NCBI RefSeq assembly: GCF_001879715.1
Contig: NZ_MNBW01000015.1
Span: 1 to 64,000 of the forward strand
Direction: 5' to 3'
DNA: 64,000 bases
Origin: Nioella nitratireducens
GTDB taxonomy: Bacteria; Pseudomonadota; Alphaproteobacteria; Rhodobacterales; Rhodobacteraceae
Of this stretch, positions 1-64,000 are shown piece after piece. The notes under the pieces are model-generated. The model was not told the DNA's origin, did not search any database, and worked only from the letters and a program-made list of their open reading frames with translations. Numbering within the stretch: position 1 is the first letter of the stretch; each line of letters begins with the position of its first letter. The position numbers and the translations under genes are program-made.

Positions 1-199
1 CCTCCGAACAGTGTTGAAGCTTGGTAACTCCAACCAACTCGGTCAGGATCGAATGGACAACCTGTTGAAAGCTCACACCTAGAGCGCCAATTTAGGGTGT
101 GTACCTGCGCGCTGTTGAAAGCATTTAGCTGCTCCAATTTTGCAGCGGTCTGAACGGTCTTTGGTACGGCGAGCCATGAATTCGCCCCCGGCTTCTTGC
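1..199. other. Left flank of the IS256 insertion, no supported gene
   Basis: No convincing gene is seen in these bases. Removing the IS at 200-1596 and one copy of its 9-bp target duplication joins this stretch to 1606 onward. The joined minus strand then has an open frame running toward position 79, but it has no recognisable domain and I do not call it a gene. It may be a remnant of an older element. Confidence 0.5.
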
Positions 200-1596
200 G
201 AGCTATGCGGGATTTTGGGTGATGCGGCCTGATCAGGCGGCGCGGTTTTCAGTGTCGTTTGTGGCAACACCGTCAGTGAATGTGACGCCTTTGATGACCA
301 AAGGCAACTGGTTTGCGCCCTTCAGGCGCCGCCATGTCTTGGCTGCGGCCTGAACGAGCTTGAAGACCATCAGCTTCGCCGTCTTCTGCGACAATGCTCC
401 CTTGGTGCGCACGGTCCGATGTCGGACGGTGGCGAAGACGCTCTCGATCGGGTTGCCCGTGCGCAGGTGATCCCAGTGTTCGCCCGGGAAGTCGTAGAAG
501 GCGAGAAGCGCCTCGCGGTCCTTGGTCAGGCATGTGACCGCCTTGTCGTATTTGGCTCCGTATTTCTCGGCGAAAGTGTCCATGGCGGTTTCCGCTGCGG
601 CACGTGTGTCGGCCTGCCAGATTTCCCGCAGATCGGCCTTCACCGCCGGCTGCATGGATTTCGGGAACTTGTTGAGCACGTTGGCGATCTTGTGGACCCA
701 GCATCTTTGATGGCGCGTGCCCGGGAAGACCTCGTCGAGCGCCTTCCAGAACCCCATGGCCCCGTCGCCGACCGCGATCTCGGGAGGCACCGCGAGGCCG
801 CGCGCCTTGATGTCGACCAAGAGCTCCCGCCAGCTCTGGGCACTTTCTCGCAGGCCGACCTGGAAGCCGACGAGTTCCTTCTTGCCTTCCGGTGTCGCCC
901 CGAGAATGACCAGCATGCACTCGGCCTGCGGCTCCATCCGGGCCTGCAGATACACGCCATCCGCCCAGATGTAGACGTATCGACGGGCCGAGAGGTCGCG
1001 GCGCTGCCAGCGGTCATAGTCCTGCTGCCACTCCCCGGTCAGCCGCGAGATCACGCTCGGCGACAGGTTCGGTGCATCCTTCCCCAGGAGTGCGGCCAGA
1101 GCCTCCTGGAAGTCGCCTGTCGAGATGCCGCGCAGATACAGGACCGGCAGCAGCGCATCGAGGCTACGAGAGCGGCGCGCCCATTTGGGCAGGATTGCCG
1201 AGGTGAACCGGATCTTCTGGTCAACTGGCACGTCGGTGGCGCGGTCGCGCACCTTCGGGCGCTGGACGTCGAGCGCCCCGATCCCCGTTTGGATGCTGCG
1301 CTCCGGCCCGTAACCATGTCGCACAACGCGCTGGCGGCCGTCCGGCAGGAGGTCTTCTGCGAACTCCGCAACGAAGGCGTCGGCCTCTGCCCGCAGCGCG
1401 GCAGCCAGCATGCGGCGCGCACCATCACGGGCAATCTCGGTCAGCGGGTCATCGACAGATTCAGGCTGACGAAGGGCGATGATGTCTGTAATCTTCTCCA
1501 TGGCGTATCGTTCCTCTTGGAAGTTCTGGCAGGCTTCAGCACCCGCCACGATACGCCACCCTCTCAAACCCCGTCACCCAGTTTCCTGCATAGCTC
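200..1596 (-). mobile_element. IS256-family insertion sequence with target duplication
   Basis: The element is about 1.4 kb with one transposase gene. Its ends are imperfect inverted repeats: GAGCTATGC at 200-208 is mirrored by GCATAGCTC at 1588-1596, and similarity continues inward around TGGGTGA (217-223) and its complement (1574-1580). The 9-mer GCTTCTTGC lies directly outside both ends, at 191-199 and 1597-1605. This fits the 8-9 bp target duplications known for the IS256 family. Intact ends, intact transposase and a perfect duplication indicate a fairly recent insertion. Confidence 0.88.
233..1501 (-). CDS. IS256-family (mutator-type) transposase
   Basis: This 422-residue DDE transposase moves the surrounding insertion sequence. 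The likely triad is D181 (in WADGVYL), D246 (in AVGDGAMG) and E353 (in GNPIESVF), with the family CWVH motif near 267-270 between the second Asp and the Glu. The length is normal for the family. I start at the ATG at 1501 because AGAGGAACG lies just upstream; the reading frame stays open further upstream to 1567, but that part has no family similarity. The gene is intact and should be functional. Confidence 0.93.
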   Translation of the reverse strand: MEKITDIIALRQPESVDDPLTEIARDGARRMLAAALRAEADAFVAEFAEDLLPDGRQRVVRHGYGPERSIQTGIGALDVQRPKVRDRATDVPVDQKIRFTSAILPKWARRSRSLDALLPVLYLRGISTGDFQEALAALLGKDAPNLSPSVISRLTGEWQQDYDRWQRRDLSARRYVYIWADGVYLQARMEPQAECMLVILGATPEGKKELVGFQVGLRESAQSWRELLVDIKARGLAVPPEIAVGDGAMGFWKALDEVFPGTRHQRCWVHKIANVLNKFPKSMQPAVKADLREIWQADTRAAAETAMDTFAEKYGAKYDKAVTCLTKDREALLAFYDFPGEHWDHLRTGNPIESVFATVRHRTVRTKGALSQKTAKLMVFKLVQAAAKTWRRLKGANQLPLVIKGVTFTDGVATNDTENRAA

Positions 1597-1605
1597 GCTT
1601 CTTGC

Positions 1606-2459
1606 AGCGACCAGAATGAGTGACCGGTTCTCCCGCTGCACTGCGGCACAAGCATTTTTGCTCGTGCAACATTTTTCACGCTGCGAGCGCGCGCAGCGAA
1701 AACTAAAGACTTCTGCAATGGGCTCGTTTGAGACCTTCGCGGCATCCCGCCTTAACGTCGGCAATGGCGTGAAAGGGCGTCTGTGCGCAGATGTTTTGGT
1801 CATCCCCATAATGTAGAGATCTCAAGAGTCTTATCGTCCGGGAAGTTTTGCTGTAACGTTCGATCGTCGCGTGAACGGGGACTCTGAGTTGAAACAACCT
1901 TCAGATCGTAAACAGGCCTGCGACAAAGTCGATCTGTCCAAGGTCCATTCCTCCGACAGCCGATCTCGGGTCGCTCTGAGTGTTGCCGATATGCCTAGAG
2001 ACCTAGGCGAGCTGCTGGATAGGGGCCTTGAGGACCATTTCCGTGACCGCTGACATGAAATCTCATTATGCCTGGTTTCGGTCCAAGGTGGAGGAGGCGC
2101 TGAATGACCAGCAGGCCGCGACACCTCATTCCAACGTAATGAATCTTGTGCAGGCGGTGATTGATGAGAAGCGCCGCCAACAGTCTTGAACAGTGCGTTC
2201 TGGTCTTACCTGGTACCTTCGTGCGTTTCGGGGTGTTTTGGTGGGTTGCCGCCGCTTCTTCTGTCAAAAAAAGTGTTTGCCGATCGGCTGCGTGACTTAG
2301 CCTTTGATTCGGACAAGGGCGGGTCGCGCTCGTAATCTGAAATTCTGCACTCACTCTCGTTGCCCAACCTCCGTCATAGCTTTCGGCGGAAACCCCAAAA
2401 AGTGTAGAGCGGGCTTTTTGTCCTTTGGAACTCAGACCCTGATCCAAAGGAAAATCCCC
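1606..2459. other. Mostly non-coding stretch before the plasmid block
   Basis: Apart from the 44-codon ORF at 2055-2189, no supported gene is seen. A frame at 1871-2053 encodes 60 residues, ends directly before the small ORF and has no recognisable domain. Bases 1606-1800 were contiguous with 1-199 before the IS256 insertion. Bases 2190-2459 form the leader of the large gene at 2460, with a ribosome binding site (AAAGGA) near 2448. No terminator or repeat is obvious. Confidence 0.45.
2055..2189 (+). CDS. Small antitoxin-like protein, orphan
   Basis: This is a 44-residue ORF too short for most gene callers. Its pattern (Y-A-W-F-R, K-V-x-E-A-L, then P-H-x-x-V-M and a charged C-terminus) resembles short RelB-type antitoxins or 'stability determinant' proteins of alphaproteobacterial plasmids. 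It overlaps no other gene; its ATG follows the stop of an unassigned frame by one base. No RelE/ParE-like toxin follows, so it may be the remnant of a plasmid addiction module. The assignment rests on motif resemblance from memory. Confidence 0.4.
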   Translation: MKSHYAWFRSKVEEALNDQQAATPHSNVMNLVQAVIDEKRRQQS

Positions 2460-5400
2460 ATGTCCAAACCCAGAACGGCCAACCCGGCTCTCGCAATCTC
2501 CGAAGCCGATCTCGCCTCTGCGCTAGCGCTTATCGGCACAGAGATCCACCACCAACCCCTGCGCAGCTCAGCGCTCGCGCGCGTCATGCGCGAGACGTTT
2601 CATGGCAGCGATGCCGGCGGTGCCTGGGACTGGCGTATGGCATATGACCTGATGCAGGCCGCGGCTGTCCAGGTGCTGCTGCGTGGGGACGGCGTGGCAG
2701 GTGATGTCGCCGCTGCAAAGCTGCTTGCCTCGCGGCTGCTGACGGAAACCCGCCGCTCCGAGCAGCAGATCCGGCTACAGCAGTTTTCCACGCCGCTGCC
2801 AATTGCGGCGCTGGTCTTGCGGGCCACGGCGATCCGCAAGGGCGAGACCGTTCTGGAGCCCTCGGCTGGCACCGGTGCCCTGGCCGCTTTCGCCGCCCGG
2901 GCCGGTGCCACGCTTTTGCTCAATGACATCGACCCCTTTCGCCAGCGTCTCCTGCGCGCGGTTTTCGGCGGCGAGGTCACAGGCCATGACGGCGAGCATA
3001 TCGATGATCTGCTGCAGACCCCGGTTCTACCCGACGTCGTGGTGATGAACCCGCCCTTCGCTTCCTCGGTCGACCGCTCCCGGGACAGGCACATCGCTGC
3101 CAAACATCTTATCGCGGCTGCAAAGCGCCTGGCACCAGGTGGGCGGCTGGTGGCGATCATGCCGCCGGGATTCACACCCGAACGCGATGCCGCGCATTGG
3201 TCACGCGCCTGCGGTCTCCTGACGCCGCGCTTGGCGTTGACGATGCCGGGGCAGGTCTACCGCAAGCTCGGCACATCTGTCGAAACCCAGCTGATGGTCT
3301 TCGACAAGGTGCAGGAGGACGGCGAAATGATCCGCGTCCCTGTGCGGGATCTGGATGAAGCCTTGGCATATGTCGATGCCGTGGCCGCAACACGGACCGA
3401 GATGCGCCCGGCCCAACGGGTTGAAGCGATCCCTCACGGGCGGCCGGTTCGTCCAGTAGCTGCCCCACGCAAGACCGCCGGTGCGCCTTTCGCCGCCTCC
3501 AAACCCCGCGCCAATGCTGCCATCCCGCTCAGCTTCACAAGCTTCGATGTCCCGCGCGACAACACGCCTGTCTCGGACATCTATGCGCGCTACCGTCCGC
3601 AGCGGATCGAGATCGCGGGTGCGCAGGAACATCCCACGCCGCTGGTCGAGAGCATCGCCATGGCCTCTGTCGCGCCGCCGGTGCCCTCAGGCGCGGCCAG
3701 TGCGGAATTGCGCCTGCCCGCACGGTTGATCGAGGAGGGACATCTCTCCGAGGCGCAGCTGGAAACCATCATCATGGCGCATGACGCCCATCGGCGCGAC
3801 CTGCCCGGTCGGTTCGCGATCGATGACGACCAGACCAAGCTGACGCGCGCCGATGATGACCCGGATGCACGAGCCTATCGCCTTGGCTATTTCCTCGGCG
3901 ACGGCACCGGTTGCGGCAAGGGGCGCGAATGCGCGGGCCTCATCCTTGTCAACTGGCTGGCCGGACGCAGAAAGGCGATCTGGGTCTCCAAATCCGCCAC
4001 GCTCATCGAGGACGCGATCCGCGACTGGACTGATCTCGGCGGCTCGCCAGCCGACATTCAGCCGCTCTCAAAATGGAAACCCGACCAGCCCATCCCGATG
4101 GGCAACGGGATCCTCTTCGTGACCTACGCCACGCTGCGGTCCGCGGGCAAATGCGGCACCACACGGCTGAGCCAGATCCTCGACTGGATGGGCGAAGACT
4201 TCGACGGCGTGCTGGCTTTTGATGAGGCCCATGCCATGCAGAATGCGGCGGGGTCTGAGCAGGGCAGGGGGGTCAAACCCTCCCAGCAGGGCCTTGCTGG
4301 CCTCCGGCTGCAACTGGCAGCACCCCGCGCTCGCGTCTTCTACATCTCGGCCACGGGTGCGACGAGCGTCCACAACCTCGCCTATGCCGCGCGGCTGGGG
4401 CTCTGGGGGCAGGGCCCCGAATACCCTTTCCCGAGCCGCGAGAGCTTTGTGTCGGCGATGGAAGCCGGCGGTGTCGCCGCCATGGAGGTGGTCGCGCGCG
4501 ATCTAAAGACGCTCGGGCTTTACACAGCGCGTGCCCTCAGCTTCGACGGTGTTGAATACGATGTGCTGGAACACGCGCTGACCCCGGCCCAGATCGAGGT
4601 CTATGACGCCTACGCCGGAGCGTTTCGCACCATCCACCACAATCTCGAAGCCGCGCTGATAGCGACCGGCGTCAACGACTCCTCGGGAGAGACCAATGCC
4701 TCGGCCGCACGCGCCTCGGCCAAGTCCCGCTTCGAAAGCACGAAACAGCGCTTCTTCAACCATCTCCTGTTGGGCATGAAGGCCCCGACCATCATCCGCG
4801 CAATCAAGGACGATCTGGCGGCGGGCAAGGCTTGCGTCATCCAGGTGGTCTCGACGGGTGAGAGCCTGTTGAAGCGTCGGCTTGAGACGATGGACCCGGA
4901 GGATGAACTCGTCGAGGGTGCCTTGACGCCGCGCGACTACGTGCTGGGCTACCTCGAACAGGCTTTCCCGATCCATGCCCAAAAGCTCGTGGAGATCGAC
5001 GGCAATATGGTGGCAGAACCTTTGCGGGATGAGACTGGGGTGCTGGTCGTCTCGCGCGAAGCGCTCGCTTTGCGTGATGCGGCGATGATGGAGTTGATGA
5101 CGCTGGCGCCGATCCCCTCTGCGCTCGACCAGATCCTCTGGGCCTTTGGCGACGAGGCCGTTGCTGAAGTCACGGGGCGGTCCGTCCGCCCTTTGAAGGC
5201 CGAGGATGGTCATCTCTTCATCGAGAAGCGCTCCGCCAGCAGCAATTCCTCCGAGACCCAAGCCTTCATGGACGGCGAGAAGGATATCCTTATCTTCTCC
5301 GATGCGGGCGGCACGGGACGGTCCTATCACGCGGCGCAAACGGCGAAGAACCAGAAACGGCGGCGACACTACCTGCTGGAGCCCGGCTGGCGCGCGGATG

Positions 5401-6722
5401 CGGCCATCCAGGGGCTGGGCCGTACGCATCGCTCAGCTCAGGTCAGCGCGCCCTTCTTCCGCGTCTGCACCTCGGATGTGCATGGCGAGAAACGCTTCAC
5501 GTCAACTATAGCCAAACGCCTCGACCAGCTGGGGGCCCTGACCAAGGGTCAGCGCGAGACCGGCTCGCAGGGCATGTTCCGCGAGGAGGACAATCTCGAA
5601 AGCCCGATCGCGCGGGCGGCACTGCGTGGGTATTTCGCCGATCTTGCCGCCGGGCGCGCTGAGGCGATGAGCTACGAGAGCTTCACCGACTGGACGGCCC
5701 TGCGGCTGATCGACAAGGACGGGGTGCTCCTTGAGGAGCTTCCCCCGATCCAGCGGTTTCTCAACCGGGTGCTTGCCCTGCCCATCCACATGCAGAACGC
5801 GCTCTTTGCGGAATTCATGAGGCGGATCGCTGATCAGTCTGAGCGGGCGCGGGCGGCGGGCACGCTCGATCTCGGCGTCGAAACCCTGCGTGGCGAAAAG
5901 ATCGAACAGGTCTCCACAGAGGATCTCTGGACCTGCCCGAAATCCGGCGCCGTGACGCGGATCATCGGGCTCGAGGTGACGGACCCAGTCCATGTCCTGG
6001 GCGCCGAAGAGGCCATAGCGCGCAATCCGGACAAGCTGCCGATGGTTAATCGCGCCTCCGGTCGCACGGCGCTCATCTCGGCGCGCCCTATGCAGATGTA
6101 TGACGAGGACATTGTCACGCTGATGCGCAAGGTGGTGAGGCCAAACGGGTCCAGCTATCTGGAGGAGACGCGGTTTGAGTCTTCTGCCTGGGAAGACATC
6201 GGAAGGCCCGAGTTTGCAAGGCTTTGGGATGCCGAGGCAGCGTCCCTGCCAAAAACCACCACGACCAAGCTCTACCTGCTGACCGGGCTGCTGCTGCCCA
6301 TTTGGAAGGACATTCCGACCACCAATGAGCGCATCTACCGGGTCACGCCCGATGGGGCGACCGCCATGATCGGGCGCACGCTGAGCGAGGAAGGGGCGGC
6401 CGCGCTGCGCGCCCGCTTCCTCGTCTCCAACCCGCAAACACCGCAGGAGATGTTGACCGCCGCCCTCGGCACCACCGCGCCTGTCGATCTGGGACGGGGT
6501 CTCACCCTGACCCGTCGCCGTGTCGCAGGCGAGATGCGCCTTGAGTTGTGCGGCGTGGACAGGGGCATGATTGATGGCCTCAAGGCCCTCGGCTGCTTCA
6601 CCGAGATCATCGCCTTCCAGCTACGGGTGTTCCTGCCGCATGGGGACGGGATCGACACGGGAAGCATTCTGGCTCGGATCGTCGGGCAGGGAACCACCAA
6701 AGCGGCAGAACAAGCCGCCTGA
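2460..6722 (+). CDS. Fused DNA methyltransferase / strawberry-notch-type helicase
   Basis: This large cytoplasmic protein (1420 residues) probably acts on DNA. The N-terminal part (about 100-300) is a class I SAM-dependent methyltransferase with EPSAGTGAL as SAM-binding loop and NPPF as catalytic motif of N6-adenine or N4-cytosine methylases. The middle and C-terminal parts are a superfamily 2 helicase of strawberry-notch type, with a Walker A-like GTGCGKG, a DEAH box (DEAHAM), and a helicase C lobe containing SDAGGTGRSYHA and GLGRTHRS. This layout recalls phage P1 DarB, an anti-restriction methyltransferase-helicase, and is common on alphaproteobacterial plasmids. The ATG at 2460 is chosen because AAAGGA precedes it. 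It heads a run of small plasmid genes. A role in protecting or maintaining plasmid DNA is inference. Confidence 0.82.
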   Translation: MSKPRTANPALAISEADLASALALIGTEIHHQPLRSSALARVMRETFHGSDAGGAWDWRMAYDLMQAAAVQVLLRGDGVAGDVAAAKLLASRLLTETRRSEQQIRLQQFSTPLPIAALVLRATAIRKGETVLEPSAGTGALAAFAARAGATLLLNDIDPFRQRLLRAVFGGEVTGHDGEHIDDLLQTPVLPDVVVMNPPFASSVDRSRDRHIAAKHLIAAAKRLAPGGRLVAIMPPGFTPERDAAHWSRACGLLTPRLALTMPGQVYRKLGTSVETQLMVFDKVQEDGEMIRVPVRDLDEALAYVDAVAATRTEMRPAQRVEAIPHGRPVRPVAAPRKTAGAPFAASKPRANAAIPLSFTSFDVPRDNTPVSDIYARYRPQRIEIAGAQEHPTPLVESIAMASVAPPVPSGAASAELRLPARLIEEGHLSEAQLETIIMAHDAHRRDLPGRFAIDDDQTKLTRADDDPDARAYRLGYFLGDGTGCGKGRECAGLILVNWLAGRRKAIWVSKSATLIEDAIRDWTDLGGSPADIQPLSKWKPDQPIPMGNGILFVTYATLRSAGKCGTTRLSQILDWMGEDFDGVLAFDEAHAMQNAAGSEQGRGVKPSQQGLAGLRLQLAAPRARVFYISATGATSVHNLAYAARLGLWGQGPEYPFPSRESFVSAMEAGGVAAMEVVARDLKTLGLYTARALSFDGVEYDVLEHALTPAQIEVYDAYAGAFRTIHHNLEAALIATGVNDSSGETNASAARASAKSRFESTKQRFFNHLLLGMKAPTIIRAIKDDLAAGKACVIQVVSTGESLLKRRLETMDPEDELVEGALTPRDYVLGYLEQAFPIHAQKLVEIDGNMVAEPLRDETGVLVVSREALALRDAAMMELMTLAPIPSALDQILWAFGDEAVAEVTGRSVRPLKAEDGHLFIEKRSASSNSSETQAFMDGEKDILIFSDAGGTGRSYHAAQTAKNQKRRRHYLLEPGWRADAAIQGLGRTHRSAQVSAPFFRVCTSDVHGEKRFTSTIAKRLDQLGALTKGQRETGSQGMFREEDNLESPIARAALRGYFADLAAGRAEAMSYESFTDWTALRLIDKDGVLLEELPPIQRFLNRVLALPIHMQNALFAEFMRRIADQSERARAAGTLDLGVETLRGEKIEQVSTEDLWTCPKSGAVTRIIGLEVTDPVHVLGAEEAIARNPDKLPMVNRASGRTALISARPMQMYDEDIVTLMRKVVRPNGSSYLEETRFESSAWEDIGRPEFARLWDAEAASLPKTTTTKLYLLTGLLLPIWKDIPTTNERIYRVTPDGATAMIGRTLSEEGAAALRARFLVSNPQTPQEMLTAALGTTAPVDLGRGLTLTRRRVAGEMRLELCGVDRGMIDGLKALGCFTEIIAFQLRVFLPHGDGIDTGSILARIVGQGTTKAAEQAA

Positions 6723-6844
6723 AAAGTCAAAGCGGGCTTCCGGTCGGGCGTCGCGGATCTGGGTTTCACCAGTCTGCGCTTTCCGGGCGCGCGCAGACCA
6801 ATGCCACGCCCGGCCCCCCCAACTTCAGACAAGAGGACAGACCC

Positions 6845-7231
6845 ATGACCAATCCCCAGATCGATTATGCCGTAATGGCGGCTCAGTGGCGCGCGGAGCG
6901 TGAAACCACCTTGAAGGCATCCCGAGTGGAGCTGCTCGCGCAACTACGTGCGCTTGGCATCAACGAGGTCGCTGCCGAATACGAAGGCTATGGCGACTCC
7001 GGCAATGTCGAGGATGTGACGGTGCAGCCTGCAGAGATCCAACTGCCGGAGCCGCTTGCCACAGAGGTTGGCGACTTCGCCTGGTCGCTCGCCTATCACC
7101 ATCACCCGGGGTTCGAAAACAACGAGGGCGGCTACGGCACGCTGACATGGGACATAGCACTAGACAGCATCATCCTCGATCACGCGGACCGCTATGTCGA
7201 ATGCTCGCACAGCTATGTCGAGGGGCTGTGA
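6845..7231 (+). CDS. Hypothetical protein, DUF6878-like
   Basis: This 128-residue soluble acidic protein has no signal peptide or membrane segment. The central GYGDSGNVEDV and later NNEGGYGTLTWD match what I remember of the DUF6878 family, found in plasmid and phage-like blocks of alphaproteobacteria; its function is unknown. The ATG at 6845 is preceded by GAGGACAG. The stop codon almost touches the next start at 7233, so the two are probably co-translated. It lies 120 bp downstream of the helicase fusion, probably in the same transcription unit. Confidence 0.65.
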   Translation: MTNPQIDYAVMAAQWRAERETTLKASRVELLAQLRALGINEVAAEYEGYGDSGNVEDVTVQPAEIQLPEPLATEVGDFAWSLAYHHHPGFENNEGGYGTLTWDIALDSIILDHADRYVECSHSYVEGL

Positions 7232-7232
7232 G

Positions 7233-7694
7233 ATGGCCCATCCGCTTCATCATGCTGAAAGCTCTGCCCAGAAATTCGGCGGGGTGCCATCTGACTATCA
7301 GTCTGTGCACGATTGGTTTGACGCCTCGAAAGAGCACCTCGCGCTCTTCACGCACCGAGCCATGCGCCACCATGCACAAGGCCTGTTCGAGGCCGAACGT
7401 GTCTTCGGCTTGACCCTGACCAATAGCGCGGGTCGGGACATACCCGTGCGCTGGATCGGCGAGCAGCATATCCGCGAAGACTGTCAGGGCCGTATCCCGA
7501 GCATGGCGGACTGGCTGCGACGGATCCAGCCCGAGCCATGGATGGCCAATGGCCATATCGACCGGCATTCTGGCGATGAGCCCTGCGGCGACCGAAGGGT
7601 CGCCTGGGCCTCCGAGGTTGCCGCCGGACGAACGGTTCTTGGCCTGAAAGATTGGATGGCGGCGCGCGCGACGCGGGCCACGCAAAGCGCCTGA
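7233..7694 (+). CDS. Hypothetical protein, DUF6915-like
   Basis: This 153-residue protein is rich in His and Trp in its first half. HHAESSAQKFGG near the N-terminus, HRAMRHHAQG in the middle and WIGEQHIREDCQGRIPS resemble the DUF6915 family of plasmid accessory proteins; no activity is known. The ATG at 7233 is preferred over an upstream in-frame ATG because it sits one base after the previous stop and aligns with the family start. The C-terminal ~40 residues look poorly conserved. Confidence 0.65.
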   Translation: MAHPLHHAESSAQKFGGVPSDYQSVHDWFDASKEHLALFTHRAMRHHAQGLFEAERVFGLTLTNSAGRDIPVRWIGEQHIREDCQGRIPSMADWLRRIQPEPWMANGHIDRHSGDEPCGDRRVAWASEVAAGRTVLGLKDWMAARATRATQSA

Positions 7695-7730
7695 CAGCTC
7701 TCGGCCGTTTGCCAAACGAATACTGTATGG

Positions 7731-7754
7731 AAGCCCGGTTGGAAGATCGGGCTT
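7731..7754 (+). terminator. Possible hairpin between small plasmid genes
   Basis: AAGCCCG (7731-7737) and CGGGCTT (7748-7754) form a perfect 7-bp stem with a 10-nt loop, 37 bases after the previous stop. There is no long T-run, so it may only attenuate transcription or protect the upstream mRNA. Confidence 0.4.
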
Positions 7755-7794
7755 CTTGCGTCGTTTCCCCACCATTCTTCTTGAGGAGGATCGC

Positions 7795-8097
7795 ATGACA
7801 CTCAATGATATCAAGGCGGCCGTCGATGCGGGCCAGACCGTGCATTGGGCCAATACCGGCTACATTGTCCACAAGGACAGGCTCGGTCAGTACCTGATCA
7901 CCTATCAGCCGAACGGTAGCTGCATCGGCCTGACCGACCGGAGCGGGCACCGGTTGAACGGAAAAGAAACGGAGTTCTTCATCGCGCGATCGAAGGACAG
8001 CGCGGAAAATCCGGGCAGCCAATCAAGACAAGACGGGCAGGGGAGGGGCGCAGCACCCGGAGGCGCGGTTGCACACCCACTCGGAGGGCGGCCCTGA
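7795..8097 (+). CDS. Small hypothetical plasmid protein
   Basis: This protein has 100 residues. The first ~65 look globular (MTLNDIKAAVDAG, YIVHKDRLGQY), and the tail from about residue 70 is low complexity and rich in Gly, Gln and Arg. I do not recognise a family. The ATG at 7795 is chosen for the strong GAGGAGG upstream. It sits between the DUF6915-like and DUF736-like genes and is likely part of the same accessory block. Confidence 0.6.
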   Translation: MTLNDIKAAVDAGQTVHWANTGYIVHKDRLGQYLITYQPNGSCIGLTDRSGHRLNGKETEFFIARSKDSAENPGSQSRQDGQGRGAAPGGAVAHPLGGRP

Positions 8098-8221
8098 CCC
8101 GCGGGCGGGGCTGAAAGGAAAGCAGGCTTTCTGATTTGTGATCCCACGAGGGGTCGAGAAAGCAATCCCGGATGCGCTGGCAAGGACGTCAGACACCGGC
8201 CAATCCAAAAGGAACCATCCC

Positions 8222-8950
8222 ATGTTCGCAGGAACCATCACCCGCAATGTCGAGACCGCAGCCGCTCAGTACACCGGCATGATCCACTCGACGCGCTTTG
8301 ACATCGCCATCCAGCTTGAAACCCGCCCGAAGATGTCCGCGCGCAGCCCGGATTTTGACGTGACGGCGATCAACAAATCAGGCCGCAAGGTGCGCATCGG
8401 CACGGCCTGGAACGAGACCGGCAATATCAGCGGCAACCCCTACATCTCGATGCAGATCGATGTCGGCTTGGGCCCGTTCCGGGTCAACGCGGTCCAGACG
8501 AAAGAGGCGCGCGCGGCCCAGAGCAGCGAGTTCGAGATCATCCCGCTGGTCTCGAACGGCCTGATGAAATCCGGCTCGATCTCAGGCGAGCTCACCGCCA
8601 TGGACGCCGACAACGCGTTCACCGGCTACATCGCCAACATGATGTTCGATCTGGAGTTCATGCTGATCGAGAACAGCTACAAATCCGAGGAGACCCACCC
8701 GGATTACCGGATCGAGGTCAGCTCGCCCCGGGGTAAACCAATCCGCGTCGGCTCGGCGTGGATGGCCAAAAGCAGCCGCACGGGCAATGACTACCTGTCG
8801 CTGCTGATCAACACGCCCGATGGCGACCTGCGCGTCAACGCCGTGCAGAACGAAGAACAGCGCGGCGGGCAGACCTTCTCGATCATCCCGTTCATCGACA
8901 GCGGTGAGCAGCCGCAGGACGCGGGCGCGGGGCTCTCCTTGGTCGCCTAA
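8222..8950 (+). CDS. Protein with two DUF736-like units
   Basis: This 242-residue soluble protein seems built from two related units, about residues 1-120 and 125-235. Each carries the pattern of a 'D-(Y/F)xV/IxxxxxxG(R/K)...RIG-(T/S)AW...G-N-x-Y-(I/L)S' stretch followed by 'R-V-N-A-V-Q'. Those are hallmarks of DUF736, a small family ubiquitous on alphaproteobacterial conjugative plasmids; function unknown. Single-unit DUF736 proteins are about 100 residues, so this is probably an internal duplication. The start at 8222 follows AAAGGAACC. A strong terminator follows at 8981. Confidence 0.7.
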   Translation: MFAGTITRNVETAAAQYTGMIHSTRFDIAIQLETRPKMSARSPDFDVTAINKSGRKVRIGTAWNETGNISGNPYISMQIDVGLGPFRVNAVQTKEARAAQSSEFEIIPLVSNGLMKSGSISGELTAMDADNAFTGYIANMMFDLEFMLIENSYKSEETHPDYRIEVSSPRGKPIRVGSAWMAKSSRTGNDYLSLLINTPDGDLRVNAVQNEEQRGGQTFSIIPFIDSGEQPQDAGAGLSLVA

Positions 8951-8980
8951 TCGGCGCGCGAGGGGAGACGATCTGAATCG

Positions 8981-9014
8981 AAAGGGGAGCCGTGGGATCA
9001 CGGTTCCCCTTTTT
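8981..9014 (+). terminator. Rho-independent terminator after the DUF736-like gene
   Basis: AAAGGGGAGCCGTG (8981-8994) pairs with CACGGTTCCCCTTT (8999-9012; one G-T pair) around a 4-base loop, and a run of T follows. It probably ends the transcript of the accessory genes that start at 2460. Confidence 0.8.
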
Positions 9015-9105
9015 CCATGTCCGTTTGCGTAAAGGACGTCACCCGCTTGCGATCTGGTGTAAATGCGATACAATAATATATTAACGCAATATCGAGGGCG
9101 AGCGC

Positions 9106-9642
9106 GTGGCGGCTAGATCAGGGACGGTTCCATGGTTCGAGAGCTTTGATGTTGAGGCAGAGGTTGCAGAACTCCTTGCTCATATCGAGCGCTGCACTGG
9201 ATTTTCGCTACCCGCCCGAAAGCGTGAAGTCATCATGACCCATGCAAGGGCGAAGCTCGACAGGACAAGGCAGGCATATCAGGAGGCCAAGCCGGTGGGA
9301 AAGTCGGTGTCCACCTCGCGGCGTGCGTATCTGACCGACCTGCAGGACACGATCTTCATGGCGATCCCGGAAGAGAACCTCGCGCTGATGCCGCTAAGCC
9401 AACAGGTCCTGAACGACCCTTCATTTTACGCGGACGCCATGCATAGCGCCGCCGCGATCAGCGAGGATGAGCTCTTCATGGCGTTGTCCTCATCGCTGAA
9501 CGATATGACGGTCCAAGACGCTCGGGCGTTTGTCTCGAAGCTGTGGCACAGCACGATCGATGACAATGCCCGCAAATACGCCGAAGCCCTGAAGCGCCCC
9601 GAGCGTGAAATCATGCCGCTGCGGCCTGGGAACACTGTGTAA
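9106..9642 (+). CDS. Hypothetical protein
   Basis: This 178-residue, mostly helical, soluble protein has no family I recognise. It starts with GTG at 9106, with GAGGG about 8 bases upstream; no better ATG is near. The middle (about 85-130) is hydrophobic and acidic with repeated Met and Leu. It stands alone between the terminator at 8981 and the rhomboid gene, with AT-rich bases (9070-9092) upstream that could carry its promoter. Confidence 0.55.
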   Translation: MAARSGTVPWFESFDVEAEVAELLAHIERCTGFSLPARKREVIMTHARAKLDRTRQAYQEAKPVGKSVSTSRRAYLTDLQDTIFMAIPEENLALMPLSQQVLNDPSFYADAMHSAAAISEDELFMALSSSLNDMTVQDARAFVSKLWHSTIDDNARKYAEALKRPEREIMPLRPGNTV

Positions 9643-9772
9643 GATCGAAGCGATTCTCCTGGCTTGAGCCGTACCGAGGTTGGCCGCCTCAAACCCCCTT
9701 TCTCGGAAGGGGCACCCTGTGCAGCGCGCGAAAGCTGTTGAAGGCGCTGTGGGGACGTCTACTGTCGCGAAC

Positions 9773-10372
9773 ATGATGAAACGGGATCACATGCGCGCTT
9801 TCTTGCGGCGCGCCGCAACGCTTGCCGCTTTTGTCGCGCTGCTCTGGGCGGTTCAGGTCGTCAATTGGATCACCGGCTACGGTTTGAACCCGGCCTTCGG
9901 CCTGATCCCCAGGCAGCTCGATGGTTTGGATGGCGTTGTCGCCATGCCGCTGATGCACGGAAGCTTCGCGCATCTGATGGCCAATACGCCGCCTCTCCTG
10001 GTGATGGGTGGGCTGCTGGTTGCCACGACCACGCGAGCCTTGCTGCCGGTGAACGCAGTGGTGATCGGCCTCGGCGGCGGACTCGTCTGGCTGTTCGGAA
10101 GCTCCGCCATCCATATCGGTGCGTCAGGGTTGGTCTTCGGCTGGTTTGGCTTCCTCGTCGCGCGCGGCTTCGTGGATCGCTCCCCGATCACGCTGGGCGC
10201 GGCACTACTGGTCGGTGTCCTCTATAGCTCCATTCTCTGGGGCGTTCTTCCGGGCCAACCCGGCGTCTCGTGGGAGGCGCATCTCTTCGGCGCCATCGCG
10301 GGCGCTGTCGCTGCATCCCTTGTCCGGACGCATGTCCATGTGCCGCGCCTCGGCGGTGTCGATTTGGACTGA
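9773..10372 (+). CDS. Rhomboid family intramembrane serine protease
   Basis: This 199-residue polytopic membrane protein is predicted to cut other membrane proteins inside the bilayer. About six hydrophobic segments are visible. The catalytic serine is S118 in GASGLVFGW and the catalytic histidine H170 in [14 protein letters not shown]71 in HLMANT matches the conserved oxyanion-side Asn. The open frame reaches back to a TTG at 9680, but the ATGs at 9773/9776 fit the family start better, with only a weak Shine-Dalgarno. Rhomboids of this kind recur in Rhodobacteraceae plasmid blocks beside DUF736 genes; their substrates are unknown. The gene is followed by 188 bp without features before the Tn3 element. 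Confidence 0.85.
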
Positions 10373-10560
10373 AGCAGTACACCCTACGTTGTCGGCCCAT
10401 AGCTGCCGCTCGGCGAGCTGTCCGGCGCTGGAGCGCAGCTGCACTAGAACGGTCATTTGCATCGGCGGCAGAATTTTCAATGGGTAAGCATCAGCAGACT
10501 GGGATAAAATGCCATTTCGCTGCGGTTAATCGACCGACTTGGCTTTACTCTCAACTCAAA

Positions 10561-10598
10561 GGGGTCTGATGCCGGAGAGTGCAGAATCCTACGCTAAG
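10561..10598 (+). repeat. Left terminal inverted repeat of the Tn3-family element
   Basis: This begins GGGGTCTGATGCCGG and is the exact reverse complement of 14218-14255. The last codons and stop of the resolvase gene (TAG, 10594-10596 on the minus strand) lie inside it. Confidence 0.95.
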
Positions 10599-11205
10599 CG
10601 GTGAGAACCCGTTTCCCGTAATCGCGCAGATTGCCGTTCGGGTCGACATATCGGTAGAGTGTGACCGGTTTGACCCCCAATTCCTTACAAAGTTCTGAAA
10701 CCGATGTGTCGCGGCTGGCCATAGCGGCCTGCGCCATTCGCACCTGCGCTTTTGTCAGAGCAAATTTCCTTCCACCTTTCCGGCCGCGGGCGCGGGCGGC
10801 TTGTAACCCCGCCATTGTGCGTTCGCGTATCAACTCGCTTTCAAATTCGGCGAGAGCGGCAAAGATGCCGAATGAAAGCCGTCCTGCGGCAGTTGTCGTG
10901 TCGATTTGCGCCCCTTGCCCAGTGAGAACCTTGAGGCCGACGCCGCGCTCGGACAGCATGTTGACGGTTTTGACAAGGTGGCGGAGGCTGCGCCCCAAGC
11001 GGTCGAGCTTCCACACAACCAGCACATCGCCGTCACGCAATGCTTTGAGGCAGGCCTGCAAACCGGATCGGTCATCCTTCTTGCCGGACGCCAGGTCTGA
11101 GTAAATCTGTTCTTCTTCTACAGCTGCACCGATCAGGGCATCCCGCTGCAGGTCTAGGGACTGGCTGCCGTCGGTTTTTGAGACGCGGGCATAGCCGATC
11201 AGCAT
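10594..11205 (-). CDS. Serine resolvase of the Tn3-family element
   Basis: This 203-residue site-specific recombinase resolves transposition cointegrates at the adjacent res region. The N-terminal catalytic domain has the nucleophile S9 in YARVSKTDGSQ, the R/D-rich WKLDRLGRS motif near 67-75 and E/R-rich FESELIRERT near 125. The C-terminal helix-turn-helix (about 150-190) ends in VKPVTLYRYV. The gene is divergent from the transposase, and its 3' end runs into the left terminal repeat. Confidence 0.93.
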   Translation of the reverse strand: MLIGYARVSKTDGSQSLDLQRDALIGAAVEEEQIYSDLASGKKDDRSGLQACLKALRDGDVLVVWKLDRLGRSLRHLVKTVNMLSERGVGLKVLTGQGAQIDTTTAAGRLSFGIFAALAEFESELIRERTMAGLQAARARGRKGGRKFALTKAQVRMAQAAMASRDTSVSELCKELGVKPVTLYRYVDPNGNLRDYGKRVLTA

Positions 11206-11325
11206 GTTTCACAAACGTTCGTTTGAGACGACCTGGAAAACGACGCGCTTTCAGCCATCCGAACAATTCCTTATTCAGTATCTTAATCATCAATACGCAA
11301 ACCATATGCAGAAAGCAAAAGGAAC
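11206..11325. promoter_or_regulatory. Putative res site and divergent promoters
   Basis: This 120-bp gap lies between divergent resolvase and transposase genes, where Tn3 elements carry res. The inverted repeat CAAACG-TT-CGTTTG (11212-11225) lies immediately upstream of the resolvase start and could be a resolvase-binding subsite. AAAGGAAC just before 11326 is the transposase ribosome binding site. Full res subsites cannot be defined by eye. Confidence 0.5.
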
Positions 11326-14208
11326 ATGGCGCATCGTACTATCCTCACCGAGCGTCAGCGCTCAGTACTTTTTGATCTTCCGACCGATGAAACGGCGATG
11401 TTGCGCCACTACACCCTTGCGGACGACGATCTGGAAATCATCCGCGCCCGCCGCCGCCCCCACAATCGTTTTGGGTTTGCTCTCCAGCTTTGCGCATTGC
11501 GCTATCCCGGTCGGTTGTTGACCCCGGGCGAGGTCATTCCAATGGAGATCACGCGCTTCCTGGCTGCGCAGCTTGGGCTGAAGTCAGACGATCTGGCTGG
11601 ATATGCAAGCCGCGAAGAAACGCGTCATGAACATCTGGCGGCCCTGCGGGAACTCTATAGCTACAAGATGTTCACTGGCCGAGGATCGCGCGACCTGAAG
11701 GCCTGGCTGGAGAGAACAGCCGAAAATGCCCGGTCGAACGAGGACTTGGCGCGGCGTTTCGTGGAACAATGCCGGGCGACCCAGACCATTCTACCGGGGA
11801 TCACGGTTATCGAACGCCTTTGCGCGGATGCACTCGTTGCTGCAGAGCGACGGATCGACGCTCGGATTGCCGACCGGCTGGACGATGAGATGTGCAGCCG
11901 ACTTGACGCGTTACTGACGGAAACGGCGGACGGCTCTGTCACCCGCTTTGTCTGGCTGCGCCAGTTTGAGGTGGGCCAGAACTCGGCCGACATGAACCGG
12001 CTGCTCGGCCGGTTGGAATTCTTGCAGACCATGGCCGTGGACCGAACCGTCCTGTCGGGTGTGCCGCCCCACCGTATCGCGCGCCTCCGACGGCAAGGTG
12101 AACGTTACTTCGCCGGAGATCTGCGGGATATCTCCGGCGACCGTCGCCTTGCCATCCTCGCGGTCTGCGCTCTGGAATGGCGCAGTGCCATTGCCGATGC
12201 CGTGGTTGAAAGCCATGACCGGATTGTGGGGAAGACGTGGCGCGAGGCGAAACGCGTATGCGATGCTCGGGCAGATGACGCCAAGGCTGCTTTGAAAGAC
12301 ACCTTGCAGGGCTTCTCAAATTTTGGATCAGCTCTGCTGGAAGCACATGAAGATCAGGCCTCCCTTAGCGACGCGGTTCAAAACGCCGGAGGCTGGTCAT
12401 CGCTGAGGGGGCTTGTTTCCACCGCCGCCCAACTGACCGACACATTGGCGGCTGATCCACTGGCACATGTTGTTCACGGGTATCATCGCTTCCGACGCTA
12501 TGCGCCGCGCATGCTGCGGGCGCTCGATATTCAGGCGGCGCCGGTGGCCGAACCGTTGCTTGCCGCCGCCGACATCGTCGCGGGTACGGAAACGACGACT
12601 ACCCGGCCACTGACCTTTCTGCGCCGGGCTTCGAAATGGCATCGACACTTGAATCACGACGATGGGAACCGGCTTTGGGAGGTGGCGGTCCTGTGCCACC
12701 TGCGCGACGCATTCCGTGCCGGCGACATCTGGCTCACACATTCCCGCCGATATGGCGATCTCAAGGACGCGCTGGTTCCGACAGAAGTTGCCACGGCCAC
12801 GCCAAAACTGGCCATGCCGTTTGAACCGGAGCTCTGGCTCGCGGATCGAAAATCTCGCCTGGCAGATGGCTTGGAACGACTGGCCCGCGCCGCCAGGGCG
12901 GGTGCCATTCCGGGAGGTTCTATCGAAGGTGGCGTGCTCAAGATCGACCGTCTGACGGCGGCTGTCCCCGATGAGGCCGATGCCATGGTGCTCGATCTTT
13001 ACAACCGCCTGCCGGAGATCAGGATCACAGACCTCCTGCTCGAAGTGGATGACGAGATCGGCTTTACCGAGGCCTTCACCCATCTGCGCACCGGCGTTCC
13101 ATGCAAAGACAGGGTCGGCATGTTGAACGTGCTGCTGGCTGAAGGGCTGAACCTTGGCCTCAGCAAAATGGCTGGGGCCACGAACACCCATGATTATTTC
13201 CAGCTCTCGCGCCTGTCGCGCTGGCATGTGGAAAGCGAGGCGATGGCACGCGCCCTGGCCATGGTGATCGAAGGTCAATCTGCCTTGCCGATGGCCCGGT
13301 TCTGGGGCGCAGGGCAGACCGCTTCGAGTGACGGGCAATTCTTCCCGACCACGCGCCAGGGCGAGGCGATGAACCTGATCAACGCCAAATACGGCCATGA
13401 ACCCGGTCTGAAAGCCTATACCCATGTCTCCGACCAGTTCGGCCCTTTCGCCACCCAGACCATCCCGGCCACGGTGAACGAGGCCCCTTACATCCTGGAC
13501 GGCCTGTTGATGACAGACGCAGGCCAGAAAATCCGCGAACAGTATGCCGACACGGGCGGCTTCACCGACCACGTCTTCGCCGTCACCGCCCTTCTGGGCT
13601 TTCAGTTCATCCCCCGCATCCGGGATCTGCCATCCAAGCGCCTCTACCTCTTCAATCCGGCATCCTGCCCGAAAGAGCTGACGGGCTTGATAGGCGGCAA
13701 GGTCAGGGAACCTGTCATCAGCTCGAACTGGCCCGACCTCCTACGCGCAGCGGCCACCATGGTTGCGGGCGCGATGCCGCCAAGCCAACTCTTGCGAAAA
13801 TTCGCTGCATATCCCCGACAGCATGAACTTGCGGTAGCATTGCGCGAAATCGGCCGGATCGAACGGACGCTGTTCATCATCGATTGGCTGCTGGATGCCG
13901 ACATGCAGCGCCGTGCCCAAATCGGCCTGAATAAGGGCGAAGCGCATCATGCGCTGAAAAACGCCCTGCGCATTGGTCGCCAAGGTGAAATCCGTGACCG
14001 AACAGCCCAAGGCCAGCACTTCCGAATGGCCGGGCTGAACCTGCTCGCCGCTATCATCATTTACTGGAACACCAAGCACCTTGGCCAAGCTGTCACGGCG
14101 CGCCAACGCGACCGTCTGGATTGTTCACCAGATCTGCTAGCGCACATCTCGCCACTCGGATGGGCCCACATCCTTCTCACCGGTGAATACAGGTGGTCAA
14201 AAAAGTGA
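11326..14208 (+). CDS. Tn3-family transposase
   Basis: This protein has 960 residues, a typical length for the family. The N-terminal half (to about 600) is the DUF4158-type DNA-binding region beginning RTILTERQR. The C-terminal half is the DDE catalytic domain, with Asp in GQTASSDGQFFPTT, Asp in ADTGGFTDHVF, and a late Glu in LNKGEAHHALKNALRIGRQGE. No frameshift or stop is seen. The stop lies 9 bp before the right terminal repeat. Confidence 0.94.
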   Translation: MAHRTILTERQRSVLFDLPTDETAMLRHYTLADDDLEIIRARRRPHNRFGFALQLCALRYPGRLLTPGEVIPMEITRFLAAQLGLKSDDLAGYASREETRHEHLAALRELYSYKMFTGRGSRDLKAWLERTAENARSNEDLARRFVEQCRATQTILPGITVIERLCADALVAAERRIDARIADRLDDEMCSRLDALLTETADGSVTRFVWLRQFEVGQNSADMNRLLGRLEFLQTMAVDRTVLSGVPPHRIARLRRQGERYFAGDLRDISGDRRLAILAVCALEWRSAIADAVVESHDRIVGKTWREAKRVCDARADDAKAALKDTLQGFSNFGSALLEAHEDQASLSDAVQNAGGWSSLRGLVSTAAQLTDTLAADPLAHVVHGYHRFRRYAPRMLRALDIQAAPVAEPLLAAADIVAGTETTTTRPLTFLRRASKWHRHLNHDDGNRLWEVAVLCHLRDAFRAGDIWLTHSRRYGDLKDALVPTEVATATPKLAMPFEPELWLADRKSRLADGLERLARAARAGAIPGGSIEGGVLKIDRLTAAVPDEADAMVLDLYNRLPEIRITDLLLEVDDEIGFTEAFTHLRTGVPCKDRVGMLNVLLAEGLNLGLSKMAGATNTHDYFQLSRLSRWHVESEAMARALAMVIEGQSALPMARFWGAGQTASSDGQFFPTTRQGEAMNLINAKYGHEPGLKAYTHVSDQFGPFATQTIPATVNEAPYILDGLLMTDAGQKIREQYADTGGFTDHVFAVTALLGFQFIPRIRDLPSKRLYLFNPASCPKELTGLIGGKVREPVISSNWPDLLRAAATMVAGAMPPSQLLRKFAAYPRQHELAVALREIGRIERTLFIIDWLLDADMQRRAQIGLNKGEAHHALKNALRIGRQGEIRDRTAQGQHFRMAGLNLLAAIIIYWNTKHLGQAVTARQRDRLDCSPDLLAHISPLGWAHILLTGEYRWSKK

Positions 14209-14217
14209 TCAAATCGC

Positions 14218-14255
14218 CTTAGCGTAGGATTCTGCACTCTCCGGCATCAGACCCC
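14218..14255 (-). repeat. Right terminal inverted repeat of the Tn3-family element
   Basis: Reading on the minus strand it starts GGGGTCTGATGCCGG, identical over 38 bases to the left repeat at 10561-10598. Confidence 0.95.
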
Positions 14256-14663
14256 GTGCTGTTCCAGCGACCCGCGAAAAGCCTCCGCTGGTGGCTTTGG
14301 CATGGCAGAGCACGGGTCGCGGAAACATATCTGAAGGGGCTCATGCACGATTGCACCCGCCTTGCGGAAGAACCACTGGCTGTCCGCACCGCTGCCGCTC
14401 GTGTGCGGGCCCGATGCGAGACACTGTACACCTATCTCGCGAACAACATGGAATCCCTCGTCGACTATGGCCGACGATACCGTAACGGGCTGCCCATCTC
14501 GTCATCTCGTGCCGAAGGATCAGTCGATGATATTGCCAATGCCCGCATGGGAAAGCGCAGAAGGATGCGGTGGTCGCCCAAAGGGGCTCACAGAGCAGCC
14601 GTCACAAGGGCCGCAGTTCTCGATGGTCGGCTGACCGTCGCAAACAGAAAACGCGCTGCATGA
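14256..14663 (+). pseudogene. 3' fragment of a transposase, cut by the Tn3 end
   Basis: An open frame of about 135 codons starts exactly at the Tn3 boundary and has no proper start. Its C-terminal half (LVDYGRRYRNGLPISSS, then ARMGKRRRMRWSPKGAH and VTRAAVLDGRL) looks like the end of an ISKra4- or ISNCY-type transposase. The 5' part is missing and is not on the other side of the Tn3 element (10373-10560), which supports a rearranged junction. Confidence 0.65.
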
Positions 14664-14722
14664 CCCCCATGTTTTGTCCACTCCCCCCTTTGATTTTGTT
14701 GATTTTCCTATACTGCATTTAA

Positions 14723-15232
14723 GGGCTACGCGACACTCACAAAACTATCTTCACGGGACGAATCACCATTGATGAAGACTCCCGCGAGTTCCAGAACCGC
14801 TGGCCCGCCTTGATCCGCGCCGCCAAGGCGGCCCTGCCCTGCTGGGACATCGACCCAAGCCACATCTGGGAGCGATTCATCGCCTTCAACCGGGCGCGCG
14901 GGAATACCCATGTTCCGGCCGGGTATCTGCTGGGATTCATGCGAAAGTGGCGGACGGCGGCGCGGTCGATACCGGCGGAAGCGAAACCTGTGGAGGAACC
15001 AGTGGCCTTGGACACTGAAGAACGCGTGCTCCTCGCCCTCACTCGCGCCGCACCCGTTGCAAACCGGCAGTTCCATGCTGCCGACCTTGTCCGCAAGATC
15101 GGGGCCCAAGGCTACGAGGCCCGGGTGGCGGAGATCATCCGGCAGCAGCGCCAAACGGCTCCTTGCCCCCATCCGCTCCGACGCCCTCGCGACCGAGGGT
15201 CGGCTTATGCCGCCGTGGCCGGAGACTGGTAG
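14723..15232 (+). pseudogene. Truncated unidentified gene next to IS110
   Basis: The frame opens after a TAA at 14720 and reads to a TAG at 15230, with a TTG (14810) but no good ATG start. The first part (W-P-A-L-I-R-A-A, then H-I-W-E-R-F and GYLLGFMRKWR) vaguely recalls the C-terminal region of plasmid replication initiators of RepC type, but I cannot support that call. The last ~10 codons overlap the end of the IS110 transposase gene, so the native 3' end was replaced by IS110. The 5' end also appears lost. Confidence 0.4.
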
Positions 15233-16290
15233 ACGCCGCCCCGGGCCATCAGGGCCCAGACGATGCGCGCCATCTTGTTGGCCAGCGCCACCCGCACCAG
15301 CATCGGTGGCTTGCGCGTCAGCATCCCGCCCAGCCATGTGCCAGGCCGGGCCGCAGCATGGGTGTACCGTTTGATGATAACGCTGTTGGCCCCGATGATC
15401 AGGAGGCGTCTCAGGGATCGTTCGCCCATCCTGGTCGTGGCCCCAAGGCGCTGCTTGCCGCCGGTCGAATGCTGCCGCGGCACGAGACCCAGCCAGGCCG
15501 CAAAATCGCGTGCCTTGCGGAAAGTCTCGGGAGGCGGGGCCAAGACCGCGATGGCTGTGGCGATCAGGGGGCCGATCCCGGGCACAGTCATCAGCCGCCG
15601 TGCCACATCATTCGCTTTTGCCCGGCGGGTGATCTCGGCATCAAGCTTTCCGATCTCCGCCTCCAGTTGGGACAGCGTCGCGATCAGCACCTTCAAGGTG
15701 GCGATCGCATCTGCGGGCAAGCTGCCGTCCGGGTCCTCGGCGATGCCGATCAGCCGCGTGGCGTTGGCCGCACCTTGCGGCACGATCTGCCCGAACTCGG
15801 TCAGATGGCCACGCAGGGCATTGATGGCCTGCGTCCTCTGCCGGATCAACATCTCGCGCACGCGGAAGACCATTGCCGCCCCTTGAGTCTCTTCGCTCTT
15901 CACGGGCACGAAGCGCGTTCTGCGCCTTTGAACGATTCCCCGGATCGTTCAATCCGCTGGCGCGGACCAGCTTGCACTCGGGCGCTGCGCAGCTTCGCAA
16001 ATGGCCTCGGCATCGGCGGCATCATTCTTCTGGCGTTTGACGAATGGCTTCACGTAGGCGGGTGGGATGAGCCGCACGTCATGACCCAGCTTGCCGATCT
16101 CACGGCCCCAGAAATGAGCGCCACCGCATGCCTCCATCGCGACGACACAAGATGGTAACTGGCTGAAGAACTCCAGCGCCTGCGCTTGCCGCAGTTTCTT
16201 GCGCAAGACCGCTCGACCAGCGCCGTCGGCTCCATGAACCTGAAACACATTCTTCGCCAGATCGAGCCCGACCGTGGTAATCTCCGACAT
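15205..16290 (-). pseudogene. IS110-family transposase, interrupted
   Basis: Two minus-strand segments belong to one transposase. The N-terminal DEDD segment starts at the ATG at 16290 (AGGAGG upstream), with VGLDLAKNVFQVHG, VAMEACGGAHFW and KNDAADAEAICEA. The C-terminal transposase-20 segment (15205-15909) has VPGIGPLIATAI, RDFAAWLGLVPRQHSTGGK and GERSLRRLLIIGA. About 60 extra bases near 15917-15979 put a stop (TGA) after the first segment, which then reads off-family for about nine residues. Without them the frame would be continuous. The element is probably inactive. Exact IS ends are not visible. Confidence 0.85.
15917..15979. repeat. ~60-bp palindromic insertion inside the IS110 transposase
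   Basis: The core is an interrupted hairpin: GCGCC (15922-15926), TTGAACGAT (15928-15936), a 7-base loop, ATCGTTCAA (15944-15952), a 6-base bulge, then GGCGC (15959-15963). The stem arms are perfect. It splits the codons between the DEDD and transposase-20 domains, so it is foreign to the gene. It looks like a small palindromic mobile unit. Boundaries are good to a few bases. Confidence 0.6.
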
Positions 16291-16378
16291 GACCGTCCTC
16301 CTTTGTGGATCATTGCAGACCCACCTTGGCACATCGATGCCGTCGGGGCGCGGTCACATTATCAGAGCCATAGTGAGG

Positions 16379-17545
16379 TCACATCCGCTTGGCGACCTCT
16401 TCGAGCATGACCTCGGTGGCGCCGCCGCCAATGGCCTGAACGCGGGCATCGCGCGACATGCGTTCGACGGGGGTTTCACGCATGTAGCCCATGCCGCCGT
16501 GGAACTGGACGCAGTCATAGAGCACGCTGTTCACCAACTCACCGCAATAGGCTTTGACCATCGATACTTCCTTGACGCAATCGCGGCCCGCGGCATCCAG
16601 TGACGCGGCGTGATAGGTAAGCTGGCGTCCCGCCTCGATCCGGGTCTGGCAATCAGCCAACCGCTGGCGCACTGCCTGCTTGTCCCACAGCACACCACCG
16701 AAAGCCTTGCGCTGCTTGACATAATCCACAGTCATGTCCAGTGCGGACTGCGCCTCGGCGCAGGCCATGGCGCCCAGCACGATCCGTTCGTTCTGGAAGT
16801 TCTTCATCACCGAGTAGAAGCCCCGGTTCACCTCTCCCAGCACGTTCTCTGCCGGGATGCGCACATCCTCGAAAATCAGTTCGGCGGTGTCCGAGCACAG
16901 CCAGCCGGTCTTGTTCAGCGCCCGGCCGACCGAAAAGCCCGGTGTACCTTTTTCGACCGTGAACATGGTGATCCCGCGAGAGCCCTTGGCGTCCGGGTCG
17001 GTCTTGGCGCCGACGAAATAGATGTCGCCATGCACGCCATTGGTGATGAACATCTTGGTGCCGTTGATCACCCAGTCCGATCCGTCCTGCACCGCTCGGG
17101 TGCGCATCCCCGCCACGTCAGACCCGGCGCCGGGTTCGGTCACGGCCACCGCAGCGATCTTTTCGCCCGAGGTGATCAAGGGCATCCAGCGCGCCTTTTG
17201 TTCGGGCGTACCGGCGTTTTCAAGATGCGGCGAGGCCATGTCGGTATGGACCAGAACGGTGGCCGAAAAGCCGCCGAAGGTGGAACGCCCCACCTCTTCG
17301 GCCAGCATCACGCTGGACATCACGTTCAGCCCCGAGCCGCCATATTGCTCGTCATAGCGCATGCCCAGCACGCCCAGATCGCCCATCCGGCGCAGCACGT
17401 CACGCGGCACCATGCCATCCTTTTCCCAAGCGTCGGCCTTGGCCGTCACTTCGGTTTCGATGAAGCGGCGCAGCTGCGCGCGGATCATGTTCAGGTCTTC
17501 ACTGAACGGGCTTGTGGCCGCATCAGTCGTGTCATGCTTGGTCAT
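16379..17545 (-). CDS. Acyl-CoA dehydrogenase (FadE/AtuD-like)
   Basis: This 388-residue FAD enzyme introduces an alpha,beta double bond into an acyl-CoA and passes electrons to ETF. The N-terminal helical domain, the FAD/substrate strand motif (VAVTEPGAGSDVAGM) and the C-terminal four-helix bundle are complete. FQNERIVLGAM places a Glu at the isovaleryl/long-chain-type catalytic position; QFHGGMGYMRETPVER carries another at the short-chain-type position. Its ATG overlaps the TGA of the biotin carboxylase gene (ATGA), so it is the last gene of the tetR-carboxylase operon. A citronellyl-CoA-dehydrogenase-like role is possible from context only. Its 3' end lies within 100 bp of IS110, at the left edge of the island. 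Confidence 0.85.
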   Translation of the reverse strand: MTKHDTTDAATSPFSEDLNMIRAQLRRFIETEVTAKADAWEKDGMVPRDVLRRMGDLGVLGMRYDEQYGGSGLNVMSSVMLAEEVGRSTFGGFSATVLVHTDMASPHLENAGTPEQKARWMPLITSGEKIAAVAVTEPGAGSDVAGMRTRAVQDGSDWVINGTKMFITNGVHGDIYFVGAKTDPDAKGSRGITMFTVEKGTPGFSVGRALNKTGWLCSDTAELIFEDVRIPAENVLGEVNRGFYSVMKNFQNERIVLGAMACAEAQSALDMTVDYVKQRKAFGGVLWDKQAVRQRLADCQTRIEAGRQLTYHAASLDAAGRDCVKEVSMVKAYCGELVNSVLYDCVQFHGGMGYMRETPVERMSRDARVQAIGGGATEVMLEEVAKRM

Positions 17546-19548
17546 TGGATTTCCTCCGGATCGAGTTTTACAAGGGGTGCTTGCCCGGCGATGGTATCGC
17601 CGGCGGCGCAGTAGATTTCGGCCACGATGCCCGCAACCGGGGCGACCAGGCTTTGTAGGAGCTTCATCGCCTCAAGCACCACCAGTGTATCGCCCGCCTC
17701 GACCCGATCGCCGGGCGCGACGCGCAGTTCGACCACTGCACCGGGCATCGGCGCGACAAGCAAATCTGCCCCGCCGGCCTGTCCCGCAGCGCGTTGCAGG
17801 TGCCTGTCCTCCAGCGTTTCAATGGCAAACCCGGCCATACCATCCGGCGTGGATAGAAACACCTGCCAGTGATCTTTCGTGCGGCGCAGGTGGGCGGCGC
17901 GGGTAAAGGGCACGCCGCCGATACGGCCTGTCAGGCGATTGGCGGTCAGGTCGGGCGATTCAACGGCCAAACGGGCGCCGTCGGGCAATACCATCGCCAG
18001 TTGCGTTGCATCGCCCGCCACGCGGGTCGGATCGTCATCGTCCGAGGCCCAATAATGTGCCGCACCCGGCCGACCCGCGGGCGCGGTCAGGCGCCATGCG
18101 CTCAGCGTTTGCCACGGGGTGTTGCCGGTCTTTGGCGCCAGATGCAGATGCAGAGCCAGCGCGGCCAGCGCGCGGCTTTGCGCATCTGGTTTGGGGGGTG
18201 TCCAGCCGTTCGCAAACATCTCGCCAAGCCCGGTGGTGTGATGCCGGATCGCGGCAAAATCGGGATGCATCAACAAGGCGCGCTGAAACGCCAGGTTCAG
18301 CCCCACCCCGCCCACTGCAAAGCCGTCGATCGCAGCCACGCTGTCACGGATCGCCTGTGCCCGGTCTGGGGCATGGATGATCAGCTTGGCCAGCATGGAA
18401 TCGTAGTGATGGCCGACAATTGAGCCTTGCCCGACCCCAGTATCGAGCCGCACGCCCGAGGGCGGTGCCCAAAGCGTGATCGTGCCGGTTTCTGGGCGGT
18501 AGTTTTCAGCCGGGTTTTCGGCGGCGATGCGCACTTCGATGGCGTGGCCTTTGAACCGCACGTCGGATTGCTGGAATGTCAGCGCCTCGCCCCGCGCGAT
18601 GCGCAATTGCCATTCCACCAGATCAATCCCGGTGATCGCCTCGGTCACGGGATGTTCGACCTGAAGGCGGGTGTTCATCTCAAGGAAGTAATAGGCGCGT
18701 CGCTCGGGGTCAAAAAGATACTCAACCGTTCCGACAGAACGGTATCCGATCGCCTGCGCAAGCCGCACGGCGGCGGCGCGCATGTCGTCGCGCAGATCGC
18801 CGGGCAGATCGGGCGCGGGGGCCTCTTCGATCAGCTTCTGGTGATTGCGTTGCAGCGAACAGTCCCGGTCGCCGAGATGCACCAGGTTGCCATGGGTGTC
18901 GCCCAGAACCTGCACCTCGACATGGCGCGCGCGCGAGGCATAGCGTTCCAGGAACACCGCCGGATCGCCGAACGCGCCCTGCGCCTCGGCCCGGGCAGAG
19001 GCGATGGCCTCGGGCGCGGCGGCGATGTCGGTGACAAGCCGCATCCCGCGCCCGCCACCGCCGGCGCTGGCCTTGACCAGGAATGGCGTGCCGAGCGCCT
19101 TGGCCTCTTGCAGCAGGCGCGCGTCCGATTGATCGGAGCCGCGGTAACCGGGCAGCACCGGCACCCCTGCGGCCTCGGCGGCGGCCTTCGCCGCGATCTT
19201 GGACCCCATCTGAGCAATTGCGTCGGGTGCCGGCCCGATAAAGACCAGACCTGCGGCCTCGACCGCTGCCGCAAAATCGGCGTTCTCGGACAGAAAGCCA
19301 TAACCGGGATGCACGGCACCCGCGCCTGTGGCGCGCGCGGCCGCCAGAATGGCCGCGACGTTCAGATAGCTGGCGGCAGCGGCGGCGGGGCCGATGCAGA
19401 CGGCGTGATCGGCCTCGGCCACAATGGGAGCGTCGCGGTCGGCCTCGGAAAAGACCGCAACCGTTTCCAGCCCCAGCTTGCGGCACCCACGCTGGATGCG
19501 CCGGGCGATCTCGCCCCGGTTGGCGATCAGGACGCGGGTGAAACTCAT
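17542..19548 (-). CDS. Acyl-CoA carboxylase alpha subunit (biotin carboxylase + carrier), set 1
   Basis: This 668-residue protein uses ATP and bicarbonate to carboxylate biotin on its own C-terminal domain for the partner carboxyltransferase. The biotin carboxylase part has IANRGEIA, HPGYGFLSEN, the ATP-grasp loop ASAGGGGRGM and EMNTRLQVEHPVTE. A middle region (about 450-590) links to the biotinyl domain with EAMKLL, biotin on about K629. Domain order and length match methylcrotonyl-, geranyl- and propionyl-CoA carboxylase alpha subunits. I start at 19548, where GGAGGG precedes the ATG and the ATG overlaps the upstream TGA. The partner is most likely the carboxyltransferase at 20350-21948. 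Substrate is not determinable by eye. Confidence 0.9.
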   Translation of the reverse strand: MSFTRVLIANRGEIARRIQRGCRKLGLETVAVFSEADRDAPIVAEADHAVCIGPAAAAASYLNVAAILAAARATGAGAVHPGYGFLSENADFAAAVEAAGLVFIGPAPDAIAQMGSKIAAKAAAEAAGVPVLPGYRGSDQSDARLLQEAKALGTPFLVKASAGGGGRGMRLVTDIAAAPEAIASARAEAQGAFGDPAVFLERYASRARHVEVQVLGDTHGNLVHLGDRDCSLQRNHQKLIEEAPAPDLPGDLRDDMRAAAVRLAQAIGYRSVGTVEYLFDPERRAYYFLEMNTRLQVEHPVTEAITGIDLVEWQLRIARGEALTFQQSDVRFKGHAIEVRIAAENPAENYRPETGTITLWAPPSGVRLDTGVGQGSIVGHHYDSMLAKLIIHAPDRAQAIRDSVAAIDGFAVGGVGLNLAFQRALLMHPDFAAIRHHTTGLGEMFANGWTPPKPDAQSRALAALALHLHLAPKTGNTPWQTLSAWRLTAPAGRPGAAHYWASDDDDPTRVAGDATQLAMVLPDGARLAVESPDLTANRLTGRIGGVPFTRAAHLRRTKDHWQVFLSTPDGMAGFAIETLEDRHLQRAAGQAGGADLLVAPMPGAVVELRVAPGDRVEAGDTLVVLEAMKLLQSLVAPVAGIVAEIYCAAGDTIAGQAPLVKLDPEEIQ

Positions 19549-20339
19549 TTCACCCTCCACGAAGGCAAGCTCTTGTTGAGAAAGCTGTTGATGCCTTCAA
19601 TGCCTTCCTCGGTTTCCCAGGCATCGGCCAGACGGTCGGCGGTGTAGATCATGTTGGTTTCCAGATCGTGACTGGCGACATAAGCGATCAGTGCCTTGGT
19701 ATCCGCCACCGCGCCGGGTGCTGCCTGAAGGTGATTGTGCACCACCCTTTCAACGGCGGCATCCAATGCGTCGGCGGTGACGACCTCGGTGAGGAGCCCG
19801 ATCCTTTCAGCGCGCGCGCTGTCGAAGAGCGCGCCCGACAGCATGGTTTCACGCGAGTGCACCTTGCCGATGCGGGCCACAACGTAGGGCGAGATATTGG
19901 CGGGCAGCAGACCCAGTTTCACTTCGGTCAGGCCATAGCGTGCGCCTTGGGCGCCGATGGTATAGTCGCAGACCGAAATCATGCCGACGCCACCGCCATA
20001 TGCCGGCCCATTGATCCGCCCGATCAGGGGCTTTCGCAGCGTGTCCAGTCGGCGCAGCAGATGCGCCAGCGTGGCGCTTTGTTCGACCCGCCCGGCGCGG
20101 GATTTTTCGACGTTTGAGGCGAACCAGTTGAAGTCCCCTCCAGCGCAAAAGCTTTTGCCGGCACCGGTCAGGATCACGATGCGCACCTTGTCATCTGAGG
20201 CCAGATCCTCGACCGCGTGAAAAAGCTCGGCGATCAGATCGCCGTTCAGGGCATTGTGTTTGTCAGGGCGGTTGAGCGTTACCGTGGCAACGCCACGTGC
20301 ATCGGTTTCGACAAGGATGGTTTCATAAGTTGTTGTCAT
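19545..20339 (-). CDS. Enoyl-CoA hydratase/isomerase family protein (crotonase 1)
   Basis: This 264-residue crotonase-fold protein lies between carboxyltransferase and biotin carboxylase, the place of methylglutaconyl-CoA or isohexenylglutaconyl-CoA hydratase genes (LiuC, AtuE) in known pathways. CAGGDF supplies the first oxyanion-hole region and YGGGVGM the second. The first canonical catalytic Glu is replaced by Gly (GGGVGM where crotonase has GGGCEL); the second is present in LTEVKLG. I start at 20339 because the longer frame overlaps the upstream gene heavily. Hydration of a glutaconyl-type CoA after carboxylation is inference. Confidence 0.85.
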   Translation of the reverse strand: MTTTYETILVETDARGVATVTLNRPDKHNALNGDLIAELFHAVEDLASDDKVRIVILTGAGKSFCAGGDFNWFASNVEKSRAGRVEQSATLAHLLRRLDTLRKPLIGRINGPAYGGGVGMISVCDYTIGAQGARYGLTEVKLGLLPANISPYVVARIGKVHSRETMLSGALFDSARAERIGLLTEVVTADALDAAVERVVHNHLQAAPGAVADTKALIAYVASHDLETNMIYTADRLADAWETEEGIEGINSFLNKSLPSWRVK

Positions 20340-20349
20340 GACATCGGCC

Positions 20350-21948
20350 TCACATTCTGAAGACGGGCGTGTGGCGCCCTTTCTCGGGAACCAAAGAGAC
20401 AATGGCCAGACACAGGCCCAGAATATCGCGGGTCTGCCCGGGCTCGATCAGCCCGTCATCCCAGAGCCGCGAAGTGGCGTAATACGGATCGGACTGTTCG
20501 CCATATTGGGCACGCACCTGCGCCTCGATCTGCGCAAGATCAGTCTCCATCCTTTCAGGCTCGCCGCCTTTCTGGCGACGCAGTTCCAGCATCACGTTGC
20601 TCGCGATGTCCGCGGACATGGTGGCCAACTCTGCCGTTGGCCAGGCAAAGAGGAAATTCGGAGCAAATCCGCGGCCGCACATGCCGTAATTGCCCGCGCC
20701 ATAGGATCCGCCAAGCAGGACCGACAGGCGCGGCACCTTGGCGACGGACATGGCATAGACCAGCTTGGCGCTGTTCTTGGCGATGCCGCCGCGCTCCGCC
20801 TCGGTCCCTACCATGAAACCCGCGATGTTGTGCAGGAACAGTAGCGGGATATTGCGCTGATCGCACATCGAGACGAACTGCGCGCCCTTCAGCGAACTGT
20901 CCGACATCAGCGCGCCGTTGTTGGCCAGGATACCGACCCGATAGCCGTGGATCCGCGCGGTGCCGCAAACCAGCGTCTCGCCCCAGCCGGGCTTGAATTC
21001 GCGGAACTCGCCCGCGTCGATCATGCGCAGCAGAACTTCGCGCATGTCATAGGGCTGCTTGCGGTCGGCGCTGATGATGCCGAGCAATTCTGACGGGTCA
21101 TGCGCGGGCGGCGCGGGGGCTGCGTCGGGCTGCATCGGGCGCGATGGACCAAGTTCTGCCACGATGTCGCGCATCAACGCCAGCGCATGGTATTCGTCCT
21201 CGGCCAGATGGTCGGACACGCCCGAGACGCGCGTGTGCATTTCGGCCCCGCCCAGGGTTTCGCCATCGGCCACTTCGTTGATCGCCACCTTAACGATCGA
21301 GGGGCCGCCCAGATGGATGCGCGCGTTGCCGCGCACCATGATGACCTCGTCCGACAGCGCGGGAATATAGGCCCCGCCTGCCGTGCAGCCGCCGAACACG
21401 GCCGAGATCTGCGGCAAGCCGCTGGCCGACATGTTGGTCTGGCGATAGAAGGAATTGCCGAAATGGCGGGCATCGGGAAAGACCCGGTCCTGCTCGGGCA
21501 GATAGGCCCCGCCGCAATCCACCAGATAAAGGCAAGGCAGCCGGTTTTCCGCCGCGATTTCCTGGGCGCGGATGTGCTTTTGCACCGTCTCGTGGTAAAA
21601 AGAGCCGCCCTTGACCGTCGCATCATTGGCGATGATCATGCAGGGTAGGCCATGAACGATGCCGATGCCGGTCACGATCCCCGCACCGGGCACCTCGCCG
21701 CCGTATTGCCCGTAGGCCGCGAGCGACGACAGTTCCAGAAACGCCGTGCCCGGATCCGCCAGCAAGTCGATCCTCTCGCGGACCAGCAGCTTGCCGCGCT
21801 TGCGGTGGCGCTCGACCATATCGGGGCGCCCGCCCGAGGTGGCCTCGGCAATCCGCGCGCGCAGCGTCTCGACCCGCGCGCTTTGCGCCTGGTGATTGCG
21901 TGCGTAGATCTCTGATGCGGTCAGCACTGCTGTTTCAAGGCGCGCCAT
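20350..21948 (-). CDS. Acyl-CoA carboxylase beta subunit (carboxyltransferase), set 1
   Basis: This 532-residue protein has two crotonase-like halves that transfer CO2 from carboxybiotin to an acyl-CoA. N-terminal CoA-binding features: NDATVKGG, FGGCTAGGAYIPALSDE and HLGGPSIV. C-terminal: AGFMVGTEAERGGIAK and GGSYGAGNYGMCGR, the pattern of methylcrotonyl- and geranyl-CoA carboxylases rather than propionyl-CoA carboxylases. It ends in a conserved FRM. It starts 3 bp after the tetR stop and is translated with the alpha subunit two genes downstream. It is the first of three such proteins in the island. Confidence 0.9.
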   Translation of the reverse strand: MARLETAVLTASEIYARNHQAQSARVETLRARIAEATSGGRPDMVERHRKRGKLLVRERIDLLADPGTAFLELSSLAAYGQYGGEVPGAGIVTGIGIVHGLPCMIIANDATVKGGSFYHETVQKHIRAQEIAAENRLPCLYLVDCGGAYLPEQDRVFPDARHFGNSFYRQTNMSASGLPQISAVFGGCTAGGAYIPALSDEVIMVRGNARIHLGGPSIVKVAINEVADGETLGGAEMHTRVSGVSDHLAEDEYHALALMRDIVAELGPSRPMQPDAAPAPPAHDPSELLGIISADRKQPYDMREVLLRMIDAGEFREFKPGWGETLVCGTARIHGYRVGILANNGALMSDSSLKGAQFVSMCDQRNIPLLFLHNIAGFMVGTEAERGGIAKNSAKLVYAMSVAKVPRLSVLLGGSYGAGNYGMCGRGFAPNFLFAWPTAELATMSADIASNVMLELRRQKGGEPERMETDLAQIEAQVRAQYGEQSDPYYATSRLWDDGLIEPGQTRDILGLCLAIVSLVPEKGRHTPVFRM

Positions 21949-21951
21949 GTG

Positions 21952-22581
21952 TCAGGTCTCCTGTCTTTCAAGTATTCCGTTGAGGAACACATCGGCATAG
22001 GTGCGTGACAGCGCCTCTGCGCTGCCGCGGTGCGGATCGAACCATTCCAGCGTGGCGTTCAGCGCACCGATCAACATCAGGCGCAGGCGGCGGATGTCCA
22101 CGTCGCTTTTCAGCGCGCCGTCTGCCTGAAGCCGGGACAACAGGTTGTCCCATTCGGCCTCATAGGCCCGGCGCGTGTGCAGATTGGCATCGCGGACGGA
22201 TTGCGGCACCTGCCCGAAAATGCGCACATTGGCCGAGGAATAATCGCTGACGTCCAGAAGCGCGCGCAGATGCGCCCCGATCGCTGCCCGCAGGATCGCC
22301 TCGGCGCCGGCGCCCTCGGGCAAGGCGGAAACGGCTTGGCGCATGCTCTCGTGAACGACCTGAATGCCTGCATCCAGAACGCCCGCGACGATCTCGTCCT
22401 TGGAGCCGAAATGGTAATATATGCTGCCCGCCTTGATCCCTGCGGCCTCGGCGATTTTTCTGAGTGACACGGACCCATAGCCCTGTTCGCGGAAGAGCCG
22501 CGCCGCAATATCCAGCACGCCATCACGCCCGACCGCCCTCCGGGGGATCTCGTTGAGCTTGCGCGCTGTGGTATTCGCCAT
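21952..22581 (-). CDS. TetR-family transcriptional regulator heading the first operon
   Basis: This 209-residue protein has an N-terminal helix-turn-helix (about 18-64: LDIAARLFREQGYGSVSLRKIA, then GIKAGSIYYHF) and a C-terminal ligand domain, as in FadR/LiuR/AtuR-like regulators that respond to acyl-CoAs. The recognition helix AGSIYYHF is nearly identical to those of both HTH units of the double TetR at 37152. Its gene is first in the operon tetR-carboxyltransferase-crotonase-biotin carboxylase-dehydrogenase. The palindrome at 22609-22622, 27 bp upstream of its ATG, suggests autorepression. Confidence 0.9.
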   Translation of the reverse strand: MANTTARKLNEIPRRAVGRDGVLDIAARLFREQGYGSVSLRKIAEAAGIKAGSIYYHFGSKDEIVAGVLDAGIQVVHESMRQAVSALPEGAGAEAILRAAIGAHLRALLDVSDYSSANVRIFGQVPQSVRDANLHTRRAYEAEWDNLLSRLQADGALKSDVDIRRLRLMLIGALNATLEWFDPHRGSAEALSRTYADVFLNGILERQET

Positions 22582-22608
22582 GGGGTCTCTTTACGGTACA
22601 CTGCCTAA

Positions 22609-22622
22609 CTAACACCTGTTAG
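22609..22622. promoter_or_regulatory. Putative TetR operator upstream of the first operon
   Basis: CTAACACCTGTTAG is a perfect inverted repeat (CTAACA / TGTTAG) in the leader of the tetR gene. It shares its arms with the palindromes at 24857, 32087, 38532 and 47103. Confidence 0.7.
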
Positions 22623-22762
22623 GTGATTGGTGCCGATGAGTCAATCGTCCCGAACGTATTGGATTGGAATTTGTGGCAAATCCCGTCCGGGTAATCGTCA
22701 TACGGCCGCCGGAAATGCCGGTCGCCAGCCAAGGCCCGAATACGTGGTTTGGCTGGCGTGGG

Positions 22763-23593
22763 TCAGATCGTGAAGCCGCCGCCGCAAATGATGTGCTGAC
22801 CCGAAATGAAGTTCGATTCGGGCGTACAGAACAAATAGACCGCACCGGCGGCCTCTTCCGGAGTGCCGACCCGACCCAGCGGAATCATGCGCTCCATCTG
22901 GGACAAGAGATCGGGGTTCACACCAACCTTGATCTCTTTGTCTTCCACCTTGATTGTGCTGTCGCCTTTGGCGCTGCCCTCGGTCAGCCGCGTGCGGATC
23001 GGGCCAAAGGCCACCGCGTTGACATTGACCTTGTAACGGCCCCATTCCTTGGCCATCGTCCGGGTGACACCCAAGATACCGGCCTTTGCGGCGGCATAGT
23101 TGATCTGGCCGGCATTACCGCCGGTCCCCGCGATGGATGAGATATTCACCACCTTGCGGAACACCTCCTGCCCTGCGGCAGCCTCTTCCTTGGCCTTGGC
23201 GCTGATCACCGGCTGGGCGGCGCGCAGAATCCTGAAGGGCGCGGTCAGGTGAACGTCGATGATCGCCTGCCACTGTTCGTCGGTCATCTTCTGAACGACG
23301 CTGTCCCAAGTATAGCCGGCATTGTTCACGATGATGTCCAGCCCGCCAAAGCTGTCCACGCCCGTCTTGATGAAACGTTCGGCGAAACCGTCTTCTGTCA
23401 CGCTGCCGGCGCAGACCACGGCCTCGCCGCCAACCGCACGAATGGCCTCGGCGGTCTCATTGGCCGGGTCGGCATCCAGATCGTTGACCACCACGCGCGC
23501 CCCTTCAGAGGCCAGCTTGAGCGCGATCTCGCGACCGATACCCCGGCCCGAACCGGAAACCAGCGCAACGCGCCCGTCAAGTTTTCCAGTCAT
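22763..23593 (-). CDS. Short-chain dehydrogenase/reductase (FabG-like), SDR 1
   Basis: This 276-residue classical SDR probably interconverts a 3-hydroxyacyl- and 3-oxoacyl-CoA or related substrate with NAD(P). SGSGRGIG is the cofactor loop, NNAG is present, and Ser and YAAAK supply the active site (SSIAGTGGNAGQINYAAAK). A 20-residue insertion around residues 200-225 (KGDSTIKVEDKEIKVG) is longer than in standard FabG. GGGAGGAG precedes the ATG. It lies 24 bp after the thiolase stop, so thiolase and SDR probably form a two-gene operon that would do the last beta-oxidation steps. Confidence 0.85.
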   Translation of the reverse strand: MTGKLDGRVALVSGSGRGIGREIALKLASEGARVVVNDLDADPANETAEAIRAVGGEAVVCAGSVTEDGFAERFIKTGVDSFGGLDIIVNNAGYTWDSVVQKMTDEQWQAIIDVHLTAPFRILRAAQPVISAKAKEEAAAGQEVFRKVVNISSIAGTGGNAGQINYAAAKAGILGVTRTMAKEWGRYKVNVNAVAFGPIRTRLTEGSAKGDSTIKVEDKEIKVGVNPDLLSQMERMIPLGRVGTPEEAAGAVYLFCTPESNFISGQHIICGGGFTI

Positions 23594-23617
23594 GTTTTCT
23601 CCTCCCGATTGGTGCTG

Positions 23618-24802
23618 TCACGCTTTTTCATAGAGCGTGGTCACACAAGCCCCGCCAAGACCCAGATTATGCTGGAGCGCCAGCCGCGCGCCTTCCACCT
23701 GCCGGGCATCTGCCTGCCCGCGCAACTGCTGAACCAGTTCGGTGCATTGCGCCAGGCCGGTCGCCCCCAGCGGATGCCCCTTGGACAACAGCCCGCCCGA
23801 CGGATTGGTCACGAATTTGCCGCCATAGGTGTTGTCGCCGTCATCGACGAATTTTGCCGCATCACCGCGGCGGCAAAGCCCAAGCGCCTCGTAGGTGATC
23901 AGCTCGTTATGGGCGAAACAGTCATGCAGTTCGACCACGTCCACATCCTGAGGGCCGATGCCCGCCGCCTCATAGACCTGATCGGCGGCGCGTTTGGCCA
24001 TCGAATAGCCGACGACCTCGCGCATGTCATGCGCGCCGAAGGTTTCTGGGCCGTCCGTCGTCATGGCCTGAGCGGCAATGCGCACCGAGCTGTCCAGACC
24101 GTGCTTGTCGGCGAAGGCCTTGGAGCACACGATTGCCGCAGCCGCGCCACAGGTCGGTGGGCAAGCCATCAGCTTTGTCATGACGCCGGGCCAGACGACC
24201 TGTGCCGCCATCACTTCTTCCGGCGTCACCTCCTGCCGGAACAGCGCCACCGGGTTCCTGGACGCATGCCGACTGGCTTTGGCGCGGATTTTCGCGAAGG
24301 TTTCCAGCGTAGTGCCGAACTCTTCCATATGCGCTTTGCCCGCGCCGCCGAAATAGCGCAGCGCCAGCGGAATCTCCGTGTTGCCCACCAGCACGTCGGT
24401 CTCGGCGTCGAAGGACGTGAAGGGGCTGACCCGATCGTGGAACATCGCGCCGATTGCGCCAGGCTGCATCTGCTCGAAGCCAAGCGCCAAAGCACATTCC
24501 ACTGCACCGCTTTCAACTGCCTGACGGGCCAGGAACAGGGCCGACGAACCGGTCGAGCAGTTGTTGTTCACATTCAAAACCGGTATCCCGGTCATGCCGA
24601 CGTGATACAAGGCCCGCTGGCCGCTGGTGCTGTCTCCATAGACATATCCCACATAGGCCTGCTGAACCTTGTCATAATCCAGCCCCGCATCGGCAAGCGC
24701 GGCACGGGTGGCCGCAGCAGCCATAACATCATAGCTTTCGGATTTTCCCGGCTTCTGAAATGGGACCATCCCGACGCCGACGACATAGGCTTTGTCTTTC
24801 AT
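23618..24802 (-). CDS. SCP-2-type thiolase
   Basis: This 394-residue thiolase of the SCPx class cleaves 3-oxoacyl-CoAs, in known members often branched or sterol-side-chain ones. The nucleophile Cys lies in NNNCSTGSSAL; HDCFAHNE carries the active-site His region, and SKGHPLGATG and NLGLGGACV close the site. The length matches SCPx thiolase domains without the lipid-transfer part. The start at 24802 follows GGGAGAGAG. The palindrome at 24857 is 55 bp upstream. It is the only thiolase in the island. Confidence 0.88.
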   Translation of the reverse strand: MKDKAYVVGVGMVPFQKPGKSESYDVMAAAATRAALADAGLDYDKVQQAYVGYVYGDSTSGQRALYHVGMTGIPVLNVNNNCSTGSSALFLARQAVESGAVECALALGFEQMQPGAIGAMFHDRVSPFTSFDAETDVLVGNTEIPLALRYFGGAGKAHMEEFGTTLETFAKIRAKASRHASRNPVALFRQEVTPEEVMAAQVVWPGVMTKLMACPPTCGAAAAIVCSKAFADKHGLDSSVRIAAQAMTTDGPETFGAHDMREVVGYSMAKRAADQVYEAAGIGPQDVDVVELHDCFAHNELITYEALGLCRRGDAAKFVDDGDNTYGGKFVTNPSGGLLSKGHPLGATGLAQCTELVQQLRGQADARQVEGARLALQHNLGLGGACVTTLYEKA

Positions 24803-24856
24803 TTCTCTCTCTCCCATGCTTGGCCCGGCCATCGTGAACGGTAAGCCATGTCAATT

Positions 24857-24872
24857 TCTAACACATGTTTGA
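24857..24872. promoter_or_regulatory. Putative TetR operator upstream of the thiolase operon
   Basis: TCTAACACATGTTTGA: the left arm TCTAACA matches the other sites and the right arm has one change (TGTTTGA for TGTTAGA). It lies between the thiolase (minus) and the gamma-carbonic-anhydrase-fold gene (plus). Confidence 0.65.
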
Positions 24873-24938
24873 TTTTAGCGCTCAGCCTTGATAACTGTCA
24901 ACATAGCTAAACCGTGATGTAGGGAGCTTGCGTCACTT

Positions 24939-24954
24939 GCCAACACATGACTGA
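24939..24954. promoter_or_regulatory. Weak operator-like site before the gamma-CA-fold gene
   Basis: GCCAACACATGACTGA resembles the site at 24857 (CAACACATG core, then GATTTT downstream in both) but the arms no longer pair well. It could serve the divergent gene at 25081 or be a degenerate copy. Confidence 0.35.
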
Positions 24955-25080
24955 TTTTCCTGACCGCGCGTTCCGCAAGCCAGCACCATTCAGGCGTTCG
25001 GGTCCCGGCATGACTGTCGATAAACGTCTGACGTCTGGTTCCGGTAACCAGTGGTACCCAACCCACCAAAAGGAGAGATA

Positions 25081-25692
25081 ATGGCGTATTGTTACGAATT
25101 CAAAGGGTTCGTGCCCGTTGTGCCCGAGGATACATATGTCCATCCTCAGGCGGTTCTGATCGGAAATGTCATCCTGGGTCATGGATGCTATATCGGACCC
25201 GGAGCAAGCCTGCGGGGCGACTTCGGCAGGATCGTGATTGGCGACGGGGCCAATGTGCAGGACAATTGTATCATCCATTCCTTTCCCGGTCGCGACGCGA
25301 TCGTTGAATCCGACGGTCATATCGGCCACGGCGCGATCCTGCACGGTTGCACAGTGGGTCGGAACGCCCTGGTCGGGATGAATGCCGTCATCATGGATGG
25401 CGTAGAGCTTGGTGCGGAATCAATCGTCGGCGCGCAGGCGTTCGTGCGGGGCGAAACGATGGTTCCACCGCGCTCGATGGTGGTCGGATCGCCGGCAAGG
25501 GTAATCCGCGACGTCACCGAGAAGGAAGTCGCTTGGAAAACACGCGGAACTGCCGAGTATCAGCAACTCGCGCGCGACTGTCTGGCCGGATTGAAGCCCG
25601 TCGAGCCGCTGAAGGCGGTAGAGACCGACAGGCCGCATATGGCCGCCTCCGACGTCGTATCCATTCAGGAGGCGCGGCAGAAGCCATCCTGA
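25081..25692 (+). CDS. Gamma-carbonic-anhydrase-fold protein (PaaY/CaiE-like)
   Basis: This 203-residue left-handed beta-helix protein (residues ~15-150) has hexapeptide repeats such as [11 protein letters not shown] and [18 protein letters not shown]. Three His (IIHS and the two in [12 protein letters not shown]) would bind metal at trimer interfaces. PaaY relatives are thioesterases that rescue CoA from dead-end thioesters; CaiE is linked to carnitine metabolism. In this context a thioesterase or a bicarbonate-supplying role for the three carboxylases are both possible; neither is proven. AAAGGAGAG precedes the ATG at 25081. The last ~30 residues are variable. Confidence 0.8.
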
Positions 25693-25719
25693 CCTGTCCG
25701 GCAAACCGGACAGGTCAGG
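25688..25719. terminator. Bidirectional terminator between convergent genes
   Basis: CCTGACCTGTCCGG (25688-25701) and CCGGACAGGTCAGG (25706-25719) form a perfect 14-bp stem around a CAAA loop. It overlaps the stop of the gamma-CA-fold gene and faces the end of the carboxyltransferase gene at 25811, so it may stop transcription from both sides. It has no long T tail. Confidence 0.75.
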
Positions 25720-25810
25720 GTTCCCGCGTGCCTCAAAAGCCCCCGTTGGCATCGCCTTGACGCGGGACGGCAACTCCGTAATCCAGTGTGCCGCCCTGCC
25801 CTTCAAGCCG

Positions 25811-27418
25811 TCACAGCCGGAATATCCCGTAATGCGGATCGTCGATCGGCGCGTTCAGCGCAGCCGAGATCGACATGCCGAGCGCGTTGCGCGTGTCCGC
25901 CGGGTCGAGAATGCCGTCATCCCACAATTCCGAGGTCGAGGTATAGGCCTCGACATCGCGCCGGAACTTCTCCAGCACCGGGTCACGGATCGCGGCGATT
26001 TCCACTTCGGTCAGTTGCTTGCCTTCGCGTTCAAGCTGCCGGATCTTGACGTCGGCCATGGTGTTGGCGGCCTGATCCGCCCCCATTACGCCGATTTCCG
26101 CCTGCGGCCACATGAACAGCGTGCGCGCATCCCAGGCCCGCCCGCACATGCCGTAATTGCCGGCCCCGTAGGACGCATTGGCAATCACGGTGAACTTGGG
26201 CACGACCGAGCCGCCCTGCGCCATCAGCATCTTGGCGCCGTCCTTGGCGATGCCGCGTTCCTCGTATTCGCGGCCGACCATGTAGCCGGTGATGTTCTGA
26301 AAAAAGACCAGTGGCGTACGGTTCTGGTTGCATAGCTGCATGAAATGCGCGGCCTTCAGCGAGCTGTCGTTGAACAGCACCCCGTTATTGGCGAGGATCC
26401 CCACTTTGAAACCCCAGATATGGGCAAAACCACAGACCATCGTGGTGCCATAATCGGGCTGATATTCGTGAAAGCGCGAACCGTCCACGATTCGGGCAAG
26501 AACCTCGCGCATGTCGAACTGGGTCTTCCGGTCCTTGGGGATGATCCCGTAAAGTTCCTTGGTATCGTAATAGGGGTCTTCGAAGGCCGCCGTTTCGATG
26601 ATGGTTTTTGGCATGCGCTTCCACTGGCTGACAATCTCGCGTGCCAGTGCAAAGGCGTGCAGTTCTGTGGCGGCGCGATAATCGCCCGTCCCCGAGACAG
26701 AGGTGTGCATCACCGCGCCGCCAAGTTCCTGCACGCCGACCTCTTCGCCGGTGGCCGCCTTGACCAGTGGCGGACCGCCCAGAAAGATCGCCCCGGTGCC
26801 CTCGATGATGATGTTGTAATCGCTCAGCGTCGGCACATAGGCGCCGCCCGCGGTGCAATGCCCGCCAACGATGGCAATCTGCGGGATACTGGCCTGGCTC
26901 AGCTTGACCTGGTTGCGAAACACCCGCCCGCCCAGATAGCGGTCGGGAAACACGCCGTGTTGCAGCGGTAGGAAGCCCCCGGCGCTATCGCAGATATGGA
27001 CGACCGGCAAATGGTTCTCAAGCGCGACATCCAGAAGCCGCACGATCTTTTTGACGGTATGCGGATACCAGGCACCACCCTTGACGCTCGCATCGTTGGC
27101 GTGGATGGCCACCTCGCGGCCCTGCACGATGCCGATGCCCGTCACCACGGCGGCACCGGGCACGGCGCCATCATATTCGCGGCAGGCGGCCAGCGTCGAG
27201 AATTCAAGAAACGGCGTGCCCGGATCGAGCAGCAGCTTCAACCGCTCGCGCACGCCCAGTTTGTTCTGGCGTGCCAAGCGGTCGATGTCCCGTTGGGGCC
27301 GCTCGAAACGCGCCGCGTGCTGGCGAGCGTGAAACTCCTTCAGCCGTTCGGACATGGCGGCAAAATTGGCCTTGTAGTCGGCGGCATTGGTGTCGATGTG
27401 GCTTTCGATCCGGCGCAT
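25811..27418 (-). CDS. Acyl-CoA carboxylase beta subunit (carboxyltransferase), set 2
   Basis: This 535-residue protein belongs to the same family as set 1 but is clearly diverged. NDASVKGGAWYP, GGHCTAGGAYVPTLSDY, FLGGPPLVK, TGYMVGREYEERGIAKDG and ASYGAGNYGMCGR are the family landmarks. It ends in FRL. The ATG at 27418 has AGGAGGAG at good spacing; a GTG two codons earlier lies too close to it. It is last in the operon crotonase 2-AtuA-biotin carboxylase-carrier-carboxyltransferase. Beside an AtuA protein, geranyl-CoA carboxylase-type specificity is a reasonable guess, not a conclusion. Confidence 0.9.
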   Translation of the reverse strand: MRRIESHIDTNAADYKANFAAMSERLKEFHARQHAARFERPQRDIDRLARQNKLGVRERLKLLLDPGTPFLEFSTLAACREYDGAVPGAAVVTGIGIVQGREVAIHANDASVKGGAWYPHTVKKIVRLLDVALENHLPVVHICDSAGGFLPLQHGVFPDRYLGGRVFRNQVKLSQASIPQIAIVGGHCTAGGAYVPTLSDYNIIIEGTGAIFLGGPPLVKAATGEEVGVQELGGAVMHTSVSGTGDYRAATELHAFALAREIVSQWKRMPKTIIETAAFEDPYYDTKELYGIIPKDRKTQFDMREVLARIVDGSRFHEYQPDYGTTMVCGFAHIWGFKVGILANNGVLFNDSSLKAAHFMQLCNQNRTPLVFFQNITGYMVGREYEERGIAKDGAKMLMAQGGSVVPKFTVIANASYGAGNYGMCGRAWDARTLFMWPQAEIGVMGADQAANTMADVKIRQLEREGKQLTEVEIAAIRDPVLEKFRRDVEAYTSTSELWDDGILDPADTRNALGMSISAALNAPIDDPHYGIFRL

Positions 27419-27420
27419 TG

Positions 27421-27924
27421 TCACTCCTCCTGCGGGGTCAGCTGGGCAAGGACGGCCTTTAGGCCGAAACTGTCACCCGCGGTAAAAGGCATTTCGGCAA
27501 CCACACCGTCGCGCGGCGCGGTCAGGGTGGTTTCAAGCTTCATGCTTTCGATGACCAGAAGCGGCTGGCCTTCTGTAACGGCGTCTCCGGGCTTGACCGC
27601 CACCGAAACAACGACTCCCGGCATCGGCGCCAACAGTCGATCACCCCCTGCGGTGCCCTCCCTGCCGGCAAGCCGGTCGTCGGGATTGACCCTCCCAACC
27701 TCGAAAGTGCTCCCGTTCAAATGTATGAAGGTAGATTCCGGCCCGACCGCCAGCCGCAACTCATGCGCCCGCCCCCCGGTCCGCAGCACATAAGCGCCCG
27801 GCGCGCCAGTCGGGACCAGTTGGCAGGGAACCGCGCCATCTGGCATGTTCAGGACAAAGCGGCTGCCATCATGGGTCAGCCAGCATTCGGCCTCATGGCC
27901 GGCGATCATGAATATTCTGCGCAT
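27421..27924 (-). CDS. Biotin carboxyl carrier protein (separate), set 2
   Basis: This 167-residue protein holds the C-terminal part of a usual alpha subunit as a separate chain. Residues ~1-85 resemble the linker region, and ~90-167 are the biotinyl domain with ESMKLE, biotin on about K129. Its ATG overlaps the TGA of the biotin carboxylase gene, so an ancestral fused subunit seems to have been split at this point, or never fused. The partner carboxyltransferase starts 2 bp after its stop. Confidence 0.88.
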   Translation of the reverse strand: MRRIFMIAGHEAECWLTHDGSRFVLNMPDGAVPCQLVPTGAPGAYVLRTGGRAHELRLAVGPESTFIHLNGSTFEVGRVNPDDRLAGREGTAGGDRLLAPMPGVVVSVAVKPGDAVTEGQPLLVIESMKLETTLTAPRDGVVAEMPFTAGDSFGLKAVLAQLTPQEE

Positions 27925-29393
27925 CAGTTTCTCCACCCGCCCATCTTGCGGTGCATTTCGGGTATCTGCATCACGTCAGTCACCAGCCGTTGATCAGACA
28001 GGGCCGCCGCCGCCATAAGCAGGGTGGAAACATCCTCGCCCGGTGCGGTCAGCACATCCGCCTGTTCGGCTAAAAACCCGGTTGAAACGTCACCCGAGGC
28101 AAAATCTGGATGTGCAAGGATCGCATCCAGGTATCCGGTGTTGGTCGTCACCCCGAGAATCACATAGTTTTGCACCGCGTTCCGGGCACGGGCGATGGCC
28201 TGTGCGCGATCCGGGCCATGCACGATCAGCTTTGACAACATCGGGTCGAAATCGGTCGTGACCTTGCCGCTGTCCCGAATGCCACTGTCCACACGGATAC
28301 CCTCACCGTGGGGTTCGTCCAGCAGCAGGATATCCCCGATCGCGGGGCGGAAATCGGCCGTCGCGTCCTCGGCACAGATGCGCAGCTCAATCGAATGGCC
28401 GGTCTGCGGAATATCGGCCTGCGCCGCGCTCAGCCCCTCGCCCGCCGCGATACGCAACTGCTCGGCGACCAGATCGAAACCCGTGACCATCTCGGTCACC
28501 GGATGTTCGACCTGAAGGCGGGTGTTCATTTCGAGAAAGTAGAAGGCCCCGTCCTGCGCATAGATGAACTCGACGGTTCCGGCACCCCGATAGTTGACGG
28601 CGCGCGCAATTCCGGCGGCGGTTTCGCAGATCTCGTCCCGTTGTTCGGGCGAAAGCGCGGGCGAGGGCGTTTCCTCGATGATCTTCTGGAACCGGCGCTG
28701 GATCGAGCATTCGCGCTCCCAGAAATGGACCACGTTGCCCTGCCCGTCGCCCATCACCTGCACCTCGATATGGCGCGGACGTTCGATATAGCGTTCGACG
28801 AAGAGACGACCGTCGCCGAAATACCGCTGGCCTTCGCGGTGGGCGGTTTCGATCTCGGTTTCCAACGTGCTGTCCTCGCGCACGATGCGCATGCCCTTGC
28901 CGCCGCCCCCCGCCGAGGGCTTGATCAGCAGCGGATAGCCCAGGGTGCGGGCGCGTTCGACGAATGTCGCCGGGTCGTCATCCTCGATCGCCGAGGGGGC
29001 GACGGGAAAGCCGCGCTTTTCAACAAAGGCGCGCGCGCGGACCTTGTCGCCCATCAGGTCGATGACCTCGGAGGTCGGGCCGACAAATGTCACACCGGCC
29101 TCTTCCAGCGCCGCGACGAAACCGGCATTCTCCGACAGAAAGCCGTAGCCGGGATGCACCGCATCAGCGTCGATCTTTTTTGCGGTCGCAACGATCTGCG
29201 GAATATCGAGATAGGCCGCTACAGGCGTCGGGCCGTCGATCATCACAACCTCATCCGCGATCAGATGGGCCGGCCCCTCTTGTTCAGCGACGTGGCGCAA
29301 CACAGCCGTCGCAAGGCCGCGGGCCTTGGCGGTGCGCACCACGCGCGCCGCGATTTCACCCCGATTGGCGACCAGGAGTTTTGAAATAGTCAT
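27924..29393 (-). CDS. Biotin carboxylase subunit, set 2
   Basis: This 489-residue ATP-grasp enzyme has VANRGEIA, HPGYGFLSEN, SAGGGGKGM and EMNTRLQVEHPVTE, and stops where fused relatives continue into the biotinyl region. The first gene pair is coupled by ATGA to the AtuA gene upstream and to the carrier gene downstream. With the carrier at 27421 and carboxyltransferase at 25811 it would make a complete acyl-CoA carboxylase. Confidence 0.9.
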   Translation of the reverse strand: MTISKLLVANRGEIAARVVRTAKARGLATAVLRHVAEQEGPAHLIADEVVMIDGPTPVAAYLDIPQIVATAKKIDADAVHPGYGFLSENAGFVAALEEAGVTFVGPTSEVIDLMGDKVRARAFVEKRGFPVAPSAIEDDDPATFVERARTLGYPLLIKPSAGGGGKGMRIVREDSTLETEIETAHREGQRYFGDGRLFVERYIERPRHIEVQVMGDGQGNVVHFWERECSIQRRFQKIIEETPSPALSPEQRDEICETAAGIARAVNYRGAGTVEFIYAQDGAFYFLEMNTRLQVEHPVTEMVTGFDLVAEQLRIAAGEGLSAAQADIPQTGHSIELRICAEDATADFRPAIGDILLLDEPHGEGIRVDSGIRDSGKVTTDFDPMLSKLIVHGPDRAQAIARARNAVQNYVILGVTTNTGYLDAILAHPDFASGDVSTGFLAEQADVLTAPGEDVSTLLMAAAALSDQRLVTDVMQIPEMHRKMGGWRN

Positions 29394-31204
29394 GGTATTA
29401 CTCTCTTGTTCGGGTCCGGGGCGTTCAGCCCGTCGCGCGCGACCAGGTCGGCCGGCACGGGAATTTCGATATCCAGCAGCATCTGGGCAAACCCCTTGCC
29501 TTGCGGATCGATGCGGACCGAGGCGATGCCGCCCCCGCCCAGCGATTCATGCAGCAGGAAATTCAGCGAATGGCTTCCCGGCAGGTCGAACCGCTCGACC
29601 TTGCCTTCGCAGACATGGGCGAAATAGTCCTTTACCACCGCCTCACTGAGAGCCGACCGGATATACGGCAGGTATTCCGGCTTGCGCGCCAGGATGCCGA
29701 TATTGGCGATATCCCCCTTGTCGCCCGACCGTCCCCAGGCCAGATCGACGAGGCGCACCATGACCGCGTCGGGGCCGACGTCGCGGCTTTCCACTGGCGG
29801 CGCGGCGCGCGGATCGAGCCGCACCGCCCCGGCCGCGATGGTTACGGGCACATCCCTGCCGTCAACCTCGACTGCGACGGGGGTCGCGGCCTTGTCCTGC
29901 AGAAACGAGAACAGCCGCACCACCGGCTGCACCTTGGGCCGCCCGGCGAAGAACCCGGTCAGCCCCTGCGCCGTCGAGATGGCCATCGGTGCGATCTCGC
30001 CCGCGAAGATGTTGAGCGCGGCGCGGTCGTCATGCGTCACGCCGATCTTGATCACCACCTCGCGGGTCTGCGCCCGCGCGTTGGCGCCGTAAGCCGCCTC
30101 TGCCCCCAGCACTTCGACGCTGACCTGCCGGAAATCGCCCAGGTTGCGGTCGCGGAAAATCCGGCGGCAGCGGGTCAGGATCGCCTCGGCCACGCGCTTG
30201 CCCTTGGCGGGCGCGTCGATTGCCGCCAGAGTCAGGGTGGAGATCGCGCGCCAGCCATCGGCATGGGTCGCCGACACCTTGTAGCTGCCGGTACGCCCCA
30301 GCCCCTTGCCGCCCTTGACCAGCACCCGATCCGGCCCGACCTGGTCCAGCGTGACCTGCGACCAGTCGCAGATCACGTCGGGCAGCAGGTAAGCGCGCGG
30401 ATCGCCGATTTCATAGAGCATCTGTTCACCGACCGAACCCGGCACAACCAGCCCGCCGGTATCCGGCGTCTTGGTCATGACAAAACTGCCGTCCGCGGAG
30501 ACCTCGACGATGGGCATCCCCATGTTGTCCCAGCCCGAAACGTCCTGCCAGTCGGTGAAATTGCCGCCGGTCCCCTGGGGGCCGCACTCGATCAAATGGC
30601 CCGCCAGCGATCCCTGGCTGAGCTTGTCCCAATCATCGTCGCCCCAGCCGAATTCATGCATCAGCGGGCCGAGCGCCACCGCGCTGTCCGCACAGCGCCC
30701 GGTGATCACGATGTCGGCTCCGGCATCCAGCGCCGCCGCGATGGGGCGGGCGCCCAGATAGGCGTTCATGCTCCAGACATCGTCGGGAAACGCGACGCCC
30801 GAGAACATCTCCGTCTGACCACCGGCGCGAATGTCGTCGGCCCGCGCCGACAGATCATCGCCCAGCACCACACCGATGGAAAGATCGATTCCGGCCTCGG
30901 CGGCGGCCTTGGCCAGCGCATCGCGGCAGCCGCGCGGGTTCACACCCCCGGCATTGGCAACGACCTTGATCCCCTTGCGTTTGATCTCGACCAGCCAGGG
31001 TGCCAGCGCCTTGACGAAATCCGGCGCATAACCCGCATCGGGCGACTTGGCGCGGGCTCGCGCCATCAGCGACATCGTCACCTCGGCCAGATAGTCGAAC
31101 ACCAGGTAATCAATCTCGCCCTTTGAGACCAGTTGCCCGATCGCCTCGGGCGTATCGCCCCAGAATCCCGATGCGCATCCGATGCGCAGTTTTCGATCCG
31201 ACAT
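29390..31204 (-). CDS. AtuA-family protein (DUF1446, acyclic terpene utilization)
   Basis: This 604-residue cytoplasmic protein belongs to the family named for AtuA of Pseudomonas citronellol/geraniol catabolism; its biochemical activity is unknown. N-terminal RIGCASGFWGDTPEA and VFDYLAEVTMS are family signatures. The C-terminal ~100 residues (about 495-595, with LAWGRSGDKGDIANIG) form the AtuA ferredoxin-like domain. A strong GGAGAGGAG precedes the ATG. It lies between crotonase 2 and the split carboxylase, the arrangement expected if it helps process the carboxylated CoA. Confidence 0.88.
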   Translation of the reverse strand: MSDRKLRIGCASGFWGDTPEAIGQLVSKGEIDYLVFDYLAEVTMSLMARARAKSPDAGYAPDFVKALAPWLVEIKRKGIKVVANAGGVNPRGCRDALAKAAAEAGIDLSIGVVLGDDLSARADDIRAGGQTEMFSGVAFPDDVWSMNAYLGARPIAAALDAGADIVITGRCADSAVALGPLMHEFGWGDDDWDKLSQGSLAGHLIECGPQGTGGNFTDWQDVSGWDNMGMPIVEVSADGSFVMTKTPDTGGLVVPGSVGEQMLYEIGDPRAYLLPDVICDWSQVTLDQVGPDRVLVKGGKGLGRTGSYKVSATHADGWRAISTLTLAAIDAPAKGKRVAEAILTRCRRIFRDRNLGDFRQVSVEVLGAEAAYGANARAQTREVVIKIGVTHDDRAALNIFAGEIAPMAISTAQGLTGFFAGRPKVQPVVRLFSFLQDKAATPVAVEVDGRDVPVTIAAGAVRLDPRAAPPVESRDVGPDAVMVRLVDLAWGRSGDKGDIANIGILARKPEYLPYIRSALSEAVVKDYFAHVCEGKVERFDLPGSHSLNFLLHESLGGGGIASVRIDPQGKGFAQMLLDIEIPVPADLVARDGLNAPDPNKRVIP

Positions 31205-31225
31205 GTGCTTCTCCTCTCCGCTTGA

Positions 31226-32011
31226 TCAGCGGCCTGTCCATTCAGGTTTGCGTTTCGCAATGAAGGCGGCAAAGCCCTCGCGCGCATCTTCTGTCTGCGC
31301 AACCCGTGGCAACAGGGTTTCGGCAAAGCGCATCTGCTGCGCATAGGTCATGTCTTCCATCGCGTGGCAGGCGTATTTTCCCAGCCGGATCGCGGTAGGC
31401 GACTGCGCGGCAATCTGCGCGACCAACTCCGCAACCTTGTCGTCCAGCCCGGCGGCATCTGTCACATGGTTGACCAGATCATAGCGCAAGGACTCCTCGG
31501 CGGTAAGAGGAACGCCGGTGATGAACATCTCCATCAATCTGCGCCGGGGCAACATGCGGATCATCGGCGGAATGATGGTCATCGGAAACAGACCCACCTT
31601 CACTTCAGGCGTTCCGATTCGGGCATGATCGACCATCACGGCCAGATCGCAGGCACAGATGATGCCCGCGCCCGCGCCCATGGCCACACCGTTGATGCGC
31701 GCGATGGTTGGTTTTCGGCAGGCTTGTATGGTTTCGAACAATTGCCCGGCGAAATGGTCCGGATAGGCCGGGTCCTGAACAAATGGGCCACCTTCGGCAC
31801 CCGCCTTGATGTCGCCGCCAGCGCAGAAGGCACGCTCGCCCTCGCCGGTCAGGACGATCACCCGGCACTCCGTGTCGGCCTCGGCCGCCAGAATTGCGGC
31901 AATCAGACCCTCTGCCACTTTGCGGTTAAGGGCATTTCGACTGTCAGGGCGGCAGATCGTGATGCGCACCTCATACCCCCGCGACTGCGAACGAACGACA
32001 TTCTCCACCAT
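31226..32011 (-). CDS. Enoyl-CoA hydratase/isomerase family protein (crotonase 2)
   Basis: This 261-residue crotonase-fold protein is the first gene of the AtuA-carboxylase operon. CAGGDI and GAGAGI form the oxyanion hole. The first canonical Glu is replaced (GAGAGI), and the second remains (GTPEVKVG). ARREGFAAFIAKRKPEWTG-type ending is typical. The start could be ATG 32011 or the in-frame TTG 32017; I prefer the ATG, with GGGGGA upstream. It diverges from the dehydrogenase operon at 32148, with an operator-like palindrome between. Confidence 0.85.
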   Translation of the reverse strand: MVENVVRSQSRGYEVRITICRPDSRNALNRKVAEGLIAAILAAEADTECRVIVLTGEGERAFCAGGDIKAGAEGGPFVQDPAYPDHFAGQLFETIQACRKPTIARINGVAMGAGAGIICACDLAVMVDHARIGTPEVKVGLFPMTIIPPMIRMLPRRRLMEMFITGVPLTAEESLRYDLVNHVTDAAGLDDKVAELVAQIAAQSPTAIRLGKYACHAMEDMTYAQQMRFAETLLPRVAQTEDAREGFAAFIAKRKPEWTGR

Positions 32012-32086
32012 TTCCAAGATATCCCCCGTTTTCTGGCCGAACTTGCCTGCAACGTCAGGTCGCGAAAAGCTTGCCTTGATCTAATT

Positions 32087-32102
32087 TCTAACATGTGTTT
32101 GA
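32087..32102. promoter_or_regulatory. Putative TetR operator in the 32.0-32.1 kb divergent promoter
   Basis: TCTAACATGTGTTTGA has the same left arm and one-base-changed right arm as the site at 24857, and both are followed by TTTT. It sits between crotonase 2 (minus) and the dehydrogenase at 32148 (plus), so it could control both large operons. Confidence 0.68.
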
Positions 32103-32147
32103 TTTTGGTCAACGCTGCAGATGACATTTTGTTCGGGAGGAAAATGC

Positions 32148-33362
32148 ATGACCAGTCAGAATGAACTTGCCATGACTGATCTGGCGGCCATCAGGGCGAA
32201 CTATTCGCTGAACGATGAGCAGCGCCAGATCGTCGATCATGTGGATCGGGTGTCGCGCGAGGTGCTTCACCCGCTACAGGCACGCATGGACCAAGAGGAT
32301 TGGTGGCCTGACGATCTTTTCAAGCAGATGGGCGAACTTGGTCTTCTGGGGATCACGGCCCCGGAGGCTTTGGGCGGATCGGGCCAGAACGAGTTTACCC
32401 AGGCGTTGGTGTCTGAGGTGATTTCGAAGTGGAACCCCGCCGTCGGCCTGTCGCATGGCGCACATGACAACCTGTGCCTGAACAACCTGCTGCGCAACGG
32501 CTCCGAAGCGCAGGTGAAAAAATATGTGCCGGGGTTGTGTTCGGGCGATCTGGTCGGCGGGCTGGGGCTGACCGAGCCCGGCGCGGGATCCGATGCGCTT
32601 GGCTCCATGGCCACCACCGCCCGGCGCGACGGCGACGACTATGTCATCAACGGCTCGAAGATCTACATCACCAACGGTCCCATTGCCGATGTGATCCTGC
32701 TCTATGCCAAGACCGACAAATCCAAAGGCGCCAAGGGCATTTCGGCCTTCATCATCGAAACCGACAATCCCGGGTTCAAGGTGGCGCAGAAACTGGACAA
32801 GATGGGTTTTCGCGGCTCACCTACGGGCGAGCTGGTTTTCGAGGATTGCCGCGTTCCGGCATCAGCCATGTTGGGGGTCGAAAACTCTGGCGTTGCAGTG
32901 GTGATGAGCGGGCTTGATCTGGAACGCGCGATGGTCGCTTCGGTCTGCGTCGGTATGGCCGAACGTGCGCTTGAACTGGGTCTGGAATACGCGAAGATGC
33001 GCGAACAATTCGGCAAGCCGATCGCCAGCTTCCAGATGATGCAGTCGAAACTGGCCGAGATCTACACCGAGGTCGAAACCGCTCGCGCCTTCAGTTATCG
33101 CGCGCTCGCGGCCTGTGTCGGCTTGCCGAAAGGTGCTGGGGGGCGCGGCGAGATCCACAAGCTGACGGCGGCCGCCTGCCTTTACGCAGCAGAGGCCTTT
33201 AACAAGGCCGTCACCGAAGCCTGCCACATCCACGGCGGCTCGGGCTACATGCAGGACACCGAGATCAACCGGCTGTTCCGCGCCAACAAGTTGCTGGAGA
33301 TCGGCGCGGGCACCAGCGAAGTGCGCAAGATCATCATCGCCGAAGAACTTTTGCGTGCCTGA
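32148..33362 (+). CDS. Acyl-CoA dehydrogenase, isovaleryl-CoA-dehydrogenase type (1)
   Basis: This 404-residue FAD enzyme has GLTEPGAGSDALGS and MGFRGSPTGELVFEDCRVP. The Glu in SGLDLERA sits at the catalytic position of isovaleryl-CoA dehydrogenase, and the short-chain-type Glu position is not Glu (GYMQDTEINR region). Isovaleryl-type enzymes take 3-methyl-branched acyl-CoAs, which fits a beta-methyl pathway. The ATG at 32148 follows GGGAGG. The next gene is a paralogue of it. Confidence 0.88.
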   Translation: MTSQNELAMTDLAAIRANYSLNDEQRQIVDHVDRVSREVLHPLQARMDQEDWWPDDLFKQMGELGLLGITAPEALGGSGQNEFTQALVSEVISKWNPAVGLSHGAHDNLCLNNLLRNGSEAQVKKYVPGLCSGDLVGGLGLTEPGAGSDALGSMATTARRDGDDYVINGSKIYITNGPIADVILLYAKTDKSKGAKGISAFIIETDNPGFKVAQKLDKMGFRGSPTGELVFEDCRVPASAMLGVENSGVAVVMSGLDLERAMVASVCVGMAERALELGLEYAKMREQFGKPIASFQMMQSKLAEIYTEVETARAFSYRALAACVGLPKGAGGRGEIHKLTAAACLYAAEAFNKAVTEACHIHGGSGYMQDTEINRLFRANKLLEIGAGTSEVRKIIIAEELLRA

Positions 33363-33376
33363 GGGGGGACGAGACC

Positions 33377-34576
33377 ATGAACAAGCAACTGCGCAACGAC
33401 ATCAATCTTCCGACACATTTCATGACGGACGAACAGCAGGCCCTGGCCGACCAGGCTGGCAAGTTCTTCATGTCCGAGTTCCACCACCTGAACGCGGAAA
33501 TGGACGACACCGACGACCTGCCGCCTTCGGTCTTTCCCAAGCTGGGCGAGATGGGCTATCTCGGCCTCAACGTGCCGCCGGAATTCGGCGGCGCGGGGCT
33601 CGACTTCACCTCGGCCTGCATCATCACCGAACAGCTGTCGCGCGCCTCGGCGGCCATCGGGTTGACCCATGTCGCGCATGACAACCTGTGCGTCAACAAC
33701 ATCTACCGAAACGCCAATGACGATCTGCGCCGCAAGTATCTGCCCGGCCTGTGCAACGGCACGCTGGTGGGCGCGCTTGGCCTGACCGAACCGGGCGCCG
33801 GGTCGGATGCGCTCGGCTCGATGCGGACCACGGCGAAGAAGGATGGCGATGACTATATCCTGAACGGCACCAAGATATATATCACCAACGGGCCGATTGC
33901 CGACTTGGTGCTGGTCTATGCCAAGACCTCGCCCGAAAAGGGCGCCAAGGGCATTTCCGCCTTCATCGTCGAAACCGACACGCCCGGCTTCAAGGTGGCG
34001 CAGAAGCTCAACAAGATGGGTTTTCGCGGCTCGCCCACTGGCGAGCTGGTGTTCGAGGATTGCCGGGTGCCCGCGAAGAACTTGGTCGGCAAGCTGGACG
34101 GCGGCGTTGCGGTGACAATGTCGGGGCTGGATCTGGAGCGCGCCATCGTCTGCTTCAATGCCCTGGGGATTGCGCAGCGGGCGCTGGATATTTCCATCGA
34201 TTACGCCAAGACGCGCCAGCAGTTCGGTAAACCGATCGCCAGTTTCCAGATGGTGCAGGCGATGCTGGCCGACATGTATACCCAGATCGAGGCGGCGCGC
34301 AGCCTATCGCTGAAGACGGCCGCCATGTGCGAGGGGCTGGAAGAGGGCGAAGGCGGGCGCGGCGAAATTCACAAGCTGACCGCTGCGGCGATCTTCAAGA
34401 CCGCCGCGGCGACATCCTTCGTGCTGGACAAGGCGGTGCAGATCCACGGGGGCTCGGGCTACATGCGTGATACCGAAGTGAACCGCCTCTACCGCACCGG
34501 ACGTGTGCTGGAGGTCGGCGCAGGCACCCAGGAGGTGCGCAAGCTGATCATCGCCGGCGAACTGCTTAAAAACTGA
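33377..34576 (+). CDS. Acyl-CoA dehydrogenase, isovaleryl-CoA-dehydrogenase type (2)
   Basis: This 399-residue protein is a tandem paralogue of the preceding gene. They share TEPGAGSDALGSM, KIYITNGPIAD, NKMGFRGSPTGELVF (first residue D in the other) and SGLDLERA with the isovaleryl-type catalytic Glu. The start at 33377 has GAGGGGGG upstream, 14 bp after the previous stop. The two may act at different chain lengths or form a mixed enzyme. Confidence 0.88.
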   Translation: MNKQLRNDINLPTHFMTDEQQALADQAGKFFMSEFHHLNAEMDDTDDLPPSVFPKLGEMGYLGLNVPPEFGGAGLDFTSACIITEQLSRASAAIGLTHVAHDNLCVNNIYRNANDDLRRKYLPGLCNGTLVGALGLTEPGAGSDALGSMRTTAKKDGDDYILNGTKIYITNGPIADLVLVYAKTSPEKGAKGISAFIVETDTPGFKVAQKLNKMGFRGSPTGELVFEDCRVPAKNLVGKLDGGVAVTMSGLDLERAIVCFNALGIAQRALDISIDYAKTRQQFGKPIASFQMVQAMLADMYTQIEAARSLSLKTAAMCEGLEEGEGGRGEIHKLTAAAIFKTAAATSFVLDKAVQIHGGSGYMRDTEVNRLYRTGRVLEVGAGTQEVRKLIIAGELLKN

Positions 34577-34587
34577 GGGGGCAGAAC

Positions 34588-35442
34588 ATGAGCGAAGAAA
34601 AAGCACGGCGTTACGCGCCGGATCTCATGGCGGGCCAGGTGGCTCTGGTCACCGGATCCGGCTCAGGGATGGGCCGGGCAACGGCGCTGGAAATGGCCTC
34701 CTGCGGCGCTAGGCTGGCCCTGTTCGCGCGCCGCGAAGGGCCGCTGGAGGAGACCGCCGAGATGATCCGCGCGGCGGGTGGCGAGGCCTTTGTCGTGCCA
34801 GGCGACACCCGTGACGCGGACAGTATCGAAATAGCGATGGGGCGCATCAAGGACCATTACGGGCGGCTTGATGTTCTGGTGAACAACGCGGGCGGCCAGT
34901 ATATCGCTGCCGCGCGCGACATCACCAACAAGGGCTTCGAGGCTGTGATCCGCAACAACTTGATCGGATCGTGGCAGATGACACGCGCCGTGGCCGATCA
35001 TTTCATGTATGAGAACGGCGGCTCCATCGTCTTCGTGACTGCGATTTCAGCGCGCACCGCGCTCACCGGGTTCACCCATACCGTCGCCGCGCGAGCCGGC
35101 GTGACGGGCATGATGAAGACTTTGGCCGCCGAATGGGGCGAATACGGGATCCGTCTGAACTGCGTCGCGCCGGGAACGATCAAGACAGAGGCGCTTGGCC
35201 GCTATCCCATTCCGCCGGAGCGCTGGAAACAGCTCAACCGCTCGGTCCTGAACCGGATGGGCGCGGCGGAGGACATCGCCGGGACGATCATTTTCCTCGC
35301 ATCCAAATTGGGGGGTTTCATGACCGGCGAAGACATCTATGTAGACGGCGGGGAAACCCTGCACATGGGTCACGATGCACGTGACATGATCAACCCCGAC
35401 ATGTTCGAGAAACGCGAACGAGGAGACGGAAAAAATGAGTAA
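34588..35442 (+). CDS. SDR of the 2,4-dienoyl/enoyl-CoA reductase type, SDR 2
   Basis: This 284-residue protein keeps the NAD(P) loop (TGSGSGMGR) and NNAG but lacks the YxxxK active site. At that position it reads T-VAAR (THTVAARAGV), as in peroxisomal trans-2-enoyl-CoA and 2,4-dienoyl-CoA reductases (VHxGAARAGV). DGGETLHMG ends the fold. It would therefore reduce an unsaturated acyl-CoA rather than a ketone; AtuB/AtuG-like roles are also possible. It overlaps the start of the next gene by 8 bp and lies 11 bp after the dehydrogenase. Confidence 0.8.
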   Translation: MSEEKARRYAPDLMAGQVALVTGSGSGMGRATALEMASCGARLALFARREGPLEETAEMIRAAGGEAFVVPGDTRDADSIEIAMGRIKDHYGRLDVLVNNAGGQYIAAARDITNKGFEAVIRNNLIGSWQMTRAVADHFMYENGGSIVFVTAISARTALTGFTHTVAARAGVTGMMKTLAAEWGEYGIRLNCVAPGTIKTEALGRYPIPPERWKQLNRSVLNRMGAAEDIAGTIIFLASKLGGFMTGEDIYVDGGETLHMGHDARDMINPDMFEKRERGDGKNE

Positions 35443-36238
35443 CCCCCCCGTCCTTCTGGAAATTTCCGACAGGATCGCCACGGTCACGCTGAACGATCCG
35501 GAACGTCGTAATCCGATCACCGGAAACGACATGATCGCCGCGCTTCTGGACGCGTTTGCAAAAGTGCAGGCCGACCCGCAGGTCAGCGTCATGATCCTGA
35601 CCGGTGCCGGTCCGGCCTTCTGCGCCGGCGGCGACATCAAGGAGATGAACGATCCCGACAGCATCTTTCGCAAGGAACCGCTTGCGGCGGCGCAGAGCTA
35701 TGTCGATGGGGTGCAGCGGCTGCCTCTGGCGCTCTACAATCTCGACGTTCCGACCATCGCCGCGGTCAACGGCGCGGCGGTCGGCGCGGGATGCGACCTG
35801 ACGATGATGTGCGACATGCGCGTCGCCTCGGACAAGGCGCGGTTCGGCGAAGTCTTTTTGAACCTCGGAATCATTCCGGGCGATGCGGGCAGCTGGTTCA
35901 TGCTGCGCCGTCTGGGCCATCAGAAAGCTGCCGATCTGACCTTCTCGGGCCGCATGATCGATGCCGCCGAGGCACTGGAAATGGGAATGGTGCTGGAGGT
36001 CGTGCCGCATGAGAAATTGATGGACCGCACCCGCGAACGCGCCACCGTCATCGCATCGAAGCCGCCGCGCGCGGTGCGGATCGCAAAGCGTCTGATGCGC
36101 AATGCTGAACGGATGGATCTACCAGATTTCCTGAATTCCGCGGCGGCCTATCAAGCGCTCATGCATCAGACTGAAGACCACCACGAGGCGGTCGCTGCCT
36201 TTATCGAAAACCGAAAACCGAATTTCACGGGTCGCTAA
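35435..36238 (+). CDS. Enoyl-CoA hydratase/isomerase family protein (crotonase 3)
   Basis: This 267-residue crotonase-fold protein has CAGGDIKEM and GAGCDLTMMCD as oxyanion-hole regions. The first catalytic Glu position is Asp (GCDL), and the second is not Glu (FGEVFLNLG). GIIPGDAGSWFM replaces the usual PGGGGTQRL. Such changes occur in crotonases with isomerase, decarboxylase or hydrolase activity, so simple hydratase activity is uncertain. GAGGAG precedes the ATG, which lies inside the end of the SDR gene. Confidence 0.85.
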   Translation: MSNPPVLLEISDRIATVTLNDPERRNPITGNDMIAALLDAFAKVQADPQVSVMILTGAGPAFCAGGDIKEMNDPDSIFRKEPLAAAQSYVDGVQRLPLALYNLDVPTIAAVNGAAVGAGCDLTMMCDMRVASDKARFGEVFLNLGIIPGDAGSWFMLRRLGHQKAADLTFSGRMIDAAEALEMGMVLEVVPHEKLMDRTRERATVIASKPPRAVRIAKRLMRNAERMDLPDFLNSAAAYQALMHQTEDHHEAVAAFIENRKPNFTGR

Positions 36239-36249
36239 AGGAAGATCAT

Positions 36250-36732
36250 ATGTCCGATATCACCAAGAAGAAGATGGAGCAGATCGCGCAGATGTGGAAT
36301 GCGCGCGGCAAGGGTCTGATAAAGCATATGGCACTCCAGATCGAAGAGGTCTCGACCGAAGGCGTTCGGGTTCGGATGCCGTTCAATCCGGAATTTTGCG
36401 TCGATGCGGATCAAACGCTGCTTCATGGTGGTATCCTGACGGCTCTGCTGGACAGTGTGTTCGGTCTTGCAAACTTTGTGGCAATCGAGGGCGTCAGCAC
36501 CATGGCCACTCTTGACCTCAGGGTTGATTACCTGCGGCCCGCTCGATCGCGCGCGGACGTCATTGTTCGCGCGCATTGTTTTCGGGAGACCCGCCATATC
36601 GCCTTCAATTCCGGCAGCGTCTGGTTCGAGGGCCATGAGGCTGCTGAAATAGCCCGTGGAACCGCCTCGTTTGCATTGACGCGCGGCAACACCAGCCTGT
36701 TTGACGCGATGACAAAAGGAAAAGCCTCGTGA
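36250..36732 (+). CDS. Hotdog-fold thioesterase (PaaI-like), 1
   Basis: This 160-residue hotdog protein has LLHGGILTALLDSVFG and TLDLRVDYLRPA, the pattern of PaaI/YbgC-like thioesterases that hydrolyse stalled acyl-CoAs. It is followed directly by a second hotdog gene that overlaps it by one base (TGATG), suggesting a heteromer or tandem duplication. Substrate is unknown. Confidence 0.82.
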   Translation: MSDITKKKMEQIAQMWNARGKGLIKHMALQIEEVSTEGVRVRMPFNPEFCVDADQTLLHGGILTALLDSVFGLANFVAIEGVSTMATLDLRVDYLRPARSRADVIVRAHCFRETRHIAFNSGSVWFEGHEAAEIARGTASFALTRGNTSLFDAMTKGKAS

Positions 36733-37133
36733 TGGATGTGCTATCAGCCAATGCCAACGTATCCCGGGTGCCGTTCTTCCGATTTCTCAATTTTGAGATC
36801 CGAAGCTTGGACAGTCTCCATGCCGAGGCGGAAATGACCTTTGATGAACGCCTTATCGGTAACCCGGTCATGGAGTACTACCATGGCGGGATCATCGCGA
36901 GCTTCATGGAAGCGACTGCCGCTATCGCAGTTCATCCCGATTTCGCGGACGTCCCGGCCAAGCCGATCAATCTGACCGTCGATTACCTTCGCCCTGGTGT
37001 GAAGGGTCCGCTTTATGCCCGCGCTAAATTGACCCGCAAGGGCAAGCGGATGGCGAGCGTCAGCGTGATCACATGGCAGACGGACCGGGAAAAGGCGGTT
37101 GCGGAAGGGCTGTACCACTTCCTTCTGGTTTGA
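36732..37133 (+). CDS. Hotdog-fold thioesterase (PaaI-like), 2
   Basis: This 133-residue protein is related to the preceding hotdog protein (YYHGGIIASFMEATAA; INLTVDYLRPG). A GTG one codon upstream is an alternative start; the ATG at 36732 overlaps the previous stop and is preferred. It is the last gene of the operon that starts at 32148 and converges on the double TetR gene. Confidence 0.8.
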   Translation: MDVLSANANVSRVPFFRFLNFEIRSLDSLHAEAEMTFDERLIGNPVMEYYHGGIIASFMEATAAIAVHPDFADVPAKPINLTVDYLRPGVKGPLYARAKLTRKGKRMASVSVITWQTDREKAVAEGLYHFLLV

Positions 37134-37151
37134 TCGCAATGGCCGCGCTCA

Positions 37152-38522
37152 TCAGGCTCGCGCTTGTTCCGCGCGCGCGACATTCTCCCTGTCGCGGATC
37201 CCTTCAAGTAACAGCTTGATGAGCATGCCAGAGAACTCAGACAATGAAAGATACCCCGGGTTTCCCCCCTTGTTGGGATCAAACCATTCCACCGTCCAGT
37301 TCAAGGCGCCCAACATCACCTGGCGCAGAGGGACAATCTTGATGTCAGATCTAATGGCGTCGTCTTCCTGCGCTTCGCGGAGGATCCTGTCCCAGAGTTT
37401 TCCGTACTCATGACGAATTCCCCCGTGACGCTCCCTGAAATGCATGGGAAGCATCCCATAGCTTCTGATGTTTGCAGACGTGAATACGCTTGCCTTGAAG
37501 AGAAAATGCAAGTGCGTCCAGATTGCAGTTGCGATCCTGGCATGGTGGTCATATGGCGCATGAAATTCTTGGACTGCTGCGGTGACCCCAGATAGCAAAT
37601 CGCTCAAGCCGGCGTTCAGAACCTCGTCCACGATTGCGTCTTTGGATTTGAAATGGTAGTAGACGCTGCCCGCCTTCATATCCGCTTCATCCGCGATCTG
37701 TCTTAGCGTGGTCGCCTTGTACCCTTTGTCTCTAAGAACCCGCGCCGCAGCCCCCAGGATTTCGGCGCGGGTTTTTGCGGCCTTGCCGATGGTGTCTTGC
37801 TCTTCAACAGAAGCGGCTACGTCGCCCGTCTTCTGGCCGTCTGTGTTAGCTCGGTGACTGGGACACATGCCGTCAAGTATCAGTTTGCTCATACGTTCCG
37901 ACAGGATATGCACCGGATACCGATCCACATTATACCATTCGACGGTCCAGTTCATGGCGCCCAATATGAACTGCCGGATCGCCGTAACGGAAATGTCGTT
38001 TCTGAGCCGGCCAGAGTCTTTGGCGTCCTTCAGAAAGCTGCTCCAGACCCCGGCATAGGAGGCCCGCAAATCTCGATGCGGGGCGCGCGCTTCATCCGAC
38101 AGCATCGGATAGTTCCGGATATTGGCGGAAGTGAAGTCGCTGTCGGTCAGGAGATAGGTCAGGTGGGTTTCGATAAGCAAAGCGAAGGTCTTGCGAAAAT
38201 CCTCGGGGCGTTGTTTCGCCGCGTGGACGATTTCGCATACCTTCTCGTAAAGCTGCCGCACACCAAGTTCGAGAACCTCGCTCAAAATCTGGTCCTTGGA
38301 CTGGAAATAATAGTAGATGCTTCCGGCTTCTATGCCGGATTCATGGGCGATGTCGCGCATTGTCGTCGCGTAATAGCCATCGTGCCGAAAAAGTCGGGCA
38401 GACGCAGCGAGGATGTCCCCGCGCGTCCTTTCGGACTTGCTCAGCTCATCTTCTGTTTTATTGACCACATCAAGCCGTTGTATCATCCGCTTTCGATAAT
38501 TGTCGTCCACACGGATGTCCAT
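37152..38522 (-). CDS. Double TetR regulator: two TetR units on one chain
   Basis: This 456-residue protein has two full TetR units. Unit 1 (~30-218) has its HTH at 52-75 (TTMRDIAHESG, AGSIYYYF), and unit 2 (~248-456) at 270-293 (TTLRQIADEAD, AGSVYYHF); the linker is about 30 residues. Each unit has a C-terminal helical domain containing FTSANIR and LGA(M/L)NWTVEW, so they are duplicates. TetR proteins normally dimerise to bind a palindrome; here one chain could be a built-in dimer. The frame stays open upstream, but the ATG at 38522 fits the domain start; an ATG 12 codons later is possible. The palindrome at 38532 lies directly upstream, suggesting autoregulation. Confidence 0.85.
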   Translation of the reverse strand: MDIRVDDNYRKRMIQRLDVVNKTEDELSKSERTRGDILAASARLFRHDGYYATTMRDIAHESGIEAGSIYYYFQSKDQILSEVLELGVRQLYEKVCEIVHAAKQRPEDFRKTFALLIETHLTYLLTDSDFTSANIRNYPMLSDEARAPHRDLRASYAGVWSSFLKDAKDSGRLRNDISVTAIRQFILGAMNWTVEWYNVDRYPVHILSERMSKLILDGMCPSHRANTDGQKTGDVAASVEEQDTIGKAAKTRAEILGAAARVLRDKGYKATTLRQIADEADMKAGSVYYHFKSKDAIVDEVLNAGLSDLLSGVTAAVQEFHAPYDHHARIATAIWTHLHFLFKASVFTSANIRSYGMLPMHFRERHGGIRHEYGKLWDRILREAQEDDAIRSDIKIVPLRQVMLGALNWTVEWFDPNKGGNPGYLSLSEFSGMLIKLLLEGIRDRENVARAEQARA

Positions 38523-38531
38523 TGCAAAAAA

Positions 38532-38547
38532 TCTAACAGGCGTTAGA
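38532..38547. promoter_or_regulatory. Putative TetR operator between double TetR and SDR 3
   Basis: TCTAACAGGCGTTAGA has perfect TCTAAC/GTTAGA arms, 9 bp from the double TetR ATG and 66 bp from the SDR gene start. It fits an autoregulated divergent promoter. Confidence 0.72.
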
Positions 38548-38613
38548 ATACACGAAAGAACGCCTCGAATCAAGTTCTTTGCCAAGGTGTTAGCAGAAGA
38601 GGAGGAGATCCAT

Positions 38614-39375
38614 ATGCGCGGGTTGAATGGAAAACGTGTCATCGTGACTGGTGGCGGCAGCGGAATCGGGCGCGCGGTGTGCGAACGGTTCGGCGAAGAA
38701 GGCGCCGAGGTTGCGATCTTCGACATGAATGAAGGCGGCGCGCAGGAAACGGCCCGTCTGATCCAGAGCGCCGGAGGAAAGGCCCAGGGCTTCAAGGTGG
38801 ACATCACCGATCGCGCCCAGGTGGACAAGGCCGTGGTCGCGTTCGAGGCCGGTGGCCCGATCAACGTGCTGGTGAACAACGCCGGCTGGGACGAAAGTAG
38901 GCTGTTCGTCGACACCGATGCCGAACTTTGGAAGAAGGTCATCGACATCAACCTCTATGGCCCGCTGAACATGCACCACGCTGTGCTGCCGGGCATGATA
39001 AAGAACGGCGGCGGCCGTGTGGTCAATATAGCGTCCGACGCGGGTCGTGTCGGGTCATCGGGCGAGGCCGTCTATTCGGCCTGCAAGGGCGGCATCATTT
39101 CCTTTACAAAGACCGTAGCTCGAGAACTAGCGCGCAAGGGGATTCAGTTGAACGCAGTCGCGCCCGGCCCTACGGACACACCATTGTTCGCTGAATTCGC
39201 GCAAGGTGAGGCAGGCGAAAAGATTACCGAGGGTCTCAAGCGGGCGATCCCGATGAAGCGCCTGGGGCAACCTTCGGACTATCCCGGCATCATCTGTTTT
39301 CTTTCTTCCGACGACGCCGGTTTCATCACCGGCCAGGTGATCTCGGTTTCCGGTGGCTTGTCCATGCACGGCTGA
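38614..39375 (+). CDS. Short-chain dehydrogenase/reductase (classical), SDR 3
   Basis: This 253-residue classical SDR has TGGGSGIG as cofactor loop, NNAG, Ser in NIASDAG and YSACK as active site. FDMNEGGAQ at the end of beta-strand 2 suggests NAD preference (Asp). It probably oxidises a 3-hydroxyacyl-CoA; cyclohexanol- and 2-hydroxycyclohexane-carboxyl-CoA dehydrogenases look similar. AGAGGAGGAG precedes the ATG at 38614. It is divergent from the double TetR and ended by the hairpin at 39377. Confidence 0.85.
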   Translation: MRGLNGKRVIVTGGGSGIGRAVCERFGEEGAEVAIFDMNEGGAQETARLIQSAGGKAQGFKVDITDRAQVDKAVVAFEAGGPINVLVNNAGWDESRLFVDTDAELWKKVIDINLYGPLNMHHAVLPGMIKNGGGRVVNIASDAGRVGSSGEAVYSACKGGIISFTKTVARELARKGIQLNAVAPGPTDTPLFAEFAQGEAGEKITEGLKRAIPMKRLGQPSDYPGIICFLSSDDAGFITGQVISVSGGLSMHG

Positions 39376-39376
39376 C

Positions 39377-39415
39377 CGTGGGCGGCAATGCCTGTGACAA
39401 GGTATTGCCGCCACG
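39377..39415 (+). terminator. Hairpin terminator after SDR 3
   Basis: CGTGGGCGGCAAT (39377-39389) pairs with ATTGCCGCCACG (39404-39415), with a one-base bulge and a 14-base loop. It lies 1 bp after the SDR stop. The T tail is short. Confidence 0.6.
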
Positions 39416-39486
39416 CTGTTTCCAGGGTTACCTCCCCGACTGGCCGTGCCTGATGTGCGGCCCTTTTCGTTGTAGAAAGGTGGCGG

Positions 39487-41424
39487 ATGTTTCAGCCAGA
39501 CTCTGACATTCAGCGGTCAAGCACGCTGACCGCTTTTCTGAATGACTGCGGCATTGGCAGTTACGAGGATCTCGCCCGTCGCGCCAATGAGGAGCCGGAC
39601 TGGTTCTGGGGCCGGATCATCAACCATGCCGGTATACGGTTCAGCAAGCCGCACACGGTGCTGCGGGATATTTCCGATGGGCCTGAATCGATCAGATGGG
39701 CCATCGGAGCCACTTTAAATCTGACGGAAACCTGTCTCGACGCACGAATTCACGAAGGTCTTGGCGAAAAAACTGCGATTGACTGGGTCGGCGAAGACGG
39801 AAGCCGCCGCCGCTGGAGCTATTGCGAACTTGCCGCCGAAGCCGCCCGCGTTGCCTCGGCCCTTGACGCGCGCGGGGTGCAGCCGGGTCAGGCGGTGGGT
39901 ATCTACATGCCGATGATCCCCGAAATCGAGGCCGCTCTGCTGGGTATTGCCCGGTTGGGCGCGGTCGCGGTGCCGCTGTTTTCCGGCTTTGCGCCGCATG
40001 CGATCATTTCGCGCCTGAAGGATGCGGGTGCCGTGGCGGTGCTGACGGCGGATGCCACACCCAGACGGGGCAAGCCGGTCTGGATGGAGGCGATGCTGGC
40101 CGAAGCCCTGACCGAGGTGCCTTCCGTTCATACCGTGTTCAGCCTGCGGCGGTTCGGCGGCGCGGTGGCCGATCCGGCCCGCGATCTCGACTGGACCGAA
40201 ACCGTGGGTGCCGCCGACCCGGATTTCGCAGCGGTTGCCGTCAAGGCCAAGGACCCCTTTCTCATCGCCTATACCTCGGGCACGACAGGCCGGCCCAAGG
40301 GCGTTGTGCATACCCATCTCGGGGTGCAGGCCAAGGCAACGGCGGATATCCTGCTGTGCCTCGACATAAAACGCGATGACCGCCACCTGTGGATGACCGA
40401 CATGGGCTGGGTGATGGGGCCGCTTACCCTGCTGTCGGTGCTGCTGTCAGGCGCCACGCTGGTGCTGGCCGAGGGCGCGCCCTCTATGCCGGGCGATCCC
40501 TTCAGGCTTTTGCGCATTGCGTCCGAGATGCAGGTGACCCACATCGGCGTTGCCCCCACGCTGGTGCGGCAATTCATGACGCAAAGCCCCGAGCCACTTT
40601 CGGCCTATGACCTGGCACCCCTGCGCATCGTCGCCTCGACCGGCGAGCCCTGGACGGAAGATGCCTGGCTCTGGCAACTCGACCATATCTGCCGACGCCG
40701 CGCTGTGCCGCTGAACATTTCCGGCGGAACCGAACTGTTCGGCGCGATCCTGACCTCAACTGTGCTGCACGACATCAAGCCGGGCGGCTTTTCGGCCCAG
40801 GCCCTGGGTGTGGGCGCGCGCGTTCTGCGCGGGGATGGCCTTGAGGCCGCGCCGGGCGAGGTGGGCGAACTGGTCGTGACCCAGCCGCCTCTGGGGCTGA
40901 CCCCGGCGATCTGGGGCGACCGCGAGCGGTATCTCGAAACCTACTGGTCCACCTATCCCGGCATCTGGCGGCACGGCGACTGGGTGCGCCGCGACCCTGA
41001 CGGCACCTGGTATATCCTCGGCCGCTCGGACGACACGCTGAACATCGCCGGCAAACGCATCGGCCCGCCCGAGATCGAGGCGGCGCTGACCGGGACCGGC
41101 GAGGTGGTGGACGCCGCCGCCATCGCCGCGCCCGACGATATCAAGGGGGTGGCCGTGGTCTGTATCTGCGTCGCGGCACCAGGGGTGTCGCCCAATGCGA
41201 CGCTTGTCGAACGGCTCAAGGACCGGGTGGGCGAGGCCGTGTCGAAACCCTTCCGCCCGCGCGAGATCCATTTCGTCGAGGCATTGCCCAAGACCCGCAC
41301 CATGAAGACGATGCGCCGGATCGTGCGCGCGGCCTTCCTGGGCGAGGATCCGGGCGATCTGTCGTCGATCAGCAACCCCGAAACGATCCAGCCCATTGCA
41401 GACCTGCGAAAGGATAAGACATGA
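39487..41424 (+). CDS. Acyl-CoA synthetase (acetyl-CoA synthetase-like), ligase 1
   Basis: This 645-residue AMP-forming ligase activates a carboxylic acid to its CoA thioester. The N-terminal ~100 residues (DEPDWFW-like) match the acetyl-CoA synthetase lead domain. The P-loop is YTSGTTGRPKGVVHTH, and the C-terminal catalytic Lys region is KTRTMKTMR. AtuH-type and medium-chain ligases share this outline. AAAGGTGG precedes the ATG. Its stop overlaps the next gene by ATGA. Confidence 0.88.
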   Translation: MFQPDSDIQRSSTLTAFLNDCGIGSYEDLARRANEEPDWFWGRIINHAGIRFSKPHTVLRDISDGPESIRWAIGATLNLTETCLDARIHEGLGEKTAIDWVGEDGSRRRWSYCELAAEAARVASALDARGVQPGQAVGIYMPMIPEIEAALLGIARLGAVAVPLFSGFAPHAIISRLKDAGAVAVLTADATPRRGKPVWMEAMLAEALTEVPSVHTVFSLRRFGGAVADPARDLDWTETVGAADPDFAAVAVKAKDPFLIAYTSGTTGRPKGVVHTHLGVQAKATADILLCLDIKRDDRHLWMTDMGWVMGPLTLLSVLLSGATLVLAEGAPSMPGDPFRLLRIASEMQVTHIGVAPTLVRQFMTQSPEPLSAYDLAPLRIVASTGEPWTEDAWLWQLDHICRRRAVPLNISGGTELFGAILTSTVLHDIKPGGFSAQALGVGARVLRGDGLEAAPGEVGELVVTQPPLGLTPAIWGDRERYLETYWSTYPGIWRHGDWVRRDPDGTWYILGRSDDTLNIAGKRIGPPEIEAALTGTGEVVDAAAIAAPDDIKGVAVVCICVAAPGVSPNATLVERLKDRVGEAVSKPFRPREIHFVEALPKTRTMKTMRRIVRAAFLGEDPGDLSSISNPETIQPIADLRKDKT

Positions 41425-42275
41425 TCACCGTTTTCGGAGCAACCGGCAACACCGGCTCCCCTCTTGTCGACACGCTTCTGGCCAAGGGGGCGACCGTGCG
41501 CGCTGTCACCAGCAACCCCGCAAGGCTGGACGCGCTGAAGGCCAAGGGATGCGAGGCCGTCACCGCCAATTTCACCGACCCCGCCGCGCTGGCGCGGGCC
41601 TGTGACGGGACAGAAAAGATATACCTGGTCACGCCCGCCCATCTGGACATGCGCCAGTGGAAGGCGAACGTGATCGAGGCCGCCAAGGCCGCGGGCGTGC
41701 GCCATGTCGTTCTGGCCACCGGGCTGGGTGCGTCGCCCAAGGCGGGGCTGACCTTTGGAAAATGGCACTCCGAAACCCAGGAGCTGCTGAAGGAAAGCGG
41801 GCTTGACTGGACCTTCGTCCAGCCGACCTATTTCATGCAGAACCTGCTCTGGCAGGCCAGCAACATTGCCAAGAACGGGGTGTACTACGATGATCTGGGC
41901 GGCCCCGTAGCCTGGATCGACGCCCGCGACATCGCGGATGTCGCCGCCGAGACACTGACCGCCCCGGGATTTGAGGGCAAGGGGCTTGGGCTGACCGGCC
42001 CCGAAGCGCTGACCGGCGTGGATATCGCGGCCCTTTTGTCCGAAGTGACAGGGCGAAATGTCACCTGTGCCCCCCTGTCGGCCGAGGATGCGAGAGCGGC
42101 CATGGTGGCCGGCGGGATGCAGGATGAGGTCGCCGGAGCCATGGTCGAACTGGCCTCGATCGCGCCCAAGGGCTACCTTGCCGGCATCGAAACAACGGTC
42201 AGCGATGTGTTGGGCCGCCCGGCCCGTCGATTTACCGATTTCGTCGCTGAGAACCGGGATGCGTTCGTCCAGTGA
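41421..42275 (+). CDS. NmrA-type NAD(P)-binding oxidoreductase
   Basis: This 284-residue atypical SDR starts with a Rossmann loop (TVFGATGNTGSPL). It resembles NmrA/quinone-oxidoreductase-2-like proteins, which act as redox sensors or reductases; YFMQNLLWQ and AWIDARDIADVA are typical. It lacks a classical YxxxK. It is translationally coupled to ligase 1 and overlaps the AraC gene by 17 bp. Confidence 0.82.
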   Translation: MITVFGATGNTGSPLVDTLLAKGATVRAVTSNPARLDALKAKGCEAVTANFTDPAALARACDGTEKIYLVTPAHLDMRQWKANVIEAAKAAGVRHVVLATGLGASPKAGLTFGKWHSETQELLKESGLDWTFVQPTYFMQNLLWQASNIAKNGVYYDDLGGPVAWIDARDIADVAAETLTAPGFEGKGLGLTGPEALTGVDIAALLSEVTGRNVTCAPLSAEDARAAMVAGGMQDEVAGAMVELASIAPKGYLAGIETTVSDVLGRPARRFTDFVAENRDAFVQ

Positions 42276-42984
42276 CCTGGCGGCGGCGCCGCTTTATCTT
42301 GAAATGGCGCCGCCCCTGAACGCAGCTTCCCAGATCAACCATCTTTTTGTGTTCCGCGATATGGGTGTACTGAGCGGACGTGGAAGCGGGCGGTTCGCGT
42401 CCGACCTCTTTACCCTTTCGATAACGTGCGACGACAGCGGCGGGGCGCGCGGATCGCTGGCACCACCGCGCCCGGGTTTCACGCCCCGCCGAATGCCATT
42501 CCATGGTGTCATGGCCGGGCTACGGCTGTCGTCAAGACCGGAGCGTTTGCCCGAGGCCGAGGAACTGAAACCGTTGGCTTCAGCTCTGGCGCGCGTTCAG
42601 CAGAGCGACGAGGCGCTGCCTTTGCTGGTCACTATGCTCGACGAACTTGCAAAGAGTCTGCGTTTTGCCGCGTCACCCGGGCTGTGCAGCGCCCGGACGG
42701 AACGACGTAAGGTCCGAGAGGAAACCGGCGTGTCACGGCGGCGACTCGTTGCCTCACGGCGCTTTCGGAGGTTGCTTGGACAACTCGCGACGCAGACCGT
42801 GCCCCTGACAGATCTGGCGCTGGATGCCGGATATTACGATCAACCTCATATGTCCGCCGCCTGCCGTGCCTTTGCAGGAAAACCACCCCGCGCACTTCGC
42901 TTACAGGCGGCACAGTGCGGTTTTGGCCGTTCCCTACAAGATGCGCGCCTCAAGGATCGGCTAATCTTGGTCATCAATGAATGA
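42259..42984 (+). CDS. AraC-family transcriptional regulator
   Basis: This 241-residue protein has a C-terminal AraC DNA-binding domain (~145-230): the first helix pair reads TGVSRRRLVASRRFRRLL and the second DLALDAGYYDQPHMSAACRAF. The N-terminal ~130 residues are poorly defined and have an unusual Arg/Pro-rich stretch. The frame remains open to 42058, but a start at 42259 reduces overlap with the NmrA gene to 17 bp. It may regulate the ligase/NmrA operon; its site is not visible. Confidence 0.75.
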   Translation: MRSSSDLAAAPLYLEMAPPLNAASQINHLFVFRDMGVLSGRGSGRFASDLFTLSITCDDSGGARGSLAPPRPGFTPRRMPFHGVMAGLRLSSRPERLPEAEELKPLASALARVQQSDEALPLLVTMLDELAKSLRFAASPGLCSARTERRKVREETGVSRRRLVASRRFRRLLGQLATQTVPLTDLALDAGYYDQPHMSAACRAFAGKPPRALRLQAAQCGFGRSLQDARLKDRLILVINE

Positions 42985-43005
42985 AATTCAGGAGGGCAGC
43001 ACGCC

Positions 43006-43461
43006 ATGACGCCATTCGAACCGAAAAATCCTGCCTATGACGCACGCGTGCGCGACAGTTTCAATCGACAGAATGTGATGCACACGCTGGGGATCAGGAT
43101 TGCCGATCTTACCCCCGGACATATCGTCCTGGAGATGGCCCACAGTGCTGATTTCACCCAACAGCATGGGTTTCTTCATGCCGGGATCGTATCGACCGCG
43201 CTGGACAGTGCGTGCGGCTATGCAGCCTTCTCGCTGATGCCCGCCGAAGCTGCGGTGTTGACGGTGGAATTCAAGATCAACCTGCTCAACCCGGCGGATG
43301 GCGAACGGTTTCGCTTCGTTGCCGATGTGGTGAAACCGGGAAGGAACCTGACCATCTGCGAGGCACGCGCCTATGCCACCAAGGGCGGACAGGAAAAGCT
43401 GGTCGCGACGATGACCGGAACGCTGATGGCGCTGGTGGGGCGGACGGGCGTGGCGGGGTGA
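43006..43461 (+). CDS. Hotdog-fold thioesterase (PaaI-like), 3
   Basis: This 151-residue protein has FLHAGIVSTALDSACGYAA and VEFKINLLNPADG, a standard PaaI-type thioesterase. CAGGAGGG precedes the ATG. It follows the AraC gene by 21 bp and converges on ligase 2. Likely role: release of CoA from dead-end intermediates. Confidence 0.85.
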   Translation: MTPFEPKNPAYDARVRDSFNRQNVMHTLGIRIADLTPGHIVLEMAHSADFTQQHGFLHAGIVSTALDSACGYAAFSLMPAEAAVLTVEFKINLLNPADGERFRFVADVVKPGRNLTICEARAYATKGGQEKLVATMTGTLMALVGRTGVAG

Positions 43462-43488
43462 CGACCGGGGCCGGGCACTGGGCGAGGG

Positions 43489-45009
43489 TCAGACCTTCAA
43501 CCGGGCTTCGAGGACATGCCGCTGGACCTTTCCGCTTGTCGATCTGGGGAAATCGTCGAATGCGATGAAATGCAGCTCGCGCGGGCGTTTGTAGCCTGCC
43601 AGACTTTCGCGGCACAAATTCATCAGCGCATCCGCATCCGGCCGGTCATTGCCGCAGGCGACAAAGGCCACCGGGGCTTCGCCCCATTTCGCGTCGAACG
43701 CCCGCACCACCGCCGCTTCGACAACAGACGGATGCGCCAGAAGCACGCGCTCGATTTCCGCCGGATAGACGTTCTCGCCGCCGGTCTTGATCAGGTATTT
43801 CACCCTGTCCACAAAGTCGATCGTGCCATCGGGATTGCGCCGGAACAGATCGCCCATGTGAAAGAACCCGTTGCGAAAGTCTCGGGCATTGGTGGCGTCG
43901 GCGTTCCAGTAGCCAGAGAACAGCGTCGGGCCGCGCATCGCCATTTCACCGGGCGTTCCGTCGGGAACGTCGCGGTCTTCAGGGTCAACCAGCCGGACCT
44001 CGCAGAATGCGCTGATCCGTTTGGACAGTTTTTCGGGTATGACACCGGGCGCGATCAGACCTGCGGTGCCAGGCGGCAAGCCGGTTTCGGTCGCCCCGAA
44101 GGAATTCAGGAAGGGCGTGTCCAGAAGGCTGGTCAACTCCGCGATCTGATGTGGAGGCACCAGATCGGCCATCGCGCCGCAGACCTTGATCCCTTTCACC
44201 GGCAGCGGGTTGGCGCGCCGCTCGGCGATGAAGGCATCCAACGCGCCCGGCATCATCACGAACCAGCCGATCCTGTGGCGTGACAGCGCCTCATTGATGA
44301 CGGCAGGTTGCAACCCGTCCACCATCACCACCGTGCCGCCGCGCAAGATCGTCGCCAGCGCATGATCGGTGGACGCCATGTGAAACATGGGCGCCCAGGC
44401 GATGAAGCCGTCGCCGGGATCGAGCGCCAGTTGTGCCGCGAAGACCATGGATCTCGCGATATGGGCGCGGTGGCTGATCAGCGCCCCCTTGGGTCGGCCT
44501 GTCGTCCCCGATGTGTAAAGGATTGTCAGCCCGGCCTCGGGATCCTCCACCAGGGTTCCGGTGCGCGGATCTGGTTTGGCCCCAGCGATGGCCGCGTCCA
44601 GATCCGGCCCGATCTCCAAGCATCGGGTAGCGGAGACCGCATGATACGCGCCGCGCAGGCCGGGTTCGACCAGCGCCAGAACCGGCTCGACCAGGTCGAT
44701 GCAATGCCGCAGTTCATCCGGCGCAAGCCGCCAGTTCAGGCAGGCGACGATTGCGCCGATCCCCGCAGCGGCCAGTTCGGTTTCAAGATATTCCGCCCGG
44801 TTGTGCGACAGGATCGCGATCCTGTCTCCAGGCATGACGCCTCTCGCCAGAAAGACGGCGGCCAGACGATCAACCCGCTCCAGCAACTCGGCGTAGGTCT
44901 GCCGTTTGCGACCGTCCTCGACGGCAAGAACCCTGGCACTGCCCTGCGCTCGGCTTCGAAAGATCGAATACAGATCGGCGCGTCCTGCGCGAAAAACCTC
45001 TGGCAGCAT
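43489..45009 (-). CDS. Acyl-CoA synthetase (class I adenylate-forming), ligase 2
   Basis: This 506-residue AMP-forming CoA ligase has the P-loop YTSGTTGRPKGALISH, the hinge region with GYWNADATN, KYLIKTGGENVYP and the C-terminal Lys region RSTSGKVQRH. It is of the fatty-acid/cyclohexanecarboxylate-CoA ligase type and unlike ligases 1 and 3. It follows the FadH-like reductase gene by 22 bp in the same operon, under the operator at 47103. Confidence 0.88.
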   Translation of the reverse strand: MLPEVFRAGRADLYSIFRSRAQGSARVLAVEDGRKRQTYAELLERVDRLAAVFLARGVMPGDRIAILSHNRAEYLETELAAAGIGAIVACLNWRLAPDELRHCIDLVEPVLALVEPGLRGAYHAVSATRCLEIGPDLDAAIAGAKPDPRTGTLVEDPEAGLTILYTSGTTGRPKGALISHRAHIARSMVFAAQLALDPGDGFIAWAPMFHMASTDHALATILRGGTVVMVDGLQPAVINEALSRHRIGWFVMMPGALDAFIAERRANPLPVKGIKVCGAMADLVPPHQIAELTSLLDTPFLNSFGATETGLPPGTAGLIAPGVIPEKLSKRISAFCEVRLVDPEDRDVPDGTPGEMAMRGPTLFSGYWNADATNARDFRNGFFHMGDLFRRNPDGTIDFVDRVKYLIKTGGENVYPAEIERVLLAHPSVVEAAVVRAFDAKWGEAPVAFVACGNDRPDADALMNLCRESLAGYKRPRELHFIAFDDFPRSTSGKVQRHVLEARLKV

Positions 45010-45031
45010 CGCATCCTCCCCTCACGCCAAT

Positions 45032-47065
45032 TCAGAGACCCTGCGCTAAACGCACCCCTTCATCAATGGCGCGCAGCGCGTCAAGCTCCGCCGCCTCTTT
45101 TGCCCCGCCGATCATCGTGACGGTGACGCCCCGCGCCGAGAGGGCCTCGGCCAGCGCCCGCTCTGGCTCCTGCCCGGTGCACAGCACGATCGTATCGGCG
45201 GCGATGACCTTTGGCTTTCCGTCGATGAGGATATGCAGCCCCGCGTCGTCGATGCGGCCATAGACCACGCCGCCCATGGCCTCGACCCCGTGTTTGCGCA
45301 GCGCGTTGCGCAGGATCCAGCCTGTGGAGACGCCAAGCCCCGCCCCCGGTTTCGAGGTTTTTCGCTGAAGCATGATCACCTTGCGCCGCGAAGGTTTCGG
45401 TGCCAGCGGATCGCCCGCAAGACCGCCCGGCGCGGCGAATGTCGGGTCTACGCCCCATGTCTCGCAGAATGCGTTGGTGTCGTGGACCTCTGCCGATCCG
45501 GTCACGAGGAATTCGGCCACGTCATGGCCGATGCCGCCCGCCCCCATCACCACGACACTGTCGCCCGCCACACGTTCGCCGGACAGGATCTCGGCATAGG
45601 TGGCAACGCTCGGATGGTCCACGCCCGGCAGATCGGGAATGCGCGGCTTGACCCCGGTGGCGATCACCACATGGTCGAAACCGGTCAGATCGTCCAGACC
45701 GGCCCGCTGCCCCAGGTGCAGCGTGACGCCGTGCCTGTTCATCTGGCCGGAATAATAGCGCAGGGTTTCGTCGAACTCGTCCTTGCCCGGCGCCGCACGC
45801 GCCAGGTTCAGTTGCCCGCCCAGCCTGTCATGAGCTTCGAACAGGGTGACGACATGGCCCAGCCGTGCCGCCTCGGCCGCCGTGGCCATGCCCGCAGCAC
45901 CGCCGCCGACAACCGCCACCTTCTTGGGCGAATCCGTCGGCGTGTCGCGGAATTCGGTTTCGCGGCCCGCCCGCGGGTTGACCAAACAGCTCACCGGCCG
46001 GTCGGAAAAGATGAAATCCAGACAGGCCTGGTTGCAGGCGATGCAGGTATTGATCTCGTCCGCGCGGCCCTCGCGCACCTTCTTGACGAAATGCGGGTCG
46101 GCGAGGAACGGCCGGGCCATCGAGATCATGTCCGCCCCGCCAGAAGCAAGGATGTCCTCGGCCATTGCGGGCGTGTTGATCCGGTTCGAGGCGACCACGG
46201 GAATGGACACCGCAGCCTTCACATTGGCCGCCGCCTGCCGCCAGGCACCGCGCGGAACCGGATAGGCAATCGTCGGCACGCGCGCTTCGTGCCAGCCGAT
46301 GCCGGTGTTCAGAATATCCGCCCCCGCCGCCTCGATCTTGCGCGCCAGTGCCGCAATTTCATCGGCGGGCGCGCCGCCCTCGACCAGATCAGCCGCCGAA
46401 ATCCGGTAGATGACTAGGAAATCCGGCCCGCAACGCTCCCGCACCGCGCGCACGGTCTCGACTGCAAAGCGGTGGCGGTTCTCGGCGCTGCCGCCCCAGT
46501 CGTCTTCACGCTTGTTGGTATGCGTGACAGTGAATTCGTTGATCAGATAGCCCTCGGACCCCATGATCTCGACGCCGTCGAACCCGGCGGCCTGCGCATT
46601 GGCGGCGGCTTTGGCGAAGTCTTCAATGGTGCGGCGGATGTCGGCATCGGTCATCTCACGCGGGATGAAACGGTTGATCAGCGCGCGAATCGGTGATGGC
46701 GCAACGCAGCCCTCGATCTTTGCGTAGCGCCCGGCATGAAGAAGCTGCGCGCAGATCAGGCTGCCCTCGGCCTGGACTGCCTCGCAGATCGGTCGCAGAT
46801 GCAGCGCCTTATCCGGGTCATCCATGCGCGGTCCTTCCTGGTCGAACACGCCCTCGGCATTTGGCGAAAACCCGCCCGTGACCAGAATCGCCGCCTCGCC
46901 GCGCGCTCGTTCCGCGTAAAAGGCGATCTGTTTGGCCAGGCTGTCCGGCTCGTTTTCCAGCCGGGTGTGCATCGACCCCATGATGATCCGGTTCCGCAAC
47001 GTGCGTCGGCCCGCGCGGATCGGCGAAAGCATGGTTTCGAAGCTTTCCCTTTGCGTGTTTCCCAT
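45032..47065 (-). CDS. 2,4-dienoyl-CoA reductase, FadH type (old yellow enzyme + FAD/NADH)
   Basis: This 678-residue flavoenzyme has three parts. An FMN TIM barrel (~1-370) has CAQLLHAGRYA and VASNRINTP. A 4Fe-4S segment has CIACNQACLD and a fourth Cys in SCLVNP. A FAD/NAD(P)H domain has VGGGAAGMATA and VMGAGGIGHDVAEF. This order is that of FadH, which reduces 2,4-dienoyl-CoAs from unsaturated acids. The ATG at 47065 is preferred over 47074 because GAGGGGG is well spaced from it. It is in an operon with ligase 2. Confidence 0.9.
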   Translation of the reverse strand: MGNTQRESFETMLSPIRAGRRTLRNRIIMGSMHTRLENEPDSLAKQIAFYAERARGEAAILVTGGFSPNAEGVFDQEGPRMDDPDKALHLRPICEAVQAEGSLICAQLLHAGRYAKIEGCVAPSPIRALINRFIPREMTDADIRRTIEDFAKAAANAQAAGFDGVEIMGSEGYLINEFTVTHTNKREDDWGGSAENRHRFAVETVRAVRERCGPDFLVIYRISAADLVEGGAPADEIAALARKIEAAGADILNTGIGWHEARVPTIAYPVPRGAWRQAAANVKAAVSIPVVASNRINTPAMAEDILASGGADMISMARPFLADPHFVKKVREGRADEINTCIACNQACLDFIFSDRPVSCLVNPRAGRETEFRDTPTDSPKKVAVVGGGAAGMATAAEAARLGHVVTLFEAHDRLGGQLNLARAAPGKDEFDETLRYYSGQMNRHGVTLHLGQRAGLDDLTGFDHVVIATGVKPRIPDLPGVDHPSVATYAEILSGERVAGDSVVVMGAGGIGHDVAEFLVTGSAEVHDTNAFCETWGVDPTFAAPGGLAGDPLAPKPSRRKVIMLQRKTSKPGAGLGVSTGWILRNALRKHGVEAMGGVVYGRIDDAGLHILIDGKPKVIAADTIVLCTGQEPERALAEALSARGVTVTMIGGAKEAAELDALRAIDEGVRLAQGL

Positions 47066-47102
47066 TGTGAACATCCCCCTCAAAACTATGCTTGATCTAT
47101 AT

Positions 47103-47118
47103 TCTAACATTTGTTAGA
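47103..47118. promoter_or_regulatory. Putative TetR operator in the 47.1 kb divergent promoter
   Basis: TCTAACATTTGTTAGA is a perfect palindrome (TCTAACA / TGTTAGA), halfway between the FadH-type gene (minus) and the dehydrogenase at 47160 (plus). It could control both the reductase/ligase operon and the 11-gene operon to 60027. Confidence 0.75.
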
Positions 47119-47159
47119 TTTTTGGGAAGAAGAATTTTCGGTCACAGGGAGGAGCACCG

Positions 47160-48341
47160 ATGCAGTTTCAGCCAACAGATGATCAAAGGGCGTTTCGTGA
47201 AACCGCCAAGCGGTTCGCCACTGAAAAACTGGCACCCAGCTACCTCGAGCGCGCAAGCGGCCACACCTTTGATCGTGCGCTGATCAAGGAGATGGGCGCA
47301 TTGGGTCTGATCGGGGCCGATCTGCCCGAAGAATTCGGCGGGCTTGGCGAAAGCTCTGTCACATCAGGGATGATCGTCGAAGAAATCGCCTATGCCGATT
47401 TCAACGCAAGCTATGTCCAGCTCCTCGGCTCTCTCATGGGGGGGATGGTGGCCAAGCACGCCTCTCGCGAGATCGCTTCGGAATGGGTGCCCAAGGTTGT
47501 CTCGGGGGATGCTGTCATCGGCCTGGGCCTGACCGAACCGCGCGGCGGATCGGATGCGGCGAACCTCATCCTCAAGGCCACCAAGTCCGGCAACGGCTGG
47601 CGGTTGAACGGTGAAAAGACCTCCATGAGCTTTGCGGCCCAGGCCGACGCGGCGGTGGTCTTTGCGCGCACCGGCGACCCCGAAGGCGGCTCGCGAGGGG
47701 TCAGCGCCTTTTTCGTTGATCTGAACCAGCCAGGTATCAAGCGCACCCATTTCAACGACATCGGCACCAGGCCGGTCGGACGCGGATCGGTGTTCTTCGA
47801 CGATGTTTTTGTTCCGGCAGAAAACATGATGGCCGAACAGGACCGCGCCTTTGGCACCATCATGGCCGGGTTCGACTATTCCCGCGCGCTAATCGGACTG
47901 GAATGCCTGGGTGCCGCCCAAGCATCGGTGGATGAAACCTGGGCCTATGTCCGCGAGCGCGAAGCGTTCGGCGCACCCATCGTGCAGTATCAGGGCGTAA
48001 GCTTCCCGCTGGCAGAGGCCGAAACCCAGCTGACCATGATGCGGCAGCTTTGCTACTACACACTGGACCTGCGCGACCGGGGCCTGCCGCATACGTCCGA
48101 GGCGGCGATGTGCAAATGGTACCTGCCAAAAACCGCCTGCGAGATCCTGCACCAGTGTCTGATCCTGCACGGACATTACGGTTACACGACCGACCTGCCC
48201 CACCATCAGCGCTATAACGATGTGCTGGGCCTGCAGATCGGCGACGGCACCGCGCAAATCCAGAAACTGGTGATTGCCCGCGAAAAGGTCGGGCGGCTGG
48301 CGCTGCAGTATGACAAAAGGGCGAAGGGAGTGTCGAAATGA
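47160..48341 (+). CDS. Acyl-CoA dehydrogenase, cyclohexanecarboxyl-CoA-dehydrogenase-like
   Basis: This 393-residue protein starts the right-hand operon. The C-terminal HGHYGYTTDLPHHQR and the run LCYYTLDLRDRGLPHTSEA recall alicyclic (cyclohexanecarboxyl-) CoA dehydrogenases. Neither canonical Glu position is Glu: the isovaleryl-type position reads DYSRA, and the short-chain-type position has Asp (TTDLP). Enzymes of this subgroup are known to use Asp as base in related cases, so it may be active on a ring or branched acyl-CoA. GGAGGAG precedes the ATG. It is coupled to the next gene by ATGA. Confidence 0.82.
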   Translation: MQFQPTDDQRAFRETAKRFATEKLAPSYLERASGHTFDRALIKEMGALGLIGADLPEEFGGLGESSVTSGMIVEEIAYADFNASYVQLLGSLMGGMVAKHASREIASEWVPKVVSGDAVIGLGLTEPRGGSDAANLILKATKSGNGWRLNGEKTSMSFAAQADAAVVFARTGDPEGGSRGVSAFFVDLNQPGIKRTHFNDIGTRPVGRGSVFFDDVFVPAENMMAEQDRAFGTIMAGFDYSRALIGLECLGAAQASVDETWAYVREREAFGAPIVQYQGVSFPLAEAETQLTMMRQLCYYTLDLRDRGLPHTSEAAMCKWYLPKTACEILHQCLILHGHYGYTTDLPHHQRYNDVLGLQIGDGTAQIQKLVIAREKVGRLALQYDKRAKGVSK

Positions 48342-49117
48342 GTGCTCCCGTCGCCGTAACCATCGAAGGTAGCGTCGGCATCATCGAGCTGGCCCGACCC
48401 GAGAAATTCAATTGCCTGTCACTTGACGTGCATGAGCGCATATCTGCCGCGCGCGCGGAATTCGAGGCGAACCCGGATATTCGGGCGATCCTCATCCGGG
48501 CGCAGGGCAAGCACTTTTGCACCGGTGCCGATCTGACCGAGGTGAAGGGCAAACTGAACGATCCCGCCGCGCTGGACCATTTCATCGCCTTTGGCATGAA
48601 GAACCTGCGTGCGCTCGAAACCTCCTCCCTCCCTGTCGTCGTGGCGGTGCAGGGGTTGTGTCTGGCCGGCGGGATCGAGCTGATGCTGGCTTGCGACGTG
48701 TGTTTCGCCGCCGAAACCGCCCAGTTCGGCGATCAGCATGCGCAATTCGGGCTGATCCCCGGTTGGGGCGGCTCGCAGCGGCTGACGCGGTTGATGGGGC
48801 AGCGCCGGGCGCTTGACCTGATGTTCTCAGCCCGCTGGCTGAAGGCCGCCGAGGCCAAAGAGGCAGGGCTGGTCAACTACATCGTGCCGGATGCGGATCT
48901 GCACAAGTCCGCGCTGGAATACTGCCAAAAAATCGCCACCCGCTCGCGTCCCGGTATCGCCGAGATGAAGCGTCTGGCACGGGAAGGTGCGGACCTGGGC
49001 ATCGACCAGCAAATGCGGCTGGAGCGTGACGCCGCCGTGCGCGCGCTGCCCAATGATGACGTGGCCGAGGGGCTCGACGCATTCGAGAACCGGCGCGCCC
49101 CCGAATTCAAGACTTGA
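48338..49117 (+). CDS. Enoyl-CoA hydratase/isomerase family protein (crotonase 4)
   Basis: This 259-residue crotonase-fold protein has CTGADLTEV and LAGGIELMLACD. The first catalytic Glu is present (GIEL), and the second is replaced by His (FGDQHAQFG). PGWGGSQRL is conserved. It is placed right after an acyl-CoA dehydrogenase and may hydrate its product, although the changed second residue leaves other reactions open. Confidence 0.85.
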   Translation: MSAPVAVTIEGSVGIIELARPEKFNCLSLDVHERISAARAEFEANPDIRAILIRAQGKHFCTGADLTEVKGKLNDPAALDHFIAFGMKNLRALETSSLPVVVAVQGLCLAGGIELMLACDVCFAAETAQFGDQHAQFGLIPGWGGSQRLTRLMGQRRALDLMFSARWLKAAEAKEAGLVNYIVPDADLHKSALEYCQKIATRSRPGIAEMKRLAREGADLGIDQQMRLERDAAVRALPNDDVAEGLDAFENRRAPEFKT

Positions 49118-49124
49118 GGAAAAC

Positions 49125-50285
49125 ATGGATTTCACCCTGAACGACGAACAGCGCCAGATCTACGAATACGGCGGTCAGTTGGCGCAAAAATTCGACAACG
49201 ATTATTGGCTGCGGCATGCCCGGAAACATGAATTTCCCAGGGAGATGTTTCAGAAGATCGCCGATGACGGCTTTCTGGGCATCATGGTTCCCGAAGAATA
49301 CGGCGGTGCCGGGCTTGGCATGACAGAGATGGCCCTGTTCATGGAAGGCACGGCCAATCACGGCATTCCGCTGCTGATGATGGTGGTCGGCCCGACCATG
49401 TCGCTGGCCCACCTCGCCAGCCACGGGACCGAGTTCCACAAGAAAGAGCTGCTTCCGGCCGCCTGCCGGGGCGAAATCCAGTTCTGTTTCGCGATCACCG
49501 AACCGGGGGCCGGGTCGAACACGATGAAGTCCACCACGCTGGCCAAGCGCCGGGGCAACCGGTTCAGCCTGTCGGGGGAAAAGACCTTCATCACCGGGGC
49601 CGATGTGTCCGACTATTGCTTGGTTGTGGCGCGGACCAAGCCGCACACCGAGGTCAGCCGCAAGACCGACGGGTTCACCCTTTTTGCCGTGGACCTGAAA
49701 AAGAAGGGCGTCGCGCAACAACGGGTGAAGATCTCGATCCCCCTGCCCGAAGAACAGTGGACCCTGTTCTTCGACGAGGTGGATCTGGGTCCCGAGGACG
49801 TGGTCGGCGAGGTGGACAACGGGTTTTCCATCCTGTTCGACAGCCTCAACCCCGAGCGCATCATCCTGGCCGCACTATGCTGCGGCATCGGTCGGTTTGC
49901 CCTGAACAAGGGCGTGGCCTATGCGTCCGAGCGCAATGTTTTCGGTCAACCCATCGGGGCGCACCAGGGTGTGCAGCACCCGATGGCCAAGGCGCATACG
50001 GCGGTCGAGATGGCCAGCCTGATGACGCGTCGCGCCGCCTGGGAGTTCGACAACAAGCTGCCCGCAGGGGCCTCGTCGAACATGGCCAAATACTTCGCCG
50101 CCGAAGCCGGGATCGAAGCGGTGGACGCCGCGCTGCAGGCGCATGGCGGATCGGGTTTCACCGAGGATACGGGACTATACGAGATGTATCCGCTGGTGCG
50201 CCTGTTGCGTACGGCGCCCGTGAACCGCGAGCTGTGCCTCAGCTTCATCGGCGAAAAGGTCATGGGCCTGCCGCGATCCTATTGA
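49125..50285 (+). CDS. Acyl-CoA dehydrogenase (FadE-like)
   Basis: This 386-residue protein has FAITEPGAGSNTMKS and LFFDEVDLGPEDVVG, with Glu in LNPERIILAAL at the isovaleryl/long-chain catalytic position. It ends in GLPRSY, as in its homologue at 58013 (GMPRSF). The start at 49125 fits the family (MDFTLNDEQ) and follows GAGGA; a longer frame exists upstream but overlaps crotonase 4. Likely chain desaturation; substrate not known. Confidence 0.85.
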   Translation: MDFTLNDEQRQIYEYGGQLAQKFDNDYWLRHARKHEFPREMFQKIADDGFLGIMVPEEYGGAGLGMTEMALFMEGTANHGIPLLMMVVGPTMSLAHLASHGTEFHKKELLPAACRGEIQFCFAITEPGAGSNTMKSTTLAKRRGNRFSLSGEKTFITGADVSDYCLVVARTKPHTEVSRKTDGFTLFAVDLKKKGVAQQRVKISIPLPEEQWTLFFDEVDLGPEDVVGEVDNGFSILFDSLNPERIILAALCCGIGRFALNKGVAYASERNVFGQPIGAHQGVQHPMAKAHTAVEMASLMTRRAAWEFDNKLPAGASSNMAKYFAAEAGIEAVDAALQAHGGSGFTEDTGLYEMYPLVRLLRTAPVNRELCLSFIGEKVMGLPRSY

Positions 50286-50311
50286 TCGCCCGGCCCGGAA
50301 TGGAGGTAAGT

Positions 50312-51703
50312 ATGCAATTTGGAATGCGCTTCCGGCGGGAGGATGCCGCCGACAAGGTAAACGACCGCTACTGGCACGCGATCGAGGGCACGCCGATCGA
50401 CGAGGTGCGCCGCATCCAGGAAGAGCGGCTGCGCGATCAAATGGCCTATCTCAAGGCGAACTCGACCTTCTATCAGGAGAAGTTCGCCGAGGCCGGTGTG
50501 GAATTCGGCGATATCCGCACCATCGAAGACCTGCAAAAGCTGCCCTATACCTACAAGACAGAGATCCGCGAAAGCCTCGCGGCAGAGCCGCCCTTCGGCA
50601 AGCACCGCGCCGCGCCGATGGCCGACATTATCCAGATGCAGGCCTCGTCGGGCACCACCGGCAGCCCGTCCTATATCGCGCTGACCGAGGCCGACGCCGA
50701 GATGTGGCACGAGATGACGGCGCGCTGTTTCTTTGCCAACGGCGTGCGGCCCGGCGACATGGTGCTGCACGCGTTTTCGCTGGCCAAGGGCTTTGTCGGC
50801 GGTATCCCTGTGGTGCAGGGCCTGCAATACATGGGCGCGATCGACGTGCCGGTGGGGGCGGATGGCGGCGTGGAACGGCTGTTGCGCGCCTGTGCGGACA
50901 CGCGCCCGCGCTGTATCGTCGGCGCACCTAACTTCGTTCTGCATCTGGCCGAAAAGGCTCCGGAAGTGCTTGGCTGCAAGGCCAGCGAGCTGGGCGTCGA
51001 ACGGGTGATCGTGGGCGGCGAACCGGGCGGCGGCATCCCGGCGATCCGTGCCAAGATCGAAGCGGCCTGGGGTGCCAAATGCACCGAGATGCTGGGCGGC
51101 ACCGATCTGGGCGTGACCTATTGGGCCGAATGCGACGCGCAATCGGGCATGCATATGGTCAACATGGACTACATCATCACCGAGTTGCTCGATCCCGAAA
51201 GCGGCAAGATCATTCCTTGGGAAAAGGGTGCCGAGGGCGAAATGATCTATACCGCGATCGGCCGGCGGGCAAGCCCGCTGGCGCGGTTCCGGTCGGGCGA
51301 TTATATTGAGGTCATCGACACAGAGTGCTCTTGCGGGCGCACCGGCCCCAAGATCCGTTGCACCGGTCGGACCGATGACATGCTGATCGTGCGCGGGGCC
51401 AACGTCTTTCCTTCCGCCATCAACAGCGTCATCACCGAAATGGTGCCGGACACCAACGGCGTCATGCGTATCGTGGCGGATTTCCAGGGCCACACCACGC
51501 AGGGCGCGCTGACAGTGATCGTCGAACGCGGTCCCGCCCGTGATCCGGCGGATGACGCTGCCCTCAAGAAGAAGATCGAGCAGCGCTTGCGCGATGCCCT
51601 CGTCTTCAAGGCCGACGTTCGCCTGGTCGCGCCGGATACGTTTGAAAAGCCCGGCGCAGCCAAGGTCGCCTTTGTCCTCAGAAAGTTCCCGAACCTGCCA
51701 TGA
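50312..51703 (+). CDS. Acyl/aryl-CoA ligase, PaaK type, ligase 3
   Basis: This 463-residue AMP-forming ligase resembles phenylacetate-CoA ligase. The P-loop is QASSGTTGSPS, with MLGGTDLGVTYWAEC and RTDDMLIVRGANVFPSAIN as later motifs; no aromatic-degradation genes accompany it. GGAGG sits 5 bp before the ATG at 50312; an ATG 4 codons upstream is in frame but lacks that spacing. Its stop overlaps the carboxyltransferase start by ATGA. It probably supplies the CoA ester for carboxylase set 3. Confidence 0.88.
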   Translation: MQFGMRFRREDAADKVNDRYWHAIEGTPIDEVRRIQEERLRDQMAYLKANSTFYQEKFAEAGVEFGDIRTIEDLQKLPYTYKTEIRESLAAEPPFGKHRAAPMADIIQMQASSGTTGSPSYIALTEADAEMWHEMTARCFFANGVRPGDMVLHAFSLAKGFVGGIPVVQGLQYMGAIDVPVGADGGVERLLRACADTRPRCIVGAPNFVLHLAEKAPEVLGCKASELGVERVIVGGEPGGGIPAIRAKIEAAWGAKCTEMLGGTDLGVTYWAECDAQSGMHMVNMDYIITELLDPESGKIIPWEKGAEGEMIYTAIGRRASPLARFRSGDYIEVIDTECSCGRTGPKIRCTGRTDDMLIVRGANVFPSAINSVITEMVPDTNGVMRIVADFQGHTTQGALTVIVERGPARDPADDAALKKKIEQRLRDALVFKADVRLVAPDTFEKPGAAKVAFVLRKFPNLP

Positions 51704-53307
51704 CGAAAATGAAATCCCTTCTCGACACCGGGTCCGACGACTTTCGGAAAAACGACGCGCTTTACCGGGAAAAGGTCGGCGAACTGCATGCGCTTCGGCT
51801 GCTACAACGCGTCGGCGGCCCCGAAAATGCGCGGGAACGGCATGTCAGCAAAGGCAAGATCCTGCCGCGCGAACGGGTCGAGCGGTTGATCGACCCGGGC
51901 ACGCCCTTTCTTGAAATCGGAGAACTCGCCGGGCTGAACAAATATGAAGGCGTGCCACCCGGTGCAGGGATCATCACCGGCATCGGCGTGATCGAGGGAC
52001 GTCAGTGCATGATAATCGCCAATGACGCTACCGTGAAGGGCGGCACCTATTTCGGCATGACCTGCCGCAAACACGTCCGGGCGCAGAAAATCGCCTGGAA
52101 AAACCGTCTTCCGGTGATCACCCTGGTCGATTCCGGCGGGGCGTTTCTGCCGGAACAGGCGAGTATCTTTCCCGATGAGGGGCAGTTCGGCTCAATCTTC
52201 CATCAACAGATCGGCATGTCGGGCGATGGCGTACCGCAGATCGCCGTGGTCATGGGGCCCTGCACCGCGGGCGGGGCCTATATTCCCGCGCTTTGCGACG
52301 AGGTGGTGATCGTGCGCGGTCAGGGCTTCATGTATCTGGGCGGGCCGGAGTTGACCTTTGCTGCGACCGGCGAAAAGGTGGATGCGGAATCCCTGGGCGG
52401 CGGCAAGATGCATTCCTCCGTTTCCGGCGTGACAGACCATCTTGCCGAGGATGACGCGCACGCGCTGGCCATCACCCGCGAAATCGTCAGCCACCTGGGC
52501 GAAAAGCCGCAGCCGCGCAAGACGCCGACGTCGCCGCGCCGCCCGGCCTATCCGGTCGAGGAGATCTATGGCGTCGTCAGCCGAGACCCAAGGGTGCCGA
52601 CCGACAACCGCGAGATTGTCGCGCGCCTTGTGGACGACAGCGATTTTCACGAGTTCAAGCCGCTTTTCGGCGACACCATCATGACCGGCTGGGGCCGAAT
52701 CCATGGCCACGAGGTCGGCATCCTGGCCAATACCGGCGTGCTCTTTGTCGAGGCCGCGCTGAAGGCTACGCATTTCATCAATCTCTGCGTCCAGCGCGAT
52801 ATCCCGCTGCTGTTCCTCGCGGATGTGAACGGCTTCATGGTCGGCCGCGACGTCGAGCAGATGGGCATTGCCAAGGCGGGCGCCAAGATGATCACCGCCA
52901 TGTCTTCGGCGCGGGTGCCGAAGTTCACCATCATCACCGGCGGCTCTTACGGGGCGGGTTACCTGGCCATGCTTGGCCGCCCGTTCCAGCCGGATGCGAT
53001 GTTCGCCTGGCCCACGGGCCGGTCCGCGATCATGGGGCCGGAACAGGCCGCCAGCGTGCTAGCGCAGGTGCGCGCCCAGATCAACGAACGCGAAGGCAAA
53101 AAATGGACACCCGAGGAGGAGGAAGCCTTCAAGGCACCAATCCGCAAGGAATACGAGGATTTCCAGGGGGCCTACAATTTCGCCTCCAACCTCTGGATCG
53201 ACAGCGTGATCGAGCCTGCCGAGACCCGGGACGTCATGGCGCTGATGCTGGACATCGCTTCGCGCAGGCCCAAGGTCGAAACGCATTTCGGCGTGTTCAG
53301 GATGTGA
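51700..53307 (+). CDS. Acyl-CoA carboxylase beta subunit (carboxyltransferase), set 3
   Basis: This 535-residue protein has NDATVKGGTY, MGPCTAGGAYIPALCDE, YLGGPELTF and VNGFMVGRDVEQMGIAKAG. The second-half loop reads GGSYGAGYLAMLGR instead of the GAGNYGMCGR of sets 1 and 2, and a 20-residue insertion (GKKWTPEEEEAFKAP) lies near the C-terminus. It therefore probably takes a different acyl-CoA. It ends in FRM and is followed 10 bp later by its alpha subunit. Confidence 0.9.
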   Translation: MTKMKSLLDTGSDDFRKNDALYREKVGELHALRLLQRVGGPENARERHVSKGKILPRERVERLIDPGTPFLEIGELAGLNKYEGVPPGAGIITGIGVIEGRQCMIIANDATVKGGTYFGMTCRKHVRAQKIAWKNRLPVITLVDSGGAFLPEQASIFPDEGQFGSIFHQQIGMSGDGVPQIAVVMGPCTAGGAYIPALCDEVVIVRGQGFMYLGGPELTFAATGEKVDAESLGGGKMHSSVSGVTDHLAEDDAHALAITREIVSHLGEKPQPRKTPTSPRRPAYPVEEIYGVVSRDPRVPTDNREIVARLVDDSDFHEFKPLFGDTIMTGWGRIHGHEVGILANTGVLFVEAALKATHFINLCVQRDIPLLFLADVNGFMVGRDVEQMGIAKAGAKMITAMSSARVPKFTIITGGSYGAGYLAMLGRPFQPDAMFAWPTGRSAIMGPEQAASVLAQVRAQINEREGKKWTPEEEEAFKAPIRKEYEDFQGAYNFASNLWIDSVIEPAETRDVMALMLDIASRRPKVETHFGVFRM

Positions 53308-53317
53308 GGCGCAAATC

Positions 53318-55327
53318 ATGAAAATCAAAACGCTTCTTATCGCCAATCGCGGCGAAATCGCCTGCCGAATCGCGCGCACCGCGCGGGCCAGCGGCATCAC
53401 CCCTGTTGGCGTGCATTCGCAGGCCGACGCCAACGCCCTTCACGTCCGTGAGATCGGCAAATCTGTCTGCATCGGTGCCGGTCCCGCATCCGAGAGCTAT
53501 CTGAAGATCGACGCAGTCATCGCCGCCGCCAGATCCGTCGGCGCCGATGCGATCCATCCCGGTTACGGCTTTCTGGCAGAGAACGCAGATTTCGCCCGCG
53601 CGGTCGAAGCCGCAGGCATGATCTTCATGGGGCCGACACCGGAAACGCTGGAACGCTTCGGCGACAAGGCCAGCGCCAAGGACGCGGCGGTTGCTGCCGG
53701 CATTCCGGTTGTCTCGGGCGCCCAGGGCGCGCGCTCCAACCTGCAGGAAATCGCACAGGAAGTGCGCAAGATGGGCCTACCGGTGCTGCTCAAGGCGGTC
53801 GGCGGCGGCGGCGGGCGCGGGCAGCGGCTCGTGACAGATGAAGCCACGCTTGTGGAGGACATCGAGGGCGCGCTGCGCGAAGCAAAGTCCACCTTTGGCT
53901 CCGAGGGCCTTCTGCTGGAACGCTTTCTGCCCGAGGCCCGTCATGTCGAGGTGCAGATCGCGGGCGACGGCAAGGGCCATGTGGTGCACCTGTTCGAGCG
54001 CGACTGCACGCTTCAGCGCCGCCACCAGAAGGTCATCGAAGAGGCCCCGGCCTGGGGCCTGCCCCGCGCGCTTCTGGACGAGATCGCGCATGACGCGGTG
54101 CGCCTGGGCGAAACGCTCGATTATCGCGGTCTGGGCACGGTGGAGTTTCTGGTTGCGGGGGACGAGTATTTCTTTCTGGAGGTGAACCCGCGCATCCAGG
54201 TGGAACACCCCGTAACAGAGGCGATCACCGGGCTGGACCTGGTCGCGTTGCACCTGCGCATTGCCGAGGGCGCGGGCCTGGGGCTTGTGCAGGGTGATCT
54301 GCGGATCAACGGCCACGCCGTCGAGGCGCGGCTTTACGCCGAAGACCCGGCCATGCAATTCGCCCCCTCGACGGGCACGCTGACCACGCTCAGCCTGCCC
54401 AGCGGTCTGCGGATCGACAGCGGTGTCGAAGAAGGTGACGCGGTGACGCCCTATTACGACCCGATGATCGCCAAGCTGATCGTGCACGCGCCCGACCGGG
54501 AAACCGCCCTGGCGCGGCTGGCGACGGCGCTGGACCATGTCGCGGTGGAGGGCGTGGAAACCAACCGTGCCTTTCTGACGGCGCTGGCGCGAAACCCCGA
54601 ATTCGGGCAGATGCAGGTTCATACGCGCTGGATCGACGGTCGGCTTGACGCGCTGACAAAGCCGACCCAGCTTTCCCGCCCCGAGCGGTGGAAGGCAGCC
54701 GCCGCAATTCTGTTCGTGGCAACGTCGCGCCGCGATGCGGATGCCGATCCCTGGACCAACCGCGATACCTTCACTGGCTGGCGGCTTGGCCTGGGTGGCG
54801 ATGCGGTTGAGGCGGGACAGCGCGTGACGCTCACCGATTCCGCCGGTGCATCCGAAGAATTGCGCGTCGGCCCGGTCAAACCTGGTGACAAATACACCGT
54901 CATTTCGGAAAACGGCAATGCGACCATGTTGACCGCGTGTGAAATCACGCCGGGTCGATGGCGCCTGAGCGAGGGCGATACCGTCCTTCTGATCGACGCA
55001 CGGCTGCACGCCGGGGTGATTGAGATGGACACGCCCGAAGGTCGGCTAATCTTTCGCCCGGCCACGCCGCTGGCCTTTGCCGGCGGCGATGCGGCAGCGG
55101 ATCGCGCCGTGGTCTCGCCGCTAACCGGCATGATCGTCGAGATCAAGGTGACCGACGGTCAACCCGTCGCCGCAGGCGACGTGATTGCGGTCATGGAGTC
55201 CATGAAAATGGAAATCTCGATCCGCGCTGCCGCAGCCGGGATTGCCAGCAATATTTCCGTCTCGAATGGGGACATGGTCGATCGCGGCCAGGTCATCGCC
55301 GAGATACTGCCATCTGAGGAGCAATGA
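53318..55327 (+). CDS. Acyl-CoA carboxylase alpha subunit (biotin carboxylase + carrier), set 3
   Basis: This 669-residue protein has IANRGEIACR, HPGYGFLAEN, AVGGGGGRGQ (Gln where sets 1 and 2 have Met), EVNPRIQVEHPVTE and the biotinyl motif ESMKME with biotin on about K630. It is the same architecture as set 1 but not closely similar. It lies between its beta subunit and the HMG-CoA-lyase-like gene, which starts one base after its TGA. Confidence 0.9.
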   Translation: MKIKTLLIANRGEIACRIARTARASGITPVGVHSQADANALHVREIGKSVCIGAGPASESYLKIDAVIAAARSVGADAIHPGYGFLAENADFARAVEAAGMIFMGPTPETLERFGDKASAKDAAVAAGIPVVSGAQGARSNLQEIAQEVRKMGLPVLLKAVGGGGGRGQRLVTDEATLVEDIEGALREAKSTFGSEGLLLERFLPEARHVEVQIAGDGKGHVVHLFERDCTLQRRHQKVIEEAPAWGLPRALLDEIAHDAVRLGETLDYRGLGTVEFLVAGDEYFFLEVNPRIQVEHPVTEAITGLDLVALHLRIAEGAGLGLVQGDLRINGHAVEARLYAEDPAMQFAPSTGTLTTLSLPSGLRIDSGVEEGDAVTPYYDPMIAKLIVHAPDRETALARLATALDHVAVEGVETNRAFLTALARNPEFGQMQVHTRWIDGRLDALTKPTQLSRPERWKAAAAILFVATSRRDADADPWTNRDTFTGWRLGLGGDAVEAGQRVTLTDSAGASEELRVGPVKPGDKYTVISENGNATMLTACEITPGRWRLSEGDTVLLIDARLHAGVIEMDTPEGRLIFRPATPLAFAGGDAAADRAVVSPLTGMIVEIKVTDGQPVAAGDVIAVMESMKMEISIRAAAAGIASNISVSNGDMVDRGQVIAEILPSEEQ

Positions 55328-55328
55328 A

Positions 55329-56288
55329 ATGAGCGACTTTCCCAAATTCGTCGAATTTCGTGAGGAAGGCCCGCGCGAGGGCTTTCAGATCGAAAAGAAG
55401 ATCTACCCGATCGAACAGCGGATCGAACTGATCGATATGCTTAGCGAAACCGGTCTGAAGCGCATTCAGGTCGGCAGCTTTGTCAGCCCGAAATACGTGC
55501 CGCAGATGGCGGACACCGGGGAGTTGTTCCAGCGTATCAAGCGCAAGCCGGGCGTGAATTACACGTCACTATGGCTGAACGACAAAGGGTTTCGCAAGGC
55601 CCTGACGGCGCATGAGGTCGATATCGACCCGCGCCTGCTGTTATATCCTTCCGAGGCGTTTGCCCAATCGAACAACAATTGTTCCTCCGCGGAAATGCGG
55701 GAAAAACAACGCGACTGGGTTCGTCTTTACAAGGAAGAGGGATATACGATCGACGCGGCCTATGTGATGACGGCCTTCGGCTGCAACCTCGAAGGCCCCA
55801 TCCCGCAAGAGCGCATCTTGGACGATTTCCGCTTCATTCTTCAGCTGTGCGAAGAAGAGGACATCCCCGTACCGATCCTTGTGATCGCCGATACAATGGG
55901 CTGGGGCAACCCCGAGGCGGTCAAACGAATGATTGGCGCGCTGCGGGAACTGGCACCCGGTGCCCGCATCGGGATGCATATTCACGACACGCGCGGCCTT
56001 GGCATCGCCAATCTTTACGCGGCCCTGTCGATGGGGGTGGACATGTTCGAAAGCTCGGTCGCCGGTCTTGGCGGCTGTCCCTTCGCGGGCCACGGCCATG
56101 CCCGCGCCGCAGGAAATGTCTGCACTGAGGATGCGGTGTTCCTGTGCCACGAGCTTGGCATCGAAACCGGGATCGACCTGGACAAGCTGATCGCTGCGGC
56201 GGTTAAGGCGGAAGAAATCATCGGCGCACCACTGATGGGCCGGGTCATGCATACCGGCGGGCTCGACAAGTACCGCAAGGCAAACTGA
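55329..56288 (+). CDS. HMG-CoA-lyase-like protein
   Basis: This 319-residue TIM-barrel lyase would cleave a 3-hydroxy-3-methylglutaryl-type CoA into acetyl-CoA and a ketoacid. EGPREGFQIE carries the catalytic Arg, VGSFVSPKYVPQMAD the substrate loop, HIHDTRG the metal-binding His pair and GLGGCPFAGHG the active-site Cys; ADTMGWG replaces the usual SDTTG. The start at 55329 is the ATG two codons past the upstream stop, preceded by GAGGAG. Presence beside a carboxylase mirrors the last steps of leucine and terpene degradation. Confidence 0.87.
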   Translation: MSDFPKFVEFREEGPREGFQIEKKIYPIEQRIELIDMLSETGLKRIQVGSFVSPKYVPQMADTGELFQRIKRKPGVNYTSLWLNDKGFRKALTAHEVDIDPRLLLYPSEAFAQSNNNCSSAEMREKQRDWVRLYKEEGYTIDAAYVMTAFGCNLEGPIPQERILDDFRFILQLCEEEDIPVPILVIADTMGWGNPEAVKRMIGALRELAPGARIGMHIHDTRGLGIANLYAALSMGVDMFESSVAGLGGCPFAGHGHARAAGNVCTEDAVFLCHELGIETGIDLDKLIAAAVKAEEIIGAPLMGRVMHTGGLDKYRKAN

Positions 56289-56300
56289 AGAGGAATGAAT

Positions 56301-57215
56301 ATGGCAAAGGCACTTGACGGAAAAGTGGTTCTGGTCACCGGCGCGGGTGGCGGTATCGGCCGCGATATCGCGCTGATGGCGGCGTCCGAAGGGGCGGCGG
56401 TGGTGGTCAATGATCTGGGGGCGTCCCTGAAAGGCACCGGCCAGACCGAAAGCGCCGCTCAGGCTGTCGTCGCAGAGATCAAAGCCGCCGGAGGTGATGC
56501 GATCGCCGATGGCGGTTCGGTCAACGACCCCGAGGCCGCGCGTGCGATGATCGAGGCCGGTGTCAAGGAATTCGGTCGCATTGACGCTGTGGTCAACAAC
56601 GCAGGCATCCTGCGCGACGGGTTCTTTCACAAGATGAGCTATGAGGATTTCGATGCGGTGGTGAAGGTCCATCTTTATGGTGCCTTCAATACCAGCCGCG
56701 CTGCCGCCGATTATTTCCGCGAACAGGAAGGCGGCGCCCTGGTTCACATGACCTCGACCTCGGGTCTGATCGGCAATCTGGCGCAAGCGAACTATTCGGC
56801 CGCAAAGCTGGGTATCGCGGCGTTCTCGAAATCGGTCGCGCTCGACATGAAGCGGTGGAACGTGCGGTCGAACTGCATCGCGCCCTTCGCCTGGAGCAGG
56901 ATGATCTCGTCGATCAAGACCGAAACGCCCGATCAGATGGCGCGGGTTGCAAAGCTCAAACAGATGACCCCTGCAAAGGTGGCACCCATGGCCTGTTTCC
57001 TCATGTCCGACAAGGCCGATGGCGTCAGCGGGCAGATCTTTGCCGTTCGCAACAATGAGATCTTCCTCTTCAACCAGCCCCGCCCGGTGCGGTCGGTTCA
57101 TTCCGGCCATGGCTGGACAGCAGATGAAATCGCCGAGCGCGCCATTCCCGCGCTAAGATCGCAGTTCACACCACTCGAGGTGTCGGCGGATGTCTTTTCG
57201 TGGGATCCGGTCTGA
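56301..57215 (+). CDS. SDR of the multifunctional-enzyme/17beta-HSD4 type, SDR 4
   Basis: This 304-residue SDR has TGAGGGIGRD, NDLG after strand 2, NNAG, Ser in TSTSGL and NYSAAK active site, with a C-terminal extension of ~55 residues typical of peroxisomal-type 3-hydroxyacyl-CoA dehydrogenase domains. The start at 56301 has AGAGGA upstream; an ATG two codons earlier is possible. Its TGA overlaps the next start (TGATG). It could oxidise the product of the MaoC hydratase at 59188. Confidence 0.83.
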   Translation: MAKALDGKVVLVTGAGGGIGRDIALMAASEGAAVVVNDLGASLKGTGQTESAAQAVVAEIKAAGGDAIADGGSVNDPEAARAMIEAGVKEFGRIDAVVNNAGILRDGFFHKMSYEDFDAVVKVHLYGAFNTSRAAADYFREQEGGALVHMTSTSGLIGNLAQANYSAAKLGIAAFSKSVALDMKRWNVRSNCIAPFAWSRMISSIKTETPDQMARVAKLKQMTPAKVAPMACFLMSDKADGVSGQIFAVRNNEIFLFNQPRPVRSVHSGHGWTADEIAERAIPALRSQFTPLEVSADVFSWDPV

Positions 57216-58009
57216 TGGGGAAGCGCAAGGAAAAGATCACTTCGAACATCGGCTGGAGCACCCCTGACAAGATCTGCGTGCGGGGCCTTGACCTGCCGAA
57301 CGAGATCCTGGGCCACATGAACCTGGGCGATCTCGCCTTTCTGCAACTGACGGGCCGCAAGGCCACGCCAGAGGAAAGCCGGGTCTTCAACGCCATTGTC
57401 ATTACCCTGGTGGAACATGGCATCACGCCCTCGGCCCTTGCCGCACGCATGACCTATATGGGCGCGCCGGAATCGCTTCAGGCGGCGGTGGCGGCCGGTC
57501 TGTGCGGGCTGGGCACGGTCTTTGTCGGCTCGATGGAGGGCGCGTCGAAGATGCTTTACGAGGCGCTGCCGCAGGACAAGCTGGGAACCGGTGTCGATCT
57601 GGATGCGCTTGCCGTCGAGACGGTCGAAAAGTTCCGCGCCCGCAAGGCCATCGTGCCGGGGCTTGGCCATCCGGTACACAAGCCGGTTGATCCACGCACA
57701 CCGCGCCTGTTCCAGATCGCCGCCGAGAATGGCAAATCCGGCGAATATGTCGCTCTGATTCAGAAAATTCAGGGCGTGGCAGAGGCGAAATCGGGAAAGA
57801 TGCTGCCGATCAACGCCACCGGTGCCATCGGCGCGATCTGCTGCGAATTCTGGTTCCCCTGGAAGATCGTGCGCGGCTTCGGTGTGATGGCGCGGGCGAT
57901 CGGGCTGGTCGGCCATATCCTTGAGGAAAGCGAAAACCCGATTTCCTATGAGCTGTGGCAGCGTGCCGAGCAGGAAATCCTTGAAACTTCGGGACCGGGA
58001 GCGAAATAA
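57215..58009 (+). CDS. Citrate-synthase-fold protein (citryl-CoA-lyase-like)
   Basis: This 264-residue protein matches only the C-terminal catalytic part of citrate synthase. The His in GLGHPVHKPVDPRTPRLF and the final Asn/Arg-containing region resemble the citrate-synthase-related citryl-CoA lyases; the N-terminal domain is absent. In that family such proteins cleave an acyl-CoA with a 3-hydroxy-3-carboxy structure, so here it may split a carboxylated intermediate. It starts inside the SDR stop. No experimental role is known to me for this neighbourhood. Confidence 0.75.
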   Translation: MGKRKEKITSNIGWSTPDKICVRGLDLPNEILGHMNLGDLAFLQLTGRKATPEESRVFNAIVITLVEHGITPSALAARMTYMGAPESLQAAVAAGLCGLGTVFVGSMEGASKMLYEALPQDKLGTGVDLDALAVETVEKFRARKAIVPGLGHPVHKPVDPRTPRLFQIAAENGKSGEYVALIQKIQGVAEAKSGKMLPINATGAIGAICCEFWFPWKIVRGFGVMARAIGLVGHILEESENPISYELWQRAEQEILETSGPGAK

Positions 58010-58012
58010 GCG

Positions 58013-59176
58013 ATGCAGACATCAGCTCCCGACACCCATGGCGACCTGCGCGATGCCCTGCGCGCGCTTTGTGCAAATTTCCCGCCGGAATATCATCGAA
58101 AGTTCGGCGAGAACGAAACCTACCCCGTGGAATTTGTCGATGCGCTGACCCGCGAGGGCTGGCTCGCCGCGATGATCCCCGAGGAATACGGCGGATCGGG
58201 CCTGGGTCTGACCGAAGCCTCTATCATCATGGAAGAGGTGAACCGCTGCGGCGGCAACGCGGGCCACTGCCATGGGCAGATGTATAACATGGGCACGCTT
58301 CTGCGGCACGGGTCTGACGAGCAGAAGCAGAAATTCCTGCCCGCCATCGCCAGCGGCGCGCTGCGTCTGCAGTCCATGGCCGTGACAGAGCCGACCACCG
58401 GCACCGACACGACCAAGCTCAAGACCACAGCGGTCAGGAAGGGCGACCGCTATGTGATCAACGGCCAGAAGGTCTGGATCAGCCGCATTCAACATTCGGA
58501 CCTGATGATCCTGCTGGCCCGCACCACACCGTTGAAAGATGTCAAGAAGAAGTCCCAGGGTCTGTCAATCTTCATGGTCGATCTGAAAGAGGCCATCGGC
58601 AATGGCATGGAGGTGCGCCCCATCGCCAACATGCCGGGCCACGAAACCAACGAAGTGTTCTTCGACAACCTGGAGATTCCCGCCGAGAACCTGATCGGAA
58701 CCGAAGGCCGCGGATTTTACCACATTCTTGACGGGCTGAACGCCGAACGCACGCTGATCGCCGGGGAATGTATCGGCGACGGATACTGGTTTGTGGACAA
58801 GGCCCGCGCCTATGCCGGCGAGCGGATCGTCTTCGATCGCCCCATCGGTCAGAATCAGGGCGTGCAGTTTCCCATCGCCAAGGCCTATGTGAACGTCGAG
58901 GCCGCCAACCTGATGCGCTTCGAGGCCGCAAAACGCTTTGACGCCGGGCAGGATTGCGGGGCACAGGCGAACATGGCCAAACTACTAGCCGCTGATGCCA
59001 GCTGGGAAGCGGCCAATGCCTGCATCCAGACCCATGGCGGCTTCGGCTTTGCGCGCGAATACGATGTCGAGCGCAAGTTCCGCGAGGCCCGACTGTATCA
59101 GGTGGCCCCGATCTCGACCAACCTCATCCTGTCCTATGTCGGCGAGCATATCCTGGGTATGCCGCGGTCGTTCTGA
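58013..59176 (+). CDS. Acyl-CoA dehydrogenase (FadE-like), GMPRSF-ending
   Basis: This 387-residue protein is a homologue of that at 49125. MAVTEPTTGTDTTKL replaces the usual GAGSD motif, and Glu is present at both known positions (LNAERTLIAG and FAREYDVERKF). Its first ~15 residues are divergent. It begins 3 bp after the citryl-CoA-lyase-like stop and precedes the MaoC gene, so it probably makes the enoyl-CoA that the MaoC protein hydrates. Confidence 0.85.
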   Translation: MQTSAPDTHGDLRDALRALCANFPPEYHRKFGENETYPVEFVDALTREGWLAAMIPEEYGGSGLGLTEASIIMEEVNRCGGNAGHCHGQMYNMGTLLRHGSDEQKQKFLPAIASGALRLQSMAVTEPTTGTDTTKLKTTAVRKGDRYVINGQKVWISRIQHSDLMILLARTTPLKDVKKKSQGLSIFMVDLKEAIGNGMEVRPIANMPGHETNEVFFDNLEIPAENLIGTEGRGFYHILDGLNAERTLIAGECIGDGYWFVDKARAYAGERIVFDRPIGQNQGVQFPIAKAYVNVEAANLMRFEAAKRFDAGQDCGAQANMAKLLAADASWEAANACIQTHGGFGFAREYDVERKFREARLYQVAPISTNLILSYVGEHILGMPRSF

Positions 59177-59187
59177 GGCCAGGGACC

Positions 59188-60027
59188 ATGAGTGAGATCG
59201 AGCTTGACGCGCTGGCACCCTGGCTGGGACGCACTGAAACCAAAGAAGACGTCCTGACGCACGGTCTGATCGACAAATTCCGTGCCACGTTCGGTCCGCA
59301 TCTTTGCGGCGGAGCAGGTGATGTCCCGCTGGGGATTCATTGGTGTATTGCCCTTGATACCGTGCCAGCTGCCGCTCTGTCAGACGATGGCCATGCTGCA
59401 AGGGGTGGGTTTCTGCCCCCTGTCCCGCTGCCCGCCCGCATGTGGGCCGGCGGCGATGTTACACATCTCACGCCGCTGAAGATCGGCGAAACCGTCACCC
59501 GCCGCTCGGTGATCGGGGATATAACGGCCAAGCAGGGCCGCAGCGGAACGTTGGTCTTTGTGACCGTAGAACACGAGTATTCGAGCGGCGGCCGGCTTTG
59601 TATTCGGGAGAAGCAATCGATTGTCTATCGTGAGATTTCCGCGCCCCGCCCGGTCAAAAACGCGCCTGACGCGAGTGACCCCACCACGCTCAGATCGAGC
59701 CTTGCACCGGATCCGGTGCTGCTGTTTCGCTATTCGGCGCTGACGTTTAATGCCCATCGCATCCACTATGACCACGTCTACGCCACCGAAACCGAAGCCT
59801 ACTCCGGGCTCGTTGTACATGGCCCATTGCAGGCGACGCTGCTTCTGAATCTGGCGGCGGAAGCCTTGAAGACGTCGCCCCACCGTTTTTCTTTCCGGGG
59901 ACTTGCACCGCTGACCCTGCCCTGCGAATTGCAGTTGCATAGAGAAGGGGCCGAAACCTCCGGGACAGTCTGGTGTCAGGATCAAAACGGTCTTCGAAGT
60001 TTTACCGCAGAATACGCGGCCGTCTGA
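59188..60027 (+). CDS. MaoC-type hydratase (mesaconyl-C4-CoA-hydratase-like)
   Basis: This 279-residue double-hotdog hydratase resembles FAS1-type/MaoC dehydratases such as mesaconyl-C4-CoA hydratase of the 3-hydroxypropionate cycle. The second half carries the R-hydratase motif NAHRIHYDHVYA with the catalytic Asp/His, then VVHGPLQATLLL. It would add water to an enoyl-CoA with the opposite stereochemistry to crotonases. It is the last gene of the island, 85 bp before IS66 remnants. Confidence 0.83.
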   Translation: MSEIELDALAPWLGRTETKEDVLTHGLIDKFRATFGPHLCGGAGDVPLGIHWCIALDTVPAAALSDDGHAARGGFLPPVPLPARMWAGGDVTHLTPLKIGETVTRRSVIGDITAKQGRSGTLVFVTVEHEYSSGGRLCIREKQSIVYREISAPRPVKNAPDASDPTTLRSSLAPDPVLLFRYSALTFNAHRIHYDHVYATETEAYSGLVVHGPLQATLLLNLAAEALKTSPHRFSFRGLAPLTLPCELQLHREGAETSGTVWCQDQNGLRSFTAEYAAV

Positions 60028-60111
60028 TAGGTCTTCTCTTGTAATGGATTCAATTGCTGACTACGGGCTGTTGACGTTCAGGATTCCCTAATCCGTTGAC
60101 TTCTGATTCGA
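60028..60111. other. Junction between catabolic island and IS66 remnant
   Basis: These 84 bp have no gene and no clear terminator. The IS66-like reading begins abruptly at about 60112 with no inverted repeat visible, so this is a rearranged or deleted IS end. Confidence 0.5.
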
Positions 60112-60430
60112 GGTTGCAAACAGCGGAGAAACGGATCGACGCGATCTTCGATATCGAGCGTGAAATCAACGGCAAGGACGCAGGCACACGCACACGCTTG
60201 GCCGCGCGACATGAACGATCACGCTCATTGGTCGAAGGTCTGCGTAGCTCGTTGATCGCACAGCGCGGCAAGCTGTCGAAACACAACGGCGTCGCCAAAG
60301 CCATCGACTACTTCACCACCCCCAAACATGGTCGGTGGGCGGCATTCGCAGCGTTCCTCGACGACGGGCGCAACTGCCTGCCCAATAGCGCCGCCGAACG
60401 CGCCCTCAGAGAAATTGCCCTTGGACGCAA
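60112..60430 (+). pseudogene. IS66 transposase (TnpC), middle fragment left of the RIT element
   Basis: This is open from about 60112 without a start codon and reads K-R-I-D-A-I-F-D-I-E-R-E-I, then AKAIDYFTT, RWAAFAAFLDDGRNCLPN and AERALREIALGR, the C-terminal half of IS66 TnpC. It is cut after the codon for R at 60426-60428 by the RIT element. The rest continues at 63655. The N-terminal two thirds of the gene are absent. Confidence 0.85.
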
Positions 60431-60431
60431 T

Positions 60432-60475
60432 TATGCGCACCAGGTGATTGTGCGCAGCTCGCCGAGGGAAGCGCC
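60432..60475 (+). repeat. Left inverted repeat of the RIT element
   Basis: It starts TATGCGCACCAGGTGATT and ends GAGGGAAGCGCC, and matches the reverse complement of 63583-63626 with about 3 mismatches. Confidence 0.88.
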
Positions 60476-60524
60476 TGAAAGGCTGACGCGCCAGCGATTT
60501 TCGGCACGACGAACTGCGCATAAT

Positions 60525-61534
60525 TCAAAGGTTCTGAAGGAACCGCATCAGCTGGTCCGGGGGCCGATACCGGCCGGGGCGCGCACCAACCGGTTGCAGC
60601 CGGTTGAGAGTGCGCTCCTTCATTGAGAGATCGGCCTCGAGGTACATATGCGTTGTGGCGGGGCTCTCGTGGCCCAGCCATAGGGCGATCACGGTGATGT
60701 CGACGCCGGACTGCAGCAGATGCATCGCCGTAGTGTGGCGGATTGTATGCAGCGATATCGAGCGTCGCGCGAGTTGGGGATGACGCTCCGCGGCGGCCGA
60801 GACAGCCAGGTCGAGGCGTTGGGTGACGTTCGATCGCGCCATCCTTTCTCCGCCCCGGCTTGGGAACGGGAAATTGTCATCCCCGGTGTTTTCCAGCTGG
60901 CGCTTCCAGCCCCGGATCAGCGACGCTGTTGATCGCCAGAGCGGCATGCTTCGTTCCTTGCGCCCCTTGCCGTGCAGGTGCGCGGTCGTCGTGCCATCGA
61001 TGATGACGTCGCGACGCGCAGACCGATGGCCTCCGACACGCGTGCGCCGGTGTTGTACATCAGACTGAAAAGCGCTCGATCGCGCTGTCCCGCCCAGGTT
61101 CGAGGATCCGGCGCATCGACGATCGCCTGCATCTCCTGGCGCGACAGAAACCCAAGTACCGGCCGGTCAAACCTCTTCATAGGGATGGCCAGCGCCTGCT
61201 CGATCACAGCGAGCGCTGTCAGGTCGTAATGGGCGGCATACTTCAGGAAGGATCGGAGCGCCGCCAAACGGGCGTTTCGGCTGCGGGCGCCGTTGTTGCG
61301 TTCCTTCTCCAGATGATCGAGGAAGCCGAGGATCAATCGGGCGTCAAGATCGACCAAAGCCAATGCGGTCGGGGCCTTGCCAATACTGGCCTCAGCAAAG
61401 CTGAGCAGCAGTCGGAACGTGTCGCGGTAGGCGGCGATGGTGCGCGGGCTGACGGCTCGCTGGTGGCGCAGGTGCTCAACGAAGAAGCGCTGGTGCAAGG
61501 TAGGGAAAGTCGGTGTCGCGATCGGATCAGGCAT
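60525..61534 (-). pseudogene. ritC: Third RIT tyrosine recombinase, frameshifted
   Basis: The frame from 61534 encodes the core-binding domain (RAVSPRTIAAYRDTFRLLL) and the catalytic Arg (NTGARVSEAIGLR), then runs off-family. The rest, in another frame (60525-60947), has HTIRHTTAMHLLQSG and a Tyr in THMYLEADL. One base appears to be missing near 61011 (the expected GTC-NNN-GAC reads GTC-NN-GAC). With the correction it would be about 335 residues and complete. It overlaps ritB by 8 bp. Confidence 0.85.
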
Positions 61535-62489
61535 GGTGACCCTCTCCGGCGATGGCCGAGAAGAGCTCGAAGCGCGCGCCGGCGATCGCCATCAGATCTG
61601 GAACGCCGGTAAGATACCAGTAAGTGTCGGACACCTTGGCGTGGCCACCATAGGTTGAAAGCGCGGCCATGGCGTTGCCGATATCGGCGCCGTGCTCATG
61701 CCAAAGCTGGACGCGACGGCAGATGAAGGTGTGGCGCAGATCGTGAAAGCGCGCCTGGGCATGGGCGCCACGCACCGTCCAACCGAGGTCGCCTCGCAGC
61801 CGCTGGAACACCCCATGAATGGTCCGCTTCGGCAACAACCCTCCCGATGACGACAGGAATAGCAGCGCATTCCGGTCGGTAGTGCGGTGACGTGACCGCA
61901 CCGCCAGATAGCGGTTCAGCGCCGCCGCCACGGTCGGATGCACTGGCACGTGTCTGGATTTGCGAAACTTGGTGTTCCGGACCGTGAGGACGCCCTGTTC
62001 GAGATCGACATCGCCGCATCGCAGGTGGAGCGCTTCCGAGAGCCGCAGGCCGGTGGCTGCGATCAATCCGAAGATCATCTCGTAGGTCGCTGGTCGCAAT
62101 CCACTGTGCGGGGCAAGGCGCCGGGCGGCAGCGAGGAGATCGCAGATCTCCTGCTCGATGTAGATGTGCGGCGCCAGGCGGCGATGCGAGCGGCCAAAGA
62201 TTGCGGTCTGCGGGAACTCGGTCGCCGGATCAAGCCGGGCCAAATACCGTGCGAATGGACGAAGGACGTCCAGGCGGCGCGCCCAGGAAAACGGCTTGGC
62301 GTGCCTGGCATGACCCTGCACCCAATTCAGGGTGATGCGGGTCGTCAGCGAGCCGGCATGGCCCACCGCGTCGACGAAGCGGGCGAAAGCGGTGATCTGG
62401 GTGCCGGGAATGCGCAGGTCGAACCCCAAGGCACGGCGCTCGGTCAGGTAATCCTCGGCCAGCGAGAGCGTGGCGCGGGCCTCGGTCAT
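61527..62489 (-). CDS. ritB: Second RIT tyrosine recombinase, intact
   Basis: This 320-residue integrase has R in GLRLSEALHLR, H-x-x-R in FHDLRHTF and Tyr in SDTYWYLTG, all present, with an N-terminal SAM-like core-binding domain. The start at 62489 overlaps the end of ritA (ATGA). A longer frame upstream to 62747 is an artefact of the ritA deletion. It is the only intact recombinase of the trio. Confidence 0.88.
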   Translation of the reverse strand: MTEARATLSLAEDYLTERRALGFDLRIPGTQITAFARFVDAVGHAGSLTTRITLNWVQGHARHAKPFSWARRLDVLRPFARYLARLDPATEFPQTAIFGRSHRRLAPHIYIEQEICDLLAAARRLAPHSGLRPATYEMIFGLIAATGLRLSEALHLRCGDVDLEQGVLTVRNTKFRKSRHVPVHPTVAAALNRYLAVRSRHRTTDRNALLFLSSSGGLLPKRTIHGVFQRLRGDLGWTVRGAHAQARFHDLRHTFICRRVQLWHEHGADIGNAMAALSTYGGHAKVSDTYWYLTGVPDLMAIAGARFELFSAIAGEGHHA

Positions 62490-63477
62490 GACGCGCTCCC
62501 CGGCCAGGGCAAGGCCACCGCGGCGAGCTTGGTCAGATCGACCTTGGCGTAGATCGCCGACGTGTCGAGGCTGCGGTGCCGCAGGACGTCGGCGATATCC
62601 TTCATCGGCGCGCCGGTGCGTAGAAGCCGGCTGGCCATGCTGTGCCGCAGAATATGGACTCCTGTGCGGGTCCATCCGCATCTTCGATAGCCCGCCAGAA
62701 CCGCGCGCTTGACGACGCCCTTCGCCGGCGCGACGGAAAGGGCTCATCGAATGATCGCAGCAGTTCGTCGATCTCAGTGTCGGTGAGAACCTCCGGCAGG
62801 GATGCCAATCGCCAGTGAGCCGCCCGCGGAATGCCGGCCGCCAGTTCGCTGACCCGGTCGTCGGACAGGGTGCGGAACCGGAAATAGCAGCCGATGGCGC
62901 CGTCGATCACGCCGATGGAGCCGGCGCTGCGCCCATCCTGGCCGAGAACGAAGCGCCGGACAGAGGCGGTGCTGATCTTCGACATCGTGATCGGTTGGTC
63001 GCCGAAATGGGCAAGCAGAAACGCGCCGACGATCCGACTGCGCTGACGGCGGGTATTGTCCGCCAGGCCCCAGACATCACGCATGTGGGCGTCAAAGCGC
63101 GCCAACTCTTGCGCAACGGCCGTTTCCGAGGCGGGATCCAGCGCTCCCACGCCATCGGCCCGTAGCACTTCCAGCAACTGGGCGAGTGCGGCTCGCAGCT
63201 CGTGGCGCAAGCGCCGGACCGGATAGGGACAACTGCACGCTGGCATATGCTCTGCCAGGAAGCGCGCGCCCAAGGCCTCGCCGATCGAGCTCAGGCCGCA
63301 TCGTTCGCCGGTCAGCCAATGGGCGAAGTGCGCAACGCAGCACAAATAGACACGCTGGGTGTTCGGGGCATACCGCCCACGGCGCAGGTGCGCGCCAAAT
63401 CGCGAAACGTACGGCTGAAGAACGCTGTCCTCCAGCCACATGCGGGGCTGCGAATGGACGACGATCACCTTGGACAT
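62486..63477 (-). pseudogene. ritA: First RIT tyrosine recombinase, internal deletion
   Basis: The ATG at 63477 has AGGAGG upstream. The N-terminal domain is normal to FDEPFPSRRR, then the frame goes off. In another frame, ILRHSMASRLLRTGAPMKD, VLRHRSLDTSAIYAK and ALPWPGSAS follow, ending at 62486. About 110 codons around the catalytic Arg are missing at the junction near 62728, and the frame is shifted. The gene cannot give an active recombinase. Confidence 0.82.
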
Positions 63478-63582
63478 GTTGACCTCCTGTCGGGCTGAAC
63501 GAGCCCGGGAGGAGATCAGGATTATGTTCAGAACGTAGCCGTCTGCGTGGCCACCCTCGCTCAGCTCAACCACAGGAAACGC

Positions 63583-63626
63583 GGCGCTTCCCTCGGCGGA
63601 CTGCGCATAATCACCTGGTGCGCATA
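63583..63626 (-). repeat. Right inverted repeat of the RIT element
   Basis: Read on the minus strand it begins TATGCGCACCAGGTGATT. It lies about 28 bp inside the right end. The extra outer segment carries a small hairpin (TTATGCAGA / TCTGCATAA, 63634-63653). Confidence 0.85.
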
Positions 63627-63654
63627 GTTTCTCTTATGCAGAACTCTGCATAAT

Positions 63655-63875
63655 CGCAAAAACTGGCTCTTCGCCGGGGCCGATACCGGCGCAGTAACCC
63701 TCGCCCGCGCCATGACCATTATCGAAACCGCCAAGATGAATGGCCTCGACCCGCAGGCCTATCTGACCGACATTCTGGGCCGTACCGTATCCACGATCAC
63801 AAGATTAACCGCCTCGACGAGCTGCTGCCATGGAACTGGGCGCCGCTGACAGCCCCGCAGGCCAAGGCTGCCTGA
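63655..63875 (+). pseudogene. IS66 transposase (TnpC), 3' end right of the RIT element
   Basis: It continues the IS66 frame: KNWLFAGADTGAVTLARAM, KMNGLDPQAYLTDIL. At 63784-63788 five bases (ACCGT) are duplicated and shift the frame; reading on in the corrected frame gives DHKINRLDELLPWNW and a TGA at 63873. So IS66 is dead twice over. Confidence 0.85.
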
Positions 63876-64000
63876 TGGCCACCGTCACCCACATCTGCAC
63901 CCTCGACTACGTTGCCAAGATGCTGGGCGAGGACCCCGAACTTCTGGAGGCCATCGTCTATAACGACGACAACCTGACCTATGGATCCATCATCAGCGTT
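63875..64000 (+). CDS. Small protein downstream of IS66 tnpC (partial at window end)
   Basis: The ATG at 63875 overlaps the tnpC stop by one base. The 42 codons seen, with MLGEDPELLEAIVYNDDNL, match a small hypothetical protein that I remember as a frequent companion 3' of IS66 TnpC in alphaproteobacteria. Function unknown; the gene is cut by the window edge. Confidence 0.65.
   Translation, partial: MATVTHICTLDYVAKMLGEDPELLEAIVYNDDNLTYGSIISV

What the first reader, a model, noticed from the sequence alone, without database searches (positions are those of the whole stretch)
16379..60027. 43.6-kb island with three acyl-CoA carboxylases and a full branched-acid pathway of unknown substrate
Three distinct biotin carboxylase/carboxyltransferase sets, six acyl-CoA dehydrogenases, four crotonases, three ligases, AtuA, HMG-CoA-lyase-like and citryl-CoA-lyase-like proteins lie together. 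Known Liu and Atu pathways use one carboxylase each. Several carboxylations could dismantle a multiply beta-methylated (isoprenoid-like) or alicyclic acid. I know of no described cluster with this exact set.
Basis: partly seen in the sequence, partly recalled or inferred. Interest (0 to 1): 0.8.

Follow-up and report, generated by a model that had tools for sequence, protein, structure and literature searches.

The report
Plasmid cluster with three branched-acid carboxylases
A plasmid-borne gene cluster shared by many marine bacteria carries three complete enzymes that seem to add carbon dioxide to hard-to-digest branched acids so that the branch can be cut off; two of them usually go together, the third is a separable add-on, and the natural substrate is still unknown.

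Summary
In detail: 16379-60027 carries three complete, distinct biotin-dependent acyl-CoA carboxylases with six acyl-CoA dehydrogenases, four crotonases, three CoA ligases, AtuA, an HMG-CoA-lyase-like and a citryl-CoA-lyase-like protein. It is not a chance grouping: the block is collinear on Roseobacter-group plasmids and its genes are under purifying selection.

It is modular. Carboxylases A (17.5-22 kb) and C (51.7-55.3 kb) mostly go together: on Polaromonas JS666 plasmid 2 and at six other Burkholderiales loci, two Liu-type units flank one HMG-CoA-lyase-like gene. Three plasmids have A+C and no AtuA. Carboxylase B (25.8-29.4 kb, with AtuA) is a separable Atu-like unit; B-like units occur without A and C, and one plasmid has A+B without C. 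All three belong to the gamma-carboxylating MCC/GCC lineage. A and C keep the small-substrate Phe of MCC; B has the Gly of geranyl-CoA carboxylase but is not in the AtuC clade. Relatives continue into transporter and beta-oxidation blocks, so the island is incomplete.

Best reading: a pathway that removes beta-branches from terpenoid or alicyclic acids by carboxylation, hydration and C-C lysis. The substrate is unproven. New variant of the Liu/Atu principle.

The parts
16379..17545 (-). A: acyl-CoA dehydrogenase (NERIVLG, IGGGATE motifs)
   Evidence: 71% to the JS666 copy
17542..19560 (-). A: biotin carboxylase fused to BCCP (EAMKL)
19545..20339 (-). A: crotonase / methylglutaconyl-CoA-hydratase-like (PRK07468, above cut-off)
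   Evidence: start from relatives
20350..21948 (-). A: carboxyltransferase, MCC-type pocket (Phe)
21952..22581 (-). A: TetR regulator
22763..23593 (-). B: SDR oxidoreductase
23618..24802 (-). B: SCP2/lipid-transfer-type thiolase (PRK08256, above cut-off)
25081..25692 (+). B: hexapeptide-repeat protein
   Evidence: annotated in relatives
25811..27424 (-). B: carboxyltransferase, GCC-type pocket (Gly) but with the 3-residue insertion of MCC
27421..27936 (-). B: separate BCCP (ESMKL)
27924..29393 (-). B: biotin carboxylase without BCCP domain
29390..31204 (-). B: AtuA (PF07287 + PF23544), predicted C-C lyase
   Evidence: lyase role of an AtuA-like pair reported in PMC12016498
31226..32017 (-). 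B: crotonase
32148..33362 (+). B: ACAD 1 (LDLERAMVA, IGAGTSE motifs)
33377..34576 (+). B: ACAD 2 (LDLERAIVC, VGAGTQE motifs)
34588..35442 (+). B: SDR
35435..36238 (+). B: crotonase (PRK09245-like, just below cut-off)
36250..36732 (+). B: hotdog thioesterase
36729..37133 (+). B: hotdog thioesterase
37152..38951 (-). double TetR regulator (two TetR_N stretches in one frame); true start uncertain
38614..39375 (+). C: SDR
   Evidence: scanned as 38500-39375; start from relatives
39487..41424 (+). C: acetate/acetoacetate-CoA-ligase-like
41421..42275 (+). C: NmrA-like oxidoreductase
42259..42984 (+). C: AraC-type regulator
   Evidence: scanned as 42058-42984
43006..43461 (+). C: hotdog thioesterase
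43489..45009 (-). C: FadD-like CoA ligase
45032..47065 (-). C: old-yellow-enzyme / 2,4-dienoyl-CoA-reductase-like
   Evidence: 57% in JS666
47160..48341 (+). C: cyclohexanecarboxyl-CoA-dehydrogenase-like ACAD (TIGR03207, 523 bits; cut-off 575)
48338..49117 (+). C: crotonase
49125..50285 (+). C: ACAD
50312..51703 (+). C: PaaK-like CoA ligase
51700..53307 (+). C: carboxyltransferase, MCC-type pocket (Phe)
53318..55327 (+). C: biotin carboxylase fused to BCCP (ESMKM)
55329..56288 (+). C: HMG-CoA-lyase-like (GGCPFA motif present)
56295..57215 (+). C: SDR
   Evidence: 60% in JS666
57200..58009 (+). citryl-CoA-lyase-like (citrate-synthase family, nearest PDB 6hxp), lower-module lyase
58013..59176 (+). 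ACAD, lower module
59188..60027 (+). MaoC-like hydratase (FAS1_DH_region), lower module
   Evidence: annotated MaoC in relatives

Best explanation
A plasmid-borne catabolic cluster for a carboxylic acid whose beta-carbons are blocked by branches (a terpenoid-derived or alkyl-alicyclic acid). Ordinary beta-oxidation stops at a 3-alkyl-2-enoyl-CoA because the hydrated carbon is tertiary and cannot be oxidised. Each carboxylase set bypasses this: an ACAD makes the enoyl-CoA, a biotin carboxylase/carboxyltransferase adds CO2 at the gamma carbon, a crotonase hydrates the product to a 3-hydroxy-3-alkylglutaryl-CoA type, and a lyase splits the C-C bond so that beta-oxidation can resume. A and C are two such Liu-type units that share one HMG-CoA-lyase-like enzyme and act mostly in one pathway, on small or compact substrates (Phe pocket). 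B is an Atu-like unit for a bulkier acyl chain (Gly pocket) with AtuA as its lyase, placed between A and C in Roseobacters. The citryl-CoA-lyase-like protein, ACAD4 and MaoC (with a CaiB transferase in relatives) form a lower module that turns a short branched diacid into acetyl-CoA plus a 2-oxo acid. Shown here: gene content, conservation, modularity, CT lineage, the pocket residue, selection. Inferred: every reaction, the order of steps and the substrate class.
For: Lineage: the three CTs score 565-603 bits against chains named MCC-beta (3u9r, 8j4z), 411-434 against GCC-beta (5ikl) and at most 264-286 against the classical PCC-beta group (1vrg). PMC4673880 (passages) states that the MCC/GCC lineage carboxylates the gamma carbon of an unsaturated acyl-CoA and that Phe191 (MCC) or Gly162 (GCC) sets the pocket. 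Residue: Phe in 12 of 12 A-clade and 11 of 11 C-clade CTs; in the B clade Gly in 5 of 6 and Ala in 1; in the AtuC clade Gly in 9 of 10 and Ala in 1; in MCC Phe in 6 of 6. A+C: JS666 plasmid 2 has ACAD-BC-ECH-CT (A), HMGL, BC-CT-ECH-ACAD (C) in a row at 48-71% identity and no AtuA on the whole record; the same holds for BSw21498 and SMR1 (two positive controls in the same call). All six Burkholderiales loci among the 80 fetched carry BadJ-ECH-CT-BC (C), HMGL, CT-ECH (A). Family sample of 394 genomes: close orthologues of C in 11, A in 10, AtuA in 9; 9 genomes hold all three, one A+C only, one C only on a short contig. The own genome has a separate MCC-type CT and an HMGL homologue on C45. AtuA as lyase: PMC12016498 section 13 reports an AtuA-like pair cleaving a tertiary 3-hydroxyacyl-CoA that bears a gamma-carboxylate (authors' unpublished data). 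Lower module: in Limimaricola an ACAD4 homologue (75%), CaiB and MaoC sit with a CitE-type lyase instead. Alicyclic hints: TIGR03207 here, TIGR03208 ligase in JS666, BVMO, hydrolase and SDR at 66-68% shared by JS666 and SMR1.
Against: No substrate is known; no reaction was assayed. TIGR03207 and TIGR03208 matches are below their cut-offs (523 of 575; 689 of 792). The BVMO set was found in only two of the loci fetched by then, and the own genome has no close homologue (33% at best). One PDB chain named propionyl-CoA carboxylase beta (9tps) scores with the MCC group, 565-598 bits, and the best match of C, 4q0g (634 bits), is named acetyl-/propionyl-CoA carboxylase; so the lineage rests on the tree and the paper, not on names. 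The pocket rule comes from two enzymes; B keeps the insertion that the paper assigns to MCC, and a B-like CT has Ala. A and C are not strictly paired: A-like CTs of 57-82% occur in 15 of 394 family genomes without a close C, and Sagittula p6 has A+B without C. Four of four Burkholderiales genomes searched (of L139-L142) do have an AtuA of 59-61% elsewhere, in three of them about 110 kb away on the same contig, beside a CT only 40-41% identical to B where it was in view; so 'without AtuA' is shown for three plasmid records, not for those genomes. The LIV transporter of the relatives is missing here: no match for its binding protein in the own draft genome, with a positive control.
Confidence: 0.7

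Rival explanations
1. A long acyclic isoprenoid acid (phytanate/phytenate or farnesoate type) is degraded, with one chain-length-specific carboxylase per isoprene unit (C20, C15, C10) and the chromosomal MCC for the last C5 unit.
For: AtuA and the Gly pocket of B fit geranyl-size or larger substrates; three carboxylases plus the separate MCC-type CT on C45 would match four isoprene units; hosts include algal and diatom isolates; five of six ACADs carry an ER motif where isovaleryl-CoA dehydrogenase, as I recall, has its catalytic Glu.
Against: A and C have the Phe that in MCC blocks the second isoprene unit of geranyl-CoA; A+C occur on three plasmids without AtuA; S. pontiacus has four CTs; the BadJ-like ACAD and the BVMO sets of relatives do not fit an acyclic chain.
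Confidence: 0.15
2. Independent pathways brought together on one plasmid: A+C for one compound, B (with its own ACADs, thiolase, thioesterases and regulator) for another, the citryl-CoA-lyase module for a third.
For: A B-like set alone on S. alexandrii plasmid 4 and B-like units in five family genomes without close A or C; A+C without AtuA on three plasmids; citryl-CoA lyase in another operon in Limimaricola; the regions have their own regulators (TetR, double TetR, AraC).
Against: In the family sample every genome with a close AtuA orthologue also has A and C (9 of 9), and in 7 of these 9 (own included) the three lie on one contig in the same order; G193 and G250 are split or rearranged. A also stands beside B without C in Sagittula p6, and four of four Burkholderiales genomes with A+C have an AtuA too.
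Confidence: 0.25
3. Extra isozymes of leucine/isovalerate catabolism.
For: A has the Liu content (ACAD, CT, ECH, BC, TetR), the MCC Phe and a PRK07468 hydratase.
Against: A and C form their own clades (local support 1.0), separate from the MCC-type CTs of the same genus, and are 48 and 51% identical to the own one; CoA ligases and, in relatives, a transporter accompany them.
Confidence: 0.05

Closest known systems
Leucine/isovalerate utilisation (Liu) pathway
   Same: ACAD, MCC-type CT and fused BC-BCCP, crotonase and HMG-CoA-lyase-like protein; Phe pocket in A and C
   Different: Two such units share one lyase gene in Burkholderiales; separate clades from MCC; linked to CoA ligases, an OYE and a BadJ-like ACAD; the host keeps its own MCC-type CT elsewhere
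Acyclic terpene utilisation (Atu) pathway
   Same: AtuA next to a carboxylase with the GCC-type Gly, crotonase, ACADs, SDRs, CoA ligase
   Different: B CT is not in the AtuC clade and keeps the MCC insertion; BC and BCCP are separate genes; embedded with A and C
Second ring cleavage in anaerobic naphthalene degradation (Thn, PMC12016498)
   Same: ACAD, hydratase and AtuA-like lyase acting at a tertiary hydroxyl carbon with a gamma-carboxylate
   Different: There the carboxylate comes from the first ring, not from a biotin carboxylase; anaerobic sulfate reducers; the comparison is with the text only, no Thn sequence was aligned here
Cyclohexanecarboxylate degradation (Bad/Ali-type enzymes)
   Same: TIGR03207-like dehydrogenase here, TIGR03208-like ligase in the JS666 cluster
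   Different: Both below the curated cut-offs; no carboxylase is part of that pathway as I recall it

Membership tests
Liu pathway | MCC-beta with Phe at the selectivity position | tested here: met
   A and C Phe, B Gly
Liu pathway | CT groups with MCC-beta of the same hosts | tested here: not met
   A and C form their own clades, local support 1.0
Liu pathway | activity on 3-methylcrotonyl-CoA | not testable with these tools
   needs enzyme assay
Atu pathway | AtuA (PF07287) | tested here: met
   475.5 bits, cut-off 22.8
Atu pathway | GCC-beta with Gly and without the 3-residue insertion | tested here: inconclusive
   B has Gly but keeps the insertion; the S. pontiacus fourth CT has Gly and no insertion
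Atu pathway | CT orthologous to AtuC | tested here: not met
   B clade separate from the AtuC clade
Atu pathway | AtuF: BC fused to BCCP (feature recalled) | tested here: not met
   BC 27924-29393 and BCCP 27421-27936 are separate
gamma-acyl-CoA carboxylases (MCC/GCC lineage) | CT closer to MCC/GCC than to PCC | tested here: met
   tree and PDB scores (one chain labelled PCC-beta, 9tps, scores with the MCC group)
gamma-acyl-CoA carboxylases (MCC/GCC lineage) | biotinylation motif in the BCCP domain | tested here: met
   EAMKL, ESMKL, ESMKM
Cyclohexanecarboxyl-CoA dehydrogenase (TIGR03207) | score above curated cut-off | tested here: not met
   523.2 bits against 575.35
Citryl-CoA lyase family (PRK06224) | score above curated cut-off | tested here: met
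   347.1 bits against 193

The most novel reading that the evidence does not exclude
Carboxylation-driven opening of alicyclic rings in aerobic bacteria. For a cyclohexylacetic-type acid the beta carbon lies in the ring; an ACAD would give the cyclohexylidene-acetyl-CoA, a biotin carboxylase of this cluster would carboxylate the neighbouring ring carbon, a crotonase would add water, and AtuA (or the HMG-CoA-lyase-like enzyme) would split the ring bond to an open-chain 3-oxo-dicarboxylyl-CoA. The intermediates would be those of the second ring cleavage of anaerobic naphthalene degradation, but made by adding CO2. This would explain why AtuA and MCC/GCC-lineage carboxylases keep company with cyclohexane-acid enzyme families, and would be a route to naphthenic and cyclic terpenoid acids that needs no oxygenase.
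Probability: 0.15. Interest if true: 0.85.

Novelty: new variant of a known kind. Interest (0 to 1): 0.62.

Why it matters
Branched and alicyclic acids from algae, plants and crude oil are slow to degrade, and the genes for removing their branches are poorly known beyond Liu and Atu (general knowledge). This is a conserved, plasmid-borne cluster with a clear functional grammar (two Liu-type units, one swappable Atu-like unit), which makes single-enzyme and knockout tests straightforward. If confirmed it would add two carboxylase specificities, a geranyl-type pocket on a second carboxylase branch, and a trait shared by Alpha- and Betaproteobacteria.

Tried and rejected
Rejected: three sets as one indivisible pathway; PCC-type alpha-carboxylases; a plain second leucine pathway; canonical Atu for B. 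Phytol with one carboxylase per isoprene unit was my first idea and was lowered after the Phe result. I had also taken the Burkholderiales as lacking AtuA; four of four genomes searched have one elsewhere. Led nowhere: literature on the cluster. Of ten searches of the held library, those were aimed at geranyl-CoA carboxylase and at JS666; none listed a paper on the cluster, and most subscription journals are not held. Sigma-70 and terminator scan 31900-39600: at the level of shuffles. PDB by sequence for AtuA: best E 0.58. The 24907-25344 frame had no family and overlaps the hexapeptide gene on the other strand. Rows dropped before presence was read: tblastn places under 60% query coverage or 50%, CT matches under 430 residues. 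dN/dS left out the double TetR and the MaoC gene.
Full report
WHERE IT IS. The window is bases 1-64000 of a 77,122-base contig (C7) of a 4.0-Mb draft genome. Close relatives of the island sit on plasmids of the Roseobacter group. Left of the island is a complete Tn3-type transposon (transposase 11326-14208, resolvase 10594-11205, perfect 38-base inverted repeats 10561-10598 and 14218-14255). Right of it are an IS66 transposase remnant and a three-frame element between 47-base inverted repeats (60429-60475 and 63583-63629, 91%), two of whose frames match tyrosine recombinases.

THE OBSERVATION. The three carboxylases are complete: each has a carboxyltransferase, a biotin carboxylase and a biotinylation motif. 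Between the window and Roseovarius indicus, dN/dS has median 0.078 and maximum 0.34 over 36 of the 38 genes, so none of those compared looks decayed.

SYNTENY. The left query has a place covering at least 80% of it in 14 of 104 matching plasmid records, the right query in 12 of 92. Read in full or in large part: Pseudosulfitobacter DSM 107133, Sulfitobacter alexandrii, S. pontiacus, Roseovarius indicus and Nitratireductor thuwali keep the A, B and C sets in the same order, with single genes missing in some and a transporter block between parts of C in Nitratireductor (S. pontiacus was read only into the PaaK gene, its C carboxyltransferase is). They extend beyond the window's island: a biotin transporter BioY left of A (annotated in four of these five, not in S. 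pontiacus), and a branched-chain-type ABC transporter operon with a CoA ligase, thiolase and CoA transferase beside MaoC in two and elsewhere in the cluster in Nitratireductor. A further block (thiolase with OB-fold partner, MaoC, CaiB, transglutaminase-like, an ACAD pair, crotonase) is kept by the own contig at about 64-77 kb (83-99% identity to DSM 107133) and in JS666 for most of these genes (29-64%; MaoC1 and PaaK not found). Of the 68 with at least 4.5 kb to the right of that gene, 61 have the C carboxyltransferase at 60% identity or more and 7 do not.

MODULES. (i) A and C mostly go together. On Polaromonas sp. JS666 plasmid 2 the order is ACAD, BC, crotonase, CT (set A), HMG-CoA-lyase-like, BC, CT, crotonase, BadJ-like ACAD (set C): two Liu-type four-gene units around one lyase gene. 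Six Burkholderiales loci (Acidovorax NO-1, two Hydrogenophaga, Extensimonas, two MAGs) have the C unit, the lyase and the A CT and crotonase in that order; the A BC is in view in five of six and the A ACAD lies outside the stretch in all six. Sulfitobacter BSw21498 and P. pseudonitzschiae SMR1 have A and C; beside A lies a cobalamin-dependent acyl-CoA mutase with MeaB. On these three plasmid records (JS666 plasmid 2, BSw21498, SMR1), searched whole, there is no AtuA and there are exactly two matching CTs, while Sagittula p6 and S. alexandrii plasmid 4 gave AtuA in the same call. JS666's other replicons were not searched. (ii) B is separable: a B-like set (CT 65%) is the only such CT on S. alexandrii plasmid 4, and AtuA-BC-crotonase-ACAD units of 48-57% occur in five family genomes (L030-L033, L035) that are in neither the A nor the C list. 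Sagittula MA-2 p6 has A and B with BioY but no C; that strain has all three on another plasmid. S. pontiacus has B plus a fourth carboxylase and a second AtuA with a transporter. (iii) In 394 genomes of the family, close orthologues of C_CT (92% or more) occur in 11, of A_CT (92% or more) in 10, of AtuA (89% or more) in 9; nine genomes have all three, G049 has A and C on different contigs, G136 has C only on a short contig. In 7 of the nine the three lie on one contig in order; in G193 and G250 they are split or rearranged. Fifteen further genomes have A-like CTs of 57-82% without a close C. (iv) The citryl-CoA-lyase-like gene, ACAD4 and MaoC are a separable lower module, with a CaiB transferase in BSw21498 and SMR1. 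In Limimaricola the ACAD4 homologue (75%), CaiB and MaoC stand with a CitE-type lyase, while the citryl-CoA-lyase homologue (76%) is in another operon.

CARBOXYLASE SPECIFICITY. The CTs score 565-603 bits with chains named MCC-beta (3u9r, 8j4z), 411-434 with GCC-beta (5ikl) and at most 264-286 with the classical PCC-beta group; one chain labelled PCC-beta (9tps) scores 565-598 and the top match of A and C (4q0g) is labelled acetyl-/propionyl-CoA carboxylase. In a tree of 50 CTs, A, B and C are separate clades with local support 1.0; A and C each unite Rhodobacterales, Nitratireductor and Burkholderiales sequences, and B lies apart from the AtuC clade. Jurado et al. (PMC4673880; passages read) report that MCC has Phe191 where GCC has Gly162, and that exchanging them changes the substrate preference. 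I located this column by the (D/E)HFGR motif, whose Phe is residue 191 of the human row by my count. A (12 of 12) and C (11 of 11) have Phe; B has Gly in 5 of 6 and Ala in 1. B keeps the three-residue insertion, so its Gly may have been acquired independently. Five of the six ACADs carry an ER motif where, as I recall, isovaleryl-CoA dehydrogenase has its catalytic Glu; the BadJ-like one does not.

HOW IT WOULD WORK. Inferred steps: CoA ligation; dehydrogenation; gamma-carboxylation; hydration to a tertiary 3-hydroxyacyl-CoA with a gamma-carboxylate; C-C lysis. For A and C the lysis would be by the HMG-CoA-lyase-like enzyme (acetyl-CoA plus a 3-oxo acid), for B by AtuA (3-oxoacyl-CoA plus a carboxylate). 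[quoted passage not shown] Thiolases then continue beta-oxidation. The mutase beside A in two relatives could feed A by turning a quaternary carbon into a beta-branch, as pivalyl-CoA mutase does (recalled; not tested).

SUBSTRATE. Unknown. For an alicyclic or cyclic-terpenoid acid: the BadJ-like ACAD (TIGR03207, below cut-off), a cyclohexanecarboxylate-CoA-ligase-like protein in JS666 (TIGR03208, below cut-off), and a BVMO, hydrolase and SDR set at 66-68% shared by JS666 and SMR1, with the BVMO fingerprint in both. JS666 plasmid 2 also has a P450 with a ferredoxin gene and an FAD oxidoreductase gene; whether this is the CYP153 known from that strain was not tested (PMC8479775, passages). In Pseudomonas fluorescens Pf-5 two biotin-carboxylase subunits were among five proteins detected only with commercial naphthenic acids (PMC8289671, passages); whether they are Liu, Atu or other was not tested. 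For an isoprenoid acid: AtuA and the Gly pocket of B. The own genome has a separate MCC-type CT and an HMGL homologue on C45, no close BVMO, no match to the LIV binding protein (the second with a positive control) and a 43% BioY homologue elsewhere.

VERDICT. A real, conserved, plasmid-borne combination of known enzyme types. In the ten literature searches made no listed paper describes it. It is a new variant of the Liu/Atu principle. Interest 0.62.

Noticed in passing
window 10561-14255: Complete Tn3-family transposon with resolvase, transposase and perfect 38-base inverted repeats, 2 kb left of the island.
   Followed up: partly
window 60096-63629: IS66 transposase remnant overlapped by an element with 47-base inverted repeats (91%) and three overlapping frames, two of them tyrosine recombinases; resembles a recombinase-in-trio element (name recalled). 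The third frame (62602-63573) has no Pfam match.
   Followed up: partly
L052 18141-31109 (Sulfitobacter pontiacus pDSM110277_a): A fourth carboxylase set, a second AtuA and a branched-chain-type ABC transporter are inserted in the cluster; the fourth CT has Gly and lacks the MCC insertion.
   Followed up: partly
L060 7435-10968; L064 13513-17046: Two-subunit cobalamin-dependent acyl-CoA mutase with MeaB and a thioesterase next to set A in clusters that lack set B.
   Followed up: partly
L150 9911, L151 10188, L152 9886, L149 9918: In four Burkholderiales genomes with A+C an AtuA of about 60% stands with another carboxylase, in three about 110 kb from A+C on the same contig: perhaps a second route to the same three-carboxylase logic.
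   Followed up: partly
window 37152-38951: One frame holds two TetR DNA-binding domains (double TetR regulator); relatives have a similarly long TetR protein at this place.
   Followed up: no
L018 2745-3311; L055 4597-5163; L053 3076-3681; L017 26123-26689; L148 5458-6024: Biotin transporter BioY directly beside set A in relatives, fitting a high biotin demand; the own genome has only a 43% homologue on another contig.
   Followed up: partly
L021 9123-9872; L020 19918-20637; L059 8805-9509: A transglutaminase-like protein of unknown role is conserved among the acyl-CoA genes of this cluster in Alpha- and Betaproteobacteria.
   Followed up: no
L062 15867-31657 (Limimaricola variabilis): Citrate-synthase-type and CitE-type lyases sit in neighbouring operons, suggesting that one can replace the other in alkylmalyl-CoA cleavage.
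   Followed up: no
window 2304-6722 and 8138-8950: A 1472-residue strawberry-notch-type helicase protein and a DUF736 protein, which I know from plasmids (recalled).
   Followed up: no
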